From Flammeovirgaceae bacterium SG7u.111 (GTDB lineage Bacteria; Bacteroidota; Bacteroidia; Cytophagales; Flammeovirgaceae), in NCBI GenBank assembly GCA_034044135.1, contig CP139021.1, positions 3,301,635 through 3,365,634 of the forward strand: a stretch of 64,000 nucleotides of DNA, given 5' to 3'. Under the pieces are notes generated by a model, which searched no databases, was not told where the DNA came from, and worked only from the letters and a program-made list of their open reading frames with translations. Below, in pieces: positions 1-64,000 of the stretch. Within the stretch, counting starts at the first letter, position 1, and the number at the start of each line of letters is the position of its first letter. The position numbers and the translations under genes were made by a program.

Positions 1-376
1 TCAATTTTATTTTGATGGTCGCTCTGCCAGTGACTACTTTTTCGGAAGACCGAAAATAAACGGGAAGTGGGTGTTTAGAATCTCCGTAAGGGATAAATCC
101 ATAATAAAGCGTGCCGTTCAAGTCTGGATTTTGGAAGTCCAAGAATAGCCCCAAAGGAATACCCGTAACTGTGCCTTGCGCTTGTTGCAAAGTAAAAAAT
201 GGTTTTTCAATTTTTTCGTAAGCCTTTTCCCCATTTACGTCTATGTATAATTTCCCATCTTTATCGTGCATCATGTTGCTATATATAGAGGGGATCTCTA
301 TTTTTTCGGTAGCTTGGCCTAGCGCCAAATCAAGGGAAAGCAAACCAATGATTCCCGAGAGAACGAGTGATTTCAT
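1..376 (-). CDS. Secreted protein of unknown function (C-terminus cut by window edge)
   Basis: An open frame reads leftward from an ATG at 374-376 and leaves the window without a stop, giving about 125 residues. The first ~20 residues (MKSLVLSGIIGLLSLDLALG) form a signal peptide followed by a plausible cleavage site before Gln, so the product is exported. The visible mature part contains YYGFIPYGD and a polar beta-rich pattern. I do not recognise the family. A TCA at positions 1-3 looks like a minus-strand stop but lies in another frame, so the gene continues outside the window. It is divergent from the phosphatase gene to its right. The existence of the gene is fairly secure; its function is open. 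Confidence 0.6.
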   Translation of the reverse strand, partial: MKSLVLSGIIGLLSLDLALGQATEKIEIPSIYSNMMHDKDGKLYIDVNGEKAYEKIEKPFFTLQQAQGTVTGIPLGLFLDFQNPDLNGTLYYGFIPYGDSKHPLPVYFRSSEKVVTGRATIKIKL

Positions 377-490
377 GTATGTAATTGACTTAGTTTAATA
401 ATGATTAGTGTGGTATTGGATTATAGCAAAGCTTAAAGCTAATAGATAGAGAATTATATCACAGATTTTTTCAAAGAAATGTGACTTGTT

Positions 491-520
491 TTGCCCCGAA
501 AGAATAATTGAATTACTTTG
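491..520 (+). promoter_or_regulatory. Candidate Bacteroidota-type promoter
   Basis: TTG at 491-493 and TTACTTTG at 513-520 are separated by 19 bases, matching the Bacteroidota TTG / TAnnTTTG layout with one mismatch in the second element. It lies about 150 bases upstream of the SixA-like gene. Assignment rests on pattern match only. Confidence 0.35.
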
Positions 521-669
521 CTTCTTTAATTATTAAGATGGGTCTTTATTGATTTCTTTATACCTCAGAAAACTTAGTCCATGGGGGTAGTAAGTAGGTT
601 TTTAAAGAGTCTTAATGTGTCATTCTGATAAGGATGACAGCAAGTACAACCACAGATTTTTTTGATAAA

Positions 670-1164
670 ATGAAAACGATCTACCTTTTGCGCCATGCCA
701 AATCGAGTTGGGATGATCCAACGCTCAACGACTTTGACCGACCGCTGAACGAGCGAGGGAAAAGAGATGCGCCTTTTATGGGCAAAAAACTGAAAGAGAA
801 GGGTATAATGCCAGATTTGATTGTTTCCTCATCTGCCAAGAGAGCTAGTAAAACAGCTAAAAAGGTGGCGGCAGAGATCGGGTATCCTAAAAATAAAATA
901 GAATTTCAGGAAGAGATTTACGAGGCGTTCACCAAAGATCTGCTTAGGTTGGTGAGAGGGTTGGACGATCAACTCCAATCGGTGATGGTTGTGGGACATA
1001 ATCCAGAGTTCACGGCCTTTTCCAATTTGCTATCCGATATTCATATTTACAACATTCCTACTTGCGGTATTTCTTGCATTTCTTTCGAGACTGAAACCTG
1101 GAAAGATATAGATCCCCAAACGGGGAAAAGCTTGTTTTTTGATTACCCAAAAAAGTATTTGTAA
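670..1164 (+). CDS. SixA-like phosphohistidine phosphatase (histidine phosphatase superfamily)
   Basis: A 164-residue cytoplasmic protein of the branch-1 histidine phosphatase superfamily. The RH motif sits at the N-terminus (LLRHAKSSW, catalytic His9), and the second active-site His is in VVGHNPEF (about residue 110). The small size and the HAKSSW form fit the SixA group, which in enterobacteria dephosphorylates histidine-phosphotransfer domains or the nitrogen PTS protein; the target here is unknown. I chose the ATG at 670 because the domain then begins directly with MKTIYLLRHAK; an in-frame ATG at 634 would add 12 residues with no match to the fold. The gene stands alone, followed about 100 bases later by an MFS gene on the same strand. 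Confidence 0.85.
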   Translation: MKTIYLLRHAKSSWDDPTLNDFDRPLNERGKRDAPFMGKKLKEKGIMPDLIVSSSAKRASKTAKKVAAEIGYPKNKIEFQEEIYEAFTKDLLRLVRGLDDQLQSVMVVGHNPEFTAFSNLLSDIHIYNIPTCGISCISFETETWKDIDPQTGKSLFFDYPKKYL

Positions 1165-1267
1165 AAAGGGGCTTTTCCATATGCTGTATGGAAATAAAAT
1201 TGACTATATTTTGGGCTTGAAAGTTCAACTCTACTAGCAATTTTTTATCATAAAACAACATGTGAAA

Positions 1268-2599
1268 ATGGCTCAAAAACCACGATTAAGTTTTTGGCAA
1301 ATTTGGAATATGAGCGTCGGGTTTCTCGGGGTTCAGTTCGGCTTTGCCCTTCAAAATGCGAATGCTAGCAGAATTTTACAAACTTTCGGTGCAGATGTAG
1401 AACACCTTTCATGGTTCTGGCTCGCTGCCCCGCTCACGGGGATGATTGTCCAACCTATTATCGGTCACTATTCTGATCGTACCTGGACAAAACTGGGAAG
1501 GAGAAGGCCTTATTTCCTTTTTGGAGCGTTGGCAGCTTCCATCGCCTTGGCATTTATGCCCAATTCAGCCATGTTGTCCCATCTTCTGGCGCCCATGTAT
1601 ATAGGAGCAGGCATGCTCATGATTATGGATGCTTCGTTCAATGTGGCCATGGAGCCTTTCCGAGCGTTGGTTGCCGACCTGCTTCCGGCTGATCAAACTA
1701 CCTTAGGTTTTTCCATCCAAACTTTTTTGATAGGGATAGGGGCTGTGGTCGGGTCATGGTTGCCCTACGTGATGGCCGAATGGCTAGGTGTTGCCAAGGT
1801 TTCAGAAACAGGCGGCGTGCCCGACAATGTTATTTTCTCTTTTTATGTAGGTGCAATTGTTTTGGTGGGGGCAATCCTCTGGACGGTAATAAGTACCAAG
1901 GAATACCCACCAGAAGTACAGGCAACATTTCAGGAAGGTGAGGAAGTAGAGGAAGAATCAGGTGGCTTGATGCAAATCTTTAAAGACTTTGCCAAGATGC
2001 CTACAACTATGAAGCAACTTGGCTTGGTACAGTTTTTCTCATGGATAGCCCTGTTTTCCATGTGGGTATTTACCACGCCTGCCGTGGCGCAACACCACTT
2101 CGGCTTGCCTGTGACCGACACCAGCTCCGAAGCTTACAACGATGCTGGAAACTGGGTGGGAATTCTCTTTGGAGTGTACAATTTTGTAGCAATGATCTAT
2201 GCGATTTTTCTCCCAACAGTTGCCAAACTGACAAGTAGGAAAATGACCCATGCCATCTCTTTGGGTATTGGGGGAATTGGAATGATTTCCATGTACTTCA
2301 TCCAAGACCCTAACTGGCTTATCTTCTCCATGATTTGTATCGGTATAGCTTGGGCAAGTATTTTGGCTATGCCTTATGCCATTCTTGCTCCTTCATTACC
2401 AGCCAAAAAAATGGGGATTTACATGGGTATCTTCAACTTCTTTATCACTTTCCCACAAATAATGAACGGGATATTCGGAGGCCCTATGGTTAAAAGGTTG
2501 TTCGATTCGGAAGCTATTTTTGCTATCATATTTGCAGGCGTGGCCTTCTTGGTAGCAGCTGTTTCCGTGGTGTTTGTGAAAGACAGGGTGGGGGATTAA
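1268..2599 (+). CDS. MFS transporter, sugar:cation symporter type (SLC45/GPH-like)
   Basis: A 443-residue polytopic membrane protein with about 12 hydrophobic segments. The loop between helices 2 and 3 carries the major facilitator signature in the form GHYSDRTWTKLGRRRPY. The N-terminal FGFALQNANASRILQ and the DASFNVAMEPFRALVADLLP stretch resemble the SLC45/glycoside-pentoside-hexuronide transporters that move maltose, sucrose or related sugars; the substrate cannot be read from sequence. ATG at 1268 is preferred over an in-frame GTG at 1262. The gene ends at a strong bidirectional terminator. Family is secure; substrate is inference. Confidence 0.85.
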   Translation: MAQKPRLSFWQIWNMSVGFLGVQFGFALQNANASRILQTFGADVEHLSWFWLAAPLTGMIVQPIIGHYSDRTWTKLGRRRPYFLFGALAASIALAFMPNSAMLSHLLAPMYIGAGMLMIMDASFNVAMEPFRALVADLLPADQTTLGFSIQTFLIGIGAVVGSWLPYVMAEWLGVAKVSETGGVPDNVIFSFYVGAIVLVGAILWTVISTKEYPPEVQATFQEGEEVEEESGGLMQIFKDFAKMPTTMKQLGLVQFFSWIALFSMWVFTTPAVAQHHFGLPVTDTSSEAYNDAGNWVGILFGVYNFVAMIYAIFLPTVAKLTSRKMTHAISLGIGGIGMISMYFIQDPNWLIFSMICIGIAWASILAMPYAILAPSLPAKKMGIYMGIFNFFITFPQIMNGIFGGPMVKRLFDSEAIFAIIFAGVAFLVAAVSVVFVKDRVGD

Positions 2600-2648
2600 A
2601 TCTAGGTAGTTAGAAATTAGAGGTTGGAGGTTAGAAAATAGATTGTAG

Positions 2649-2668
2649 AGCCAAGGCACGCCTTGGCT
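2649..2668. repeat. Short perfect inverted repeat
   Basis: AGCCAAGG, a four-base loop CACG, then CCTTGGCT. It lies between the MFS stop and the main terminator. It could be an extra hairpin at the transcript end or a dispersed intergenic repeat; no second copy was noticed in the window. Confidence 0.4.
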
Positions 2669-2682
2669 GCTTTTAGGTAGTA

Positions 2683-2722
2683 AAAAACAAGGCCGTTACG
2701 TAAAAGTAACGGCCTTGTTTTT
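2683..2722. terminator. Bidirectional rho-independent terminator
   Basis: A perfect 17-bp stem (2683-2699 with 2706-2722) around a six-base loop, GC-rich in its middle and bounded by A-run and T-run, so it can act in both directions. It separates the convergent MFS gene and the ABC permease operon. Confidence 0.9.
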
Positions 2723-2734
2723 ATCCAGACATTT

Positions 2735-4078
2735 CTATTTTTTCCTAATTTGTACAAATGACAAACCCATAAAAAACACTATTGAAAGCACTAAAGGAAA
2801 TAGTGTAGCTATCCATTCCATCTTTCCATTCACCTGAAAATATTCTGGTTTGAAACGGTCCCACTCCACACTTTCTGGATCTTTGTCAGAGAATATTTTT
2901 GGATAAAAATACAAACGGGTTTGTTCATGAAATTCATTGGTATGAGACAAGAAATCCATGTGGTCAAGCAGACCCGTTCCGGCAATATTGTTCAGCGCCA
3001 ACTGGGTATGCATTGAAGGGATTACCTGTGCCCATTGCTTACTCATCTCTTCTCGCAATCGTATCTTTTGCTGCATGGCTTGGCTATCTTCCCTCGATTC
3101 TACATCGCCCAAGTGCTGCATGGCATAGTACCAACCCCAATCAAACCCTTTTTCGGGAGGGAAGCCAAAGCTGGCAAACTGTGGGTAATCCTTGTAAAAT
3201 GCTTCTAATGTCTCTTTCTTGTTCGAATCCCACTTCTTATGTGTGCCATCTCGCTGCTTAATCATGGTACTCAAGGCTTCGGGGACAGGATGCTTGGTGG
3301 TGATGTAGCTATTGATAAATGCTGGAAGCAATACCACCAAAACTAGCCAGATGGAAAGCAATGCAAGTGCGTTAAAGTTCGAGTTACGCTTTAGGCAAAT
3401 GAGCCAGAAGCAAAGGGCAAACCAAAAAGTGAGGTACAGCAACGAGGTCATTACAAATAGTAGCAATGCGCCGTCAAAAGAAATCCCCAATACAAGAGCG
3501 CCAACAACAAGCAAAAGTATCATCACTAAAGCCAATAACACAAAGCGAACCGAAAGTTTCGCTACTAAAAAAGCCAGTGTTGATTTTGCCATGACATTTA
3601 CCAACTTCCACGTACCCGATTCCTCTTCTTCCGAAAATAGGTTATAGGTAAAGGCAATGATCAGCAAGGGAAACACATACACGATGATAAAACTAAGATC
3701 AAGGTTGCCGTACAACAGTTTTGTAGGGTTTACCAGATCGGTATCGTATTTCTGCCCTTCCAATGTCAAGATAGTGACCGATTGCACACTTGGGTTCAGG
3801 TCTCTTTGCCCAATAGAAAACCCAGATAATGGATGCGTTGCATGTACCAAGGTGAATTTTAGGTAATAAAGCAATAGGGGCAGATCGTCACCGTGCAAAT
3901 CTATGTTTCGCTCAATGTGTGTCAACTGCTTTTCAACCACTTGGTCTGCAATCTTTGCCTGATTGATAAGAAATTGCTTTCCAGTAATAATGCTAATGCC
4001 TCCCAAAAGCAGCACAAGCGCCAAGCCTATTTGGCAGGTTTTCGTTCTTACAAATTGTCGAAAAAGTAATCTATACAT
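2735..4078 (-). CDS. ABC-2 type permease with DUF3526-like region (second permease)
   Basis: A 447-residue membrane protein with one N-terminal transmembrane segment (about 17-35), a ~100-residue soluble stretch, then a cluster of about five hydrophobic segments, a second soluble loop (about 260-410) and a final helix near the C-terminus. This layout matches the large-loop ABC-2 permeases annotated as DUF3526 in Bacteroidota. The motif FSEEEESGTWKLV after the second helix is the usual ABC-2 position where the coupling region meets the ATPase. It starts 3 bases after the preceding permease gene ends and is the last gene of the operon; translational coupling is likely. The substrate is unknown; the fold is more typical of export or membrane remodelling than of uptake. 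Confidence 0.8.
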   Translation of the reverse strand: MYRLLFRQFVRTKTCQIGLALVLLLGGISIITGKQFLINQAKIADQVVEKQLTHIERNIDLHGDDLPLLLYYLKFTLVHATHPLSGFSIGQRDLNPSVQSVTILTLEGQKYDTDLVNPTKLLYGNLDLSFIIVYVFPLLIIAFTYNLFSEEEESGTWKLVNVMAKSTLAFLVAKLSVRFVLLALVMILLLVVGALVLGISFDGALLLFVMTSLLYLTFWFALCFWLICLKRNSNFNALALLSIWLVLVVLLPAFINSYITTKHPVPEALSTMIKQRDGTHKKWDSNKKETLEAFYKDYPQFASFGFPPEKGFDWGWYYAMQHLGDVESREDSQAMQQKIRLREEMSKQWAQVIPSMHTQLALNNIAGTGLLDHMDFLSHTNEFHEQTRLYFYPKIFSDKDPESVEWDRFKPEYFQVNGKMEWIATLFPLVLSIVFFMGLSFVQIRKK

Positions 4079-4081
4079 AAT

Positions 4082-5521
4082 TTAAAGTGCGCTTGCTTTG
4101 TTAGACCAATAATTCATCATTCCTACGGAGAACAGCATCCAACATGCGATGGACACGATAGCAATCAGCTCATTTTGAAGTGCTGGGCCAACTGTTGGGT
4201 ATTCGTACGAAAAATTGGGAAAAGACTCCCATTCTTTGCTGTCCACCACATTGACTGCACCTTCAGAACTAGATACATTTGCCTTTATATACTTTACCTG
4301 AAGCTCATTCATAGTTTGCGCTAGGTTGTATCGGTAGTCTTCTGCCTGGTGCTGAAAGCCCACATAAGACTCTAAATCTGTTCCGCAAAGTGTCATGGAT
4401 AGGTTTTTTACCCCTAAGTAGGGGTTGACCAATGCTAGTAATTTCGTCCATTGGTTTTGCTTCCGGTATTGGTTCAGAAGTTCACCGTGGTGACTTTTGT
4501 AAATTTCGGCACTGATTTTTTCTCCCACAGACATCTGAAATCCACCATAGTTGAAAGGCAATGAGTCTATAGATTGGACATTGTGAACTTTTAGGACTGA
4601 GTCGCGAATTGCTGTGAAATAGGGATCGTTGGGGTCGTGGCTATCGCCAAACTGAATGACTTCTTCTTCAATAGCCCCTTTGAACTCCAACTTAGTGGGT
4701 GTGGGGTGAAAATAAGACCCGACTGCTTGGGACGCCCTAGGCAGCACTACCACAAACAACAGCCACAGACCTAATAATTTTACCAACGCATTTTTAGATG
4801 ATTGGCTGCTCACAGAAACAATCATCGTGAGCATGGCGAGTATTGCAAGGTAGAGCAAATACGTAAGTAGCACAATGAATAGTCGAATCCAATCATCGCT
4901 AGTGGAATGCCCATCTGTTATCAGTATCAACACCATAATCAAGGCAAAAGGCAAGTAGAACAAGGAGGAAATACTGAACAATCCTATCGCTTTTCCATAA
5001 AGTATTTCCTTCCACGTAGCTCCTTGGATGAGTAAAATCTTTAACGTACCATTTTCTCGGTCTGCCACGACGGCTGTGTAGCCAATAAAAAAGATGATCA
5101 GTGGCAAGATAGTTTGTAAAACCATGGCCATGCTTAGCTCTCCAAAACGAATGAGGCTTGTGGAAAAGCTAGCTTCTGAAAAATTGACCATGTTTTGCTT
5201 GTGGGCTTCCAGAAATACCACATTTCCTGTAAAGCTTTCTATACCGAAGTCGAATGTGCTGAGAGGGTGCTTCATACGGAAAGCAAACGTGCCAAAATGC
5301 GCCATCCTGTGAGGGTGCTTGTCTGGGTTTGCCTCCCAACTTTCCCGTGCCATTTGCTGGTGGTTTTCCCGAAAGTGGTTTTGGTCATGGTACTGTATGC
5401 CACCATAGGCGGCATACAGCAATAGCAATACCATTAGCCCTAGCAAAAAATAGATTGCTTTGGACTTAAACGCGCTAGCCCAAAATTGCTTAGCGATCAA
5501 AAAAAGGATTTCTTTTCTCAT
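4082..5521 (-). CDS. ABC-2 type permease with DUF3526-like region (first permease)
   Basis: A 479-residue paralogue of the next gene with the same plan: an N-terminal helix (about 20-40), an extracytoplasmic loop, several central helices with ADRENGTLKILLIQG at the ATPase-contact position, a long second loop (about 265-440), and a last helix near residues 447-468. The two permeases probably form a heterodimer driven by the ATPase encoded at the head of the operon. It starts 4 bases after the receptor gene ends. Being sandwiched after a TonB-dependent receptor suggests that the receptor's ligand or its product is what this transporter handles, but direction and substrate are inference. Confidence 0.8.
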   Translation of the reverse strand: MRKEILFLIAKQFWASAFKSKAIYFLLGLMVLLLLYAAYGGIQYHDQNHFRENHQQMARESWEANPDKHPHRMAHFGTFAFRMKHPLSTFDFGIESFTGNVVFLEAHKQNMVNFSEASFSTSLIRFGELSMAMVLQTILPLIIFFIGYTAVVADRENGTLKILLIQGATWKEILYGKAIGLFSISSLFYLPFALIMVLILITDGHSTSDDWIRLFIVLLTYLLYLAILAMLTMIVSVSSQSSKNALVKLLGLWLLFVVVLPRASQAVGSYFHPTPTKLEFKGAIEEEVIQFGDSHDPNDPYFTAIRDSVLKVHNVQSIDSLPFNYGGFQMSVGEKISAEIYKSHHGELLNQYRKQNQWTKLLALVNPYLGVKNLSMTLCGTDLESYVGFQHQAEDYRYNLAQTMNELQVKYIKANVSSSEGAVNVVDSKEWESFPNFSYEYPTVGPALQNELIAIVSIACWMLFSVGMMNYWSNKASAL

Positions 5522-5525
5522 GTGA

Positions 5526-8021
5526 TCAGAACTTATAAGTAATTGTCATGAGTAGGTTTCTGGGTGCTCCCGGTGCTAACCTAAACTGGTTCAATGCCCC
5601 AGACCAATAAGTCTTATCGGTGATATTGTTCACTTTTAGGATGAGCTGGATATCGGAATTCACAGGTTTGTAGTACAAGGCTCCATCAAAAACGGTGTAT
5701 GCTGGCAAAAGCAATCGGTCATTAGAAGAATACGAATACCAAGAATATTTATCTCCTCTGTATTGCATGCCCAATCCAATGCCTAACCCTCTCAATGTGC
5801 CGGTTAAAAGATCGTACCTTCCCCAGAAGTTGGCGCTATGCTTTGGCGCACCGCCAATCCGTTCGCCAATAAGCGCTACTTCTTCATCTTCTACTATCAC
5901 TGCATCGGTGTAGGCATAAGAAGCAACTACTTGTAGGTTTTGTAAAATATATCCAGACACGTCCCACTCAAAGCCTCTGCTTCGTTGCTCGCCTCTGGCA
6001 GTTAGGTTTTCCAAATCGTAGGTATCTCCAATCAATACATTTTTTTGGGTAATCTCGAACAGGGCTAAGTTTCCTTGTACTTTGCCATTAAAGAACTCTC
6101 CTTTTAGCCCTAATTCTTTCAAGTCGCTTAGCAATGGGTCAAAATCGCCCGGGGAAGCAGACCAGAAGAATCCTTCGGTAGCAGGTGAAAGGCTTACGGT
6201 ATTTGTCTGAGGTTGAAAACCTTCCAGATAGGTAGCATACGCGCTCAGGCTTTTTGACAACTCATAGGTCAAGCCAATTCTGGGGATAAATGCCTCGTTC
6301 TTAAACTCTTCTTCATCGTTTTTGTAATCAAAGATATCTGAAAACCACTCATACCTAAGGTTTAGCAAAGCTGAAAACTTCCCTAGTTTAAACTGGTTTT
6401 GAATATACACGCCATGTGTAGTGGTCAAGTTGGCTGGTATTCCAAATTCACCAATCACGTAATCTTTTGTTTCCCGGATACCATTGAATTGATTCACCAA
6501 ATCGAAGTGGGGGACATTAGGAACGGGCATTGTAACGCCGTCTACTTCCATCATCTGGAAATCAGCGGCATTTTCAGGGTTGTATGAAGCAGCCGTTCCA
6601 TCATTCTTCAAATACCTGCGAGCCGAGTTTTGCCCACCACCAATCGTGCGTTCCCATCTACTTCCATCGTATCCAACCAACACTGTGTTTTTTATACGAT
6701 CGCCACCGAGGCCTACATTGAAAAAGGCATTGAAATTATCTGTATCCCAATATTGTTCACGCTCTACGTACCGCATAGCTGCCAATGTTGGTATAGCATT
6801 TCCATCAATGTCAACCGCTGCCCTGTTTTCCGTTCTGTGCTCTACCAAGTCTTCCGTCCAAGTCTGTTTCATATAAGACGCATTGAACTCGATCTTCTCT
6901 CCAAAGGATTTTGAGAAATTAGCCATCATGGTCAGTTCCTTTGACTTGTAGTAGTCGTTGGAAGCGCCCACGTTCATAGAAGTAGGAGTGCTGTTCAAAT
7001 CAAACTCACCGTTGATCCTCCCAAAGATGGGCTGCCCCCTGTCCAAATTGCCCACACCGCTGCTGTATATAAGTTCTGCATTCAATGCTGTGGAGCTATT
7101 AGGTAAATAACTGATAGAAGGGCTAATTAAGAGCGCATTATTTTGAACTAAGTCTCGAAAAGACCGTGCTTCTTGAAAAGCTGCATTGAGTCTATAGAGT
7201 AAGGTCTTTTCTTCATTTAGTGGCCCTGTAAAATCTGCAGCGCCTCTTATAGTTCCAAAACTTCCTCCGGTGATAGATACTTCGTTCCTAGCTTCTGCCA
7301 AAGGCTTTTTGGTGACCATGTTTACCGTACCTCCCGGGTCTACACTGGAAAATGTAACTGAAGAAGGTCCTTTGATCACTTCCACCCGCTCTATGTGCGA
7401 GGTAATAGGTTGAAGGAAGTAATACTGCCTCGTGCGCATTCCGTTGATAACCTGCCCATCTTCTGCTTGTGTGATTCCGCGAATGTTAAAGTGATTGTAG
7501 TTTCCTGTTGAAGTTACGCTACTCACTGCCGTTACGGCATCTGCCAATTGAAAGGCTTGCCTATCGCTGATAAACTCTTTGGTAACTGTTGAGATGGCTT
7601 GTGGCATTTCTCTGTTTTTGATGGCCACTTTTGAAGCAGAAAAAGAGTAATCACTGTTATAATCCTCTCTTTCACGTCCAATTATCTCCACTGACTGCAA
7701 TTGCCTAAATTCTTCAACTAATTTGATTTCGCCCAAATCATAAGAGTTGTTTTCTTCTACTTCAAGCACTAGCGAGTGCGATTTGAAACCTATATATCTT
7801 AATTCTACATTGTACGTTCCAGCACTTTGGAACGATATATTAAACTTTCCATCCGCATTGGTGATGCCTCCTTCTGCCTTGCCATTTTTTGTAAGTGAAA
7901 CAGAAACACCGGGCAATACCTCATTTTTTTTGCTTGATACGCTACCAGTTACGCTGATCTGAGCATTTGATTGAATAAAAGTAAGTAGGAATAGTATAGA
8001 GAGTAAATGTTTGATTTTCAT
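5526..8021 (-). CDS. TonB-dependent receptor, siderophore-receptor type
   Basis: An 831-residue outer-membrane receptor. Residues 1-21 are a signal peptide ending in SNAQ; about 22-105 form a carboxypeptidase-regulatory-like beta domain common in Bacteroidota receptors; about 130-235 are the plug (INGMRTRQYYFLQPITSHIE, then VIKGPSSVTFSSVDPGGTVN); the rest is a 22-strand barrel ending in YKF, the expected terminal aromatic. The plug wording fits the FhuA/FecA-like ferric siderophore receptor group (TIGR01783 type) rather than SusC, and no SusD partner is present. It sits 3 bases after the ABC ATPase gene and 4 bases before the permeases, so it is an integral part of the operon. Iron-chelate or other metal-complex uptake is the family expectation; the true ligand is unknown. 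Confidence 0.9.
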   Translation of the reverse strand: MKIKHLLSILFLLTFIQSNAQISVTGSVSSKKNEVLPGVSVSLTKNGKAEGGITNADGKFNISFQSAGTYNVELRYIGFKSHSLVLEVEENNSYDLGEIKLVEEFRQLQSVEIIGREREDYNSDYSFSASKVAIKNREMPQAISTVTKEFISDRQAFQLADAVTAVSSVTSTGNYNHFNIRGITQAEDGQVINGMRTRQYYFLQPITSHIERVEVIKGPSSVTFSSVDPGGTVNMVTKKPLAEARNEVSITGGSFGTIRGAADFTGPLNEEKTLLYRLNAAFQEARSFRDLVQNNALLISPSISYLPNSSTALNAELIYSSGVGNLDRGQPIFGRINGEFDLNSTPTSMNVGASNDYYKSKELTMMANFSKSFGEKIEFNASYMKQTWTEDLVEHRTENRAAVDIDGNAIPTLAAMRYVEREQYWDTDNFNAFFNVGLGGDRIKNTVLVGYDGSRWERTIGGGQNSARRYLKNDGTAASYNPENAADFQMMEVDGVTMPVPNVPHFDLVNQFNGIRETKDYVIGEFGIPANLTTTHGVYIQNQFKLGKFSALLNLRYEWFSDIFDYKNDEEEFKNEAFIPRIGLTYELSKSLSAYATYLEGFQPQTNTVSLSPATEGFFWSASPGDFDPLLSDLKELGLKGEFFNGKVQGNLALFEITQKNVLIGDTYDLENLTARGEQRSRGFEWDVSGYILQNLQVVASYAYTDAVIVEDEEVALIGERIGGAPKHSANFWGRYDLLTGTLRGLGIGLGMQYRGDKYSWYSYSSNDRLLLPAYTVFDGALYYKPVNSDIQLILKVNNITDKTYWSGALNQFRLAPGAPRNLLMTITYKF

Positions 8022-8024
8022 AGA

Positions 8025-8717
8025 TTAAATAGATTTTAGATATAATTCTTGTAATTCGCTTGCATTGATGTTGGAGGTTTCGGTAGAATAAACCAGCTTT
8101 CCTTCTTTCATTATCCCTATCCGTGTACCCACATTCACGGCATTGAAAATATCATGTGTGGCCATTAAAATAGATTTGCCCTCTGCCGCAAGTTCTTTGC
8201 AGATAGTGGTAAACTCATCTGTAGCTTTTGGGTCCAGGCCTGAGGTAGGTTCATCCATGAAAATGACCTGCGCATTTTTAGAAAGTGCAATGGCAATGCC
8301 TACCTTTTGGCGCATTCCTTTTGAATAAGACGAAAGCCTTTTGGTGTGTGCCTCTTCTTTCAGCCCCACCTTGTGGAGGAGGCCAATAAGCTCATTTTTG
8401 GTATGGCTAAACCCGGCAAGCTTGCTGAAGAATTCTAGGTTCTCAATTCCATTCATATTCCCATAGAGCTGCACCACTTCCGGGATGTAAGCAATCATGG
8501 ACTGGGTCTTTCCAGCAGGTTTTACCTCTACTCCATTAATAAGGGCCTTGCCGCCCGATGGCTTGATGAGCCCAAGGAACAAATTGATAGTAGTGGTCTT
8601 GCCCGCTCCATTTTGCCCCAACAGGCAATAGACCTCGCCAGGGGCAATGGTTAGACTTAAATCTTCCAATGCAAACTGCTCCTCGTACTTTTTAGATAGA
8701 TTAATTGCTTCTAGCAT
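8025..8717 (-). CDS. ABC transporter ATP-binding protein (ABC-2 exporter type)
   Basis: A 230-residue nucleotide-binding subunit: Walker A GQNGAGKT at 34-41, signature in the form LSSYSKGMRQK instead of LSGGQ (usual for ABC-2 ATPases), Walker B VIFMDEPTSGLDP, and a switch His in MATHD. It is the first gene of a four-gene operon and is followed at 3 bases by the TonB receptor and then by two permeases. Its promoter region holds a clear TTG / TATATTTG promoter and two palindromes, so expression is probably under tight repressor control. The regulator gene is not next to it. Confidence 0.92.
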   Translation of the reverse strand: MLEAINLSKKYEEQFALEDLSLTIAPGEVYCLLGQNGAGKTTTINLFLGLIKPSGGKALINGVEVKPAGKTQSMIAYIPEVVQLYGNMNGIENLEFFSKLAGFSHTKNELIGLLHKVGLKEEAHTKRLSSYSKGMRQKVGIAIALSKNAQVIFMDEPTSGLDPKATDEFTTICKELAAEGKSILMATHDIFNAVNVGTRIGIMKEGKLVYSTETSNINASELQELYLKSI

Positions 8718-8734
8718 AATTTTAATAAGACTTA

Positions 8735-8751
8735 TTGCAACAATGTTGCAA
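8735..8751. promoter_or_regulatory. Operator-like palindrome 1
   Basis: TTGCAAC, AAT, GTTGCAA: a perfect 7-3-7 inverted repeat that overlaps the promoter -7 element and the expected transcription start of the ABC/TonB operon. The core GCAACnnnGTTGC recurs 38 bp away. Repressor binding is inferred from position and symmetry. Confidence 0.65.
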
Positions 8752-8778
8752 ATATAGTCTAGCTTCTCATAAATGCAA
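8749..8778 (-). promoter_or_regulatory. Promoter of the ABC/TonB receptor operon
   Basis: Read on the minus strand: TTG (8778-8776), 19 bases, then TATATTTG (8756-8749). This is an exact match to the Bacteroidota primary sigma consensus TTG-N19-TAnnTTTG, about 30 bases before the ATPase start codon. Confidence 0.7.
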
Positions 8779-8788
8779 CGGTGTTGCG
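8774..8788. promoter_or_regulatory. Operator-like palindrome 2
   Basis: GCAAC, GGT, GTTGC (8775-8787) repeats the core of the palindrome at 8735-8751. It covers the TTG element of the promoter. The centres of the two sites are 38 bp apart. Confidence 0.6.
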
Positions 8789-9024
8789 TTTGCAGAAAAG
8801 TTAAATTAGTAGGAATGTTGCGGATACATCGCTAATAGCTTAGCCCTTTGCATTAAATTGATAACTTGTTACGAATATTTTTCGCTTCTATTACCGATGA
8901 TGTTTCTCCCTTGTGCGGCCAAGTGTTTTTGAATTAATCTAAGTTTTTTGTGTATTTCGTGTATCTTTTCAATAGAATAGCATTATGTTAATAAATGAAG
9001 TCTATTTCCTTGAATAACTTTTAC

Positions 9025-10902
9025 ATGAAATACCTCCTTGTTTTTTTATTTATTCCAACTGTAGCATTTTCTCAAAATAAATCTGAAGAATTCGGCTTAA
9101 AAAGAGCTTCGGAAAAAGAATATGCTTTATACAACAAGCTGAAAGGAAAAACTACTGCCGACAATTATAAGAGTACGTTCCTGGCAGGAAGCGAAATCTA
9201 CATAGTCTTTTCTAATAAGCGTTTTTTTGAGCTGCTCTTCAGTAATAAGAACGATGGGATAGCAATAGATGTAGTTACGAAAGAGCAGTATGGTTGTGGT
9301 CAGGATATATCGTTGAAGGAAACGTCATGGCCAAACAAAGGGAGGCTATTGCCTCCTATGTACAAAGATGAGTTGCTTGAAAACAGCTATACCAGTGAAG
9401 ATGGAAGGTTTGTTGTTTATTATGGGCAATTGCCGAATGAATTTGACTTACTTAATACAGAGTGTAATTTATTGACACTGCAAAAGAACTACCTGTGCGA
9501 ATATCAAGTCTTCTCCAATGGAATTGCTGCCCACTGGAATATTTTGGAAATGGGCTTGTACAGAGATACACTTTCTGCGGATGAGGTAAAAAGGTTAGAA
9601 GTTGCTTCTTTGAAAAAAATGGAGTTTTCAATTCCTTTTGAAAAAAATCAATCCAGCTTTAGCCAAGAGGATATCCAACCTATTTACGATTCCCTAAATC
9701 TAACCAATTATACAATCAAGGAGATTCGAATCCTTGCCTACACCTCGGTGGAAGGTTCATACGAACGAAATATGGAGCTTCAAAAAGAAAGGGCAAACAG
9801 TATAGTAAAGGCTTTGCAGGCTTACCAATCCGATTCTATACGTTCAAAAGTGATTGCAAAAGAAAATTGGAGAGAGTTTGCGAAAGATATAAAAGGGACG
9901 GAGTATAAATTTTTGTTAGAGAAGCCATCAAAAGAATTAGTAAGAACTGAATTAAACAATAATAATGAGCTTTTAGCTAAGCTTGAGCCAATTCTTGAAA
10001 AACATAGAAAGGGTCTTGTTCGCCTTGTGTTAGAAAAAAGATTCTTATCAGAGCATGCAAGTCCTCAACAAATTAAAAAATACTTTGATCAAAGTATTAA
10101 AAGCAAAGACTTGCCTCAAGCAATCCATATCCAAAACATACTTTTCCTGAAAGCAAGGCATGATGAGATTCCTAACGATTTCATAGGAAAGCTAGATGTG
10201 CCTCAGGAATCTGATTTTGCACCTCTATTAAACAACTATGCGGTTTTCAATTTTGACGACGGAGTTTTTCTGTTTGATAATATCTCAGCCTTTGAAAACC
10301 TATTAAAAATTGCTCCTAATAGCCCTCAAATCATTTATAACCTGACTTCGCTAAATATACAAGCTTGGGCACTGGGGTTACCTTTTGGAGAGCATCATAA
10401 AATCAAAAAGTTAATTGACAGATTAAAAACTCTTGAGTTTGAGGCTTCACTTATCAAAAGACTTGAAATCAATTACTTAATTCTTCTAACGCAACATTAC
10501 CAACTCACCCAAGAATACGACAAGAAAAATAGAACTATACGAAGTGTATATAATACATATAAATCTCTGGATATCAGTAACCAAGAGGTGTTGAGTTTAG
10601 CAAAATATCTAGTTGCTTATCGTATGAGGCAATGGTCAGAAGAGTTGCTGTTAGAAAAACTGCAAACGCCAATCCCAGATGAAGAATTACTATTTTATTA
10701 TTTGAGCCTTACTATCCATAAAAGGGATTATTACTCAAAAGCTGACTATCAATTAATTTTAAAAAAGGTAATTGAGATAAATAAAGGAAGATTTTGCCGT
10801 TTATTCCTTCCTGTTCCGCAAGGTGGGAATACGTTCCAGCTACTTGGAGAAAAATACTTACAACATATCTATTGTAAAGAATGTAATGGCTTTGATTTTT
10901 AA
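9025..10902 (+). CDS. Secreted protein with OmpA-like segment and helical-repeat C-terminus
   Basis: A 625-residue exported protein. With the ATG at 9025 it starts with a clean signal peptide (MKYLLVFLFIPTVAFSQ); an in-frame ATG at 8995 would add ten polar residues and is less likely. Residues about 215-290 (PFEKNQSSFSQEDIQPIYDS, then RILAYTSVEGSYERNMELQK) resemble the OmpA-like peptidoglycan-binding fold: strand, helix, then a G-D/E-rich turn and the R-x3-V-x2-L helix. The remaining ~330 residues are rich in helices with TPR-like spacing. No neighbouring gene is co-oriented, so there is no operon context. It may anchor to the cell wall or sense the envelope; function unknown. Confidence 0.7.
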   Translation: MKYLLVFLFIPTVAFSQNKSEEFGLKRASEKEYALYNKLKGKTTADNYKSTFLAGSEIYIVFSNKRFFELLFSNKNDGIAIDVVTKEQYGCGQDISLKETSWPNKGRLLPPMYKDELLENSYTSEDGRFVVYYGQLPNEFDLLNTECNLLTLQKNYLCEYQVFSNGIAAHWNILEMGLYRDTLSADEVKRLEVASLKKMEFSIPFEKNQSSFSQEDIQPIYDSLNLTNYTIKEIRILAYTSVEGSYERNMELQKERANSIVKALQAYQSDSIRSKVIAKENWREFAKDIKGTEYKFLLEKPSKELVRTELNNNNELLAKLEPILEKHRKGLVRLVLEKRFLSEHASPQQIKKYFDQSIKSKDLPQAIHIQNILFLKARHDEIPNDFIGKLDVPQESDFAPLLNNYAVFNFDDGVFLFDNISAFENLLKIAPNSPQIIYNLTSLNIQAWALGLPFGEHHKIKKLIDRLKTLEFEASLIKRLEINYLILLTQHYQLTQEYDKKNRTIRSVYNTYKSLDISNQEVLSLAKYLVAYRMRQWSEELLLEKLQTPIPDEELLFYYLSLTIHKRDYYSKADYQLILKKVIEINKGRFCRLFLPVPQGGNTFQLLGEKYLQHIYCKECNGFDF

Positions 10903-10916
10903 TTAATACCCATGAA

Positions 10917-10943
10917 AAAGCCCACATCCTAGATGCGGGCTTT
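10917..10943. terminator. Bidirectional terminator
   Basis: AAAGCCC-A-CATC pairs with GATG-C-GGGCTTT with a single A/C mismatch and a three-base loop. It lies between two convergent genes and serves both. Confidence 0.7.
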
Positions 10944-10966
10944 AACTTTTAAAGTTTAAACTATTT

Positions 10967-12172
10967 TTATCCCAAAAAAGAAATCAATACCCCAGCGGCT
11001 ACTGCCGAGCCAATTACACCGGAGATGTTACTGGCCATGGCGTATTGCAACAGGTGGTTTTTTGGGTCGTGCTTTAAGGCTATTTCATTAGCTACTCGTG
11101 ATGCCATAGGTACGGCACTCAAGCCAGTTGCGCCAATCAATGGATTGATTTTTTTCTTGGCAAAAAGGTTATAAATCTTGACTGCGAAAATACCGCCTGC
11201 TATAGAAATGGCGAAAGCCAAAAATCCTCCAACAATGATCATGAGCGTTTTAGGGTTGAGGAAAGAGGTCGCTGTCATGGTTGCGCCAACGGTCAATCCT
11301 AAGAAAATAGTCGCTGCATTCATGATAGTTTTTGATGCAGCTTCGAACAAACGCTCGGTATCTGTTCCAATTTCCTTCACCAAGTTTCCGAAAAGCAACA
11401 TTCCTAGTAAAGGAACAGAAGAAGGCACTAAAAGCGCTACTACTGTGGTGAGCAAAATAGGGAAGATGATCTTCACCATTCTCAAGTTTTTGATCGGTTT
11501 GGCAGAAGGGTACAGCTTATCTTGCTGACGCATGTTGATCGTAAGCTCCGACTTGCTCATGGTAAACTTCACTACCAAAGGGATGATCACTGGCACAAGT
11601 GCCATGTACGAATAAGCTGCTATGGCAATAGGCCCTAGCAAATGCGGGGCAAGCTTGATGGTGGTAAAAATAGCCGTTGGTCCATCAGCACCGCCAATAA
11701 TTCCCAGCGAAGCCGCTTCTTTGAGTGTGAAGCCCAAGCCAATAGCTGCAAGCAACACGGAGAAAATCCCGATCTGGGCCGCTGCGCCAAACATAGCCAA
11801 GCGCAAGTTTCTGAGCATGGGACCAAAATCAGTAAGCGCACCCACGCCCATAAAAATGATGGGAGGGAGGAAGCCTGTTTTGATGAGGGCGTAGTATAAA
11901 AAGTTCATGATGCCATAGTCCTTGGCTATTTCTATCAAGGTCATGTGCATAATATTGTTGGCATCGTCCGAAGGGATAACACCCATCTGCCCGCCTGGGA
12001 AGTTGGCTAGCAACACCCCAAACCCAATGGGGATCAGGAGCAAAGGTTCAAACTTTTTGCCTATGCCCAAATAAAGCAAAACGAAGGCTATCAGCAACAT
12101 CAGAATAGAGCCTGGGTTGGCTACGATGTCGCTAAAAGCGGTCATTTTATACAAGTTCTCTAATATGTCCAT
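10967..12172 (-). CDS. oadB: Sodium-translocating decarboxylase, beta subunit
   Basis: A 401-residue integral membrane protein of the OadB/MmdB/GcdB family, which couples decarboxylation of carboxybiotin to outward sodium transport. Many hydrophobic segments are visible, with the family hallmark GGADGPTAIF (its Asp is essential in characterised OadB) and a following AYSYMALVPVIIP. I start at the ATG at 12170-12172 (MDILENLYKM, typical for the family); an upstream in-frame ATG at 12238 would add 22 polar residues. It is the last gene of oadG-oadA-oadB on the minus strand, about 80 bases after oadA, and shares a terminator with the convergent gene. Confidence 0.92.
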   Translation of the reverse strand: MDILENLYKMTAFSDIVANPGSILMLLIAFVLLYLGIGKKFEPLLLIPIGFGVLLANFPGGQMGVIPSDDANNIMHMTLIEIAKDYGIMNFLYYALIKTGFLPPIIFMGVGALTDFGPMLRNLRLAMFGAAAQIGIFSVLLAAIGLGFTLKEAASLGIIGGADGPTAIFTTIKLAPHLLGPIAIAAYSYMALVPVIIPLVVKFTMSKSELTINMRQQDKLYPSAKPIKNLRMVKIIFPILLTTVVALLVPSSVPLLGMLLFGNLVKEIGTDTERLFEAASKTIMNAATIFLGLTVGATMTATSFLNPKTLMIIVGGFLAFAISIAGGIFAVKIYNLFAKKKINPLIGATGLSAVPMASRVANEIALKHDPKNHLLQYAMASNISGVIGSAVAAGVLISFLG

Positions 12173-12252
12173 ATCTTTTGGTTCTCGGTAATGTGGATAA
12201 ATCAAGTTGAGTGAAAAAGTTGGCTGCTTTCTTTTCAAAGCAGCCCTGAAAA

Positions 12253-14151
12253 TTATTTCAACTTGATGATTACGTCATCTTCTTCAACGTCGTCGCCATC
12301 TCCGAAGCAGATATCTGCAACTACGCCGTCTTGCTCCGCCACAATTGCGTTATACACTTTCATGGATTCTATGTAGCAAACAACATCGCCATTTTTCACT
12401 TGATCGCCCACTTTCACCGCCGTTTCAGCAGATGATTTGGTCAAGAAGAATTTGCCCTCGATTGGGGCAAGCACCTCAGAAACATTCACATCTGATATAG
12501 GGGCTTGGCTCTGCCCATTGGCAGTTTGTGCAGCGGGCACAGGTGCGCTAGCAGGTGCAGCCGCATCGCCGTACGCAACATTCACCAAGAATTTCTCTCC
12601 GTTTACGTCTATGTTCAAAGTTTTTGGTTCAAAGTTGGGAACAGGAGCTGCGCTTGCCGCCGGTGCTGCTGGAGTAGTTTTAGCTTCTTTCTCATCTCTT
12701 CTTTGTGCCAAGTCCTCTTCAAAAGCTTTCTTCGCTGCACCAGATTTGTAGGCTCTGTATTGCTCAGGGTGCATCGCCAACTCCATCAATTCCTCGTCGT
12801 CTTGCCCATAGTCCCATCCGTTGTCGTCCATTTCCTTTCGGTACTTGTCCAACTCGTCTGGGTAAAGATCTTGAGGCTTTCCTGAGTAAAACTCTCTCCC
12901 TTGTTTGTTCGCTAGCTCTACTAGTTCGGGAGCAAGTTTACCTGGAAGGCTTCCTGATTTGCCAACCATCATATCCCATACATTGTCAGGAATCATACTC
13001 CAACGTTCTTTACCTTTCTCCATCTGCATCACGTTCATCAAAGCGATGTTTTTCACATATTGGCTATAAGGAGTGACCAAAGGTGGGTAGCCCATTTTAG
13101 GCCAAATATATTCTACTTCGTTGAAGAGCTTGATCAGCAATTCGTCTTGGGTAATGGATGGCTTGTTGTTTTTAGCAAACCATTTGTTGAGGCTGGCTAA
13201 GTTGTTTTCAAGGTCGGCCATTAGCGAGCCCATCATGCCACCTGGCAAACCTGGTCCGATTAATAGTGAGTTCAAGAAACGGTTTCTTGGGTTAATGTAA
13301 AAGCCAAGGAAATCATCGATAAACTCTTGGGTGAGGGCGCGGACTTTCATGTAAGCGCCCATGTCGTAATCTGGAACACTGAAGCCAGCATCTTTCAGCA
13401 ACTCGTAAGTTGTGATAAGATCGGCGTGACCTGTTCCCCAAGAAAGAGGCTCCATTCCTACATCTATGATTTCAGCTCCTGCGCGGGCAACTTCCAAGAT
13501 AGAAGCTGGTGTGAAGCCTGGGCCTGTTTGCCCGTGGTATTGAATAAGTGTATCAGGATAAGCTGCTTTTATTCCTTCTACTATTTTACCCAAAGAAACC
13601 GGACGTCCAATTCCCGCCATGTCCTTCAAGCAAATTTCGTCAGCGCCTGCTTTTATGAGTGTATCTGCCATTTCCACGTAGTAGTCAACCGTGTGGATTT
13701 TAGAATGAGTGAGGCAAAGTGCCGCTTGGGCCACCATTCCACCTTCCTTGGCATAATTAATTGAATCTATAATGTTTCGGGTATCGTTCAGCCCATCAAA
13801 TGAACGAGCTATATCCGTGCCTTGCTTTTTCTTCACTTTGAACATAAGCTTTCTTACGTCCACTGGTACAGGGCTCATTCGGATGCCGTTCAGACCTCTT
13901 TCGAGCATGTGCGTTTCAATGCCTGCATCGTTAAAAGGTTGCGTCCAATCCCTTACCGATTTGTTGGGGTTTTCTCCAAAAAGCAAATTGATTTGCTCGA
14001 AGCCCCCACCGTTGGTTTCTACCCTTGCGAAACAGCCCATATTTACTATTTCTGGGGCAACTCTTACCAATTGGTCAACTCTCGGCATATACTTGCCAGA
14101 GGATTGCCACATATCTCTATATACGAGTGAAAATCTGATATCCTTTCCCAT
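12253..14151 (-). CDS. oadA: Oxaloacetate decarboxylase-like alpha subunit (carboxyltransferase plus biotinyl domain)
   Basis: A 632-residue protein with a DRE-TIM carboxyltransferase barrel (about 5-270), the conserved PYC/OADA C-terminal domain (to about 465), an Ala/Pro-rich linker (about 490-555) and a biotinyl domain. The biotin site reads ESMKV (Lys598) instead of the usual EAMKM. In the barrel, YRDMWQS keeps the metal Asp and LKDMAG keeps the Lys expected to be carboxylated, but the metal-binding HxH (LHCH or LHTH in OadA and pyruvate carboxylase) reads IQYHGQT, so the first His is Gln. The neighbours OadG and OadB make a sodium pump the best call; the acid that is decarboxylated is uncertain because of this change. 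Confidence 0.82.
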   Translation of the reverse strand: MGKDIRFSLVYRDMWQSSGKYMPRVDQLVRVAPEIVNMGCFARVETNGGGFEQINLLFGENPNKSVRDWTQPFNDAGIETHMLERGLNGIRMSPVPVDVRKLMFKVKKKQGTDIARSFDGLNDTRNIIDSINYAKEGGMVAQAALCLTHSKIHTVDYYVEMADTLIKAGADEICLKDMAGIGRPVSLGKIVEGIKAAYPDTLIQYHGQTGPGFTPASILEVARAGAEIIDVGMEPLSWGTGHADLITTYELLKDAGFSVPDYDMGAYMKVRALTQEFIDDFLGFYINPRNRFLNSLLIGPGLPGGMMGSLMADLENNLASLNKWFAKNNKPSITQDELLIKLFNEVEYIWPKMGYPPLVTPYSQYVKNIALMNVMQMEKGKERWSMIPDNVWDMMVGKSGSLPGKLAPELVELANKQGREFYSGKPQDLYPDELDKYRKEMDDNGWDYGQDDEELMELAMHPEQYRAYKSGAAKKAFEEDLAQRRDEKEAKTTPAAPAASAAPVPNFEPKTLNIDVNGEKFLVNVAYGDAAAPASAPVPAAQTANGQSQAPISDVNVSEVLAPIEGKFFLTKSSAETAVKVGDQVKNGDVVCYIESMKVYNAIVAEQDGVVADICFGDGDDVEEDDVIIKLK

Positions 14152-14191
14152 TTTCTTTTATTTGTTGTCTTACTGATTGTGAATAATTATA

Positions 14192-14220
14192 TAAAAAAAT
14201 AGTGCCTTAGGCGGGGCACT
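14192..14220 (-). terminator. Terminator-like hairpin between oadG and oadA
   Basis: On the minus strand AGTGCC, an eight-base loop, GGCACT, then A and a run of seven T. It begins just after the oadG stop codon and precedes oadA by about 40 bases. In this position it would act as an attenuator that lowers expression of oadA and oadB relative to oadG, or as an RNA-processing end. Confidence 0.5.
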
Positions 14221-14222
14221 TG

Positions 14223-14504
14223 TTATTTCCTCTTTTCTATACTCGAAACCTTGCCCTTGCCTTGAGTTGCTATATCAACCGCGGTGACAATTGCAGCCAG
14301 CTTAGATGCTCCAATTTCTCTTTGAGGATTTACGGTAGCTACTTGGCGGACTGGAGTTAAGGGCTTGGCCTCTTCTGGGAAGAATCGGTTGACAAGGCTT
14401 ATTAGGATATTGCCCGAGACTATTACCAAAGCTAAAATAGTACCTACAGTAATCATCCCTACGGCGAGCAACATAAATGCGGAGTTGAATCCTTCTTCTA
14501 GCAT
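14223..14504 (-). CDS. oadG: Sodium-pump decarboxylase, gamma subunit
   Basis: A 93-residue protein with one transmembrane helix (about 8-33, LLAVGMITVGTILALVIV) followed by a charged, Pro-containing tail, the plan of OadG subunits that hold the alpha and beta subunits together. Identification depends strongly on its place as first gene before oadA and oadB, because gamma subunits are poorly conserved. The tail lacks the His-rich zinc-binding end seen in some enterobacterial gamma subunits. Confidence 0.8.
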   Translation of the reverse strand: MLEEGFNSAFMLLAVGMITVGTILALVIVSGNILISLVNRFFPEEAKPLTPVRQVATVNPQREIGASKLAAIVTAVDIATQGKGKVSSIEKRK

Positions 14505-14699
14505 ATTTTTGGTGGTAGGATGGTGTTTGAAAAAAATGATTTACATGGGCAAACTAGGAAAAAAGCAGGGAACTTTAAAATGATATTTATCACTTAAGAG
14601 AATTTATTTATATGATAAAACCAACATCTATCAGGAAAGAGCAAAAAAATGAGCATTCGGTAGATGTTTGGAGCCAAACACAACCCTTTTCTTGGTTGG

Positions 14700-14935
14700 C
14701 TATTCTTGTTTTTCAAGTGGTAGGCAGATTATGATAGCGGTGTCCTGCCCCAGCTCAGAGGAGATCTTGATCGTCCCCCTATGTTCTTGAGCGATCCTGA
14801 AGGCAATAGAGAGACCCAGACCAGTGCCTTCCTTAGGGGGTTTGGTCGTAAAAAAGGATCGGTGATTCTACTCAAGTTTTTCTCGCTAATTCCTATGCTC
14901 GTATCGGTATGCCAAAAAACGTCGGGTTGGCTTCA
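14700..14935 (-). pseudogene. Remnant of a histidine kinase ATPase domain
   Basis: Reading leftward from about 14935, the conceptual translation gives [18 protein letters not shown], then after a one-base slip [17 protein letters not shown], and on to CLPLEKQE and a stop at 14702-14700. These are the G1, F and G2 boxes and C-terminus of a HATPase domain, closely resembling the kinase ending at 32123 (ITDPFFTTKRPGEGTGLG). The frame is broken at a six-base A run (14850-14855), one base short of an intact frame, and an in-frame TGA precedes it at 14933-14935. No H-box or upstream part is recognisable, so this is a 3-prime scrap of a decayed gene. Confidence 0.8.
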
Positions 14936-15126
14936 AACAACTCCGACAGGGCAAATTGTTTGAGCCTTTTCTTGTGTTTGATAGTGTTTTGAAATAGTGC
15001 AAATGTTCAAAATCCTTTTGATTTTGTGCCAAGTCATTTACTCTTGAAAAGAGAAACATTAACTTGCCGCCGAAATCTATAATCATTGGAGTGTCATAAC
15101 TTCGAAAACATACACAAAAGGTTCAA

Positions 15127-16392
15127 ATGAAGATATATTACGATCAGCGAGTATTTAGGGCAAAGAGCAATTCGAGTGCGGGAGAGGTAAGCGGAGAAAC
15201 AGTTTTTGAGTATTTCCAAAGGGGAACTGTTTTGACAGGGACTTATGGCGGAGGAAGCATTAGCCAAGGGCAACTTTTAGGCAACGTCAATGAAGGTGGT
15301 AGCCTTTCTTTTATTTACCAGCACCTCAATGCCGAGGGTGAGTTCCGAACAGGCAAATGTGAATCTGTGCCAAGGCTACTTGCCGATGGTCTGGTAGAAT
15401 TGAGCGAGAAATGGGAATGGACCAGTGGTAAAAGCGGGAGTGGGGAATCCGTGTTGGAAGAATTTATCCCTGAAGTGATGAAGAAAAAGTATTTTCTCTT
15501 GGATGTATTTACCGATCGGAAGTTTGGGGGGAACCAGTTGGCGGTTTTTACCAATGGGGGAAATCTCAGTGGGGAAACTATGCAGAAGGTAGCCAAGGAA
15601 CTTAACCTTTCGGAAACGACTTTTATCCTTCCTCCTGAAAGCCTAGAAAACGATTATAAAGTACGGATTTTTACTCCGGGTAAAGAATTGCCTACGGCAG
15701 GGCATCCGACATTGGGGACTTCCCACATCATAGTCAGTGAAAAGCTAAAAATGGTAGAAGGAGAAAAGGCTGAACTTAGGTTGGAGCAAAAAGTGGGCAT
15801 GATTCCCGTTGACTTGGAACTGTCTTCTGAAGGGTTTCCACAGCGGATTACTATGGAAGCTCCTTTGCCAAATTTCTTGGATATATTTGAAGACGTGGCA
15901 CAAATGGCAGAGGTATTGAATCTCCAGCCTTCTGATATTAGATTGGCTTCCCCTATGCAACTTGTCTCTTGCGGAGTTCCATTCTTGATTGTTCCGCTCA
16001 ACAGCTTGGCAGCGGTGGAAAATTGCAAAGTCAATTCAGTAGCTTTGGAAAAGTACTTAGCCGATTTTCCTGTAACGGAGCTTCTGGTTTTTAGTACTGA
16101 AACTGTGGAGGGAAACTCAGATGTACATTGCCGCATGTTCGCCCCCGAGTTCGGTATAGTGGAAGATCCAGCCACGGGAAGTGCCAATGGACCGCTTGGT
16201 AGTTATTTGATTGAACACGAGGTTTTTCCTGTCAAAGAAGTGAATGAATTTGTAAGTGAGCAGGGTTTTGAAATGGGTAGGCCAAGTTATTTGTATCTTA
16301 CCATTGTCATGGAAAATGATAAGATAACCAAAGTGAAAGTAGGTGGGCAGAGTGTGATAATGGGTGAAGGGATGATGGAAATAAAAAGCTGA
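15127..16392 (+). CDS. PhzF-family isomerase with extra N-terminal domain
   Basis: A 421-residue fusion. Residues about 118-415 are a complete PhzF/diaminopimelate-epimerase-fold protein: MKKKYFLLDVFTDRKFGGNQ start, catalytic Glu in NLSETTF, TAGHPTLGTSH, and PATGSANGPLGSYL near the end. Residues 1-112 are a different small beta domain (FEYFQRGTVLTGTYGGGSIS, GQLLGNVNEGGSLSFIYQHL, WEWTSG, GESVLEE) that in other Bacteroidota occurs as a stand-alone protein of about 100 residues, often labelled N-acetylglutamate synthase without good support. The join is a continuous frame, with the Met of the PhzF part at residue 118. PhzF proteins isomerise or epimerise small acids; the substrate is unknown. 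Confidence 0.85.
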   Translation: MKIYYDQRVFRAKSNSSAGEVSGETVFEYFQRGTVLTGTYGGGSISQGQLLGNVNEGGSLSFIYQHLNAEGEFRTGKCESVPRLLADGLVELSEKWEWTSGKSGSGESVLEEFIPEVMKKKYFLLDVFTDRKFGGNQLAVFTNGGNLSGETMQKVAKELNLSETTFILPPESLENDYKVRIFTPGKELPTAGHPTLGTSHIIVSEKLKMVEGEKAELRLEQKVGMIPVDLELSSEGFPQRITMEAPLPNFLDIFEDVAQMAEVLNLQPSDIRLASPMQLVSCGVPFLIVPLNSLAAVENCKVNSVALEKYLADFPVTELLVFSTETVEGNSDVHCRMFAPEFGIVEDPATGSANGPLGSYLIEHEVFPVKEVNEFVSEQGFEMGRPSYLYLTIVMENDKITKVKVGGQSVIMGEGMMEIKS

Positions 16393-16467
16393 TGGTTAGC
16401 AGTGTAGGGAATGATTTATATTTATACTCTTCTTTAAAGAGTAAAACCCAAAGAATATCAATTAGTT

Positions 16468-18819
16468 ATGTTGAAAACTATAAAGTTTATTCTATTAGCA
16501 ATTACCCTTTTTGGGAGTTCTTTTTCTGGAATTGCCCAAAGAAAGAAAATTGATCCGTATAAAAATTCGAAACTTCCAATAGAAGAGCGGCTGGATGATC
16601 TTTTTGCACGTATGACCTTGGAGGAAAAAGCGATGCAGGTTTTGTGTATTTGGGATCAAAAAGCTGAATTGATTTTAGATGAAGATGGCAACTTTTCTTT
16701 GGAAAAAGCAGCACAAAACTTTCCGAATGGGTTAGGTCAAATTGCCCGTCCGAGCGAAGCATTGGAGCGTGTGCAAATGCAGAACAGGACGCCAACCCAA
16801 ATGGCGGAACTTACCAATGAAATCCAACGCTATTTTGTAGAGAAAACAAGGCTGGGAATACCAGTAGTGTTCCATGAAGAAGTACTGCACGGGCATGCAG
16901 CGAGGAAAGGAACTCATTTTCCTGTTCCTATTGCCCTTGCCAGCTCGTGGGATACCGATTTGATGGAACGTAGTTTTTCTGTCATAGCCGAAGAGGCGAG
17001 GAGTAGGGGGGCGCAACTTGCCTTGGCTCCTGTATTAGATGTGGCTCGCGACCCTCGTTGGGGAAGGTTTGAAGAAACTTATGGAGAAGATCCGTTTTTG
17101 GTCTCGGAGATGGGCTTGGCAGCGGTAAAGGGGCTTCAAGGTACGGAAGAGCAAATTGGCTCTGCTAAAATGATGGCTACGCTCAAGCACTTGGCTGGTC
17201 ATGGGCAACCCGAAGGTGGGGTGAATACTGCACCTGCAAATATTTCGGAAAGGTTGCTCAGGGAAGTGTTTTTGATGCCCTTCGAGAAAGCTATAAAGCA
17301 AGGTGGGGCAAAAAGTGTGATGGCTTCTTACAACGAAATTGACGGGATTCCGTCACACATCAATTCTTGGTTGCTCAAGGATGTATTGAGAAATGAGTGG
17401 GGTTTTGATGGGCAAGTTGTAGCCGATTATGGTGGGATTTCCGACTTGTATCGCAGGCATTTTGTAGTGAAAGACAGTACTGAAGCAGCTAGGGAAGCCT
17501 TGCTTGCCGGGGTAGATATAGAATTGCCAGATATGGTAGACTACCCTTCATTGTTGAAATATGCAGCACAAGATTCAGTCATTGCAACTGCATTGGACAC
17601 GGCTGTTTATCGTTTGCTCAAAAACAAATTTCTGCTTGGACTGTTCGACGAACCCTATGTGGATGTTTCTTCTACCGAGAAAATAGTAGGTTCTGAAAAA
17701 AATGGAAAACTTGCCCTAGAGGCTGCCCAAAAATCCATTGTCCTTCTTAAAAATGAGATGAACTTGCTTCCCTTAAATACTTCCTTTTACAATACGATAG
17801 CTGTGATAGGACCGAATGCAAAATCGACGTTGCTGGGAGGCTACAGCGATGTGCCGCCTTATTATGTTGATTTGGTGGAAGGGTTGAAAAATCGATTGGG
17901 GAATAATGGCGAGGTGGTATTTGCAGAAGGCTGCCGGATAACCGAACCAGGTAGCTGGTATTTAGACCCTGTTCAATTGCCTTCACCCAAAGCAGATGAG
18001 GGTCGGATTGAACATGCCGTCACTATTGCGGAGCGGAGTGATTTGGTTATTTTAGCTATTGGAGGAAATGAACTTACCTCAAGAGAGGCTTGGAGCGATA
18101 CACATTTAGGTGACCGCACCAGTATTGAGTTGGTAGGGAAGCAACTGGAATTATTCAATAAGTTGAAAGAAACGGGCAGGCCGGTAGTAGTGGTACTGTT
18201 TAATGGCAGGCCACTCGATTTGTCGTATTTGAAGGAAAATGCACAGGTGTTGTTGGAGTGCTGGTACTTGGGTCAAGAGACTGGAAATGCGCTTGCAGAT
18301 GTATTGCTTGGCAATGTAAATCCGTCAGGAAAGCTGCCTTGCACATTCCCCAAATCTACTGGGCTTCTACCTGCTTTCTACAACCACAAACCGACTGCCA
18401 AGCGCCCCTATTTGTTTGACGAACATAAGCCTGTTTACCCTTTTGGTTTTGGCTTGAGCTATACTGATTTTTCTTATAAGGATCTTACAGTCAACCCTTC
18501 TGTTATTGGGATGAACAGCAAATCCTTGGTTTCGGTGACTGTAACGAATACTGGTGACGTGAGAGGAGATGAGATTGTCCAACTGTATATTAGGGACATG
18601 GTAAGTTCGGTTACTCGACCTGTAAAAGAGCTAAAAGGATTCCAGAAAGTACAGCTGAGACCTGGGCAGGAAAAAGTTGTGACCTTTGAGGTGACTCCTG
18701 AACTGCTAAAGTTTTACAATAAAGATATGGAAAATGTACTTGAACCCGGACGATTTAAGCTTATGGTTGGTTCTTCGTCCGAAGAGTATATAGAAGCCTA
18801 TCTGAATGTGGTGAATTAG
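16468..18819 (+). CDS. GH3 beta-glucosidase-type glycoside hydrolase, secreted
   Basis: A 783-residue GH3 enzyme. Signal peptide 1-23 (FILLAITLFGSSFSGIAQ), (beta/alpha)8 domain to about 370 with DPRWGR (195-200), substrate-binding KH (240-241) and nucleophile Asp320 in VVADYGG, then the alpha/beta sandwich and a C-terminal fibronectin III-like domain (from about 690, with FELKGFQKV-type ending ELKGFQKVQL). This is the BglX/exo-glucosidase layout, so it removes terminal beta-linked sugars from oligosaccharides in the periplasm. It precedes a propeller-type sensor kinase and a clan GH-A-like lipoprotein on the same strand, suggesting a small carbohydrate-responsive group. Confidence 0.92.
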   Translation: MLKTIKFILLAITLFGSSFSGIAQRKKIDPYKNSKLPIEERLDDLFARMTLEEKAMQVLCIWDQKAELILDEDGNFSLEKAAQNFPNGLGQIARPSEALERVQMQNRTPTQMAELTNEIQRYFVEKTRLGIPVVFHEEVLHGHAARKGTHFPVPIALASSWDTDLMERSFSVIAEEARSRGAQLALAPVLDVARDPRWGRFEETYGEDPFLVSEMGLAAVKGLQGTEEQIGSAKMMATLKHLAGHGQPEGGVNTAPANISERLLREVFLMPFEKAIKQGGAKSVMASYNEIDGIPSHINSWLLKDVLRNEWGFDGQVVADYGGISDLYRRHFVVKDSTEAAREALLAGVDIELPDMVDYPSLLKYAAQDSVIATALDTAVYRLLKNKFLLGLFDEPYVDVSSTEKIVGSEKNGKLALEAAQKSIVLLKNEMNLLPLNTSFYNTIAVIGPNAKSTLLGGYSDVPPYYVDLVEGLKNRLGNNGEVVFAEGCRITEPGSWYLDPVQLPSPKADEGRIEHAVTIAERSDLVILAIGGNELTSREAWSDTHLGDRTSIELVGKQLELFNKLKETGRPVVVVLFNGRPLDLSYLKENAQVLLECWYLGQETGNALADVLLGNVNPSGKLPCTFPKSTGLLPAFYNHKPTAKRPYLFDEHKPVYPFGFGLSYTDFSYKDLTVNPSVIGMNSKSLVSVTVTNTGDVRGDEIVQLYIRDMVSSVTRPVKELKGFQKVQLRPGQEKVVTFEVTPELLKFYNKDMENVLEPGRFKLMVGSSSEEYIEAYLNVVN

Positions 18820-19029
18820 CATTTCCCTCAAATTTTATTATTTTAGGAAAATGCATTTTTAACTTTTGTTATAGAGTTGAAGAATAATTGTGTTTATTTG
18901 AGAAATAATTTAATTATTTTTAGTCAGAGACTTTTTGGTTTTCATTCCCAAACTGCTTCTAAGCAATAAACGTAGGGTGTTGATTTTACTAAAAGTAAAA
19001 GAGGAGCCTCGTAAAACTGAAATATATAA

Positions 19030-22000
19030 ATGAAGCTCAAGATTACACTAAGTTTCCTGTTTCATCTATTTTGGCTCCCACAACTAATGGCTCAGTTTTA
19101 TCAAGCTCAGGTACTTGATGATGAAGAACATGGTATGCCTGTCAGTTTGGTATATGATATTGCTCAAAGTGCTGAAGGTGAAATATGGTTTACTACTATT
19201 GCAGGGGTTTACACCTACGATGGGCAATATTGGACACTAAAGTCAGATGATACCGTGCCTTTTCCCAATTCAGAATTTAATATTATAAAGTCATTACCCG
19301 ATTCTAGCATTTGGCTTACTGGCTTTGATGGAGAGGGGCATCGGATCATGTGCTATAAAAATAATCAGTGGCTTAATTTTCCTGCACCGCCCATCGATTT
19401 CGGCTTTTTTATCCACCATTTTGATTTCGATGTAAGGATTGAGGCAGATGGCTATCATATTGCCATTCATGATTATAACAATAAGTTGTACTACTTCAAT
19501 ACTTATCTTAATTATTGGAAAGTGATTGATGTACCTGGAGAAAATACTACTATCAACAGGTTGCGCTTCCATAAAAGTAGTTTGTACATTGGGACTAGTG
19601 TTGGGCTTTACAAAATGAAATTTGGAGGCATTTCCAAAGTAGGAAGCTTTTCCCAAAGTATTTATGGGATAGATTTTGGTGGTGATACTTGTTTTGTGAG
19701 GCTTAGTAATTCGATAGGTTACCTTTTGGAAGGAGATTATACTGAGCTAAAAAGCCCCTTGAAGAACCCCGTTGTGTTGCCATTAGAAAGCAATGAGTTT
19801 TTTATAGATAATAAGCATAACATATACTACAGTTATCGGTCTCCACTAAGTAGAATAAATAGAAAAGACAATAACAAAGAAGAAAATATTCAAGTAGACC
19901 ATGACCTGATGTATTCGATAGCTTCTGGCGCTTTGGTAGATACAGACCAGAATATTTGGGTTTCAACAGTTAGGGGTTGTTATAAGATTGAGAGTGCGGC
20001 TTTTCTCAATTATACTAAAAGGAGTGGTCTGCCTGAAAATGAAGTAAGTGCTATTTTAAATTTGCAAAATGGTAAAATTGTTTTAGGAGGTGTTAAGGAC
20101 TTGTCTGTTTTAGATAAAAAGGGAGAGATGCATAATTACTATTTGGCCAATCAAGATATCATATTTCAATCGAGAATATTGGATTTGGCAGAAGGAGTTG
20201 ACGGTACTATATATATTGCTGCAAATAAAAAAGGCTTAGGAGTATTACCCAAAGGAGCAGAACAGATAAAATGGTACTCGACAGGTAATGACATTTATGA
20301 TGCAGTTATTGCTTGCGAAGTGATTGATGGAAAAGTGATTGTCGCCCTCATAAATAGTATTTGCGAGTTCAAAAATGGGCAGTTGACATTGCTTACTAGT
20401 GGGGTTGGTTATGTCAGATCAATCTCCAAGCTATCAGGAAATAGGGGATTGTTGCTTTGTAGTAGAAATGGGCTATTCCATATAAAAAACAATAATGAAG
20501 CGCCTATAAACTATGTTAGTAAGGACATGAAGTGTACCAATACCTATTCTTCGCTTGAGTATGAAGGAAAAATATTGATAGGGACGGCAGGTGGGCTGTG
20601 TGAACTGAGAAATGATAGCATAATTGACCTTACTTTAGGAGGGTTGCAGCCAGGCATTCCAATATACAAGTTGATGTTGGATAGCAAAAAACGACTATGG
20701 GCAGGTACCAACAATGGCGTTTTTACCTATGAAAAAGGAAAAGGTTGGAGGCATTTTACGGTAAAAGATGGGTTGGTGGGCCCAGAAGTAAATAGGAAAG
20801 CCATTGAAGAAGATGAAGATGGCAGGGTGTGGATAGGCACTAATAAAGGGGCTTCTGTTTATTTTGAAGAATACGATTTCTCAAAAAAGCTTATTCCTCA
20901 AACCAAAATTGACTCAATATCTTATGGTGTGACAAATACTCGCTCAACAAATGAGTCCATAGAGGTTGCTGCAAAGGATAATGATCTTTCTTTTTATTTC
21001 CGTGGGGTGATTTTTAACCGAACCGATAGTCTGAATTATAGGGTGCAACTGGAGGGGTTTGATAAGGACTGGCGGTATATAGTGAATGGCAGGGAAAATT
21101 CAGCTAGGTACACTAACTTGCCAGGAGGGACGTACCGTTTTAGGTGTCAGTCTAGAGTAGGGGATAGGGAGTGGAGCAAGGAAGTTTCTACCGGATCTAT
21201 AAAAGTGTTTAATCCTTTTTATCTCACGTGGTGGTTTGTTGCTTCAAGTATTATTGCCGTAGCCTTGTTTGTCTATTTTATATATAGGCTAAGGATGAAT
21301 ATATTGGAACGGCGAAACAGAGATCTTGAAAAAGAGATTAAAAAAAGGACTACAAAGATATTAGAACAAAGTACAGAGATATTAAATAAAAATAAAGCGC
21401 TTGAAGAAAAACAATACAAGGTGTTGGTGCAAAATGAAGAACTTCAAGCACAACAAGAAGAACTTTCAAATAAAAATGATCAACTAGAGGCCACACTTGA
21501 AAATCTTAAAAATACCCAAAGTCAATTAGTTCAAGCAGAAAAAATGGCTTCTTTGGGAATCCTGACGGCAGGTATAGCACATGAAATAAATAATCCAATC
21601 AATTACATCAATTCTGGTATAGAAGGCTTGCGAACTGCAATAAGCACTATTGGGGAGATTGTTGATAAATATAATGAGCTTACGGCAGAGAACTTTGTCG
21701 AGAAGATGAAGGAGATTGAAGAGCTGAAGAGCCAAGTAAAATACGAACGCTTGCTGACATTAGTAAAGAAAGCTCCTGAAAATATTGGTGTTGGGGCTAA
21801 ACGGGCTGCAGCAATAGTGAAGGAATTACGAACTTTCTCTCGGATCGATTCTGATGATTCACATAAGTTTGATGTGCTGCAAGGGGTAGATTCAGCACTG
21901 GTGTTGCTCAGGCACCAATATAAAGACAGGATTGAAATTGTAAAAAGCTATGATAAAATCCCTCTGATAGAATGCTTTCCTGGGAAATTGAACCAAGTAT

Positions 22001-22323
22001 TTATGAATGTTTTGAGCAACTCTATCCAGTCAATTCCCGAACAGGGGACAATTACGATTACTTCAAAATTATTGACCGATGGTAGCCTTCTTGACAAAGA
22101 TTGTGTGTCTATTATCATTACAGATACTGGCATTGGGATTCCGAAGGAGAATCTGAACCGGATATTCGAACCGTTTTTTACTACAAAAGATGTGGGGAAA
22201 GGTACTGGGTTAGGGCTTTCCATTTCGCTAGGTGTAATTGAAGCACATGGAGGTAAAATGCTGGTAGAAAGCGAGGTGGGAAATGGTACGTCTTTTACAA
22301 TTCTTTTACCTTTGCATCAGTAA
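19030..22323 (+). CDS. Sensor histidine kinase with periplasmic two-component propeller
   Basis: A 1097-residue membrane kinase. A signal peptide (1-21) is followed by a long beta-propeller region of Reg_prop repeats (for example EGEIWFTTIAGVYTYDG, KRLWAGTNNGVFTY, GRVWIGTNKGASVY), a Y_Y_Y immunoglobulin-like domain (about 640-715), one transmembrane helix (about 730-753), a coiled coil (about 760-835), the H-box ILTAGIAHEINNP with His851, and a HATPase ending in [13 protein letters not shown] and LLPLHQ. Unlike the classical hybrid two-component systems of Bacteroides it has no receiver and no AraC domain, so a separate response regulator is needed; none is adjacent. The periplasmic part probably senses an oligosaccharide. 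Confidence 0.9.
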   Translation: MKLKITLSFLFHLFWLPQLMAQFYQAQVLDDEEHGMPVSLVYDIAQSAEGEIWFTTIAGVYTYDGQYWTLKSDDTVPFPNSEFNIIKSLPDSSIWLTGFDGEGHRIMCYKNNQWLNFPAPPIDFGFFIHHFDFDVRIEADGYHIAIHDYNNKLYYFNTYLNYWKVIDVPGENTTINRLRFHKSSLYIGTSVGLYKMKFGGISKVGSFSQSIYGIDFGGDTCFVRLSNSIGYLLEGDYTELKSPLKNPVVLPLESNEFFIDNKHNIYYSYRSPLSRINRKDNNKEENIQVDHDLMYSIASGALVDTDQNIWVSTVRGCYKIESAAFLNYTKRSGLPENEVSAILNLQNGKIVLGGVKDLSVLDKKGEMHNYYLANQDIIFQSRILDLAEGVDGTIYIAANKKGLGVLPKGAEQIKWYSTGNDIYDAVIACEVIDGKVIVALINSICEFKNGQLTLLTSGVGYVRSISKLSGNRGLLLCSRNGLFHIKNNNEAPINYVSKDMKCTNTYSSLEYEGKILIGTAGGLCELRNDSIIDLTLGGLQPGIPIYKLMLDSKKRLWAGTNNGVFTYEKGKGWRHFTVKDGLVGPEVNRKAIEEDEDGRVWIGTNKGASVYFEEYDFSKKLIPQTKIDSISYGVTNTRSTNESIEVAAKDNDLSFYFRGVIFNRTDSLNYRVQLEGFDKDWRYIVNGRENSARYTNLPGGTYRFRCQSRVGDREWSKEVSTGSIKVFNPFYLTWWFVASSIIAVALFVYFIYRLRMNILERRNRDLEKEIKKRTTKILEQSTEILNKNKALEEKQYKVLVQNEELQAQQEELSNKNDQLEATLENLKNTQSQLVQAEKMASLGILTAGIAHEINNPINYINSGIEGLRTAISTIGEIVDKYNELTAENFVEKMKEIEELKSQVKYERLLTLVKKAPENIGVGAKRAAAIVKELRTFSRIDSDDSHKFDVLQGVDSALVLLRHQYKDRIEIVKSYDKIPLIECFPGKLNQVFMNVLSNSIQSIPEQGTITITSKLLTDGSLLDKDCVSIIITDTGIGIPKENLNRIFEPFFTTKDVGKGTGLGLSISLGVIEAHGGKMLVESEVGNGTSFTILLPLHQ

Positions 22324-22391
22324 CGCCACAATACTGTTTCTTAAGAATATAAATGGTGATGTGTACACATAACAAACAAATATGTTAAATA

Positions 22392-23510
22392 ATGAAATCG
22401 TTCAAGAAGTTTTTAGCAATCACAGCTGCTATTTTATTACCTTTTATACTTACTAGTTGTGAAGAAGATAACCCTACGCCAGACAATACTCCAAGTGACG
22501 AAAAATTTGAGTATTTTACTCCTAACAGCCCTCAGCCAAAAGGCGATCGGCTTTTTGGGATTAATATTACAAAAGATAAAAATGGTTTTTTTTCAGCATT
22601 TGAAAGAACGGATGAACTTCCTATTGAAATAGTTGAAATAAATATTCCATGGGACTCAATTGAAGTTTCCGAAGAGGTATATGTGAACCCTTTGGGCAAT
22701 GTACTTACGGCTATCGACTATTACGCTTCAAAAAATGTAAAGGTTTCTATAAGTTTAGCCGTGTTGAATACAGTGGGAAGGACAACTCCTGATTACTTAG
22801 ATGGGTTGCCTATGAATGACCCGAAAGTGATTGCCGCTTTTAATAAGCTTAGCGATTGGGTAATGAATACCGTCCCTTCATCGGTAGATGTACCAGGATT
22901 TAGTATTGGAAATGAGGTTGATTTGGTGTTGGAGGGAACTGAGTGGGATGAGTATATCGAGTTTTATGAGGCAACATCAACGCATTTTAAAACAAACCAT
23001 CCTAACATAAAAGTTGGTTCAAAAGCAACAGTAATGGAAGGCGTATTGGGATCTAAGTTGGCTAAGGTTAAAGAGCTGAATCAGTATAGCGATGTAGTCA
23101 TGCTTACTTATTATCCGCAAGAAGGGGATTTTAGGGTGCTAGATCCAGGGTTTGTGACGAAGCATTTCTTGAGTATCAGTGGAGCATTTACAGATAAACC
23201 AATTTGGTTGATGGAGGTTGGATATCAATCAGGCGAGGATTATTGCGGAAGCTCAGAAGAACTGCAAGCTGAATTTTACCATAATCTCTTTAAAGCTTGG
23301 GATACTAATAAAGATAAAATTGAGGTAATAAACGTGAACTGGTCACATGATCAGTCGGCAGAGCAAATTGAAGAATTTAAGGCGTATTATGGTTTATCCA
23401 GCCCTGCTTTCATTGAATACCTTTCTACTTTGGGGATTTCTAACTATGACGGTAGCTCGAAGTTTGCATTTGGTCAAATCGCAGAGGAAACTGAAGCAAG
23501 AGCTTGGTAA
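22392..23510 (+). CDS. Lipoprotein with clan GH-A-like TIM barrel
   Basis: A 372-residue lipoprotein: the lipobox ILTSC places the lipidated Cys at 23, followed by an acidic Pro-rich linker (24-50). The rest alternates strand and helix like a TIM barrel, with GFSIGNEVD (Glu175) and WLMEVGYQS (Glu275), the positions expected for acid/base and nucleophile in clan GH-A glycosidases (GH5, GH39, GH53 and relatives). I cannot assign a family. The gene follows the propeller kinase by about 70 bases and ends at a clear terminator, so the two may be co-transcribed, with this protein acting on or binding the carbohydrate that the kinase detects. Confidence 0.7.
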   Translation: MKSFKKFLAITAAILLPFILTSCEEDNPTPDNTPSDEKFEYFTPNSPQPKGDRLFGINITKDKNGFFSAFERTDELPIEIVEINIPWDSIEVSEEVYVNPLGNVLTAIDYYASKNVKVSISLAVLNTVGRTTPDYLDGLPMNDPKVIAAFNKLSDWVMNTVPSSVDVPGFSIGNEVDLVLEGTEWDEYIEFYEATSTHFKTNHPNIKVGSKATVMEGVLGSKLAKVKELNQYSDVVMLTYYPQEGDFRVLDPGFVTKHFLSISGAFTDKPIWLMEVGYQSGEDYCGSSEELQAEFYHNLFKAWDTNKDKIEVINVNWSHDQSAEQIEEFKAYYGLSSPAFIEYLSTLGISNYDGSSKFAFGQIAEETEARAW

Positions 23511-23548
23511 ACGCTTCAGTAGCATAACACAAAATATCTATTCTAAAA

Positions 23549-23586
23549 GGGGCTTTGATTAAGTAAATCAGAGCCGCTTTTTTTTT
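23549..23586 (+). terminator. Rho-independent terminator
   Basis: GGGGCTTTGATT pairs with AATCAGAGCCGC (one G-U and one mismatch) across a short loop and is followed by a run of T. It closes the kinase/lipoprotein unit. Confidence 0.75.
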
Positions 23587-23693
23587 GATTAATTAAATTT
23601 AGAAACAAGTTTTTCATGCTGGTTTGTCTGCATTTAGATAAATAAGTTAATTTAAGGCTTTCGAATTTAATCCAGATCTAACTCGTACCTATT

Positions 23694-24722
23694 ATGCCTA
23701 AATACTTTAGAATTTTATCTATTGATGGCGGTGGAATCCGTGGTGTTTTGCCCGGGCAAGTCCTCTGTCATGTAGAAAAATATTTACAAACCATAACTCA
23801 AGACAAATCAGCTCGTTTGTCAGATTTTTTTGACATGGTAGCAGGAACAAGTACTGGCGGGATACTTGCCTGTGCATTTCTTTTACCCGATTCCAGCAGT
23901 CGCCCGAAGTTCAGGTCGAATGAAGTAGTAGATCTTTATTTGAACCGAGGTGAAGCCATTTTTGACAGACCTTTTTTCAAGAAACTGAGAACCTTAGGTG
24001 GAATTACCGATGAGAAGTATCCTGAAAAAGGCTTGGAAAAAGCGTTGGAAGAATACTTTGGGGAAACCAAAATTTCCCAGCTCTTGAAACCCTGTGTGAT
24101 TCCTTCTTATGATGTCACGCGGAGAAAAGCAACGTTCTTCCGTCAACACTCAGCAAAAAAGAAAGGCGATTGCGCTGATTTCCTTGTAAAGGACATAACA
24201 AGGGCTACGTCTGCCGCACCTACCTATTTTGAATGCGCAAATATCAAATCATTAGAGGGAGATGAGTATGCGATGATAGATGGAGGAATCTTTGCCAATA
24301 ATCCTGGGCTTTGTGCATATGCCGATGCAAGGCGTTTTTATGGAAAAACAGCGAGTGAAATGGTTATCTTTTCCTTGGGAACTGGCGAGAAGAAAAAAAG
24401 CTATCCTTATGATAAAGTAAAAAACTGGGGGTTGGTGCAGTGGCCTGCTCCATTGATTGATATCATGATGTCATCGGTCGCCGAAACAGTTGATTTCCAG
24501 TTAAAGCAAATTTATGAAGCGGTGGAGCAGCCTAGTCAGTATTTGCGGGTGAATGAAACCCTGCCAGAATGGGTAAATGAAGAGATGGACGATGCCAATG
24601 AAGAAAACATGAGAGCTTTGCAGCAGTTTGGCGATCAAGTTTTTGCCAAACATAAAGTTGCAATTGAGAGCTTTGCCAAAAAATACTTGGTTCAAGATGA
24701 TGGCGATGATCTTATCGCTTGA
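23694..24722 (+). CDS. Patatin-like phospholipase
   Basis: A 342-residue protein with the complete patatin active site: oxyanion loop DGGGIRG (11-17), nucleophile elbow GTSTGG (Ser53) and the dyad Asp in DGGIFANNP (Asp196). There is no signal peptide, so it acts in the cytoplasm or at the inner leaflet, hydrolysing acyl esters of phospholipids. It stands alone between two terminators. Patatins are the effectors of some CBASS defence systems, but no cyclic-nucleotide synthase, ubiquitin-like or HORMA gene is near, so a housekeeping or secreted-lipid role is equally likely. Confidence 0.9.
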   Translation: MPKYFRILSIDGGGIRGVLPGQVLCHVEKYLQTITQDKSARLSDFFDMVAGTSTGGILACAFLLPDSSSRPKFRSNEVVDLYLNRGEAIFDRPFFKKLRTLGGITDEKYPEKGLEKALEEYFGETKISQLLKPCVIPSYDVTRRKATFFRQHSAKKKGDCADFLVKDITRATSAAPTYFECANIKSLEGDEYAMIDGGIFANNPGLCAYADARRFYGKTASEMVIFSLGTGEKKKSYPYDKVKNWGLVQWPAPLIDIMMSSVAETVDFQLKQIYEAVEQPSQYLRVNETLPEWVNEEMDDANEENMRALQQFGDQVFAKHKVAIESFAKKYLVQDDGDDLIA

Positions 24723-24742
24723 TGCCATACATAAAACAAACA

Positions 24743-24775
24743 AAAAGGGTTGCGGTAAACTACCACAACCCTTTT
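24743..24775. terminator. Bidirectional terminator
   Basis: AAAAGGGTTG and CAACCCTTTT enclose an inner GGTA/TACC stem (one mismatch between). It lies between the convergent patatin and response-regulator genes. Confidence 0.8.
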
Positions 24776-24826
24776 ATTTTTCTAATCATTTACGTATTAT
24801 GTCAAATTACAGCATTTTTAATTCCT

Positions 24827-25483
24827 TTATATACTATCAAAAAGCTGATGACGGATGGCATATTTCACCAAGCCAGCCATGTTTTTAGCTCCTGTTTTTT
24901 CTAGTAAGTTTCGCTTATGGGCATCAACTGTCCGTGGGCTGATGAACAACTTATCGGCGATTTCTTGATTGGAAAACTCTTGGACTATCAGTTCCAATAC
25001 TTCTTTTTCCCTTTCGGTAAGTGGTATTTCCATATCGGAAAAAGAACGTGATTTTTTCCCGCCAAGGCTATTCATAACCGTATTGGTTACTTCTGCCGAA
25101 TAGAACTTTTCTCCAGAAACAACTGATTCAATCCCCCTAATAACTTCCTCCTGCCCGCTGTTTTTTAGCAGGTAGCCCGAAGCGCCCGAAGCCATGATGC
25201 TTTTAATGTATTGGGGTTCATTGTACATGGACAGAACAAGGACTTTTATATCTGGGTACAGCTTAGAGACCTCTTTTGTGCAGGTGATCCCATCCATCAC
25301 ATCCATCCTAATATCCATGATGATGGCATCCACCTCTGTTTTTTCGAGCCTTGCCAATACTTGCTTGCCGTTAGAGGCCTCTGCAACAATCTGGAAGCGA
25401 TCGTTTCCTTCCAAAAAAGAACGGATTCCATCTCTGATTACCTGGTGGTCATCCGCTAATAATATTTTTATCACCTCTGACAT
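24827..25483 (-). CDS. NarL/FixJ-type response regulator
   Basis: A 218-residue regulator. The receiver (about 5-122) has the acidic pair Asp11-Asp12, phospho-acceptor Asp57 in IIMDIRM and the Lys in YLLKNSG; the LuxR-type helix-turn-helix (about 150-212) reads LTEREKEVLELIVQEFSNQE and SPRTVDAHKRNLLEKTG. It starts 34 bases after a HisKA_3-type kinase ends on the same strand; kinases of that type usually phosphorylate NarL-type regulators, so the two are probably a pair. DNA targets are unknown. Confidence 0.95.
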   Translation of the reverse strand: MSEVIKILLADDHQVIRDGIRSFLEGNDRFQIVAEASNGKQVLARLEKTEVDAIIMDIRMDVMDGITCTKEVSKLYPDIKVLVLSMYNEPQYIKSIMASGASGYLLKNSGQEEVIRGIESVVSGEKFYSAEVTNTVMNSLGGKKSRSFSDMEIPLTEREKEVLELIVQEFSNQEIADKLFISPRTVDAHKRNLLEKTGAKNMAGLVKYAIRHQLFDSI

Positions 25484-25517
25484 CTACTTAATTGTTTATT
25501 GGTTGATGTTTTAAGAA

Positions 25518-27014
25518 TTATAGTAAGTGGTTTTCATTTTTAAGTGGAACCTGAACCGTGATATTTGTTCCTCTGCCCAAGTGACTATCTATGCTAAGTT
25601 CACCTGAGATAGCCTTCGTTCTGGTAGACATGCTGTTCAAGCCAAAACCGCCTGGCTTATCTGGTTCAAAACCTTTTCCATTATCCTCAACGGTCAAAAT
25701 GACCATATCTTCATATTTCATAAGCTGTAATGTTACTTTGTTTGCTTCAGCGTGTTTTAGTATGTTGTTAAGTGCTTCTTGAGTGATCCTGAAAAGCCCA
25801 TTCTCCATGCTTTCTTTTAGCCTTTGCTCTCCTAGGTTGTGGAAAAAATCTATGTCCATCCCATTTACTCCTTGAATACCTGTGAGTAAATCTTCTACGG
25901 CAGAAACATATCCAAAATCACTAACGGTTTTGGGCATTAGGTTATGGGCCATGTGTCTGCTGTCCGAAATAGCCTTTGTCAAAAAGTCCATGCCTTTTTT
26001 GAACATTTCTTGACTTCTTTCATCCAGTGTTTTTATTTCGTTTCTAATCACATCGAAGTTGAGCGAGGCTACTGTTAAGTGTTGCCCCATTCCGTCGTGA
26101 AGCTCGTGAGCCATACGAGTTCGCTCCTTATCTTCGGTCTCAAGTATGGTGGCAATAATCCGTTCCTCAGCTCTTCTTTCCTCGGTAATGTCTTGATGAA
26201 GAGAAAAATAATGAGGCTTGTCTTTTATTTCAATAGTGAGGGTTGATGTACGAACGATGCGTATTTTTTTATCTGACGTAAGGAATTGATGTTCAAAATT
26301 AAATAGCCTGCCTTCTGATCTGATAATGCCCATCACTCGCTCCCTTTCTACTTTTGAGCCCCAATAAGAAAGCTCTTCAATACCTTTTCCAACCAACTGC
26401 TCTTTTTTTTGCCCTACAAGATCTTCAAAGCTTTGATTCACATCCGAAAGCATCGAGCTTTCAACCTCAATCATGCTCATGGCAACAGGAGCAATGTAAA
26501 AAGCAAGAGAAAACTTCTCTTCCGATTGTTTTAGCTCTCTGTTTTTCTGCTTAAGGTTTTTGATCAATAACTCGTTTTGTTTTTTCAACCTGTAGGCACC
26601 AAGTGCATTATCTATATTGACCTGAAGTTCATTCTTCTTCCAAGGCTTGGTGATGTATCGGTAAACCCTGCCCACGTTGATAGCTTGCATCATTGCCTCG
26701 GCATCGCTATATCCAGTGAGAATTATCCGGATAGCATCTGGGAAACACTCAGCTACTTTTTCTAGGAATTCAATTCCCGTCATCTTGGGCATCCTTTGGT
26801 CAGTAATCACTAGTTGGATTTCCCTGTTATTGTGAGCGCACGACTCAAGTATTTTCATGCCTTCATCACCTGAAGAAGCCGTATATACCTCATATCGCTT
26901 ACGGAATACATATTTAAAGCTGGTAAGGTTTTCTACTTCATCATCCACATAAAGTACCCTGCCGCCCTGAGAAGGGGGAGTGAATTTTTGGGTTCTGACT
27001 TCGGCATTTTCCAT
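25518..27014 (-). CDS. Hybrid kinase: receiver, PAS and HisKA_3 histidine kinase
   Basis: A 498-residue soluble protein. An N-terminal receiver (about 18-135; Asp24-Asp25 and phospho-acceptor Asp72 in VITDQRMPKMTG) is joined by a short coiled coil to a PAS domain (about 165-285), then a HisKA_3 dimerisation domain with His306 in MAHELHDGMGQ, and a HATPase (about 395-492, DNGKGFEPDKPGGFGL). It is a NarX/DegS-like kinase that itself receives input through a receiver. It lies between a multi-PAS kinase upstream (77 bases) and the LuxR-type regulator downstream (34 bases), which suggests a relay: upstream kinase to receiver, then HisKA_3 to response regulator. Confidence 0.9.
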   Translation of the reverse strand: MENAEVRTQKFTPPSQGGRVLYVDDEVENLTSFKYVFRKRYEVYTASSGDEGMKILESCAHNNREIQLVITDQRMPKMTGIEFLEKVAECFPDAIRIILTGYSDAEAMMQAINVGRVYRYITKPWKKNELQVNIDNALGAYRLKKQNELLIKNLKQKNRELKQSEEKFSLAFYIAPVAMSMIEVESSMLSDVNQSFEDLVGQKKEQLVGKGIEELSYWGSKVERERVMGIIRSEGRLFNFEHQFLTSDKKIRIVRTSTLTIEIKDKPHYFSLHQDITEERRAEERIIATILETEDKERTRMAHELHDGMGQHLTVASLNFDVIRNEIKTLDERSQEMFKKGMDFLTKAISDSRHMAHNLMPKTVSDFGYVSAVEDLLTGIQGVNGMDIDFFHNLGEQRLKESMENGLFRITQEALNNILKHAEANKVTLQLMKYEDMVILTVEDNGKGFEPDKPGGFGLNSMSTRTKAISGELSIDSHLGRGTNITVQVPLKNENHLL

Positions 27015-27091
27015 GTTTTGCTAGTGTTATTATATACTCAAGTTATACTGAGATAGCTAGTCCTCTTCAATTTAAGGCGTTTTTGCAAAGC

Positions 27092-29842
27092 TTAATAAGA
27101 AGCCGTTACTGGGAGGAATATCTTAAAGTTAGTTCCTCTGTTCTCTTCGCTTTCTAATTCAAAAACGCCATTGTGTTGCTGAATGATTCCTAGGCTGACG
27201 CTAAGCCCAAGCCCAGTTCCTTCGCCCACGTCTTTTGTTGTGAAAAAAGGTTCAAATACCTTGTCCCTAATTTCTATTGGGATTCCAATGCCCGAATCGG
27301 CTATGTTTATTTCCACCCAATCGCTAGAATTGCTCAATTTGAGTAGCTGAACGTCACCTTTGCTCAGCAGTTTTGTTTGGATGAGAATAGATCCGCTTTC
27401 AGGAAAAATATCTCCCTTTTCTTTCTCTATTGGTAACGGCTTTTTCCCCGTATAATTCTTTTCCTTAGCCTGAATTGCATGAATAGCATTCAAGATTAAG
27501 TTCATAAATACTTGGTTGAGTTTTCCAGGGAAACATTCGACCTGCGGAAGCTCGCCAAACTGCTTGTTTACTTGGATAATATCCTTGTATTGACTGCGGA
27601 GCATAACCAAGGTCGATTCTATACTTTTATGCAAGTCCACTGTTTTTACTTCTGCTTGGTCTACCCTCGAAAAGGCCTTCAATTCATTTACAATCTCAGC
27701 AGTTCTTTCCACCCCTGTGTGGATATTGTTCGTTAGAAGATCAATTCCTTCCAGCAGTTCGTCATAGCCTAGTACATGCTTTAGTTCTTCAATCTCTGTG
27801 ATTTTCTCTTCTAGGTTTTCCTTATTTACCCCCTCGTACTTGTTCAATATTTCGAGTAAGTCACCCATCACATCTCGCAGCCCTTCTATGCTTGAGCTTA
27901 TGAAATTGACAGGGTTGTTTATTTCGTGGGCAATGCCTGCTGTCAACTGCCCGAGAGAAGCCATTTTTTCGGAATGAATTAGCTTCGACTGCGCAGATTT
28001 TAGCTTGAGTAGTGTTTCTTGTAAATCTTTGTTTTGAGTATTGAGAATACTTTCTTTCTCTTGGAGTTGGCTCGATTGCTTTTGCGTTTCTTCCAACAGT
28101 TTTTCAAGCTCCTTTGTTCTTTCGGCAACTGTTGCTTCCAGTACTGTTTTCTGGTTAGTGATGAGCGCTTGCCTTTCTTTGTACGAAGCGATCAATTCTT
28201 CCTCAGCTTTTTTGTTATTGGTGATGTCGAACAAAAAACCTTCAACGGCTTTCAGTTTCAAGTCATCATAAATACCAATTCCCTGTTCCCAAATCCATTT
28301 TTGCTCGCCATAAAGTGTAGTGATTCGGTAATCAACTTGGTAAGAAGTGCCAAGCTCTAAAGCTGATTTTATCTTTTTAGTGACACCTTTCCGATCCTCA
28401 GGCAAGATCAGAGAACTCCATCTGACCGAGTTCTTTTTCTTCAGAAAGTCTTTCGGGGCAACTCCAGAAATCTGATGGCAGCCTTCGCTGATAAACTCCA
28501 GCTTCCAAGAATCATTGCTTCTAAACACAACCCCGGGCAAGTTTTGGATAAGTGTGGTAAATTTCCTGTTGCTTTCCTTAAGCTCAGTTTCCGCTGTTTT
28601 CCGAATGTGAAAATTACCTATTTGACTGCTCATGGTTTCGAGCATATTATTTTCTTTCAAATAAAAAGATTCTTCCACTAGCATATCAGGCGCATCGGAA
28701 TGGTACACTTCCAAAGCGCCAATCCTTTTCTTTCCAGCCAATACCGGTTTTTCCGTTTTCCAAATTGTTTCAGAAAACCCTTCACTCTCAAAAGCCTTTC
28801 CTTTAAAAAGAATACGGACATGGCTTTGCCTATCATCGTCCCAAGCCGAAGGGATGAGAAGGGCAACCTGTTGCAGCACAAAATCTTCTTCTTGGGAAAT
28901 ATCTACCGTTAGCCTTGAGATTTTGTAAAGGCAATCTAGTTCTTTCATTCGCACCCGAATATGCTTCAATAGCTTACGCTCTCCTTCTTTCGCTTTCAGC
29001 TTTTCAGAAATATCTTTTGCTGTTACCACAGCGCCTATCACCTTCCCATTTTTATCTTTTATCCCCGTGGAAATATATTCTACAGGAAAAGTGGTGGAGT
29101 CTTGCCGCCTAAACACTTCATATTCCACCTCATTTTTTTCCCCATTTTCCAAGGTAAGGTCAATTGGATGGTTCTTTTTTGACGATAGACGTTCTTCTAA
29201 AATATCTTGGATACTAACCTCGGTGCTCAGTTTTTCCCTAGAAGAAAAACGAAGCATTTTTTTGGCAGGCTTGTTCATATAAATGACCTTACCCTGCTTG
29301 TCGAGCTGGAAAATCCCTTCTCCAGCAGCATCTAATATAAGTGTGTTCACTTGATCAGCGGCTGAGCTTGCTTCGGCTTGTTGTGCAGCTTTTCCGTGTT
29401 TCTGCACCACTTGCTTAGTGGCAGCTAAAAGCAAAGGAAGGTACGGGGCTTGGAAAAAGAGCGTGTTCTTTGCGCTTATATAAGAGGCAAGGTACTTTCT
29501 GTTTTGGATGGAGAATGGGATAAATAAAGCTTGAGTGCCTTTAGCGACCTTTCTTTTATTCTCCTCATTTACATCTTCCAACCAAAAGAAGTCTTTTTCT
29601 ACTAATTCGGCTTCGTTTTTAAGCAACAAACTGATTGAGTCCGACGATAAAAACTGCTTTCCATTTGCCAGAAGTTCTATTGTTTCTTTTTGAAGAGAAA
29701 ATAACTGGACAGTATCTGCCGAAAGGCTGTTGGCAAGGTGGGAAATAGCTTGTATAGATGGCTTTTGAAGCTCCCTATGCACAGCAAGGTCTTCCATTAC
29801 CTTGGCTATATTATCCATAAAAGCTTTTGAATTCTCTTCCAA
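27092..29842 (-). CDS. Soluble multi-domain PAS/GAF histidine kinase
   Basis: A 916-residue protein without membrane segments or signal peptide. An N-terminal GAF-like region (about 20-155) is followed by a PAS domain (about 165-285, EGIFQLDKQGKVIYMN), a second GAF-like region (about 295-420), another PAS with PAC (about 430-550), a long coiled coil (about 560-620), H-box MASLGQLTAGIAHEINNP with His639, and a HATPase with GTGLGLSVSLGII near the end. It is first in a three-gene same-strand signalling group. Its catalytic part closely resembles the kinases at 19030 and 32123, a family expanded in this genome. The signal is unknown. Confidence 0.9.
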   Translation of the reverse strand: MEENSKAFMDNIAKVMEDLAVHRELQKPSIQAISHLANSLSADTVQLFSLQKETIELLANGKQFLSSDSISLLLKNEAELVEKDFFWLEDVNEENKRKVAKGTQALFIPFSIQNRKYLASYISAKNTLFFQAPYLPLLLAATKQVVQKHGKAAQQAEASSAADQVNTLILDAAGEGIFQLDKQGKVIYMNKPAKKMLRFSSREKLSTEVSIQDILEERLSSKKNHPIDLTLENGEKNEVEYEVFRRQDSTTFPVEYISTGIKDKNGKVIGAVVTAKDISEKLKAKEGERKLLKHIRVRMKELDCLYKISRLTVDISQEEDFVLQQVALLIPSAWDDDRQSHVRILFKGKAFESEGFSETIWKTEKPVLAGKKRIGALEVYHSDAPDMLVEESFYLKENNMLETMSSQIGNFHIRKTAETELKESNRKFTTLIQNLPGVVFRSNDSWKLEFISEGCHQISGVAPKDFLKKKNSVRWSSLILPEDRKGVTKKIKSALELGTSYQVDYRITTLYGEQKWIWEQGIGIYDDLKLKAVEGFLFDITNNKKAEEELIASYKERQALITNQKTVLEATVAERTKELEKLLEETQKQSSQLQEKESILNTQNKDLQETLLKLKSAQSKLIHSEKMASLGQLTAGIAHEINNPVNFISSSIEGLRDVMGDLLEILNKYEGVNKENLEEKITEIEELKHVLGYDELLEGIDLLTNNIHTGVERTAEIVNELKAFSRVDQAEVKTVDLHKSIESTLVMLRSQYKDIIQVNKQFGELPQVECFPGKLNQVFMNLILNAIHAIQAKEKNYTGKKPLPIEKEKGDIFPESGSILIQTKLLSKGDVQLLKLSNSSDWVEINIADSGIGIPIEIRDKVFEPFFTTKDVGEGTGLGLSVSLGIIQQHNGVFELESEENRGTNFKIFLPVTASY

Positions 29843-30054
29843 GTGTGTAGATGCGTTGTTGTTATAAATCTTAAAAAGCTAACGAATTAGGTTTAGCAAG
29901 GTTAAAAAACCTTAGAAGGATATGATTATAACCATATTTTCATTAGAATATTTTAAGAGTTATAGGCAATTTGCCTATTGTCTTTCTAATGGTATTTTAT
30001 AAGCAAAAAAAGGAAACCGAAGCCTCCTTTGTATTCAATGAACCGCTAAAGGTT

Positions 30055-30978
30055 TTACCCTCGTTCCTTCAAAAAAGCATCTATCTCTGTTCGTTTGTGT
30101 GCAGAAGGTTGTGCCCCCATTTTGGTAATGGCAAGTGCCGACGCTGCCGAGGCAAATTTTACCGCTTCCTTCAAGCTCTTTCCTTCCACAATTGCCACAG
30201 CCAACGAGCCGCAATAGACATCGCCAGCAGCAGTAGTGTCAACAGCCTCCACATCAAAGGCAGAAACCCTGATTGCCTTGTCCCCATCTAAAATATACGA
30301 ACCTCCAACGCCAAGGGTGATGATCACCTTTTCAGGACCGAGCTGTTGTAAGGCTTTGGCTGCCTTTTCTGTATTCTCGTCTCCATCAGGATTTATCCCA
30401 CATAGAAATTCTGTTTCGCTCTCGTTCACCACCAAGTAAGTGAGCCCTTTGAAATAGCTCAGGTCAAACGCACGGGCAGGGGCAAAGTTGAGCAGAGTTG
30501 GCTTTCCTATTTTTCGGCAATAATCCAGTACATAGGTGATAGTCTCCTCTAAGATTTCGTATTGCATCACTACAATTTCCGCAGCTGCTATTTCATCTTT
30601 TATCTGGTCTATATAGGCAGGAGTGAGGCGGTAATTTGCTCCTGGGGCTACTGAGATACAATTGTCCCCTGCATCGCCAATCATGATGAGGGCAGTGCCG
30701 CTTGCAACGCCTGTTTCCTTAAATACATAGCGGGTATCCATGCCGTCCTTCTCAAAGTTTTTGACCATAACAGGAGCGAAGGCATCATCGCCCACGCAGT
30801 TTACAAAAACGACGTTTCCCCCAGCTCTGGCTGCGCTCACGGCTTGGTTCGCACCTTTGCCTCCAAACACTTGCATAAAGTCTGCATCGGTCACGGTTTC
30901 CCCACGCTTGGGCAAGCGGTCCATTTTCATGATCATATCTACATTGGAGCTGCCAATGACTACTATTTTCTCTGACAT
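30055..30978 (-). CDS. rbsK: Ribokinase
   Basis: A 307-residue PfkB-family sugar kinase. The N-terminal GSSNVDMIMKMDRLPKRGET and FGGKGANQAVSAARAG are the ribokinase forms of PfkB signature 1; signature 2 reads DTTAAGDVYCGSLAVA with the catalytic Asp in AGD, followed by a C-terminal SAASALAITKMGAQPS. The Asn in NES (about 187) and the conserved ASGTALI fit ribose/deoxyribose kinases, which feed ribose 5-phosphate into the pentose phosphate pathway. No ribose transporter or nucleosidase lies next to it; upstream is a region with transposon scrap. Confidence 0.9.
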   Translation of the reverse strand: MSEKIVVIGSSNVDMIMKMDRLPKRGETVTDADFMQVFGGKGANQAVSAARAGGNVVFVNCVGDDAFAPVMVKNFEKDGMDTRYVFKETGVASGTALIMIGDAGDNCISVAPGANYRLTPAYIDQIKDEIAAAEIVVMQYEILEETITYVLDYCRKIGKPTLLNFAPARAFDLSYFKGLTYLVVNESETEFLCGINPDGDENTEKAAKALQQLGPEKVIITLGVGGSYILDGDKAIRVSAFDVEAVDTTAAGDVYCGSLAVAIVEGKSLKEAVKFASAASALAITKMGAQPSAHKRTEIDAFLKERG

Positions 30979-31097
30979 TGTTTTATGTTTTATCGGATTG
31001 CAAAATCTGTTTATCTAAAAAAATGGTTCTTCTTAGAAGCTGTTTGGGAATTATATTTAAAAATTGTTATCGCTTTCTTACAAATAGCACCTTTCTT

Positions 31098-31212
31098 TTA
31101 GTAGAAGTGGACTTGTAACTTTTTTTGGATAAAAAGTTGAGCCACCTTTTCATTATATGATTCTATAAATTCTGAAGGTGTTTTATACCCTAGAACTACT
31201 GGACAAAACCAA
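31098..31212 (-). pseudogene. 3-prime remnant of an IS3-type transposase (OrfB)
   Basis: Read leftward, the frame gives VVLGYKTPSEFIESYNE and about 15 further residues (KVAQLFIQKK and on) to a TAA at 31100-31098. LGYKTP-x-EF is the characteristic end of the integrase-core OrfB of IS3-family elements (usually after an N-x-R-x-H motif). The upstream catalytic part is absent: homology stops near 31212. No terminal inverted repeats or target duplication were recognised, so it is an old truncated copy. Confidence 0.65.
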
Positions 31213-31625
31213 AATATTAAGAATATCAACCTCTAACTTGTTGGTTATACAGCGGTGTTACACATAAAGTCATCCTTAGGAAGATACAACTTATTGTAAT
31301 ACAAGGGAATATTCGCCAATACTTATCACAAAACAATCAGGTTGAATTGAAATACCTCAAATTAATAATTGGGATATTACCAATATGTGAACAAATATGT
31401 CATTATAGTAAAAATGTCTAGTATAAATTAGGAGATAATTTAAAAAAACGGCTAATTTTATATTACAATATAATACATTCACCTCATCCGCTACTAATGA
31501 GTCTGGGCGATTGAAAAAGTATTGCTAAATATGAAAATGATTTTGTGAAACCGTTTAGGCTTTACATCAAAAAAACTTTAGTCAACGCAAACTTACTATA
31601 TGTAAAAATTTTACTTCTATCCCTT
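31213..31625. other. AT-rich intergenic region without recognised genes
   Basis: About 410 bases between the IS3-type remnant and the cyclotransferase gene. No frame with protein-like composition, RNA gene or strong hairpin was seen. It is more AT-rich than its surroundings and may be further decayed insertion-element sequence. Confidence 0.4.
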
Positions 31626-32063
31626 ATGAGTAGCGAATATCTTTTTGTATACGGCACACTGATGTCAGATTTTGACAACGGTATGGCCACATTGCTTCAT
31701 ATGAATGCAGCGAAAATTGGAACAGGCACGGTTCCTGGGAAAATGTCGGCAGTAATGGACTGGCACTTTCCCTACCCAATGGCCTATCATATACCTTCCT
31801 CTTCCAAACTGGTAAAAGGAGAAATATATGAATTTGACGATATAGAACTATTCGATATCGTAATCCGAGAAATAGACAAATACGAGGGGGTTAAGCCCAA
31901 AAACGACATTCCCAGCGACTATGATCGCGTAAAAGTAGGAGTAACTACCGAAGATGGGAATGAGTTAGAATGTTGGATGTATGTTGCCGAGGATTTGAGA
32001 AAAGATCAAAATACGATTGCCTCAGGTGATTTTAACGAGTTTATGAAAGATAAGAAAAAGTAG
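31626..32063 (+). CDS. Gamma-glutamylcyclotransferase-like (AIG2/GGCT fold) protein
   Basis: A 145-residue cytoplasmic protein starting with the family motif YLFVYGTLMSDF (YGTL substrate-binding loop), containing VKGEIYEFDD and the conserved acidic position in REIDKYEGV, and ending with WMYVAEDL. These are the landmarks of the GGCT/AIG2 fold, whose members cyclise gamma-glutamyl amines or peptides to 5-oxoproline. The ATG at 31626 places the motif at residue 6; a frame extension to a GTG at 31545 adds a Lys/Leu-rich stretch with no match. It ends at a terminator shared with the convergent kinase gene. Confidence 0.8.
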   Translation: MSSEYLFVYGTLMSDFDNGMATLLHMNAAKIGTGTVPGKMSAVMDWHFPYPMAYHIPSSSKLVKGEIYEFDDIELFDIVIREIDKYEGVKPKNDIPSDYDRVKVGVTTEDGNELECWMYVAEDLRKDQNTIASGDFNEFMKDKKK

Positions 32064-32080
32064 CCGAGCTATATTTTCAC

Positions 32081-32114
32081 AAAAGTCCCTTGGTCATTTT
32101 ACCAAGGGACTTTT
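32081..32114. terminator. Bidirectional terminator
   Basis: A perfect 14-bp stem AAAAGTCCCTTGGT / ACCAAGGGACTTTT around a six-base loop, between two convergent genes. Confidence 0.9.
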
Positions 32115-32122
32115 CTTTATCC

Positions 32123-33589
32123 TTAATTTGTGGCTTTCAATTCTTGTGCCGGCTCAGCTTGAAGAGGTAAAGAAATGATGGCTGTCGTCCCTTTGTTTTC
32201 TTCCGATTGGAACTCTAGCAACCCTTTGTGCTCTACTACAATCTTTACCGTGATAGATAAACCTAAGCCTGTACCTTCTCCTGGTCGCTTGGTGGTAAAG
32301 AATGGGTCGGTGATTTTAGAAATATATTCATCGCTAATCCCACAGCCATTATCCTTAATTCTTACTACTACTTTATCATTCTCAATGGATGAATTTATTT
32401 CTATTAGCCCCTCTTGCTCTATAGCCTGAATTGCATTTGATAAAATATTGAGGAAGACTTGGTGCAACTTTCCATCATTTCCCATTACCTCAACCAGCTC
32501 TTTTGTATAGTCTTTTTCGATTCTAATAAGCCCCTTGTGCTTGTGTTGTAGCATCACCAGGCAATTCTCAATAATGTTATGGATGTCACAAACTTCATCT
32601 TGAGCCACATTGCTTCTGCTGAACTGCCCAAGGCTTTTGACAATAGATACCACTCTTTTTATACCAGTTTTAATGGTGTTGATAAAGAAAACCGTATCTT
32701 TTTTATTTGCAATCTCTGGGTTGTTGAGCTGGTTTTCAAGTCCATTTACACCCGAATGAATAAAATTCAAGGGGTTATTTATTTCATGGGCAACGCCAGC
32801 AGTAAGCACACCTAGAGAAGCCATTTTTTCAGACTGAACCAGTTGGGTCTGTGTTTCTTTTAAATGTTCAATGATCGATTGGAGTTCTCTATTTTGATCT
32901 TTTATCTGCTTGCTTTGTAGGCTCAACTCTTTATTTGCCAACTCTAATTCTCTTGTACGCTCTTTTACCAATTCTTCAAGTTGTTCTTTATGCAAAAGCA
33001 ACTGATTTTTCTGAGCTTCAATCTCTTCCTGATTGTTTATAAGCGCTTGGGTAAAATAATGTCCTATAAAAAGTAGCCCTATAGAAGCTAGAACTAAATC
33101 GACTATTCTTTCTACCAGCCACAGACTACTGTTTTCCAAATACTCGGACATATCAAATGGATATACCAAAACCCCTTCTAAAAAAAGTATACCAAAAGTC
33201 ACATACATCAAAATAAGGAACAGCCACAGGATAAATGACTTTTTGATGGAAAGGTTGAACGATGCAAAAATAGGAAGGGCTACTATAAAAACAGAACTAG
33301 ACGCCAAGATCCCAAAAGAATACAGTCCAGCAGCAATAGCTATAAAAACCACAAAAATCAATATGTACACCTTTAGCCCAAAAGAAAGTTTTTTCCTGTA
33401 TATGGCAAGTGTAATAAGCATGAGTAAAGCACAAGTCTGTATATAGAAAGTAAGGCTTAATGCTTCTCCCCAATCTACCGCTATGGCAACGGTATGGGCA
33501 ACAAAACCAATACTGGCACATGCAACTAGCGCTACATTAAGAACTTTGTTTTTTATCTCTAACAGTGCTCCCTTATTGGTATTATTCAT
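32123..33589 (-). CDS. Membrane histidine kinase
   Basis: A 488-residue kinase. About six hydrophobic segments fill residues 17-190 without a sizeable periplasmic domain, so the sensor is probably within the membrane. A coiled coil (about 190-250) leads to the H-box MASLGVLTAGVAHEINNPLN with His268 and a HATPase with [25 protein letters not shown]. It is transcribed alone and divergently from uvrB. Its C-terminal region is the closest match in the window to the decayed kinase at 14700-14935. No response regulator is adjacent. Confidence 0.9.
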   Translation of the reverse strand: MNNTNKGALLEIKNKVLNVALVACASIGFVAHTVAIAVDWGEALSLTFYIQTCALLMLITLAIYRKKLSFGLKVYILIFVVFIAIAAGLYSFGILASSSVFIVALPIFASFNLSIKKSFILWLFLILMYVTFGILFLEGVLVYPFDMSEYLENSSLWLVERIVDLVLASIGLLFIGHYFTQALINNQEEIEAQKNQLLLHKEQLEELVKERTRELELANKELSLQSKQIKDQNRELQSIIEHLKETQTQLVQSEKMASLGVLTAGVAHEINNPLNFIHSGVNGLENQLNNPEIANKKDTVFFINTIKTGIKRVVSIVKSLGQFSRSNVAQDEVCDIHNIIENCLVMLQHKHKGLIRIEKDYTKELVEVMGNDGKLHQVFLNILSNAIQAIEQEGLIEINSSIENDKVVVRIKDNGCGISDEYISKITDPFFTTKRPGEGTGLGLSITVKIVVEHKGLLEFQSEENKGTTAIISLPLQAEPAQELKATN

Positions 33590-33752
33590 AATAGTTGGAG
33601 AAAAATGTACTCATCATTAGGTATATAAGTAAGAACGGATAGCTTTAGGCAAGCTGTATGCCAAACAAGTAATACCTTTTTCCCTAAAAATACAAATCAA
33701 AACCTATAACCAGCGCTATCTATCAAAATTCCCGAACATAAATTTATCTAGG

Positions 33753-33784
33753 TTGTTTTATAGGATCGAATATTTCTATTTTTG
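33753..33784 (+). promoter_or_regulatory. Candidate promoter of uvrB
   Basis: TTG (33753-33755), 21 bases, TATTTTTG (33777-33784), which fits TTG / TAnnTTTG with slightly long spacing, about 60 bases before the uvrB start codon. No LexA-type palindrome was recognised beside it. Confidence 0.4.
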
Positions 33785-33846
33785 GAAGTTTGGCATTTAC
33801 CACCGCCCAACGAACTCATATTTGAATCTTTTCAAGCTAATATCCT

Positions 33847-35871
33847 ATGGATTTCAAACTAGTCTCAAACTATCAACCGACTGGTGATCAACCAGAAGCC
33901 ATCAAGCAACTGACCAAGGGAGTCAACAACAACGAGCCTGCACAGGTATTGTTAGGTGTGACCGGTTCAGGCAAAACCTTTACCATGGCCAATGTAATTG
34001 CCCAGACTAACAAGCCAACACTTGTATTGAGCCACAATAAAACCCTGGCGGCTCAGCTCTACGGAGAGTTCAAGCAGTTTTTCCCTGAAAACTCTGTAGA
34101 ATACTTCGTGTCCTACTACGATTACTACCAACCTGAGGCCTATATAGCAGGCTCAGATCTATATATTGAAAAAGATTTAGCCATTAACGAAGAAATTGAA
34201 AAACTTCGGCTTTCCGCTACCTCCGCACTGCTGAGCGGAAGAAGAGATGTGATAGTAGTAGCTTCAGTTTCTTGTATTTATGGTATAGGAAATCCAGAAG
34301 AATTTGGCAAAAATGTAATTCGGTTCAAAAAAGGCGATACGATTCCCCGCAATCATTTGCTTTATGCTTTGGTAGATATTTTATATAGCCGGACCGAAGC
34401 GGATTTCAAGAGGGGAAATTTCCGAGTAAAGGGCGACACGGTTGATATCTATCCCGCTTATGCTGATTTTGCCTACCGCATTTTCTTTTGGGATGATGAA
34501 ATAGAAGACATCCAACGAATAGAGCCCGATACTGGAAAGAAAATATCTAGTGAAGCTGCTATTAGTATTTTCCCAGCCAACCTGTTCGTGACTGGAAAGG
34601 ATGCGGTACACAAGGCTATCTACGAAATCCAAGATGACTTAGTAGCCCAAATGACCTATTTTGAAGGGGACAGAAGATTTCTTGAAGCCAAAAGGTTGAA
34701 AGAAAGAACCGAGTTCGATTTGGAAATGATCCGTGAACTGGGTTACTGCTCAGGAGTGGAGAACTACTCAAGGTATTTTGATAGAAGAGAACCTGGTCAA
34801 CGACCTTTCTGCCTGATAGATTATTTCCCAGATGATTTTCTCTTGATGGTGGACGAAAGCCATGTAACCATGCCGCAAATACGAGCCATGTGGGGAGGAG
34901 ACAGGGCAAGGAAAACTTCATTGGTAGAGCACGGTTTTCGATTGCCATCTGCTTTGGATAACCGACCTTTGACCTTCAACGAATTTGAAGAGTTGGCGCA
35001 CCAAAGTGTATATGTAAGCGCTACTCCAGCCGATTATGAACTAATGAAATCTGAAGGGGTAATTGTAGAACAAATCATCCGACCTACTGGCTTGTTGGAT
35101 CCTGAGATTTTTGTTCGCCCAAGTGTCAACCAAATTGATGATTTGCTGGATGAGATAGACAAAACCATAAAAGCTGGAGAACGAGTCCTGATTACTACGT
35201 TGACCAAACGAATGGCAGAAGAGCTTACCAAGTACCTTGATAATATCCGTATTAAAACCCGCTATATTCACTCCGAGGTAAAAGCATTGGAAAGAGTCGA
35301 GATTTTGAGAGAGTTAAGGCTCGGCGTCTTTGATGTGCTTGTAGGTGTAAACTTGCTAAGGGAAGGACTTGATTTGCCAGAAGTTTCCCTTGTAGCAATT
35401 ATGGATGCCGATAAAGAAGGCTTTTTGAGAAACGAACGTTCACTTATACAGACCATAGGACGCGCAGCAAGGAACTCCAACGGAAAGGTGTTGATGTATG
35501 CAGATAAAGTTACTGCTTCGATGCAACGGGCTATAGACGAGACCGCCCGAAGAAGGGCAAAGCAAATTGAGTACAACAAGGAGAACGGCATCACGCCTAC
35601 TACAGTCATCAAATCGAAAGATGCGATCATGCAACAGACCAAGGTTGCGGATTCTAAAAAGACCACCAAGAACTATTATATAGAGGAAGAAAGCACCATT
35701 GCAGCCGATCCGGTAGTGGCGTATATGAAATCCGATGAGATAGATAAACTCATAGCCCAAACCAAAAAGAACATGGAAAAAGCAGCCAAAGACCTTGATT
35801 TCATGGAAGCTGCCCGCCTAAGAGATGAAATGTTCGAATTGGAAAAATTGAAAGCAGAGAAAAATGCTTAG
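33847..35871 (+). CDS. uvrB: Excinuclease ABC subunit B
   Basis: A 674-residue UvrB, normal length. Walker A GVTGSGKT (38-45), the DNA-inserting beta-hairpin region [11 protein letters not shown] (about 93-103), DESHVTMPQ, helicase motifs [25 protein letters not shown] and QTIGRAARN, and the C-terminal UVR motif ([20 protein letters not shown]) that contacts UvrC. It is the damage-verifying helicase-like subunit of nucleotide excision repair. It is followed 33 bases later by an antiporter gene on the same strand; a functional link is not apparent. Confidence 0.98.
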
Positions 35872-35904
35872 AAACGAGAACTAAGACATTCTTTTATAAA
35901 AGAA

Positions 35905-37110
35905 ATGGACGTAACCATAGAATTGATCATTATCCTTTTTTCATTTTTGGTGGCTTTTGGGATATTGATCTACAATCCAGCCAAATTTTTGGGTATTCCA
36001 AGTTTGGTGATTTTTATGGGAATAGGGCTTGCTTTGGGAAATGGAGAAGGAGGGTTGCCCGTTTTCGATTTTCCAGAATTTACCAGTTTTATTAGCTCAC
36101 TTGCCCTCAACCTTATTATCTTTTCTGGAGGCTTTCAAAGCCCTATGGAAAAAATCAAAGGAGCATTTAAAGAAGGAATTGTTTTGTCCACTGTAGGGGT
36201 TCTCATCACCGCCATAACCATAGGGTTTATTACCCATTGGGTAACTGGGTTGCCCTTATTGATTTCCATACTTTTTGGGGCAATCGCATCTTCTACAGAT
36301 GCGGCTTCGGTTTTCTCTATCATCGAATCTAAAAATATAAAGTTCCGACACAGAACCGATACCATCCTCGAATTTGAATCTGCTACCAATGACCCTATGG
36401 CACTCATCCTCGTGACGGTTTTTACACTGATCCTTTCCAGCAAAGAAGGTGCAGAAGTATCTTATTTCTATTATGTATTCTTGTTTTTCAAACAACTCAC
36501 CCTCGGTGGGCTAGGCGGTTGGGCAATGGCTACAGGAGTTGGTAAGTTATTGCAAAAAATCACCTTGCAAGAGCGAGGCAGCGTCCCTATATTCATCATT
36601 GCAATCTTGATGATAACCGTGTTTGGAATTGATTTGCTTGGTGGAAACATGCTTATCGCAGCCTATGTATTTGGGGTTGTATTAGGAAATAAAGAATTTC
36701 AAGGAAGGCAATTGAGTGATACATTTTTCCATTCTTTCTCTTGGCTGGGGCAAGTGACCATGTATCTCTTTTTAGGCTTGCAACTTGCCCCCAATAAATT
36801 AATCGATGACTTTTGGATTGCCCTCTTACCCGCCTTGTTGCTGATTGTTATTGCCCGACCAATCGGAGTACTAATCAGCTATCTTCCTTTCAGAAAAGTG
36901 CCCTTAGGCAAAAAGCTATTCATTTCCCTCATTGGGCTAAAAGGCGCTACACCAATTGTATTTGCCTTCATGCCCATACTGGCAGGAATTGAAGGAGCGC
37001 ATATTCTTTTCGATATGGTCTTCTTCGTTGTTGTCTTTTCTATCTTTATCCAAGGCAGTTTGCTTGCGCCTCTTGCCAGAAAGTTCAAGCTAATAGACGA
37101 AGAGGACTAA
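35905..37110 (+). CDS. Cation:proton antiporter (NhaP2/CPA1-like)
   Basis: A 401-residue membrane protein with about 12 hydrophobic segments. FSGGFQSPMEKIK, then GAIASSTDAASVFSIIESKN and LEFESATNDPMALILV are the antiporter core motifs; the ND pair in SATNDPMA marks the electroneutral CPA1-type sites. It resembles the potassium/proton NhaP2 group but ends at residue 401, without the cytosolic TrkA-C domain of longer members. It exchanges Na+ or K+ for protons across the inner membrane. Its stop codon overlaps by 4 bases the stop codon of the convergent SemiSWEET gene, with no room for a terminator. Confidence 0.88.
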   Translation: MDVTIELIIILFSFLVAFGILIYNPAKFLGIPSLVIFMGIGLALGNGEGGLPVFDFPEFTSFISSLALNLIIFSGGFQSPMEKIKGAFKEGIVLSTVGVLITAITIGFITHWVTGLPLLISILFGAIASSTDAASVFSIIESKNIKFRHRTDTILEFESATNDPMALILVTVFTLILSSKEGAEVSYFYYVFLFFKQLTLGGLGGWAMATGVGKLLQKITLQERGSVPIFIIAILMITVFGIDLLGGNMLIAAYVFGVVLGNKEFQGRQLSDTFFHSFSWLGQVTMYLFLGLQLAPNKLIDDFWIALLPALLLIVIARPIGVLISYLPFRKVPLGKKLFISLIGLKGATPIVFAFMPILAGIEGAHILFDMVFFVVVFSIFIQGSLLAPLARKFKLIDEED

Positions 37111-37370
37111 ACCTGTCTTTTGGCTATTTTCGAGCGAACTTTCATTGTCAAAATCACCCCCGAAAGAGCAGTGGTAATCACATTGGCAATTAACAAGGGG
37201 ACGTCTCCAATATAAAGCCCATAGGTACTCCAGCAAATTGTTCCAATAAACATCATTGAAAACGTGGTAAGGCTAAGGCTTTCCGTATTACCCGTCTTAA
37301 TGGTTTTGAGTGCTTGTGGCAAATAAGCCCCGGTTGTCAAAACTGCTGCAATAATTCCAAAATTCTCCAT
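37107..37370 (-). CDS. SemiSWEET sugar transporter (PQ-loop/MtN3 half-transporter)
   Basis: An 87-residue protein with three predicted helices: GIIAAVLTTGAYLPQALKTI carries the PQ motif of helix 1, FSMMFIGTICWSTYGLYIGD contains the Trp/Asn-region of helix 2, and VPLLIANVITTALSGVILTM is helix 3 with the conserved Asn. SemiSWEETs dimerise to form a facilitator for mono- or disaccharides. It is convergent with, and overlaps by 4 bases, the antiporter gene. Confidence 0.88.
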   Translation of the reverse strand: MENFGIIAAVLTTGAYLPQALKTIKTGNTESLSLTTFSMMFIGTICWSTYGLYIGDVPLLIANVITTALSGVILTMKVRSKIAKRQV

Positions 37371-37510
37371 CTTACAATGTTAGGTTAAAAGACATTAGAC
37401 AAACCTTCTCGCTATCAAGAGGGTAAGCCCGAATAAAGACCTGCAAAACTAATCTTTTTTCAATTGATTGTTGTCAGAAAAACTAATCGTGAAGCAGATT
37501 GCCAAAACAG

Positions 37511-38353
37511 TTATTTCACTGCTAGCACTACTTTATACTTCCAAAGGTCTTCTTGAAGAGCCTTGTACTGATAATACCCACATTTGTAATGAGACTTGGC
37601 AAACCGGGTTACCCTTGGGTGAAAAAGGTTATATAATTCGGATGGGATTGCCCCCATAAGCGAACCGGCATACATTCGTCGAGCACTTTTTTTTATATTA
37701 CGAGTATAATCGAACAGATCAACCTTGCTGAAACCAGCTTCATCAAGTTTACTTGCAAAATATGACGCCGAAACAAAATTAGGCACTCCCCAAGTATTCC
37801 CCCATTTGGTTATCCATTCATGCTTATCCTCTTGCCTTTCTTCTGTAAGGAAAAAATCACTCATGATAAGCCTTCCTCCTTTTTTTAACAAACGGTATGC
37901 TTCCTTTATAAAATCATTTTTGTCTGGAGTATGGCAAACAGATTCACAAGCCCAAACAACATCGAAAGACTCGGCAGGAAATGTTGTTTGGGTAAAATCC
38001 ATAAACTGAAAGTTCAAAACTTCATCCAACTCTCTATGTGCGACAGTTCGTTGGGCAAAAGCCAGTTGCTTTTTACTTAGGGAAAGCCCCGTAACTTTAG
38101 CCCCTACTTCTTTGTGGATAAAAAAAGCAGCACCTCCTACTCCGCAACCCGCATCCAATACATTGTCCCCTTTTCGAATCCCAGCCTTTTCCAACAAAAC
38201 AGCATTAGTGTTTGCCAGGGATTCTTCAAAAGTACGCGTGTTCTCATCCCATATCCCATAGTGAAGGGACAGGTTTTTTCTCAACCCCCACCACTTTTCA
38301 TAATGTACGTGAGTTTGATCGTAATAATCTCCTACCTCTTTTGCTGAAAACAT
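37511..38353 (-). CDS. SAM-dependent methyltransferase (tocopherol/cyclopropane-synthase-like class I)
   Basis: A 280-residue class I methyltransferase. Motif I is VLDAGCGVGGAAFF; post-motif residues read VTGLSLSKKQLAFAQ; then FDVVWACESVCHTPDKNDFI and RLIMSDFFL. The N-terminal YYDQTHVHYEKWWGL and LHYGIWDE are the entry motifs of the gamma-tocopherol/sarcosine-type and cyclopropane-type methyltransferases, which act on hydrophobic or small amine substrates. It starts 6 bases after a small STAS-like gene, so the two are co-expressed. Substrate unknown. Confidence 0.85.
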   Translation of the reverse strand: MFSAKEVGDYYDQTHVHYEKWWGLRKNLSLHYGIWDENTRTFEESLANTNAVLLEKAGIRKGDNVLDAGCGVGGAAFFIHKEVGAKVTGLSLSKKQLAFAQRTVAHRELDEVLNFQFMDFTQTTFPAESFDVVWACESVCHTPDKNDFIKEAYRLLKKGGRLIMSDFFLTEERQEDKHEWITKWGNTWGVPNFVSASYFASKLDEAGFSKVDLFDYTRNIKKSARRMYAGSLMGAIPSELYNLFHPRVTRFAKSHYKCGYYQYKALQEDLWKYKVVLAVK

Positions 38354-38359
38354 ACATGT

Positions 38360-38770
38360 TTACTTCACGCCTAACCATTTTTTTGCCTCCTCAATATTGC
38401 AAAAAAACCTTGAGATATATCCCGTATCTGCTGCTTCTATTTCTTCAAACACTTGCTCTACTGCCAACTGTGGAATAAGCAGTTCGGGCAAAATGACAGC
38501 TTGTTTGAGCAAGCCAGCTGCAACTATCCTGGGTAAAACATTGTTGACAGTCCAATTTTGCAATTCAGGTGTGATGGCAAAGCGCATATCGAGTGCATCT
38601 GTCAATAAACCAACAGCCCTACATTTCTCAATCATATCCACAGATTCGCTCAGGATATTTTTGTAATCTTCTCCACTCATTTGCCCAGAGCTCGGGAACC
38701 ATTTAGTATATATCAGATTATTTGTAGGGTCGAAATAACGCTCTACATGTTTATTTTCAATTTTTTTCAT
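38360..38770 (-). CDS. Small STAS/SpoIIAA-like protein
   Basis: A 136-residue cytoplasmic protein. The alternation of strands and helices, the N-terminal YFDPTNNLIYTKWF, a long helix ending in VDMIEKCRAVGLLTDALDMR, and a strand/helix with FAITPELQNWTVNNVLPRIV resemble STAS-like (SpoIIAA-type) proteins found singly in Cytophagales and Flavobacteria. No phospho-Ser motif is evident. Its place 6 bases before a methyltransferase gene suggests co-expression. Function unknown. Confidence 0.65.
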   Translation of the reverse strand: MKKIENKHVERYFDPTNNLIYTKWFPSSGQMSGEDYKNILSESVDMIEKCRAVGLLTDALDMRFAITPELQNWTVNNVLPRIVAAGLLKQAVILPELLIPQLAVEQVFEEIEAADTGYISRFFCNIEEAKKWLGVK

Positions 38771-39143
38771 GTTCCAATCTCAATTTTAAATTCTTCTTCG
38801 CTACTACAACATTAGATATATCCTATACCTCCGCTCTTTTTGCCTATTTCAAATTGGCAAAAGAGCATGTTATAAAAACAAACAAAGCTAATGAGTGCAA
38901 TATAAGTATTGGGGAGCGGATAGAAATTCCTCAAGCAAGCGCTGAAGAAAATCAAAACGAACAAAATGCTTTTTATATCTCTATGGCGAGCCGCTTGATA
39001 TAAACAAGAGTGACATTACCATTGGAAATAGTGATGGAAAAAGGCTCGGAGCCTTCTGTTTTTGCCCGCTGCTATTATATAATTTGTTGAAGGGAGTTGT
39101 ACTTGGTGCACTTGTTTTGCGCTGCTAACGATGTTATTCTAAT
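38771..39143. other. Intergenic region without recognised genes
   Basis: About 370 bases between the STAS-like gene and the terminator of the MFS gene. The only structure noticed is an imperfect hairpin GCTCTTTTTGCC / GGCAAAAGAGC (38833-38866, one bulge) upstream of the minus-strand STAS-like gene. No frame or RNA gene was recognised. Confidence 0.4.
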
Positions 39144-39181
39144 TTCAAGAAGGTGGGGTGGTTCATCCCCACCTTCTTGAA
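39144..39181 (-). terminator. Strong hairpin after the MFS efflux gene
   Basis: A perfect 15-bp stem (39144-39158 with 39167-39181) with an eight-base loop, GC-rich core GGTGGGG/CCCCACC, a few bases beyond the minus-strand stop codon. The T run after it is weak. Confidence 0.75.
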
Positions 39182-39185
39182 TGCT

Positions 39186-40442
39186 TTAAGCATTTCCCAA
39201 AGCTATTTGTTGCCCACAAACGTCTTTCCTACTACTCCGTTTGTGAACTCTTCTGAAGTAGAACACAAATATATTTGAGAGCAATACACTTCCAAAAATG
39301 GTCAGCCCAATAGGCACTAAGTCGTTAGTGTGGAACAATGCCGTGATGGAGCTGGAAAAAAAGCTGATCACAAATCGGGTTACCCCAATAGTAGCATTGG
39401 CTGACCCACTAATTTCTGGCAGCAAGTTTAATATAATTGCCGTTCCATTTCCAAACACCAAACCCAGCGTCCCAATCAGAAGGACCATGGATGGAAATAT
39501 GATCCAAATGGGAGGGTGGGGAACTACCAAAACAGTAATGGCAATGACTGTACCCGCCAATAGTTGCAAGTTAATTCCCGTTCTCAAAATTTGTTCAGGT
39601 TCAAACCATTTAAGCAGTATTGTATTCAAAAAAGAAAGAATTATGCTCAAGGCGATGTTTGCCCCAAACAGAATAGGAAACATCGTTTTTGAAAAACCAT
39701 AGTAGGTCAGGTACATGAATGATGAACCTGTAACAAAGACAAACAAGCTTGCTGATGAGAATCCCAAAGTAAAAAGCATCAGCACCGCTTTTTTAGATTT
39801 GAAAAAAGGAATGTATTTCCCAAAAAACTGTTTTGAGTTCAATTGCTTAGTTATCAGTTCAGGTTTCCTCGACTCTGGCAGCACTAATGTGATCACCATG
39901 AATAAGACTGTTGCAAAAAATGCTAAAAAGAAAAAGATTCCTTTCCAATCAGATTGATGGATGATAAATGTGCCGATTATCGGTGCAATCATAGGGGCAA
40001 CCATCATGATCATACCAATGATTGTGGCCATGCGAGCCATTTGCTTCCCCTCAAACCAATCTCGGACAAATACCATGGAAGTTACCGTGCCAAAACCTCC
40101 GCCAAATGCTTGGATAATTCGTAAGGCCCATAATTGTTCTATCTCAGTGGTAAATGCCATTAGAATAGAGCTAATGCCGTATAATGACACCCCTATGATG
40201 GCGATGGGTTTTCTGCCGAAAGAATCGGACAGAGGGCCGCCAACAAAATTGCCCAAGGCAAAGCCTAAGAGATAAAGGGTGATGGTGAATTCGATTTTAC
40301 CAATGGGTACCCCAAAGAATTCCGCCATTTCTGGCATAGCAGCCAAGTAGGTGTCGGTAGCAAAAGGCGACATAGTGGCGAGAATAGCCACTGCTATGGA
40401 CATAATTGGGACAAAATATTTGTTTGATCTTTTGATGGACAT
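39186..40442 (-). CDS. MFS multidrug efflux transporter (Bcr/CflA type)
   Basis: A 418-residue 12-helix transporter. ATDTYLAAMPEMAEFF in helix 1 and GPLSDSFGRKPIAIIG (motif A) with ALRIIQAFGGGFGTVTSMVF are the marks of the Bcr/CflA drug:proton antiporter subgroup. It is the second gene behind a MarR-family regulator (33 bases apart), the usual arrangement of a substrate-inducible efflux pump. Substrates cannot be inferred. Confidence 0.9.
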   Translation of the reverse strand: MSIKRSNKYFVPIMSIAVAILATMSPFATDTYLAAMPEMAEFFGVPIGKIEFTITLYLLGFALGNFVGGPLSDSFGRKPIAIIGVSLYGISSILMAFTTEIEQLWALRIIQAFGGGFGTVTSMVFVRDWFEGKQMARMATIIGMIMMVAPMIAPIIGTFIIHQSDWKGIFFFLAFFATVLFMVITLVLPESRKPELITKQLNSKQFFGKYIPFFKSKKAVLMLFTLGFSSASLFVFVTGSSFMYLTYYGFSKTMFPILFGANIALSIILSFLNTILLKWFEPEQILRTGINLQLLAGTVIAITVLVVPHPPIWIIFPSMVLLIGTLGLVFGNGTAIILNLLPEISGSANATIGVTRFVISFFSSSITALFHTNDLVPIGLTIFGSVLLSNIFVFYFRRVHKRSSRKDVCGQQIALGNA

Positions 40443-40475
40443 AAAATTCGTATTTTGTTAAAATGTCGAAGGGTA

Positions 40476-40913
40476 TCACTCTTCAATTGGATTTATATTG
40501 TTGAGCATTCGCTCAAGGAACTCGTAGGCTAATAGTTTTTCCCCCGGAGAAAACCCTTCTAGGAGGTTATGATTCCACTGGTTCAGTACTTCCTTTATTG
40601 CTGGGTATGTTTCTTCGCCTTTTTTTGTAGGGAAAATACACGTAGCCCTTTTGTCTTTTTCATCTGCTTTGCGGGTGATGAACCCGTTTTTTTCTAAGCT
40701 TTTTATCACCACCGAAACAGTTCCACGGTCAAGGTTGAAATAATCTTGAATTTTGTTTTGTGAGCTACCATGGTGGTGCATAATAAAATTCAAAATCCTA
40801 AACTGCCCCTGGGAAAGCTCCATTTGCTTTGCTTCTTTTTGGAAAAAAACCGCAGAAGCTCGGTGCAACATGCTGATGAGCCGCCCGATAGATTTTTGTT
40901 TGTTCTGTTTCAT
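40476..40913 (-). CDS. MarR-family transcriptional regulator
   Basis: A 145-residue winged-helix regulator: the recognition helix region DRGTVSVVIKSLEKNGFITR and wing KDKRATCIFPTKKGEE are typical. I start at the ATG at 40911-40913 (MKQNKQKSIGRL); an in-frame ATG at 40946 would add 11 residues and would start inside the region that contains candidate operators. It precedes the efflux gene in the same transcript and probably represses both genes until a ligand binds. Confidence 0.9.
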   Translation of the reverse strand: MKQNKQKSIGRLISMLHRASAVFFQKEAKQMELSQGQFRILNFIMHHHGSSQNKIQDYFNLDRGTVSVVIKSLEKNGFITRKADEKDKRATCIFPTKKGEETYPAIKEVLNQWNHNLLEGFSPGEKLLAYEFLERMLNNINPIEE

Positions 40914-40947
40914 GATGGTGAATGAGTGAGCCTTTTCTATTTTCAAT

Positions 40948-41060
40948 AGTTACTAACTTGTAAAAATACTTGTTTTGATAATTGGTATTCCAACTTGTTT
41001 TATGCGAATAATGTATTTAATAATGATATAACTCGACAAAACTAGTTGTAGTTCCAACTA
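40948..41060. promoter_or_regulatory. Candidate MarR operator region
   Basis: Upstream of the MarR gene lie a perfect palindrome AGTTA-C-TAACT (40948-40958), three copies of ACTTGT-like sequence within the next 60 bases, and a TAGTTG / CAACTA inverted repeat with a six-base spacer (41043-41060). Their related half-sites suggest autoregulation. Pattern-based only. Confidence 0.35.
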
Positions 41061-41064
41061 ATGT

Positions 41065-41096
41065 AAAAAAGTATTATTCCTTGCTCGACAAGGAAT
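41065..41096 (-). terminator. Terminator of the nuoKLMN transcript
   Basis: On the minus strand ATTCCTTG, a five-base loop, CAAGGAAT, then AATAC and a run of T. It lies about 90 bases after the nuoN stop codon. Confidence 0.55.
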
Positions 41097-41183
41097 CTCC
41101 ATCCAATGCATCAGCAAGCTTTGAAAATAGTGGGAAAGAGATTCCAGCTCAGGACCGAATGACTCGATATGGGACTTTTTCTG

Positions 41184-42632
41184 TTACCCAACCAACCCCA
41201 ACAACCAACTAGGCTGGAAGAAGATCGCTAGTAGCGAAAGGGAAAGGATCGCCAAGAAAAGGATTTCAAAAATACTTGGTTGAAACGTGGTTTTACCCTC
41301 TTCTTTTTTGAAGAACATTACAAAAGGAATGCGAATGTAATAGAACAGGGCGACCAAGGTGTTGGCTAAGCCGAAGATGAACAGGGTGAGCAACAGTTGA
41401 TTTCCACTGGCAGAATAGGCTTCCCACAAGCCTGAGAAAATGAATAGCTTCGCGGTGAAACCTGCTGTAGGTGGCAAGCCTGTCAACGAGATCATCACAA
41501 TGATCATAAGGATGCCTAAGAAGGGCAACCTCATTCCCAAGCCGTTCATAGCGTTGAACAAGGCAGAACCTTTTTGTTCTTCCACAAAATGTACCAAGCC
41601 AAAGGCTGCGAAGTTCATGAGGAAATAAGTGCCGATGTAAAACAACACCGCTTCCTTGCCCGAATACTGCCAAGAAAACAGAACCAACATCAAAAAGCCT
41701 GCATGGGCGATGGACGAATACGCCAGCATTCGCTTGGCGTTCTTTTGCCAAATGGCGGAGAAGTTCCCAATCAACATGCTCAAGCCAGCGGCTATTGCCA
41801 AGAAGCTAAGCAAAGCGGTTTGGTCTGAGAAGTTGGCAATGCTTTGGGTCAGGTTGATGAATACGCCAATGCCCGCTGCTTTGGGTGCAACGGAAAAAAA
41901 CGCTGCCAAAGGAGTGGGGGCAGACTCGTACACATCGGGCGTCCAGACGTGGAAAGGTGGTGCAGAAATCTTGAAAAGCAAACCTCCGAAGGTGAGCGCT
42001 AAGGCCACAAAAGAAACCATTGGGTTGGTAGCAGATAAATCCATGTTTAGTGAGAGCGAGCCGTTCATGCCGTAGAGCAGGGAAATCCCGTAAAGCATCA
42101 CAGCAGAAGAAACTGCCCCAAATAGCAAGTATTTCATGCTTCCCTCTGCCGATTTCTTATCGAACTTGAAGAAGGTTAGGGTGTAAGAGCTGATGGAAAC
42201 TAGTTCGATGGCGAGATAGACCATAAGCAGGTTGCTTGCCATTACCATCAGGTTCAAGCCCAGAATAATGGCGAGTAAAATAACGAAAAACTCGCCAGGC
42301 GTGCTTTTGGCTTTTTTGCCCATCAGGGTAAGCAGCAATGTGGCAATTCCGCTAAGGACGAAGATGTTTTTGAAGAAAGTAGCCGTAGCGCTAGGAGCGA
42401 GCATGCCCAAAAACAGATCAGCGGGAATGCCTTCCGCAGGTTGGTTGATGAAAAACAAACTTACGACCAAGCCTGCTATAGCGATGTAGAGCAAGCTGGT
42501 TTTGTTCTCCTTTTTGAGTAAAATCAAATCCAACACCAAAATAGAAGAAAGCAACAGCACTAGCCAAAGCTCGGGCGCAACCCAAGCCATACTTCCAATG
42601 ATTCCCTCTAATTTTTTTGATATATCTAGCAT
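41184..42632 (-). CDS. nuoN: NADH-quinone oxidoreductase subunit N
   Basis: A 482-residue antiporter-like membrane subunit of complex I with about 14 helices. FHVWTPDVYESAPTPLAAFF and SVAPKAAGIGV are the conserved discontinuous-helix and Lys-bearing segments of NuoN; a second half with LAYSSIAHAGF is also typical. It conducts protons in the membrane arm. Last gene of the nuoK-L-M-N group, 125 bases after nuoM. Confidence 0.95.
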   Translation of the reverse strand: MLDISKKLEGIIGSMAWVAPELWLVLLLSSILVLDLILLKKENKTSLLYIAIAGLVVSLFFINQPAEGIPADLFLGMLAPSATATFFKNIFVLSGIATLLLTLMGKKAKSTPGEFFVILLAIILGLNLMVMASNLLMVYLAIELVSISSYTLTFFKFDKKSAEGSMKYLLFGAVSSAVMLYGISLLYGMNGSLSLNMDLSATNPMVSFVALALTFGGLLFKISAPPFHVWTPDVYESAPTPLAAFFSVAPKAAGIGVFINLTQSIANFSDQTALLSFLAIAAGLSMLIGNFSAIWQKNAKRMLAYSSIAHAGFLMLVLFSWQYSGKEAVLFYIGTYFLMNFAAFGLVHFVEEQKGSALFNAMNGLGMRLPFLGILMIIVMISLTGLPPTAGFTAKLFIFSGLWEAYSASGNQLLLTLFIFGLANTLVALFYYIRIPFVMFFKKEEGKTTFQPSIFEILFLAILSLSLLAIFFQPSWLLGLVG

Positions 42633-42723
42633 TCTGTTTCTTAATTCTTAACTAGTTCAAGCGTCCGCTTGGACTGCTTACTTTTGCAGGCACCTCGCTT
42701 GTGGCATAAGATGTTTTTTATTT

Positions 42724-42753
42724 GCTGGCGCGATACCTCTGGTTCGTGCCTTT
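42724..42753. repeat. Intercistronic repeat, copy B (after nuoM)
   Basis: A 30-base sequence beginning GCTGGCGCGA and ending TCGTGCCTTT on the plus strand, 27 of 30 bases identical to 44691-44720. It sits 4 bases beyond the nuoM stop codon. Confidence 0.75.
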
Positions 42754-42757
42754 GTTA

Positions 42758-44503
42758 CTACTTCCCAATCACTTCCAAATTTGCCGCTCCCGTTTGTTGT
42801 ACGAAGTCCACAAAGTAGCTCACCGAGCTGTTCATGGTATCGAGCACTAGGTTGGGGAAAATCCCAAAGAGCAAAGCCAAAATGGCTAAGGGAACTAGCA
42901 TTAATAATTCCCTGCTGCCCACATCGGTCATTTTCTCTGCCGAGAGTCCATCTTTGATGAAGAACTTGCCCAAGTACATGCGTTGCAGTGTCCAGAGGTA
43001 ATAGGCAGCACCTAAGATCAATCCTAAAGTTGCGACTACTGGCATCCACATCGGTACAAGCCCGTTCACTTGATGCGAATTGAATCCACCTAAGAAAACA
43101 AACAACTCTGCTACAAAACCTGAGAAGCCTGGCAAGCCCAACGAAGCAAAAAAGGCAACGACGGTCAACGCACCATATACGGGCATCTTACCCATCAACC
43201 CTTTGTAACTTTCTATTTCTAAATTCTTATTTCTCAAATAAACCACGCCAGCTATTAAGAACAACATGGCGGAAATAATTCCATGGCTGAACATCTGGAA
43301 AATAGCTCCGTTGATGCCCTCGGTGGTGAGAGATGCCATTCCGAGCATCACAAAGCCCATGTGGGAAACGGAAGAGTAGGCAATCAATCTTTTCAAATTA
43401 TGCGTGCCCAAGGCGATGTATGCGGCATAGACTATGGCGATGACGCCAAAAAGCCCAATCCACCAAGCATAGTAAATTGCTCCTTCGGGGAAAATGCTGT
43501 AGGCGATACGAAGCATTCCGTACCCGCCTATTTTCAGGAGGATTCCTGCTAACACCACCGAAATGGCAGTAGGTGCTTCCACGTGGGCATCTGGCAACCA
43601 TGTATGCACGGGCACGGCAGGAAGCTTGATAGCGAAGCCTATGAAAAGCAGCAAGAATGCGATTAAACGGGCATTTCCACCCAATAGCCCTACTAAAGAA
43701 CCTTTGAAGAAAATACTGTCGGGAATGAAATTCCCACCGTCCATCATGGCGGTCATGTTGAATGTTTTTACCAAATACTCAGAAGAGATTTCCCCTCTCG
43801 AAAGCATTTCTTGTACCTGTTTTATTACCTCTCCGCCCACTGGAGTATCGGCGGAAGCCAAGCCCATTTTTACCGCCGTAGCCGCTGGGTCAATCACCGA
43901 GGTATAAAGCCCAATCATCACGATGAGGATGAGGATGGAACCGGCGAGGGTATAAATGAAAAACTTGATGGAAGCATATTCGCGATTTGCCCCGCCCCAA
44001 ATCCCGATGAGGAAATACATGGGGAGCAACATGAATTCGAAAAAGAGGTAAAATAAGAAGAAATCGAGCGCAGCGAAGCATCCCATTATGGCGGTGCTAA
44101 GCAGAAGGAATAGCGCATAAAACCCTTTCCTTTTTTCTTTGATCTCAAAGGAAGAAATAGCGGCAATAAACATGACCAAGGCGGTGAGCAAAATCATGGA
44201 GATACTCATGCCGTCCAAGCCAATAAGGTAGTCGATCTTGATCGTTCCCAAGCTGCCCAAGTCCACATTTATCCAGTCAGCCTGCTTGACCAGCTGATAG
44301 TTTTCCAACTGGTTGATGCCCGTTGGTGCGCTTTCTCCAGTTTGGAGCAAGGTCATGGCGAAAATAGCCAACACTAATTGCAGCCCGGTTGCCACCAGGG
44401 CGATGCCTCGGAATGCCTTCACGGCAGTGCCTGGCAAAGCCAAGACCAACAATGCTGCTGGTAGGGGTAAAAATATGATGAGTGAAAGTATGATTTGCTC
44501 CAT
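42758..44503 (-). CDS. nuoM: NADH-quinone oxidoreductase subunit M
   Basis: A 581-residue antiporter-like subunit. HTWLPDAHVEAPTAISVVLA followed by LLKIGGYG is the diagnostic NuoM segment, and LIAYSSVSHMGFVMLG is the second-half core. An insertion of about 70 residues (around TSVIDPAATAVKMGLASADT to GGNFIPDSIFFKG) between helices makes it longer than the E. coli protein. I start at the ATG at 44501-44503 (MEQIILSLIIF), which gives a normal hydrophobic first helix; the frame extends 18 residues further upstream. Confidence 0.95.
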   Translation of the reverse strand: MEQIILSLIIFLPLPAALLVLALPGTAVKAFRGIALVATGLQLVLAIFAMTLLQTGESAPTGINQLENYQLVKQADWINVDLGSLGTIKIDYLIGLDGMSISMILLTALVMFIAAISSFEIKEKRKGFYALFLLLSTAIMGCFAALDFFLFYLFFEFMLLPMYFLIGIWGGANREYASIKFFIYTLAGSILILIVMIGLYTSVIDPAATAVKMGLASADTPVGGEVIKQVQEMLSRGEISSEYLVKTFNMTAMMDGGNFIPDSIFFKGSLVGLLGGNARLIAFLLLFIGFAIKLPAVPVHTWLPDAHVEAPTAISVVLAGILLKIGGYGMLRIAYSIFPEGAIYYAWWIGLFGVIAIVYAAYIALGTHNLKRLIAYSSVSHMGFVMLGMASLTTEGINGAIFQMFSHGIISAMLFLIAGVVYLRNKNLEIESYKGLMGKMPVYGALTVVAFFASLGLPGFSGFVAELFVFLGGFNSHQVNGLVPMWMPVVATLGLILGAAYYLWTLQRMYLGKFFIKDGLSAEKMTDVGSRELLMLVPLAILALLFGIFPNLVLDTMNSSVSYFVDFVQQTGAANLEVIGK

Positions 44504-44551
44504 TTGTGTTTTATATACTTTTACTAGCGAGTAGCGTTTATCGCTTTTCTC

Positions 44552-44647
44552 CGTCATTCCGCATTTGATGCTGAACCTCCTGCCTATTCCCCAAAAGGTT
44601 ACATTTCTAGGTTTTGGTAGGAGATTCCTGCTTTCGGAGGAATGACG
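44552..44647. repeat. Long imperfect palindromic element in the nuoL-nuoM junction
   Basis: The ends CGTCATTCC (44552-44560) and GGAATGACG (44639-44647) are exact inverted repeats; inside, CTCCTGCC faces GGTAGGAG and CCAAAA faces TTTTGG, so the whole ~96 bases can fold into one interrupted hairpin. It resembles dispersed palindromic units of Bacteroidota intergenic regions. Confidence 0.6.
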
Positions 44648-44690
44648 TTGATTTATTGTTTCATTATAAAGGTTCTAAAAAAAAGCTTAC

Positions 44691-44720
44691 GCTGGCGCGA
44701 CGCCTCTGGCTCGTGCCTTT
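44691..44720. repeat. Intercistronic repeat, copy A (after nuoL)
   Basis: A 30-base sequence nearly identical to 42724-42753, located 7 bases beyond the nuoL stop codon. It contains the small dyad GGCG-CGA-CGCC. Confidence 0.75.
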
Positions 44721-44727
44721 TCATGTA

Positions 44728-46812
44728 TCAAATTATAAAATATATCAAAAGAAAAATCAATCCAAACAAGGTCCATGCAAGGTAGGACTGAATTTTCCCT
44801 CCTTGTATAGAACTTGTATATTTTCCTACTTTTCCCGTCATGAATACAATGCCGTTCACCAATCCATCTACAAAAAAGCGGTCGAACCATGCGCTTACAT
44901 GTGCCGTCACCACATGCAAAATTGCCAGATCGTTTACCGATTTATCAATGACCCTTCGGTCAAATTTTGCCGTTTTTCTACTTATCCAAAGTACCACGTT
45001 TTTGAGGTGGATTTCAAATATTTTATCCAAATACCAGAAGTTGAAAGAAAGCTTTCGCCAAAAGTTGTCTTCGGGGAAAAGACTGTTTTTCAATGCCAAT
45101 AATTTTCCATTCCCATAGACCAACCATGCGATGAACAAGCCTGTGGAGGCCAATGCGAAGGATACAATTCCAGTTAGCAATTGGAAGGGGCTGTGATGAC
45201 CAACATCGAACGGGTGCATGAACCAGCTGCTGTGTGCGTTCAGCGGATTGAGGGAAAAGACAAAACCGATGGTGAGAAATGCGAGCAACCCGATTGGGAA
45301 CAGCATTTTTAACGGCACTTCTTTGATCGCTTCGCTTGCTTTTTCAAATTCGTTTTTCAATCTGTTCTCTCCAAAAAACACCAATAGCAATTGCCTGCCC
45401 ACATAGAAAGCGGTCATGAGTGCGGAAACTAAAAGTAAAATAGGTGCGATGAATAGGAGAGGGCTTCCACTTGCAGCCATATCGAAACTTGCCGTAATGA
45501 TGGCGTCTTTCGATAAGAATCCTGAAAACAAAGGCAAGCCTGCCAAACCTAATCCAGCAATGCTAAAAGCCAAAAAGGTCGTGGGCATTTTCTTTCTCAA
45601 ACCTCCCATCAAGCGCATGTCTTGCGCATCGAAATGGGTGTGCAAATCGTGGGCTGCTACGTGTAAGGCATGGATAACCGCTCCTGCTGAAAGGAAAAGT
45701 CCAGCCTTGAAAAATGCGTGAGTGAGCAAGTGGAACATGGCTGCATCCATTGCTCCTGAGCCAATTCCAGCCACCATGTAGCCCAATTGGGAAATGGTGG
45801 AATAGGCTAATACTTTTTTGATATCCGTTTGGGAAAGAGCTGAGACTGCTGCCAAGAAGGCGGTAATTGCCCCAATGATGGAAATAACGACAAATACTTC
45901 TGGAGTGAAGAAAATCATCACCCTTGCTAAAAGGTAAACTCCCGCAGCAACCATAGTGGCGGCGTGGATCAAAGCTGAAACGGGCGTCGGACCTTCCATG
46001 GCATCGGGCAGCCAAACGGAAAGTGGGAATTGCGCCGATTTGCCAACTGCCCCGCAAAACAATCCTAAACCTGCAATGGTCGCCATCGTTCCTTCGGGTA
46101 GTTGCCCTGCTTCTACCAGTGGGAAAATTTCGGAAAGCTCTAAGCTGTTGAACGTGGCGTAGAGTGCCAATAGCCCAATCAGGAATCCTGCATCGCCAAT
46201 TCTGTTTAGTAGAAATGCTTTCTTAGCTGCTCTTCGGGCGGTGGATTTGTGTTGCCAAAAGCCGATGAGTAAGTAGGAGGAAAGTCCCACTAATTCCCAG
46301 AAAATATAGATAATGGCAAGGTTAGAAGTAAGCACCAAGCCGAGCATGGAAAAGGTAAACAAACCGAGGTAGGCGAAGTAACGGTTGTAGTTTTCGTCGT
46401 CCTTCATGTACTCCATGCTGAAAAGATGCACGAGCGTGGAAACCAAGGTGACCACCACGAGCATAATGCTGCTTATTCCGTCAATCTGGATGTTTACAAT
46501 AAAAGGTTTTGCCCCAATCTTGAACCATTCGAAGCTACTGCCTATTTCAGCCTTTCCTTCGCCCAACATCCAAACTTGGAAAAAAGCATAGAGGGAAATA
46601 AGCAAACTGATGAATACGGCTGCAAAAGCGAGCTTGTCGGCGGGGAATCCTTTTTTTCTTTCCCACAAAATATTGGGCAGAAAAATGCCAAGTGGCAAAA
46701 TAGCTGCAACTATTGCCCAAAGAGGTAAGTGGGGATCAGGTAGAAAATGTTGGTCCAACGGATTAGTAATTTTGTTTCCGAGGGGTAAGCCCTCTGTATT
46801 ATCTTCTTTCAA
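44728..46812 (-). CDS. nuoL: NADH-quinone oxidoreductase subunit L
   Basis: A 694-residue antiporter-like subunit, the distal proton channel of complex I. FSMEYMKDDENYNRYFAYLG, WELVGLSSYLLIGFW, SVWLPDAMEGPTPVSALIHA and LAYSTISQLGYM are canonical NuoL segments; the C-terminal part carries the extra helices that include the lateral arm. It starts 20 bases after nuoK. The N-terminus has a ~35-residue hydrophilic leader (KEDNTEGLPLGNKI) longer than in E. coli; a later start cannot be excluded, but no better Met precedes the first helix. Confidence 0.95.
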   Translation of the reverse strand: MKEDNTEGLPLGNKITNPLDQHFLPDPHLPLWAIVAAILPLGIFLPNILWERKKGFPADKLAFAAVFISLLISLYAFFQVWMLGEGKAEIGSSFEWFKIGAKPFIVNIQIDGISSIMLVVVTLVSTLVHLFSMEYMKDDENYNRYFAYLGLFTFSMLGLVLTSNLAIIYIFWELVGLSSYLLIGFWQHKSTARRAAKKAFLLNRIGDAGFLIGLLALYATFNSLELSEIFPLVEAGQLPEGTMATIAGLGLFCGAVGKSAQFPLSVWLPDAMEGPTPVSALIHAATMVAAGVYLLARVMIFFTPEVFVVISIIGAITAFLAAVSALSQTDIKKVLAYSTISQLGYMVAGIGSGAMDAAMFHLLTHAFFKAGLFLSAGAVIHALHVAAHDLHTHFDAQDMRLMGGLRKKMPTTFLAFSIAGLGLAGLPLFSGFLSKDAIITASFDMAASGSPLLFIAPILLLVSALMTAFYVGRQLLLVFFGENRLKNEFEKASEAIKEVPLKMLFPIGLLAFLTIGFVFSLNPLNAHSSWFMHPFDVGHHSPFQLLTGIVSFALASTGLFIAWLVYGNGKLLALKNSLFPEDNFWRKLSFNFWYLDKIFEIHLKNVVLWISRKTAKFDRRVIDKSVNDLAILHVVTAHVSAWFDRFFVDGLVNGIVFMTGKVGKYTSSIQGGKIQSYLAWTLFGLIFLLIYFII

Positions 46813-46832
46813 AAAAATCCAATTCTATTGCT

Positions 46833-47135
46833 TCAATCCTTCAAGCTATTCAGGTCATCTAGCTCAATAGAGCGATAATAATGATACGCTTTCAGGACAA
46901 TCGCCAAGGCAACGGCAGCTTCTGCAGCAGCCACAATCATGACGAACAGGGCAAACATTTGACCGTTGATAGAGGGGTCGTACTTGCTGAAAGCCACTAG
47001 GTTAATGTTAGCGGCATTTAGCATTAGCTCAATCCCCATCAATACCACAATCGCATTCTTTTTCACGAGCACAATAGCCACACCTATGGAAAATAGGGCC
47101 GCACTCAGTAAAAGAAAATGTTGAAGAGGTATCAT
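46833..47135 (-). CDS. nuoK: NADH-quinone oxidoreductase subunit K
   Basis: A 100-residue, three-helix subunit. GIELMLNAANINLVAFSKYD with its intramembrane Glu and the second Glu in AEAAVALAIVL are the NuoK hallmarks needed for proton coupling. It is the first gene of the group; nuoJ and the earlier complex I genes, which normally precede it, are absent here. Confidence 0.95.
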   Translation of the reverse strand: MIPLQHFLLLSAALFSIGVAIVLVKKNAIVVLMGIELMLNAANINLVAFSKYDPSINGQMFALFVMIVAAAEAAVALAIVLKAYHYYRSIELDDLNSLKD

Positions 47136-47167
47136 CGATCAGTATTTATTGTTTGCCAAAGATTGGG

Positions 47168-47175
47168 CAAATATA
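47168..47175 (-). promoter_or_regulatory. Candidate -7 promoter element of nuoKLMN
   Basis: TATATTTG on the minus strand, about 30 bases before the nuoK start. No TTG is found at the ideal 19-base distance, so it is only a half-supported promoter. It would give this partial nuo cluster its own transcript. Confidence 0.35.
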
Positions 47176-47266
47176 AATGAAATATGGAATTAAGCCTGTT
47201 TAGCAGTAGAATTGATTTCAAAGAACGTGAAAATCGCTTTCCGACCTCGTCAAATAGACTCGTGAC

Positions 47267-48811
47267 TTAAATAGAACCAATATAGATGGTGAGGCTCGAA
47301 TTAGAGGGAAGTCCCATTTTTTTGCGAATCCTGTAGCGGGAAGTATGCACGCTTTGGAGTGAAATGTTCAATATTTTAGCCATTTCGTGGCTGTTCAAGT
47401 TGAGCTTGATAAGGGCACAGTGTTTTAGCTCTGTGGAAGATAAATTAGGGTGTTTTTTGCACAAAGTAGAATAAAAATCATTGTTGACCTCTACAAATCG
47501 CCTGTTAAATTCTTCCCAGGAATTGTTTGTCCCTTTAGCATATTTTTTTTTAAGTAGCTGATAGTTTTCGGGATGGGATTTTTTTACCACATCCAAAATT
47601 GCGTTCACTGCATCCTCCATTTCTATCATCTTTATGGCATAGGATGTCAGCTCCTTGCTTTTGATTTCTAATACCGCCTTGTTTTTAGCTCTGTCAAGCT
47701 CACCTACCAATGAGAGTTTTTTGATCTTGTTGCGCTGGTAATACAAAAGGTACACACTGATGAAGATGATAAGAGTAAGTCCAAATAATAGAAAAAGCCG
47801 GAATAATTCCTCGTTTTTTTGTTCAATAAGGCTCTCTTGGCGTTCAATCAATTTTTGATTTTCGGTTATCTCAGCTTTGTATTTGTTTTTGATTTCGAAT
47901 AAGCGTTGGCTGCTCTTGCTGCTTGTGCTAAATAATTGTTCGAAACTCTTTTTGGATTCCTTCATGCTGCTTACGGCTTTCAGGCATTCTCCTTTTATCG
48001 TATAGATTTCACTTATTTTTTCGAGTAGGTCTGGCTTAAACTCCAAATGGACATTTCTTTCGTCCATTAACTGGAGACTTTTGTTGTAATATACCAATGC
48101 GCTATCGTATTGAAATTGCTCTTTTTTCAGGTCGCCTATAAACGACAAGTTTGCCACTACATAAGGGGCATTCATATTAACGAGGTGGTGCTGTGCCCTA
48201 AAAAGGAGTTTTTCTGCCTCTGCAAGGTTTTCTAGTTGCAAATTGCAAAAGCCCCTATCTGCCAATATATAGGGAAGGATTCTTGGGGGATCAAAAATAA
48301 TCGTACATGAATCTAAATACACCAATGCTTCCTCATAATTTTTTCGATCTCTCCAAAATGTAGCAATGGAAAAATAACTTGAAACCACCTGGTGTTTGGT
48401 GTAAGGTTTGTCTATAGCCAGTTCTTTCGACAAACTTAAAGAAGTGTATAAATGCTGTAAGGCTAAGGAGTCCTTCTCGTAAATATCATACAATATTCCA
48501 AGCCCTCTATAAATGGTGATTAGTTGATTGTCCAATTGTTGTTTTTCCGCAATAAGTAGAGCATCCCAAAGCCTGTCGAATGCAAGGTCATAATCGCCTC
48601 GGTACCTTTCTATTTGGGCAAGATCTATCAAGCACTTTACTATAGCCAAAGTATCCTTGTTTACAAGGGCACTTTGGTGTTCTTTGGTAAGCTCTTCATG
48701 TGTTTTGGTTTGCTTAGGAACCATGCCCTTATCAATACCATACATAGTATGACTTGAAATGACGCAGAAAAAAATTAAGACTGAATACCTTATTGATTTA
48801 ATAACCACCAT
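47267..48811 (-). CDS. TPR-containing membrane regulator with LuxR-type HTH
   Basis: A 514-residue protein. A signal peptide (about 1-27) is followed by a periplasmic TPR-like helical array (about 30-300), a coiled-coil stretch, a transmembrane helix (about 336-358, LFLLFGLTLIIFISVYLLYY) and a cytosolic C-terminus ending in a LuxR/GerE-like helix-turn-helix (LSSTELKHCALIKLNLNSHE, SLQSVHTSRYRIRKKMGL). Such TPR-membrane-HTH proteins are common in Bacteroidota. It is divergent from the polysaccharide operon that starts 264 bases away, so it is the best local candidate for its regulator, but it could also be independent. Confidence 0.85.
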   Translation of the reverse strand: MVVIKSIRYSVLIFFCVISSHTMYGIDKGMVPKQTKTHEELTKEHQSALVNKDTLAIVKCLIDLAQIERYRGDYDLAFDRLWDALLIAEKQQLDNQLITIYRGLGILYDIYEKDSLALQHLYTSLSLSKELAIDKPYTKHQVVSSYFSIATFWRDRKNYEEALVYLDSCTIIFDPPRILPYILADRGFCNLQLENLAEAEKLLFRAQHHLVNMNAPYVVANLSFIGDLKKEQFQYDSALVYYNKSLQLMDERNVHLEFKPDLLEKISEIYTIKGECLKAVSSMKESKKSFEQLFSTSSKSSQRLFEIKNKYKAEITENQKLIERQESLIEQKNEELFRLFLLFGLTLIIFISVYLLYYQRNKIKKLSLVGELDRAKNKAVLEIKSKELTSYAIKMIEMEDAVNAILDVVKKSHPENYQLLKKKYAKGTNNSWEEFNRRFVEVNNDFYSTLCKKHPNLSSTELKHCALIKLNLNSHEMAKILNISLQSVHTSRYRIRKKMGLPSNSSLTIYIGSI

Positions 48812-49074
48812 GTGCCAAATATAATCTATTGATAGAAATGGAATAGGGGTAACAGTTTTTTGAATACTTGGAATATAGCATAAGTGGCTTAAAATCAGTA
48901 TAAAATCTATATGCTGAAAATAGCTTGTCTAGTATTTGACTATTGGGGACTTCGTTTTGAATAGTTATAGAATAGTAAAAAATAGAGAAATGAAGGATGG
49001 TATCGCCAATTTTAAAGCACTATAAATATTATGCTTGATATTTTTCATGCATACAACTTCACAGATACCACAAA

Positions 49075-51750
49075 ATGAAAAGAACTGTACTAATTGCCCA
49101 ACTGTATATCCTGTTCGGATTGGTTGGTTGTCAGCAAGCTTCACATCAAGAAACAAAAGATTTCTTCCTCCAAGTAAAAAATGAAAAGATAATCTCTGAC
49201 CCCTCCGTAGAATGGAAAAACTTCGGTCCGGGAATGTCTGGTTACTGCGAAGAGTTTTGGTGTCACCCAACTGATACCAATGTGATGTTCATGGGACCTG
49301 ATATGCACGTGAGTTTTGGTACTTGGGACAATGGAAAATCTTGGCATACCATTAAAGATTCGGACGGGATGGGGCAGGATATGAAGCGAGTGTTAGACAT
49401 TGAATTTTCTCTCCAAAATCCTGATTACGGAATGTCCATTGATTGGAATGGTTGGATATATGAAACGACCGACCGAGGAAGAAGCTGGAATAGGACAGGT
49501 GAGTTCGGGAAAAGTTATAAGGATATTGGAATTGATCCAAACGACCCAAAGTCATTTGCCAAGGGTTGGTATTACGAGCAAAAAGGGACTCGGCACAGTG
49601 AATTGGCCTTAGATCCTACAAATGATAAAATATGGTATGTGGGTGCGGGTGATTTTTGGAATGTAAAGAGTAACCATCGATCTGCTGCCCAGCCAAACGG
49701 TGTTCAGCTCAAATATGCCGCTTACGGGTATATTTGGAAAACAACTGACAAGGGAGAAACTTGGACGAAAATAACCAGCGGACTTCCTGAAAATACGGAG
49801 GTAGGAAAGATCATAGTCAACCCAAATCATGCAGATAGCGTGATTATGGCGACCAACGATGGGCTGATGATCAGCGGGGATGGAGGCATGTCTTGGAAAA
49901 TCAGTGCCTCAGGCCTGCCAAATAACTTGCCCCGAGATTTGACTTCTTATCACAACAAGCAAACTGGTGAGTTTGAACTTTATCTTGTAGAGCAAACAGT
50001 CTATGAAGAGAAGGAGAATACGGTAGCAGCTAAAGGTGGAGCATATAAAAGTACAGATGGAGGGGTAAGTTGGGAAAGTATTACCGGCAACCTTTATTTT
50101 GACTTGAACGCCATCACTTTTCCAGCAGAAATCGACCGCTTTCACAAAACCATGGGCTATTGGTTTGGTATCTCAAAGAAAGAATCAAAAGCCAAGTTCA
50201 CACAACTTCCTAAAGAAACCCTTCCAGTCTATAACCGCATAGTTGTCAATCCACTGGACAAGGATGAAATTTATGTGACATACAACAAAAAGCATGATTT
50301 TACTTTTGGACCTGGAGATGTCTGGAAAACTGAGGACGGAGGCAAAACTTGGTTTGTGTGTGCACGCCAAGGAGCTTATTGGAAAAGTGGAAAGGATTTA
50401 GAATATTGGAAAAAGAGAAATAGTCCAGTTGGTACAAACGTAGAGTTTGCCCACCTACAATCATACATGGATGCATCTAATGCAACATCTGGCAACCGGA
50501 CTTTGGTTATCAATTCCATTGGTCAAGTGTTTATAGGAATAGATCAACAAACCCTGAAATCGACTGATAATGGAAAGTCTTGGAAACAGGTAGACGACTA
50601 TGAAACATCGCCCGGGAGTGGGAAATGGATAGGGCGAGGAGGGAGCAATTTGCCCGGCAGGTTTATGTTGCACGAAACAGGAATCTTGGGCAGAAGGCTG
50701 TTGTGCAGCGGAGAGCACGGCCTTTGGCAAACCACTGACCTAGACGGCTGGCCCGAGAAACAAGCAGTTGCCGTAGAACAAATCGAAGGGCAAGTCCATG
50801 ATGGCAAAGGCAGGCATGGAGCGCATTCCATTTCCACAGTTGCGGTTCACCCAAAAGATCCGAATACTATTTATTTCTTAAGCTGGCGTCAAGAGCACAG
50901 GGGGAAACTCCGCAAAACAACCGATGGGGGCAAAACATGGGAAAATATCGCCACCATTTTTGACGCGGCAAACAATTCTTGGCAAGGTGTTGCTCCACAG
51001 AATTCATTGATTATCGATCCAGTAAATCCTGATAATATGTATTTCTGCTCCACTTTTCATAAGATTTCTGAAGTGGGAGGTGGCAAAGCGCAAGAGTTGA
51101 CCAAAGGTGGATATGGGTTTTATCGCTCGTCTGATGGTGGTTATACTTGGGAATTGAGCAATAACGGATTTCATGAAAAATCAAGTGTGAGAAGAATTGT
51201 TTTTCATCCCGATAATCCAGAAATTATCTATGCCGCGCTAAACGACAACAATGGTGGTTTGTTCAAAACAACCAACAAAGGAGATGTCTGGGAGAAAGTG
51301 GAAATCCCATCGGTTATCAAAGCAGTGAATAATGTTTTTATTGATAGAAATACCAAAGAAATACTGATAAGTACGGGCAGGCGTACAGGCTCGTACGAAG
51401 AAGGAGGGGTTTGGCGAAGCAAAGACGACGGACAAAATTGGGAGCAGATATTTAAAGCGCCATGGGTTTGGCAAGCAGAAACATCGCCGGTTAATCCAAA
51501 ACTCATTGTGATAAGTGCCGCTGGCCAAGCCGTGAGCATGGCTCATGAATTTGCAAACCCCGGTATTTATCTTTCAATGGATGAGGGTGAAAGTTGGAAA
51601 AAAATAAACAAAGGGCTAGGGCAGCCAGACAAAATAGTGGATGTAAAACCTGATCCCTATAATGAAGATGTACTTTGGCGTGCCTCGTGGGGATGCGGTT
51701 GGTTTGTGGCTTACCTCAATGGTACTGAAAAAGGGTGGATGAAGAACTAA
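49075..51750 (+). CDS. Asp-box (BNR/VPS10-like) beta-propeller lipoprotein
   Basis: An 891-residue lipoprotein with lipobox LVGC (Cys19). About a dozen Asp-box motifs of the form S/T-x-D-x-G-x-x-W are spread along it (TTDRGRSWN, TTDKGETWT, SGDGGMSWK, STDGGVSWE, TEDGGKTWF, STDNGKSWK, TTDGGKTWE, SSDGGYTWE, SKDDGQNWE, SMDEGESWK), the signature of one or two beta-propellers as in sialidases, GH74 xyloglucanases and VPS10 domains. No sialidase Arg triad or RIP motif is evident. It heads an operon of two GH117, two GH3, two sulfatases and GH29, 42 bases before the first GH117, so it is probably a surface or periplasmic carbohydrate-active or glycan-binding protein of unrecorded specificity. Confidence 0.8.
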   Translation: MKRTVLIAQLYILFGLVGCQQASHQETKDFFLQVKNEKIISDPSVEWKNFGPGMSGYCEEFWCHPTDTNVMFMGPDMHVSFGTWDNGKSWHTIKDSDGMGQDMKRVLDIEFSLQNPDYGMSIDWNGWIYETTDRGRSWNRTGEFGKSYKDIGIDPNDPKSFAKGWYYEQKGTRHSELALDPTNDKIWYVGAGDFWNVKSNHRSAAQPNGVQLKYAAYGYIWKTTDKGETWTKITSGLPENTEVGKIIVNPNHADSVIMATNDGLMISGDGGMSWKISASGLPNNLPRDLTSYHNKQTGEFELYLVEQTVYEEKENTVAAKGGAYKSTDGGVSWESITGNLYFDLNAITFPAEIDRFHKTMGYWFGISKKESKAKFTQLPKETLPVYNRIVVNPLDKDEIYVTYNKKHDFTFGPGDVWKTEDGGKTWFVCARQGAYWKSGKDLEYWKKRNSPVGTNVEFAHLQSYMDASNATSGNRTLVINSIGQVFIGIDQQTLKSTDNGKSWKQVDDYETSPGSGKWIGRGGSNLPGRFMLHETGILGRRLLCSGEHGLWQTTDLDGWPEKQAVAVEQIEGQVHDGKGRHGAHSISTVAVHPKDPNTIYFLSWRQEHRGKLRKTTDGGKTWENIATIFDAANNSWQGVAPQNSLIIDPVNPDNMYFCSTFHKISEVGGGKAQELTKGGYGFYRSSDGGYTWELSNNGFHEKSSVRRIVFHPDNPEIIYAALNDNNGGLFKTTNKGDVWEKVEIPSVIKAVNNVFIDRNTKEILISTGRRTGSYEEGGVWRSKDDGQNWEQIFKAPWVWQAETSPVNPKLIVISAAGQAVSMAHEFANPGIYLSMDEGESWKKINKGLGQPDKIVDVKPDPYNEDVLWRASWGCGWFVAYLNGTEKGWMKN

Positions 51751-51768
51751 ATATAATACATTGAAAAA

Positions 51769-51800
51769 ATGAAGAAATGAAGAAATGAAGAAATGAAGAA
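51769..51800 (+). repeat. Four tandem copies of ATGAAGAA before the first GH117 gene
   Basis: The 8-bp unit ATGAAGAA is repeated exactly four times; the last copy contains the real start codon at 51793. Each of the first three ATGs reads Met-Lys-Lys-stop, and each TGA stop overlaps the ATG of the copy after next as A-TGA sequence, forming a chain of minicistrons leading to the gene. Because each unit carries its own start, changes in copy number would not alter the protein. Confidence 0.85.
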
Positions 51801-53082
51801 ATTACAAAAAATTGCATTACTGATTTTTATCGCTTTTGCCGTGGTATCGTGCTCACAATCAGAAAAGAAAGCTGAGCTTGAAGCGAAGCTCGAAGCCGAA
51901 GTTACAGGCGCATTCCCGTTTGAAATGCCTGCCGAAAAACCGAACCGCCCAATGAGTGCGGCCATGGAGCGGATTTATACGGATTATGAAGCTCCGCAAC
52001 CTCAAAACAACGAGCTGTTTAGCCAATTCAAATACACCGAGCTGAAAGGCTTTGATTACAACGGTTACGATGGAACCATTACCAGAAGAGATCCTTCGAA
52101 AATCATTCGGCACAATGGGAAATACTACGTATGGTACACTTATCGGAATACTCCAACACCTCCTCAAGGTGCAGAAAAGTCGACAGATTTGATTCCTTCG
52201 TCTGACTGGGACTTGTCGGAAATTTGGTATGCTACTTCTGCCGATGGCTTTACTTGGAAAGAACAAGGCGTGGCCATTAAGCGTCCTGAAAAACCCTTGG
52301 TAGGCTGGCGATCGGTAACCACGACCGATATCTTAGAATGGGAAGGAAAGTTCTATTTGTATTACCAAGGCTTTATGGAAGCCAGCGGCAAGCGTGGTGA
52401 CGATTGTCCGGTAGCTGTTTCTTATGCCGATTCTCCAGAAGGACCTTGGACGCCCTACAATAAAATTGTCATTCCAAACGGAGCAGAAGGCGAATGGGAC
52501 CAGTTTTCCATCCACGATCCTTATCCTTTGGTGCACGATGGCAAAGTATATATTTACTACAAATCTGATTTTGGTAAAAAACCACATTTGGTACGTATGC
52601 AAGGCTTAGCGATTGCCGACAATCCATTAGGGCCATTTACCAAGCATCCATTGAACCCGCTAATCACCTCAGGGCATGAAACTTCCCTGTTTCCATTTAA
52701 AGAAGGGGTAGCAGCTTTGGTGTATAAAGACGGCCCTGAGCACAACACTATCCAATATGCAAAGGACTGGGTGAATTTTGAAATTGCTTCTATCACTGAA
52801 CTGATGCCTTATGCTGCTGCGCCTTACGTGCCAGATGCTTTTACCAATACCAAAGATGGTCGGGGGATCACTTGGGGATTGGCACACTTTATAAATACAA
52901 CGGGTGATTGGAGCAAGTTTAATTCAAAACTGGTTCGGTTCGATTGCGATTTGAGCAGAGATATCCACGATCCTGAGATGAAACAGCACCGCGTAAACCA
53001 TAAGCCAGATGTCTATTTCCGCCAAGGCTTGAGCAAGAAGCAACAGGAGCGAATTGAGGAACAAAATAAGGGATTGGAGTAA
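51793..53082 (+). CDS. GH117-family glycoside hydrolase, lipoprotein (copy 1)
   Basis: A 429-residue lipoprotein (FAVVSC, Cys20) with a five-bladed propeller of the GH117 family. ITRRDPSKII gives the base Asp100, SIHDPYPL Asp242, and ITSGHETSLFPFKEG the His295-Glu296 pair that matches the acid His and neighbouring Glu described for GH117 enzymes; IWYATSADGFTWKEQG and GLAIADNPLGPFTKHPLNPL are further family stretches. GH117 members studied so far release terminal alpha-1,3-linked 3,6-anhydro-L-galactose from agar oligosaccharides, although other clades differ. Second gene of the operon. An N-terminal extension (about 20-50) carries the MPAEKPNRPMS segment also seen in copy 2. Confidence 0.88.
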   Translation: MKKLQKIALLIFIAFAVVSCSQSEKKAELEAKLEAEVTGAFPFEMPAEKPNRPMSAAMERIYTDYEAPQPQNNELFSQFKYTELKGFDYNGYDGTITRRDPSKIIRHNGKYYVWYTYRNTPTPPQGAEKSTDLIPSSDWDLSEIWYATSADGFTWKEQGVAIKRPEKPLVGWRSVTTTDILEWEGKFYLYYQGFMEASGKRGDDCPVAVSYADSPEGPWTPYNKIVIPNGAEGEWDQFSIHDPYPLVHDGKVYIYYKSDFGKKPHLVRMQGLAIADNPLGPFTKHPLNPLITSGHETSLFPFKEGVAALVYKDGPEHNTIQYAKDWVNFEIASITELMPYAAAPYVPDAFTNTKDGRGITWGLAHFINTTGDWSKFNSKLVRFDCDLSRDIHDPEMKQHRVNHKPDVYFRQGLSKKQQERIEEQNKGLE

Positions 53083-53154
53083 TGAGATAGAGAATAAATA
53101 TTTATTCTCTTTTAAAATAGCCAATAGATTTTTTGAATGAATTACGATAAAAAA

Positions 53155-55359
53155 ATGAAAAAAAGCCTTCTAAACCACAAGCTTATCACTGTCCTGCCAC
53201 TAATTCTGTTCTCAATAGTAGTTCATGCACAAGAGGTGGATTTTACCTTTTTCGATAACAGTCTTCCCCTCGAAGAACGAGTGGAGATCCTAGTCTCTCA
53301 AATGACAGTGGAGGAAAAAATTAGCCAATTGACCAATGGTGCAGCAGCCATCCCTCGGCTTAGCGTGCCCGATTACGATTGGTGGAACGAAGCCCTCCAC
53401 GGGATCGCCCGAAATGGGAAAGCGACTATTTTCCCCCAAGGAATAGGAATGGGGGCAACTTTTGACCCGGAATTGGCAGAAAGGGTAGCTTCTGCAATTT
53501 CGACTGAGGCAAGGGCTAAATACATTATTTCCCAAAAAATGGGAAACCATAGCAAATATGCTGGACTGACCTTCTGGACACCAAATGTCAATATTTTCCG
53601 TGATCCTCGCTGGGGGCGTGGTCAAGAGACCTATGGCGAAGACCCATTTTTGATGTCGAAAATAGGAGTAGCATTTGTAAAAGGCTTGCAGGGAAACGAC
53701 CCGACCTATTTGAAATCCGCCGCCTGCGCCAAGCACTTTGCCGTGCATTCAGGCCCTGAGGAGGTTAGGCATACATTCAACGCCATTCCCAACAAACAAG
53801 ATTTGCACGAAACCTATTTGCCAGCCTTTGAGGCATTGGTGACCGAAGCCAAGGTTGAAGGTGTCATGGCAGCATACAATGCGGTTTATGGAATCCCATC
53901 TGCTGCGAGTCCTTTTCTTTTGCAAGATATTTTGCATAACCAGTGGGGTTTTGACGGCTACGTCACATCCGACTGCGGGGCAATAAGTGGGGTGACGGCT
54001 AAACTCAACTATGCAAAAACTCCAGCCGAAGCTGCTGCTGTTTCCCTAAAAGCTGGAACTAATCTTAACTGTGGGAAAACTTATAAAAGGCTTGTAGAAG
54101 CTCTGAAACAAGGCTTGGTAACGGAAGAGCTGATTCACGAAAGAACCAAGCAACTTTTTAAGACTCGTTTCCGATTAGGCATGTTTGACAAGGACGTAGA
54201 CCACCCTTATTTCAAAGTTAGCGGAGACAATATCCACAGTGATGAGCATGTAGCCTTGGCGCGTGAAGCTGCTCAGAAGTCGATTGTTTTGCTTAAGAAC
54301 AAAAACAATATTCTTCCCCTTCCAAAAGATATCAAAGTCCCGTATGTAACTGGCCCTTTTGCCAACTCAAATGACATGCTCATGGGGAGTTACTATGGCA
54401 TAAGCACCAATATAGTGACCATTTTAGAAGGGATTGCTGATGCAGTTTCCTTGGGGACTTCTTTGAATTACCGTAGTGGCGCACTCCCTTTCCACGACAA
54501 TATCAATCCTAAAAACTGGGCGCCATTTGTTGCTGGCGAATCGGATGTTACTATTTGTGTGGTAGGTCTCACGGCGGACAGGGAAGGAGAAGAAGTGGAT
54601 GCAATAGCTTCGTCGGATATAGGAGACAAAAGGGATTTGAAACTGCCTGCCAATCAAATTAATTATGTGAAGCAAATCATTGAAAAGAAAAAAGGACCAT
54701 TGATTTTGGTAGTAGCCAGCGGTAGTCCCGTTTCGCTCGAAGGAATTGAAGAAGACTGCGAGGCAGTGCTGCAAATTTGGTATCCGGGCGAGCAAGGGGG
54801 CAATGCCGTTGCCGATGTGCTGTTTGGCGATATTTCCCCTTCTGGAAAACTACCAATCACCTTCCCAAAAAATATAGCCCAGCTTCCTCCATACGAAGAT
54901 TATTCCATGCAAGGACGCACCTACAAATACATGACCGAAGAACCAATGTTCCCCTTTGGCTTCGGATTAACTTATTCTACAGCTGAAATCAGCAACTTGA
55001 CTCTCAGTGCTGAAAAACTAAAGAAAACCCAATCGCTAGAAGTTCAGGTAGAAATAGCAAACACAGGCGAATACGATATTGATGAAGTAGTGCAACTTTA
55101 CGTTTGCCCAACGGACACCACAGGTGGAATCCCTTTGAAAAGTTTGAAAGCTTTTGAGCGTGTTCCTTTGAAAAAAGGTGAGAAGAAATCAATAGGGTTT
55201 TCCTTGGACCCTGAATCCTTAAAAGTGGTCAACGAGGAAGGCGAAAAAGTGTGGAGAAAAGGAGAATACAAAATCATAGTTGGAAATTCTTCGCCAGGAG
55301 AATTAAGTGTAAAACTAGGAGCTGCTGTTCCGCAAGAAGAAATCATCACCTTAAAATAA
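53155..55359 (+). CDS. GH3 glycoside hydrolase, xylosidase/arabinofuranosidase-like subtype
   Basis: A 734-residue secreted GH3 enzyme. With the ATG at 53155 it starts MKKSLLNHKLITVLPLILFS and has a normal signal peptide ending in VVHAQ; an in-frame ATG at 53137 adds six residues. WWNEALHGIARNG, DPRWGRGQETYGEDPFL, KHFAVHSGPE and the nucleophile Asp273 in YVTSDCGAISG follow the plant-type beta-xylosidase/alpha-arabinofuranosidase subgroup (SDC rather than SDY). A fibronectin III-like C-terminus closes it. It is encoded between two GH117 genes and probably trims neutral sugars after desulfation; in galactan loci the same subgroup also acts as beta-galactosidase. Confidence 0.9.
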   Translation: MKKSLLNHKLITVLPLILFSIVVHAQEVDFTFFDNSLPLEERVEILVSQMTVEEKISQLTNGAAAIPRLSVPDYDWWNEALHGIARNGKATIFPQGIGMGATFDPELAERVASAISTEARAKYIISQKMGNHSKYAGLTFWTPNVNIFRDPRWGRGQETYGEDPFLMSKIGVAFVKGLQGNDPTYLKSAACAKHFAVHSGPEEVRHTFNAIPNKQDLHETYLPAFEALVTEAKVEGVMAAYNAVYGIPSAASPFLLQDILHNQWGFDGYVTSDCGAISGVTAKLNYAKTPAEAAAVSLKAGTNLNCGKTYKRLVEALKQGLVTEELIHERTKQLFKTRFRLGMFDKDVDHPYFKVSGDNIHSDEHVALAREAAQKSIVLLKNKNNILPLPKDIKVPYVTGPFANSNDMLMGSYYGISTNIVTILEGIADAVSLGTSLNYRSGALPFHDNINPKNWAPFVAGESDVTICVVGLTADREGEEVDAIASSDIGDKRDLKLPANQINYVKQIIEKKKGPLILVVASGSPVSLEGIEEDCEAVLQIWYPGEQGGNAVADVLFGDISPSGKLPITFPKNIAQLPPYEDYSMQGRTYKYMTEEPMFPFGFGLTYSTAEISNLTLSAEKLKKTQSLEVQVEIANTGEYDIDEVVQLYVCPTDTTGGIPLKSLKAFERVPLKKGEKKSIGFSLDPESLKVVNEEGEKVWRKGEYKIIVGNSSPGELSVKLGAAVPQEEIITLK

Positions 55360-55365
55360 TAAGCC

Positions 55366-56652
55366 ATGTCAACTTATATAAAGAACTTCACACTAACAGG
55401 ATTGATCGTACTGGTGTTTTTTTCATGTACAGAACCTCAAAAGCAAGAAATCCCAAAAACTGTAGAACCTCAGGTATTTCCTCACAAAATGCCAGAGGAA
55501 AAGCCCGACTTTCCAATGAGTGCTGCTGCAGAGCGCATGTTCGACTACCCAGCTCCGCGTGTGCAGGACAATGAATTGTATTCGCTTTTCAAATATACCA
55601 AATTGGAAGGGTTGGATTACAACGGCGGCGACGGCACTATCACACGCCGAGACCCTTCACGCCCCGTGTTCGTGAATGGGAAGTATTACATGTGGTACAC
55701 CAAGCGGCACACAAAAGTACCGCCAGTTGGTGCAAGCAATGCCGATCAGGCTACTGATGAAATCCCTTCCACCGATTGGGATTTGTGCGATTTGTGGTAT
55801 GCTACGAGTGAAGACGGCTTTACTTGGGAAGAACAGGGCATCGCAGTGGCTCGACCAGAAAAACCTGCACTAGGTTGGAGGTCTATCGCTACACCGGATA
55901 TCTTGATCTGGGAAGGGAAATATTATCTCTATTTTCAAGCGTTCAACGAGCCAAGTGGTACTCGTGGCGATTGGTGCCCGATTTCTATGGCTTATGCCGA
56001 CTCGCCTGACGGACCTTGGACGCATGTGGGCAAACCCGTTGTTCCTTTTGGCAAAAAAGGAGAGTGGGACCAAGACCAAACGCAAGATCCGCACCCAATT
56101 ATTTATAAAGGAAAAATCTACTTGTACTACAAAGCCGCATACAACAAGTGGCCTGACAAACGAGACAAATATGCTGTTGGTCACGGCTTAGCCATTGCCG
56201 ATAATCCTATGGGTCCATTTGAAAAACACCCATTGAACCCTGTGCTGAATTCCGGTCACGAGACAACGTATTTTCCATTCAAAGAAGGAATTGCCGCATT
56301 AGTCATCAAAGATGGGAACGAGCACGAAACCATGCAATACGCCGAAGATGGAGTGAATTTCAATATTGCTGCTGTGGTGGAGCTTACACCGACTGCCGCT
56401 GGGGCATTCACGCCCGATGCCTTTACGGGAACGGATTATGGCAAAGGAATCACTTGGGGAGTTTGCCATTTCATCAATGCAGGAACTACCCGTGAAAACA
56501 AACATTCCATCATAGCAAGATTCGACTGCGATTTGAGTTTGGACACCCACGAGCCTTGGCTTAAAAGCACAGGTGTTTGGCATCGACCTGAAGTATATTT
56601 CAAACAAGGTCTGGGCGGATTAAGAAAAAAACGTGAAGGGCTTCCCAAATAA
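55366..56652 (+). CDS. GH117-family glycoside hydrolase, lipoprotein (copy 2)
   Basis: A 428-residue paralogue of the GH117 encoded at 51793. Lipobox VFFSC (Cys21); catalytic positions conserved as Asp96 (TITRRDPSRP), Asp241 (QTQDPHPII) and His298-Glu299 (LNSGHETTYF). It differs from copy 1 in the loops around TKRHTKVPPVGASNADQA and in a longer insert AAYNKWPDKRDKYAVGHG after blade 4, places that shape the substrate pocket, so the two copies may cut different linkages or sulfation states. It starts 6 bases after the GH3 stop codon: translational coupling is likely. Confidence 0.88.
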   Translation: MSTYIKNFTLTGLIVLVFFSCTEPQKQEIPKTVEPQVFPHKMPEEKPDFPMSAAAERMFDYPAPRVQDNELYSLFKYTKLEGLDYNGGDGTITRRDPSRPVFVNGKYYMWYTKRHTKVPPVGASNADQATDEIPSTDWDLCDLWYATSEDGFTWEEQGIAVARPEKPALGWRSIATPDILIWEGKYYLYFQAFNEPSGTRGDWCPISMAYADSPDGPWTHVGKPVVPFGKKGEWDQDQTQDPHPIIYKGKIYLYYKAAYNKWPDKRDKYAVGHGLAIADNPMGPFEKHPLNPVLNSGHETTYFPFKEGIAALVIKDGNEHETMQYAEDGVNFNIAAVVELTPTAAGAFTPDAFTGTDYGKGITWGVCHFINAGTTRENKHSIIARFDCDLSLDTHEPWLKSTGVWHRPEVYFKQGLGGLRKKREGLPK

Positions 56653-56672
56653 GACTTCCTTAAACTATTGAT

Positions 56673-59024
56673 ATGAAAGTTTTCAACTATTTTTTATTCA
56701 TCATTTTTAACCTGGTAATTGTTGCTTATGGGCAGACGCCAGAGTTCTCAACTCCCGAAATTGACGCCAAAGTAGATGCATTGCTGGCAAAAATGACCAT
56801 GGAAGAAAAGCTGGCGCAAATTACGGGCACTCGGCTTAGAGAAATCATGGTAGATGGAAAAGTTTCCATAGAAAAATGCAGGGAACACATTCCACATGGT
56901 ATAGGTCATTTTTGCCAGTTTTCTACTGGTCAAAATCTTTCCCCAGAAGAGTTGAGGGATTTGGTGAGGGAAGTACAACACTACCTCATGACCGAAACAA
57001 GGTTAAAAGTTCCAGCAATTTTCCATGAAGAGGCCATTACCGGTTTTACCACTTTGGGAGCTACTACTTTTCCCCAGCAAATAGGCGTAGGTTGCACTTG
57101 GAATCCTGAGTTGGTATCGCAAAATACTGCTTCAACTCGAAAGAGTATGCGGGCTGCAGGAGCTACCTTTGCCCTGTCGCCTATGCTCGACCTTAGCCGA
57201 ACAGCGCACTGGAACCGCCACCAAGAGAGCTATGGCGAGGATGCTTATTTGACTTCGCGCATGGGAGTTGCATTTGTTAAAGGCTTGCAAGGTGACGATT
57301 TCAGAACAGGAGTTGCAGCCACAGTTAAGCACTTTGCGGGGTACGGCACAAAAAACAACAGCGAAAAGGTCTTGTACGAAGAATACCTCATGCCACACGA
57401 AGCGTGTATAAAGGTAGCTGGGGCAAAAAGCGTCATGCCTTCGTATGGGGTCTACAAAGCGCTCCCTATTTCGGTGAACCCCACTATGCTCACGCAAATG
57501 CTTCGGAAGGATATAGGATTTGATGGGCTGGTGGTGAGCGACTACGGCGCCATTACTCAAGTATTCAAAAAATACAAAAGAGCGCCCGACTTGATGACTG
57601 CAGGTGCCATGGCGCTGAATGCAGGCTTGGACATCGAATTATCCTCACCTACGGCATTTCCCCTTTTGCCAAAGGCACTTGAAGAAGGCTTAGTGACTGA
57701 AGAGCAGATAAATACTGCGGTAAGACGTTCGCTGACCATGAAAGCCAAATTAGGCTTGCTCGATGAACATCCTCAAATTGGTGTAGATGGAGATTTAGAT
57801 TTTGACCCTCCTGCCAATAGGGAATTAGCGTACAAAACGGCTGCCCAATCCATCGTGTTGCTTAAGAACAATGGTGTTCTTCCACTAAAGAAAAATGTAA
57901 AAAAAATAGCTCTTGTAGGACCAAACGCAGCCACTGTACACGGACTTTTGGGCGATTATACCTACCAAGGAATGAGGGCTTTTTGGAAGCAAGCTGAATT
58001 TGACCAAAACAACCCCAAATTGGTTACAGTGAAGGAAGGTTTGGAGCAAAAGCTTGGCAGAAAAGTGAAATTGCAACACGAAAGAGGTTGCGATTGGAGT
58101 GCTGCGCTTGAAGCCAAAATAGATACAAAAACATTTGGCGACAGCCGAGTAGAACAGTTAAAACTACTTACTATCAAAGACTTGCCTCAGCCCGACTTGC
58201 AAAATGCGCTGAAGATTGCCAAGGAAAGCGATGTAGTGATTGCCGTAATGGGCGAAAATCTTTACCTCAACGGAGAAGGGCGTTGGAGAAAAGGTATCCG
58301 TTTGCCCGGAGAGCAAGAAGCGTTTGTTGAGAAACTAATTGAAACGGGTAAGCCAGTTGTTCTAGTAATCTTAAGCGGCAGGCAACAGGTAATCAGTGCC
58401 ATTGAAGGCAAATGTGCTGCCGTTGTTCAAGGATGGTTTCCTGGCGAAGAAGGAGGCAATGCTATAGCCGATGTACTACTGGGCAACGTGAACCCATCGG
58501 GCAAATTATGTGTGTCTTATCCAAGTACCGAAGAAGAAGTGGAGATCAATTACCAAAATGGTTACCCTGATATTGCTCCCCAATATCCTTTTGGGTTTGG
58601 CTTGTCCTATACCACTTACGAATACGGAAACTTGGAAATGCAACCTCAAGCAAAGGTTACCGACGACCGGTTTTCAATTTCTTTTACTGTGAGAAATACG
58701 GGAAAAATGGATGGAGCTGAAGTTGTTCAACTATACGTTTCCCCAATTGAAAAGACGTCTGGCATGAAACCTATCCAACTAAAAGGTTTTCAACGGGTAC
58801 CACTCAAGGCTGGAGAAGAGGAAAAAGTCACTTTTGAAGTTTCTCCCCAACAATTGGCGCAATATATAAATGGTGAATGGGTGATAGAAGCTGGAAAATA
58901 TGAATTCAAGGTAGGGGCATCGTGTACCGATATTAAGCTTAGCGGTACTGTTGAGCTAACAGGACAAGATATTTTTCTGGAAAATGGACGTCAAGTATTT
59001 TTCTCTACTACTTCGGCAAAATAA
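56673..59024 (+). CDS. GH3 glycoside hydrolase, divergent active-site surroundings
   Basis: A 783-residue secreted GH3 enzyme (signal peptide 1-20, ending VAYGQ). Nucleophile Asp290 in VVSDYGAITQ and the KH pair at 219-220 are present, but the otherwise strongly conserved DPRWGR is DLSRTAHWNRHQ (172-183), and the SYNEIDG-type loop is SYGVYKALPISVNP. These residues line the -1 subsite, so the sugar accepted is likely to differ from glucose or xylose. The alpha/beta sandwich and fibronectin III-like domain are complete. It follows GH117 copy 2 by 20 bases. Confidence 0.88.
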   Translation: MKVFNYFLFIIFNLVIVAYGQTPEFSTPEIDAKVDALLAKMTMEEKLAQITGTRLREIMVDGKVSIEKCREHIPHGIGHFCQFSTGQNLSPEELRDLVREVQHYLMTETRLKVPAIFHEEAITGFTTLGATTFPQQIGVGCTWNPELVSQNTASTRKSMRAAGATFALSPMLDLSRTAHWNRHQESYGEDAYLTSRMGVAFVKGLQGDDFRTGVAATVKHFAGYGTKNNSEKVLYEEYLMPHEACIKVAGAKSVMPSYGVYKALPISVNPTMLTQMLRKDIGFDGLVVSDYGAITQVFKKYKRAPDLMTAGAMALNAGLDIELSSPTAFPLLPKALEEGLVTEEQINTAVRRSLTMKAKLGLLDEHPQIGVDGDLDFDPPANRELAYKTAAQSIVLLKNNGVLPLKKNVKKIALVGPNAATVHGLLGDYTYQGMRAFWKQAEFDQNNPKLVTVKEGLEQKLGRKVKLQHERGCDWSAALEAKIDTKTFGDSRVEQLKLLTIKDLPQPDLQNALKIAKESDVVIAVMGENLYLNGEGRWRKGIRLPGEQEAFVEKLIETGKPVVLVILSGRQQVISAIEGKCAAVVQGWFPGEEGGNAIADVLLGNVNPSGKLCVSYPSTEEEVEINYQNGYPDIAPQYPFGFGLSYTTYEYGNLEMQPQAKVTDDRFSISFTVRNTGKMDGAEVVQLYVSPIEKTSGMKPIQLKGFQRVPLKAGEEEKVTFEVSPQQLAQYINGEWVIEAGKYEFKVGASCTDIKLSGTVELTGQDIFLENGRQVFFSTTSAK

Positions 59025-59079
59025 GATGATGTTCAAATAAAAAATAATGTTACCATAACAAAATAAAAACATAAATATA

Positions 59080-60495
59080 ATGAACGATTATTCATTAAAA
59101 AATATAATGGCACTTGGAATATTAGCTGTTGTTGTATTTGTTGCTCCTCAAGAGGTGTTTGCCCAGAAAAAAACAAACATCATTTTACTGTTTGCCGACG
59201 ATGCCGGGTATCATGATTTCGGCTTCCAAGGTAGCAAAACTTTTAAGACTCCCCATCTCGATCAATTAGCATCGGAAGGGATGGTGTTTAAAGAAGCTTA
59301 TACAACGGCAGCGGTTTGTGGTCCATCTAGGGCTGGTTTACTTACGGGCATGTACCAGCAGCGCTTTGGCTTTGAGGAAAATAATGTCCCCGGCTACATG
59401 AGTGCATCGTCCAAGCTGATGGGCGACGATATGGGCTTGCCGCTGAATCTGAAAACCGTTGCAGATTACTTGAATCCTTTGGGTTATCAGTCTATTATAT
59501 TGGGCAAATGGCACATGGGTAATGCGGACAGGTACCACCCGCTTAGGAGAGGCTTCGATGAGTTTTACGGTTTTAGAGGCGGGGCAAGAAGTTTCTTTCC
59601 CCTCACACAAAAAGAAGCATTTGATAAGCCCGAAGATAGGTTGGAAAAAGGCTTTGGAAACTTTAAAGAACCAGAGAAATACTTGACCGATGACCTGGCA
59701 GATGAAGCCTGTGATTTTATAGATAGGAATAAAGAAAAACCATTTTTCATGTATGTTTCTTTCAATGCGGTTCATTCTCCATTGCATGCTACAAAAGAAG
59801 ATTTGGCGAAAGTAGAAGGGCTTACAGGTAAGCGTAAGATATTGGCAGCAATGACCATTGCAATGGACAGGGCTTGTGGGCAGATCTTGGCAAAGCTGAA
59901 AGAGCATGGTTTGGATGAAAACACCTTGGTGGTATTTTCCAACGACAACGGAGGCCCTGACGGAACACACACCTGCAACTATCCTCTGAGCGGTTGTAAA
60001 TCCAACAACCTTGAAGGTGGAATAAGAGTGCCTTGCATCATGAAACTTCCTTCGGTAATCGAAGAAGGCTCGCATTACGATAAGCCGGTGAGTATGCTCG
60101 ATATGCTTCCTACTTTTGTAAACGCCGCTGGCGGTAATGCTTCAAAAATAAAAGGATTAGACGGTGTTGATCTCCTTCCTTTTGTCACTGGAGAAAACAA
60201 GTCAGCTCCTCACGAAATCCTTTTTTGGAAAAAAGAAAATAGGGGGATTGTCCGAAAAGGAGATTGGAAAATGCTCCGCTTTCCAGATCGACCGGCAGAG
60301 CTGTACAACATTGCCAAAGATGAAGAAGAAAATAACAACTTGGCTTACGAACATCCTGAAAAAGTCAGAGAAATGTTCAAGCTATTGTTTGAGTGGGAAG
60401 GGGAGTTGGAGCGACCGCTTTGGCAACTTAAGCGGATCTACGAAGTAAACGCCATGAAGCGGATGGACGAGAAAAGAACGCCGGTGCTCGATTAG
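59080..60495 (+). CDS. S1-family formylglycine sulfatase (first)
   Basis: A 471-residue secreted sulfatase (signal peptide to about residue 29, QEVFAQ). The alkaline-phosphatase-fold metal site reads FADDAGY (Asp40, Asp41), the maturation motif is CGPSRAGLLTG with Cys80 to be converted to formylglycine, and SNDNGGPDG and KWHMGN complete the core. Being Cys-type, it needs a formylglycine-generating or anaerobic maturase encoded elsewhere. It acts in the periplasm on a sulfated sugar; the S1 subfamily cannot be decided by eye. Located between GH3 and a second sulfatase. Confidence 0.93.
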   Translation: MNDYSLKNIMALGILAVVVFVAPQEVFAQKKTNIILLFADDAGYHDFGFQGSKTFKTPHLDQLASEGMVFKEAYTTAAVCGPSRAGLLTGMYQQRFGFEENNVPGYMSASSKLMGDDMGLPLNLKTVADYLNPLGYQSIILGKWHMGNADRYHPLRRGFDEFYGFRGGARSFFPLTQKEAFDKPEDRLEKGFGNFKEPEKYLTDDLADEACDFIDRNKEKPFFMYVSFNAVHSPLHATKEDLAKVEGLTGKRKILAAMTIAMDRACGQILAKLKEHGLDENTLVVFSNDNGGPDGTHTCNYPLSGCKSNNLEGGIRVPCIMKLPSVIEEGSHYDKPVSMLDMLPTFVNAAGGNASKIKGLDGVDLLPFVTGENKSAPHEILFWKKENRGIVRKGDWKMLRFPDRPAELYNIAKDEEENNNLAYEHPEKVREMFKLLFEWEGELERPLWQLKRIYEVNAMKRMDEKRTPVLD

Positions 60496-60531
60496 AATTC
60501 TGATTAAACCTACTGCTTTAATATATTTATT

Positions 60532-62052
60532 ATGAAGTGTTTTGCTTGTAACTGTTCAATTATAAAAATAAGTGTTTTAACAATGCTTTTTTTGGGGCTC
60601 GGGTATGTAGCCAAGGCACAAGACCGCCCAAATATGATTGTGATTATTGCCGATGATTTGGGATACAATGATGTAGGGTTTAATGGCAGTAAAGAAATCC
60701 AAACCCCAAATTTGGATAGACTTGCCGATAATGGGGTGGTCTTTACCAACGGTTATGTGACGCATCCCTACTGCGGACCTTCTAGGGCTGGGCTAATTAC
60801 GGGTCGTTACCAAGCACGGTTTGGGTTGGAAATCAATTTGACTAACTCGTTTTTTGACACCCATAGTGGGTTGCCCTTGACGGAGACTACATTTGCAAAA
60901 CGCCTTCAAAAATCGGGTTATCATACAGGAATTATAGGTAAATGGCACTTGGGAGGTTCCCATCCTTACCATCCTAACAACAGGGGCTTCGATTATTTCT
61001 ATGGATTCCTATCTGGCGGGCATACTTACTGGCCAGAAAATGTAACCACAACTCACCCTCTTTACTTGGATAATGGAAAACCTCATTATTCAGCCAACGA
61101 AGGAGGGTATTGGCCATTGATGCGTAACAACAATGCAGCTGAGTTTGATGAATACCTCACTACTGCACTGAGCAGAGATGCAGCGAAGTTTGTGAAAAGT
61201 AGTGACAAACCATTTTGCCTTTACCTAGCTTACAATGCACCGCACGCTCCTTTGGAAGCGCCAAAAGAGTTGATCGATAAATATTCAAACATCGATCACA
61301 AACAAAGAAGAATCTATGCGGCCATGGTTGATGCGATGGATCAGGGAATTGGGATGGTAGTCCAAGCCTTGGAAGAATCTGGTAAACTTGACAATACGCT
61401 CATTTTCTTCATTTCCGACAATGGAGGAATTGTAGATAAGTCCCGTAAAGAATCAGATCCAAGAGGCGAGAAAAATGACTGGGGAGATAATTTTCCCTAT
61501 CGGGGTGGAAAAGGCAGTATGCTAGAAGGAGGCCATAATGTCCCGTTTATTGCCCATTGGCCTAAGGGGTTAACTTCAGGGAAAACCTATTCTTTACCAG
61601 TATCGGCATTGGACATTGCAGCAACTTTTGTTGCCCTTGGCAATGGAGATAATTCAGGGCCTGAGCTCGAAGGCGTAAACCTTATCCCGTATGTGGTAGG
61701 TGAAAAGAGAGGGGTGCCTCATAAAGCAATCTACTGGAGAATGAAAGATGGGGTAAACTGGGCAATCCGTACACCTGAGGCAAAATACCTGTTGCCACGA
61801 AAAGAACACGGAGGTGCTCCTATGCTTTTTGATATGAACAAAGACCCTTATGAAAGTAAAAATATCATTAACGAGCGTCCCGAATTAAGGAAAAAGCTTG
61901 CAATGATGTGGAATGAGTGGAATGCTCAAAACCAACCGAATAAATACTTGCAAGCTGGGGAGTATCAAAAAGAACGCCTGAAGTTTTACGAAGAGCAAAG
62001 AAAGCGCCTTGATGAGGAGGCGAAAAAGAAGAAGCCCTTGGTCATCGAGTAA
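60532..62052 (+). CDS. S1-family formylglycine sulfatase (second)
   Basis: A 506-residue secreted sulfatase, not a close copy of the preceding one. Signal peptide to about residue 30 (VAKAQ), metal site IADDLGYND (Asp41, Asp42), maturation motif YCGPSRAGLITG (Cys81), KWHLGGSHPYHP and FISDNGGI. The central loop with GGHTYWPENVTTTHPLYLDN is long and typical of exo-sulfatases acting on oligosaccharide ends. Two sulfatases in one operon imply at least two sulfate positions to be removed. The C-terminal ~40 residues form a charged helix. Confidence 0.93.
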   Translation: MKCFACNCSIIKISVLTMLFLGLGYVAKAQDRPNMIVIIADDLGYNDVGFNGSKEIQTPNLDRLADNGVVFTNGYVTHPYCGPSRAGLITGRYQARFGLEINLTNSFFDTHSGLPLTETTFAKRLQKSGYHTGIIGKWHLGGSHPYHPNNRGFDYFYGFLSGGHTYWPENVTTTHPLYLDNGKPHYSANEGGYWPLMRNNNAAEFDEYLTTALSRDAAKFVKSSDKPFCLYLAYNAPHAPLEAPKELIDKYSNIDHKQRRIYAAMVDAMDQGIGMVVQALEESGKLDNTLIFFISDNGGIVDKSRKESDPRGEKNDWGDNFPYRGGKGSMLEGGHNVPFIAHWPKGLTSGKTYSLPVSALDIAATFVALGNGDNSGPELEGVNLIPYVVGEKRGVPHKAIYWRMKDGVNWAIRTPEAKYLLPRKEHGGAPMLFDMNKDPYESKNIINERPELRKKLAMMWNEWNAQNQPNKYLQAGEYQKERLKFYEEQRKRLDEEAKKKKPLVIE

Positions 62053-62089
62053 GTCTGAAAAATGATAAATAATCACTTGAAATATAAAA

Positions 62090-63436
62090 ATGAAAAGTAT
62101 ATATATAGTTTGTTTTCTAGTATTACCATTCTTGACAGGTTGTGATCAGCAGTCAGAAACGGAGACTGATCCAGTGCTCGATTTCTTGAATTTAAAATTT
62201 GGCATGTTCATCCATTATAACATGGGTACGTACCATGCCGAACAATGGGCAAAGCCAAATCATGACCCTAAGTCATTTGCTCCTACCAACCTCAATTGCG
62301 ATCAGTGGGCAAAAGCAGCAAAATCGGCTAAAATGAACTATGCTGTTTTTACTACAAAACACCATGATGGCTTTTGCTTATGGGACTCTAAAGTAACGAC
62401 TTATGATATAGGCAGCAGTTCTTACAAAGGCGATATAGTAAAAGAGTATGTTGATGCTTTCCGAAAACAAGATATTAAAGTAGGGCTCTATTTTTCAGTA
62501 TGGGACCGTCAGCACGATATTCAGCATGGATCAGTTACGCCCGAAAAAATTGAATTTACAAAAGAGCAATTACGCGAGCTTTTGTCGAACTACGGAAAGG
62601 TAGAATGTGTGGTAATAGATGGATGGGGCTCAAAATGGGGGAATGGACCTGATTTTGACGACATCCCTTTTGATACCTTGGCAAATGTAATCCATGCTTT
62701 ACAGCCCAATTGCCTAGTGATTAATCATAGCTGCAAAACTGATCTGAATGTAACCCAATTGGTGCATTACGAAGCTACACACGGTCAGCATTGCCCATCT
62801 GACAACACCATTCCCTCGCAGCAAGGCCCCACCATTCAGCCAGCTTGGTTTTGGGAAAAGCATTTTGCAGACTTGGATCTAAAACCAGTTGATGATGTGG
62901 TAAAAGAGCTAAACTTTGCCAATTCGCATTATGCCAACTACCTGCTAAATGCTGCCCCAAATGATAAAGGTTTGATGGACGATAATGTAATTGAACGGCT
63001 AAAAGAAATAGGGGAAGCTGTAACGCTTTCAGAGCCTTTAGCTGCCTTGCCAGAAATAAAACCTGTTCATATGGGCGTAAAGGCAACTTCTTCTAGCTCC
63101 AACGGAGAAGAGTTTGGAGCTAGCAATGTAATCGATTGCGATTTGTTTACACGTTGGCAATACACAGAAGGAGATAGTGCACGCTGGCTCGAATTAGATT
63201 TTGGATCACCAAAGGTCTTTAATAAGGTGATTTGCGGTGAGTACAAATCAGGGGTAGAAGCTTTTAAAATTGAGGCTTTGGTAGATGACCAATGGAAGCT
63301 GCTAGTTGAAGGTGGGAAAATGACCTTCAATTTCAACCGAAGCTTTGAGGAAGTTACCGCTCAAAAATTCCGCTTGACAATACTTGAAGCAAGCCGTTTG
63401 CCGCGTGTTGCCGAATTGACGTTTGTAAAATATTAA
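62090..63436 (+). CDS. GH29 alpha-L-fucosidase/galactosidase-type lipoprotein with discoidin-like domain
   Basis: A 448-residue lipoprotein (LTGC, Cys18). The GH29 barrel covers about 30-330: FGMFIHYNMGTYHAEQWA, TTKHHDGFCLWDS, and nucleophile Asp177 in VVIDGWGSKWG. Residues about 340-448 form an F5/8 type C (CBM32-like) beta sandwich (DLFTRWQYTEGDSARWLELD to LPRVAELTFVKY) that may bind galactosides. GH29 enzymes remove alpha-L-fucose; some from porphyran loci remove alpha-L-galactose instead. Given the GH117 and sulfatase neighbours, alpha-L-galactosidase activity is a reasonable alternative. Family sure; substrate not. Confidence 0.9.
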   Translation: MKSIYIVCFLVLPFLTGCDQQSETETDPVLDFLNLKFGMFIHYNMGTYHAEQWAKPNHDPKSFAPTNLNCDQWAKAAKSAKMNYAVFTTKHHDGFCLWDSKVTTYDIGSSSYKGDIVKEYVDAFRKQDIKVGLYFSVWDRQHDIQHGSVTPEKIEFTKEQLRELLSNYGKVECVVIDGWGSKWGNGPDFDDIPFDTLANVIHALQPNCLVINHSCKTDLNVTQLVHYEATHGQHCPSDNTIPSQQGPTIQPAWFWEKHFADLDLKPVDDVVKELNFANSHYANYLLNAAPNDKGLMDDNVIERLKEIGEAVTLSEPLAALPEIKPVHMGVKATSSSSNGEEFGASNVIDCDLFTRWQYTEGDSARWLELDFGSPKVFNKVICGEYKSGVEAFKIEALVDDQWKLLVEGGKMTFNFNRSFEEVTAQKFRLTILEASRLPRVAELTFVKY

Positions 63437-63571
63437 TGCTTATTGCCCTTGGATGAACATTGGGGCGAGCTATTATATGCAAACGTTTGACTATTGAGTG
63501 AAGGGGAATATAAGTAGCTTTGGTTAACTAACTACATAGGGTCATAAGTAAAGCTAGCAATGAATGGGACT

Positions 63572-63590
63572 CCATCTCAAGTAGAGATGG
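63572..63590 (+). terminator. Hairpin between GH29 and the next gene
   Basis: CCATCTC, five-base loop, GAGATGG, followed by TTGTTAGTTATTATTA. It may be a weak terminator or attenuator separating the last gene from the upstream operon, where the gap is 181 bases instead of 6-72. Confidence 0.4.
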
Positions 63591-63617
63591 TTGTTAGTTA
63601 TTATTAGACGAGTAAAT

Positions 63618-64000
63618 ATGAAATCATTTTTTCAAAGCTTAAGGCTACTTGCCTTTATTTGTTTAGCCTTCAATAGTAGTTGTACAAAAGAAAAAGAGGC
63701 TTCAGTTGGGGAAGCTGCAGAAGTAATTCCTACTACACACACCTCTGATGCATTGGCTATAGATGTGATTGTTCCTGAGCACGGCATGGCCGATCCTCAC
63801 GCATGGGTTCAAAACGATACTGTATTTATCATTTGTGGTCACGATGAATCTTGGGAAGGAAAAGGTTCTTTCCGTATGGATAGGTGGGAAGTCTGGTCTT
63901 CGGCTGACTTAAAAAACTGGAATCATCACAGAGATATCCTACCTTCTCAAACCTATATAGGCGACCAAGCAAATTGCTGGGCGGGCGATATTTGCGAAAG
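63618..64000 (+). CDS. GH43-like lipoprotein (C-terminus cut by window edge)
   Basis: The first 127 residues of a frame that is open to the window end. MKSFFQSLRLLAFICLAFNS and Cys22 form a lipoprotein signal. ADPHAWVQNDTVFIICGHDE starts the first propeller blade with the Asp expected as general base of GH43-type enzymes; MDRWEVWSSADLKNWNHH and CWAGDICE follow the family pattern of blade 1 to 2. Specificity is unknown; GH43 enzymes commonly release arabinose, xylose or galactose. Confidence 0.75.
   Translation, partial: MKSFFQSLRLLAFICLAFNSSCTKEKEASVGEAAEVIPTTHTSDALAIDVIVPEHGMADPHAWVQNDTVFIICGHDESWEGKGSFRMDRWEVWSSADLKNWNHHRDILPSQTYIGDQANCWAGDICE

Follow-up and report, generated by a model that had tools for sequence, protein, structure and literature searches.

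A cluster of 17 genes in Flammeovirgaceae bacterium SG7u.111 probably encodes the stepwise dismantling of a sulfated agaran, that is, a porphyran-type galactan (we put the probability at about 0.78). This reading draws on gene content, gene order, homology, catalytic-type motifs and conservation. The cluster consists of 16 co-directional genes and a divergent gene for a TPR-LuxR regulator, and nearly half of it lies past the edge of the window, the whole 64,000-nucleotide stretch that was analyzed (C1:3301635-3365634, where C1 is contig CP139021.1) in a host genome of 7.7 Mb with 63 sulfatase match rows. The plus-strand block spans 28.3 kb, 13 kb of it past the window, and ends near window coordinate 77393; Table 1 follows its gene order, from the Asp-box gene to GH43 and then from GH29b to the FN3/propeller gene. 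The genes named in the preliminary description were found where it had placed them, as a single-strand block beside a divergent regulator, and the small gaps that it had claimed measure 6 to 154 nt from the Asp-box gene to GH43. Over the whole block the gaps range from -4 to 154 nt, the exception being the 323 nt ahead of the final gene. This gene encodes an FN3/propeller protein with no Pfam match and with PDB matches at chance level, and the predicted structure of its Jejuia homologue has a pLDDT of 36.5; a RhaT-like gene lies 476 nt beyond it on the opposite strand. Lipoprotein-type leaders were recognized by eye in the Asp-box protein, GH117a, GH117b, GH29a, GH43 and S1d. Since the ORFs are long and have full-length homologues, and since the arrangement largely recurs in a distant Bacteroidota lineage, a chance origin is not at issue.

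Table 1. Genes of the cluster. Plain coordinates are those of the window; genes past its edge are given in the frame L010 (C1:3365000-3384900).
Feature	Coordinates	Strand	Basis
TPR-LuxR regulator	47267..48811	-	Pfam TPR_12; GerE just under cut-off; TM scan
Asp-box lipoprotein, 891 aa	49075..51750	+	Pfam Sortilin-Vps10/BNR; leader by eye
GH117a lipoprotein (by eye)	51793..53082	+	73% to PDB 4u6d
GH3a, beta-xylosidase-like	53137..55359	+	NCBIfam Xyl3A; nearest PDB; motifs PRWGRGQETYGEDP and TSDC
GH117b lipoprotein (by eye)	55366..56652	+	72% to PDB 4u6b
GH3b	56673..59024	+	Nearest xylosidase/arabinosidase model, NCBIfam NF052329
S1a formylglycine-type sulfatase	59080..60495	+	Pfam; motif CGPSR
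S1b formylglycine-type sulfatase	60532..62052	+	Pfam; motif CGPSR
GH29a with F5/8C domain, lipoprotein (by eye)	62090..63436	+	Pfam; weakly like solved GH29s
GH43 xylosidase/arabinofuranosidase-like lipoprotein, 5' part	63591..64000	+	Alternative ATG at 63618; crosses window edge
GH43, whole gene	L010:226-1656 (C1:3365225-3366655; would end at window coordinate 65021)	+	PDB matches
GH29b	L010:1683-3239	+	Nearest solved structure an exo-alpha-L-galactosidase
S1c	L010:3339-5024	+	Sulfatase motif
S1d	L010:5021-6679	+	Exo-L-galactose-6-sulfatase structures
S1e	L010:6754-8598	+	Nearest carrageenan 4-sulfatase
GH16	L010:8739-9974	+	Nearest porphyranases
Gfo/Idh oxidoreductase	L010:10010-11410	+	ORF in downstream extension
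FN3/propeller protein	L010:11734-14028	+	PDB matches at chance level

The substrate class is well supported, and the activities of the single enzymes are predictions. All five sulfatases (S1a to S1e) carry the C-x-P-x-R motif. By sequence, S1d is of the exo-L-galactose-6-sulfatase type: it matched the structures 7snj and 7lha of that enzyme at 595 and 594 bits, with the next proteins at 341 bits or less, and it is 52% identical to a sulfatase of Bacteroides uniformis pBUN1 that adjoins a GH29 and a GH16-type gene. The GH16 protein is predicted to be beta-porphyranase-like, since its nearest solved relatives are four porphyranase-named chains (175, 133, 122 and 115 bits) and its ExDxxE motif is intact (EWDIQE). 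Other solved chains scored far lower (an unnamed GH16 at 49 bits, agarases at 46 or less and a kappa-carrageenase at 18), and the protein is 39% identical, at 94% coverage, to the pBUN1 GH16-type gene. GH16 family members are mostly endo-enzymes. The resemblance to porphyranases is also seen for furcellaran-active GH16s, whose nearest structures are likewise porphyranases, at 26-29% identity (PMC5943477, in part), and this counts against the agaran reading. The best solved relative of GH29b is the exo-alpha-L-galactosidase 7ljj (275 bits; next protein, 214), and its identity to the pBUN1 GH29 is only 37%. GH29 is so expanded (as many as 22 matches in a single relative, and many GH29s of similar score) that the substrate of GH29b is uncertain; it is a candidate rather than a firm alpha-L-galactosidase. 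GH29a is a remote GH29 (best solved match, 146 bits over residues 26-215), and most of its named matches are called fucosidases.

Together, the type of S1d, the porphyranase-like GH16 and GH29b suggest that an L-configured sulfated galactan (agaran/porphyran) is the most likely target and that the locus is not purely exo-acting. The sulfated red-algal galactan of the preliminary description is thus borne out and narrowed to the L-galactose series by S1d, GH16 and, less firmly, GH29b. Its picture of an exo-acting locus fell, since a GH16 with an intact EWDIQE lies in the same operon: the lack of an endo-enzyme holds within the window and ends beyond it, and an exo-only locus was ruled out once the sequence was extended to GH16. 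The rightward extension that it had proposed as a check yielded this endo-type enzyme and still no SusC/D.

For GH117a and GH117b, Pfam gave only weak GH43 matches (50 and 40 bits). Both proteins belong to GH117 by their full-length sequence similarity to solved chains of the family. GH117a scored 685 bits (4u6d) and 535 bits against solved GH117-type chains and 217 bits against 3p2n, named 3,6-anhydro-alpha-L-galactosidase. Identity to 4u6d is 73% for GH117a and 61% for GH117b, and identity to 4u6b is 58% and 72%, respectively; in these sequence terms, GH117a is the orthologue of 4u6d and GH117b that of 4u6b, which we take to be the Zobellia proteins Zg3615 and Zg3597, respectively. GH117a keeps the catalytic-type residues D100, D242 and H295/E296, and the motifs RRDPS, HDP and SGHE are kept in both proteins, with QDP in place of HDP in GH117b; catalytic-type roles presumably fall to the Asp of RRDPS, the Asp of HDP and the His-Glu of SGHE. 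Identity to the agarose-type GH117 of pBUN1, which lies beside a catabolic block, is 41% for GH117a and 37% for GH117b; identity to the other pBUN1 GH117 is 58% and 55%. A test for orthology to the agarose clade (neoagarobiose hydrolases) was negative, the 16-residue insertion being absent. To our knowledge, the 4u6d and 4u6b groups have solved structures and no agarose activity. GH117A of Bacteroides strain NP1 showed no activity on agarose when tested (PMC5849685, in part) and, by elimination, would be the non-agarose GH117 of pBUN1. Because both copies group with 4u6d and 4u6b and NP1 GH117A was inactive on agarose, GH117 alone is no pointer to agarose-type ends. As proof of agarose-type 3,6-anhydro-L-galactose ends it fails, both copies lying in other groups, outside the agarose-cleaving clade. 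These groups now gain a consistent genomic home, adjoining an L-galactose-6-sulfatase type, a GH16 and GH3s, which makes their substrates directly testable.

Of the 349 relatives found in a scan with an 11-row alignment of GH117a, the best 80 were taken further, and 66 of these 80 loci span at least 19 kb. Partners were called over more than 40% of the query at identity thresholds such as 55% for S1e, 50% for S1a, 45% for GH16 and 28% for TPR-LuxR, and at 30% for GH2, GH86 and P450. Among the best 80 of 349 loci we found GH2 in 18, the S1e type in 17, the S1a type in 10, a P450-like gene in 8, the S1d type in 7, GH86 in 5 and the GH16, GH3a, S1c and GH29b types in 4 each. The GH2, P450-like, S1d-type, GH86 and GH16-type neighbors speak for the agaran reading. 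The counts are raw, with no random set for comparison, and the majority of the loci are without most partners, which weighs against it. The P450-like genes were called with a partial ORF that itself matches P450 weakly. In two Lutibacter species, GH117a, GH16 and GH3a are consecutive.

Also against the agaran reading, the locus has no GH2, the usual exo-beta-galactosidase (Pfam gave no GH2 match for the 18 proteins scanned; a GH2 is present in a distal agar locus described below), and the GH3s are xylosidase-like. GH3a scored 776 bits with NCBIfam Xyl3A (below the cut-off of 1250) versus 399 with BglX, and its nearest PDB chain is a xylan 1,4-beta-xylosidase (382 bits); its motif PRWGRGQETYGEDP is kept in five of the six copies compared, the sixth having ETF. 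The best model for GH3b is NCBIfam NF052329 (xylosidase/arabinosidase), at 523 bits and below the cut-off of 1050, and the best PDB match of GH43 is a xylosidase/arabinofuranosidase. Since both GH3s and GH43 are nearest to xylosidases, a xylose-bearing agaran is a live reading. The true substrate would then be a sulfated xylogalactan, with GH3a, GH3b and GH43 stripping beta-xylosyl stubs off galactose O-6 before or during degradation of the backbone by GH16, S1d, GH29b and GH117; we regard this as possible, if unlikely. Such galactans exist, that of Jania carrying beta-xylose at O-6 of Gal (PMC9504466, in part), and in the 4 of the best 80 of 349 loci where GH3a occurs (71-76% identity), a relative of GH16 or GH86 is always present, which argues for an agaran setting for GH3a. 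S1d, however, would need a 6-sulfate on the L-unit, which classical corallinans are without (PMC7511586, in part); moreover, the NCBIfam scores stay under the curated cut-offs, GH3 specificity shifts easily, and no xylose catabolism gene was seen within the locus. Among the matches listed, judged by title, the open-licence literature contained no pathway for bacterial xylogalactan breakdown. A bolder proposal, which we hold to be doubtful, is a transporter-less locus type that serves xylose-bearing sulfated agarans, recurs in one Flammeovirgaceae-like and one Flavobacteriaceae bacterium and is controlled by membrane-spanning TPR-LuxR proteins. In it the GH3 and GH43 enzymes would debranch, the orphan GH117s would cut substituted L-galactose ends and the GH74-fold Asp-box protein would represent an undescribed galactanase family.

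With S1e nearest to an exo-4S-kappa-carrageenan sulfatase, a weak match (189 bits) that also counts against the agaran reading, and with a SusC/D-less design as in the Zobellia carrageenan cluster (PMC5698469, in part), a carrageenan-type or hybrid D/L galactan was weighed as the target; it appears very unlikely, given that Pfam assigned none of the 18 proteins (2 of them without any match) to GH127, GH129 or GH82, that S1d is of the L-galactose-6-sulfatase type and that GH16 is closer to porphyranases than to kappa-carrageenase. Fucoidan or sulfated fucan, as a fucose-rich sulfated glycan on which the GH29s and sulfatases would be the working parts, is highly improbable as the target: two GH29s, five S1 sulfatases and the mostly fucosidase-named matches of GH29a would suit it, whereas the porphyranase-like GH16, the two GH117s and S1d are without a known role there, and the score of GH29b with an alpha-L-galactosidase exceeds its scores with fucosidases.

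For the Asp-box protein, structure prediction points to a GH74-like fold with twin seven-bladed beta-propellers. Its AlphaFold model (pLDDT 71) gave 25 top Foldseek matches that are all GH74 or xyloglucan enzymes by title, at 13-17% identity. VIA-align gave a Z of 29.0 (rmsd 6.0, 619 aligned), a modest margin since unrelated WD40 propellers reach a Z of 25.8. D76 and E547 are invariant in a five-row alignment, even at 25-28% identity; in three further distant homologues, a pattern search found the PDM motif and not the E547 motif. GH74 catalysis uses an Asp pair at comparable motifs, and if this equivalence holds, the protein may be an Asp/Glu variant, which we offer as a lead.

The absence of SusC/D noted earlier holds in the extension as well. 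SusD models gave no match between C1:3242551 and C1:3417502, these being the nearest matches, and no SusC-like ORF was seen by eye among those listed for C1:3365000-3403900; the adjacent SusC/SusD pair of a canonical PUL is thus absent. Both genes are found 1.3 Mb away in the distal agar locus (C1:4648000-4667900), which also holds RhaT, an epimerase, an aldehyde dehydrogenase, an SDR, an ADH, an agarose-type GH117 (60%), a GH2 (55%) and an enolase-superfamily gene (73% to pBUN1) that we take to be anhydrogalactonate cycloisomerase, and which adjoins another TPR-LuxR gene. The distal SusC/D genes lie at C1:4651458-4656113. A Maribacter pair that follows AspBox-S1c-S1-GH117a shares 58% identity with this SusC and 55% with this SusD, a likeness that makes uptake in trans through the distal pair plausible. 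The distal catabolic genes are 52-79% identical to the pBUN1 block, itself only generically annotated, and NCBIfam gave them no anhydrogalactose name and only a generic aldehyde dehydrogenase above cut-off. We call them anhydrogalactose-type on the strength of identity to the pBUN1 block and of the Zobellia agar cluster (PMC5613140, in part).

The TPR-LuxR protein has an N-terminal hydrophobic stretch, TPR repeats, one TM segment (approximately residues 339-357) and a C-terminal LuxR-type HTH (GerE, 22.4 bits; cut-off, 23.5). Genes of this kind (at least 28% identity) occur in 20 of the best 80 of 349 GH117a loci, 18 of them upstream and divergent. The host genome has five matches, and the three full-length relatives among them lie beside GH16/GH117/sulfatase clusters. 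Six genomes, chosen because they hold GH117 loci, gave 31 matches, and the stretches around 28 of these were examined (two overlap, two are shortened by contig ends, and six sites were known beforehand). GH117, GH16 or GH86 was found in 13 of the 28 stretches and in none of 20 controls, and some PUL marker in 24 and 2, respectively, the controls coming from three of the six genomes; without the six previously known sites, the counts are 7 and 18 of 22. A role specific to red-galactan loci was rejected: with genomes chosen in this way and some PUL marker in most stretches, the protein is better described as a regulator of carbohydrate loci in general. The open-licence literature, as far as covered, held nothing relevant linking TPR-LuxR proteins to PULs or agarases; LUXR-like factors are drawn in carrageenan systems of other species (figure legend of PMC5698469), which counts against the novelty of the regulator.

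For the sulfated agaran, we infer every substrate, the order of steps, the cell location, the transporter and the regulation as follows. The TPR-LuxR protein would span the inner membrane and activate the divergent operon. GH16 would endo-cut the chain at beta-1,4 bonds, and uptake of the oligosaccharides would depend on a SusC/D pair from another locus, plausibly the distal agar one. In the periplasm, S1d would take the 6-sulfate off terminal alpha-L-galactose, and GH29b (or GH29a) would free L-galactose. GH117a and GH117b may free anhydro- or substituted L-galactose ends that are unserved by agarose-type GH117, S1a, S1b, S1c and S1e would take off other sulfates, and GH3a, GH3b and GH43 could take off beta-linked residues, whether galactose, 6-O-methylgalactose or side stubs of xylose. 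The Asp-box protein would be a GH74-fold binding protein or hydrolase, and catabolism of anhydrogalactose would be left to the distal agar locus.

The gene combination, which the preliminary description could not match, is largely matched in Wenyingzhuangia aestuarii DSM 105044 (contig NZ_JAATJG010000012.1), the closest locus among the best 80 of 349. The two share ten gene types, namely the divergent TPR-LuxR (53%), AspBox (64%), GH117a (81%), GH3a (75%), GH3b (74%), S1a (80%), GH43 (75%), S1c (63%), S1e (69%) and GH16 (59%), and no SusC/D was seen in the ~65 kb examined there either. The order is shuffled, and the locus has in addition a GH2, one extra copy each of AspBox and of a GH16-like gene, and genes resembling an apiosidase and an acetylesterase: beside the divergent TPR-LuxR come apiosidase-like, S1, GH3b, GH16-like (34%), AspBox (64%), GH43 and S1; then AspBox (58%), S1c, esterase-like, an unassigned ORF, GH16 and GH117a; and finally GH2, S1e, GH3a, S1e and S1a. 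The stretches examined contain no orthologue of GH117b, S1d or GH29b, and the lack of the latter two counts against the agaran reading.

Plasmid pBUN1 of B. uniformis, with its agar/porphyran-type PUL, has in common with our locus the neighboring GH29 (37%), GH16 type (39%) and sulfatase (52%), as well as a GH117 (58%). Unlike our locus, it has SusC/D, GH86, three GH2-type genes, an agarose-type GH117, anhydrogalactose-type catabolic genes and an HTCS-like regulator, and the genes listed for its 50-kb stretch (the gene table is incomplete) include no GH3, true GH43 or AspBox. We equate its PUL with the NP1 Ag-PUL, probably the same system (PMC5849685, in part); the names GH117A/B, GH16 and S1_11 were assigned here by gene order, length and elimination. 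PUL-PorB of Bacteroides plebeius has the same trio of S1_11, GH29 and GH16, which together with GH2 degrades methylated and plain porphyran oligosaccharides in a cycle of GH16 first, then S1_11, GH29 and GH2; it differs in having SusC/D and GH2, and no GH117 or GH3 is among the genes named (PMC12316285, in part). The Zobellia carrageenan cluster ZGAL_3145-3159 is likewise non-canonical, without SusC/D and with its transporter pair elsewhere, and differs in its GH127/GH129, D-anhydrogalactose chemistry and AraC regulator (PMC5698469, in part). What is new here is a predicted agaran/porphyran locus in which SusC/D and GH2 are lacking, GH3s are present and neither of the two GH117s falls within the agarose clade. 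Purified agar is no stand-in for natural, substituted agarans, and for these the locus supplies a defined set made up of five sulfatases, two GH3s and a protein of predicted GH74 fold. Two distant Bacteroidota lineages have in common a galactan locus of this kind, SusC/D-less and with its TPR-LuxR gene divergent.

The SG7u.111 genome contains several loci of this kind, since two further GH117a-type paralogues outside the window are each accompanied by at least one S1 sulfatase gene and a GH29 gene. The third full-length relative of the TPR-LuxR regulator in this genome is divergent from genes encoding a beta-helix protein that carries a T9SS tail, a GH16-like protein and two sulfatases. The GH16-like protein showed 30% identity to the operon GH16 and had no Pfam match. 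A further GH3 gene, with 37% identity to GH3a, is found earlier in the window.

Features in the window, downstream of it and elsewhere on contig CP139021.1 (C1); L numbers denote stretches read
Feature	C1 position	Position in window or stretch
Third TPR-LuxR relative	5741967-5743409	L161:5959-7593
GH117a-type paralogue (73% identity)	in 3708000-3727900	L044
GH117a-type paralogue (70% identity)	in 5415000-5434900	L045
GH3 gene		window 16840-18792
GH117b		window 55366-56652
FN3/propeller frame departure	3379019-3379179	L010:14020-14180
Decayed GH16 fragment	3379240-3379347	L010:14241-14348, 13.6 kb beyond window edge
P450 match	4924904

The sequence downstream of the operon suggests that a second GH16 gene formerly stood at its end and is now lost, because a decayed fragment, whose 36 residues share 69% identity with the beginning of the operon's GH16, is followed by a second short GH16-like piece in a different frame. 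The last operon gene, FN3/propeller, apparently departs from frame near its 3' end: its homologue in stretch L049 runs on for about 50 residues, whose counterpart in the operon sits in another frame. This break may be either a real mutation or an assembly error.

GH117b carries QDP beside the catalytic-type aspartate, where most GH117s have HDP. QDP was also present in G193 (stretch L033); the solved chain 4u6b and three other homologues in which this motif occurs have HDP.

Relatives of the locus genes occur on plasmids of human-gut Bacteroides and Phocaeicola (NZ_AP019725.1 and NZ_CP103198.1). The former, pBUN1, is typed as mobilizable and carries a whole agar/porphyran-type PUL. Among the best 80 of 349 GH117a relatives, 8 neighbourhoods (L077 and L093 among them) contained a P450-like gene, a count obtained with a query that was a partial ORF and itself matched P450 weakly; the SG7u.111 genome itself has one P450 match. 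These P450-like genes are in keeping with the 6-O-methylgalactose demethylation published for agarose loci, as described in PMC12316285.
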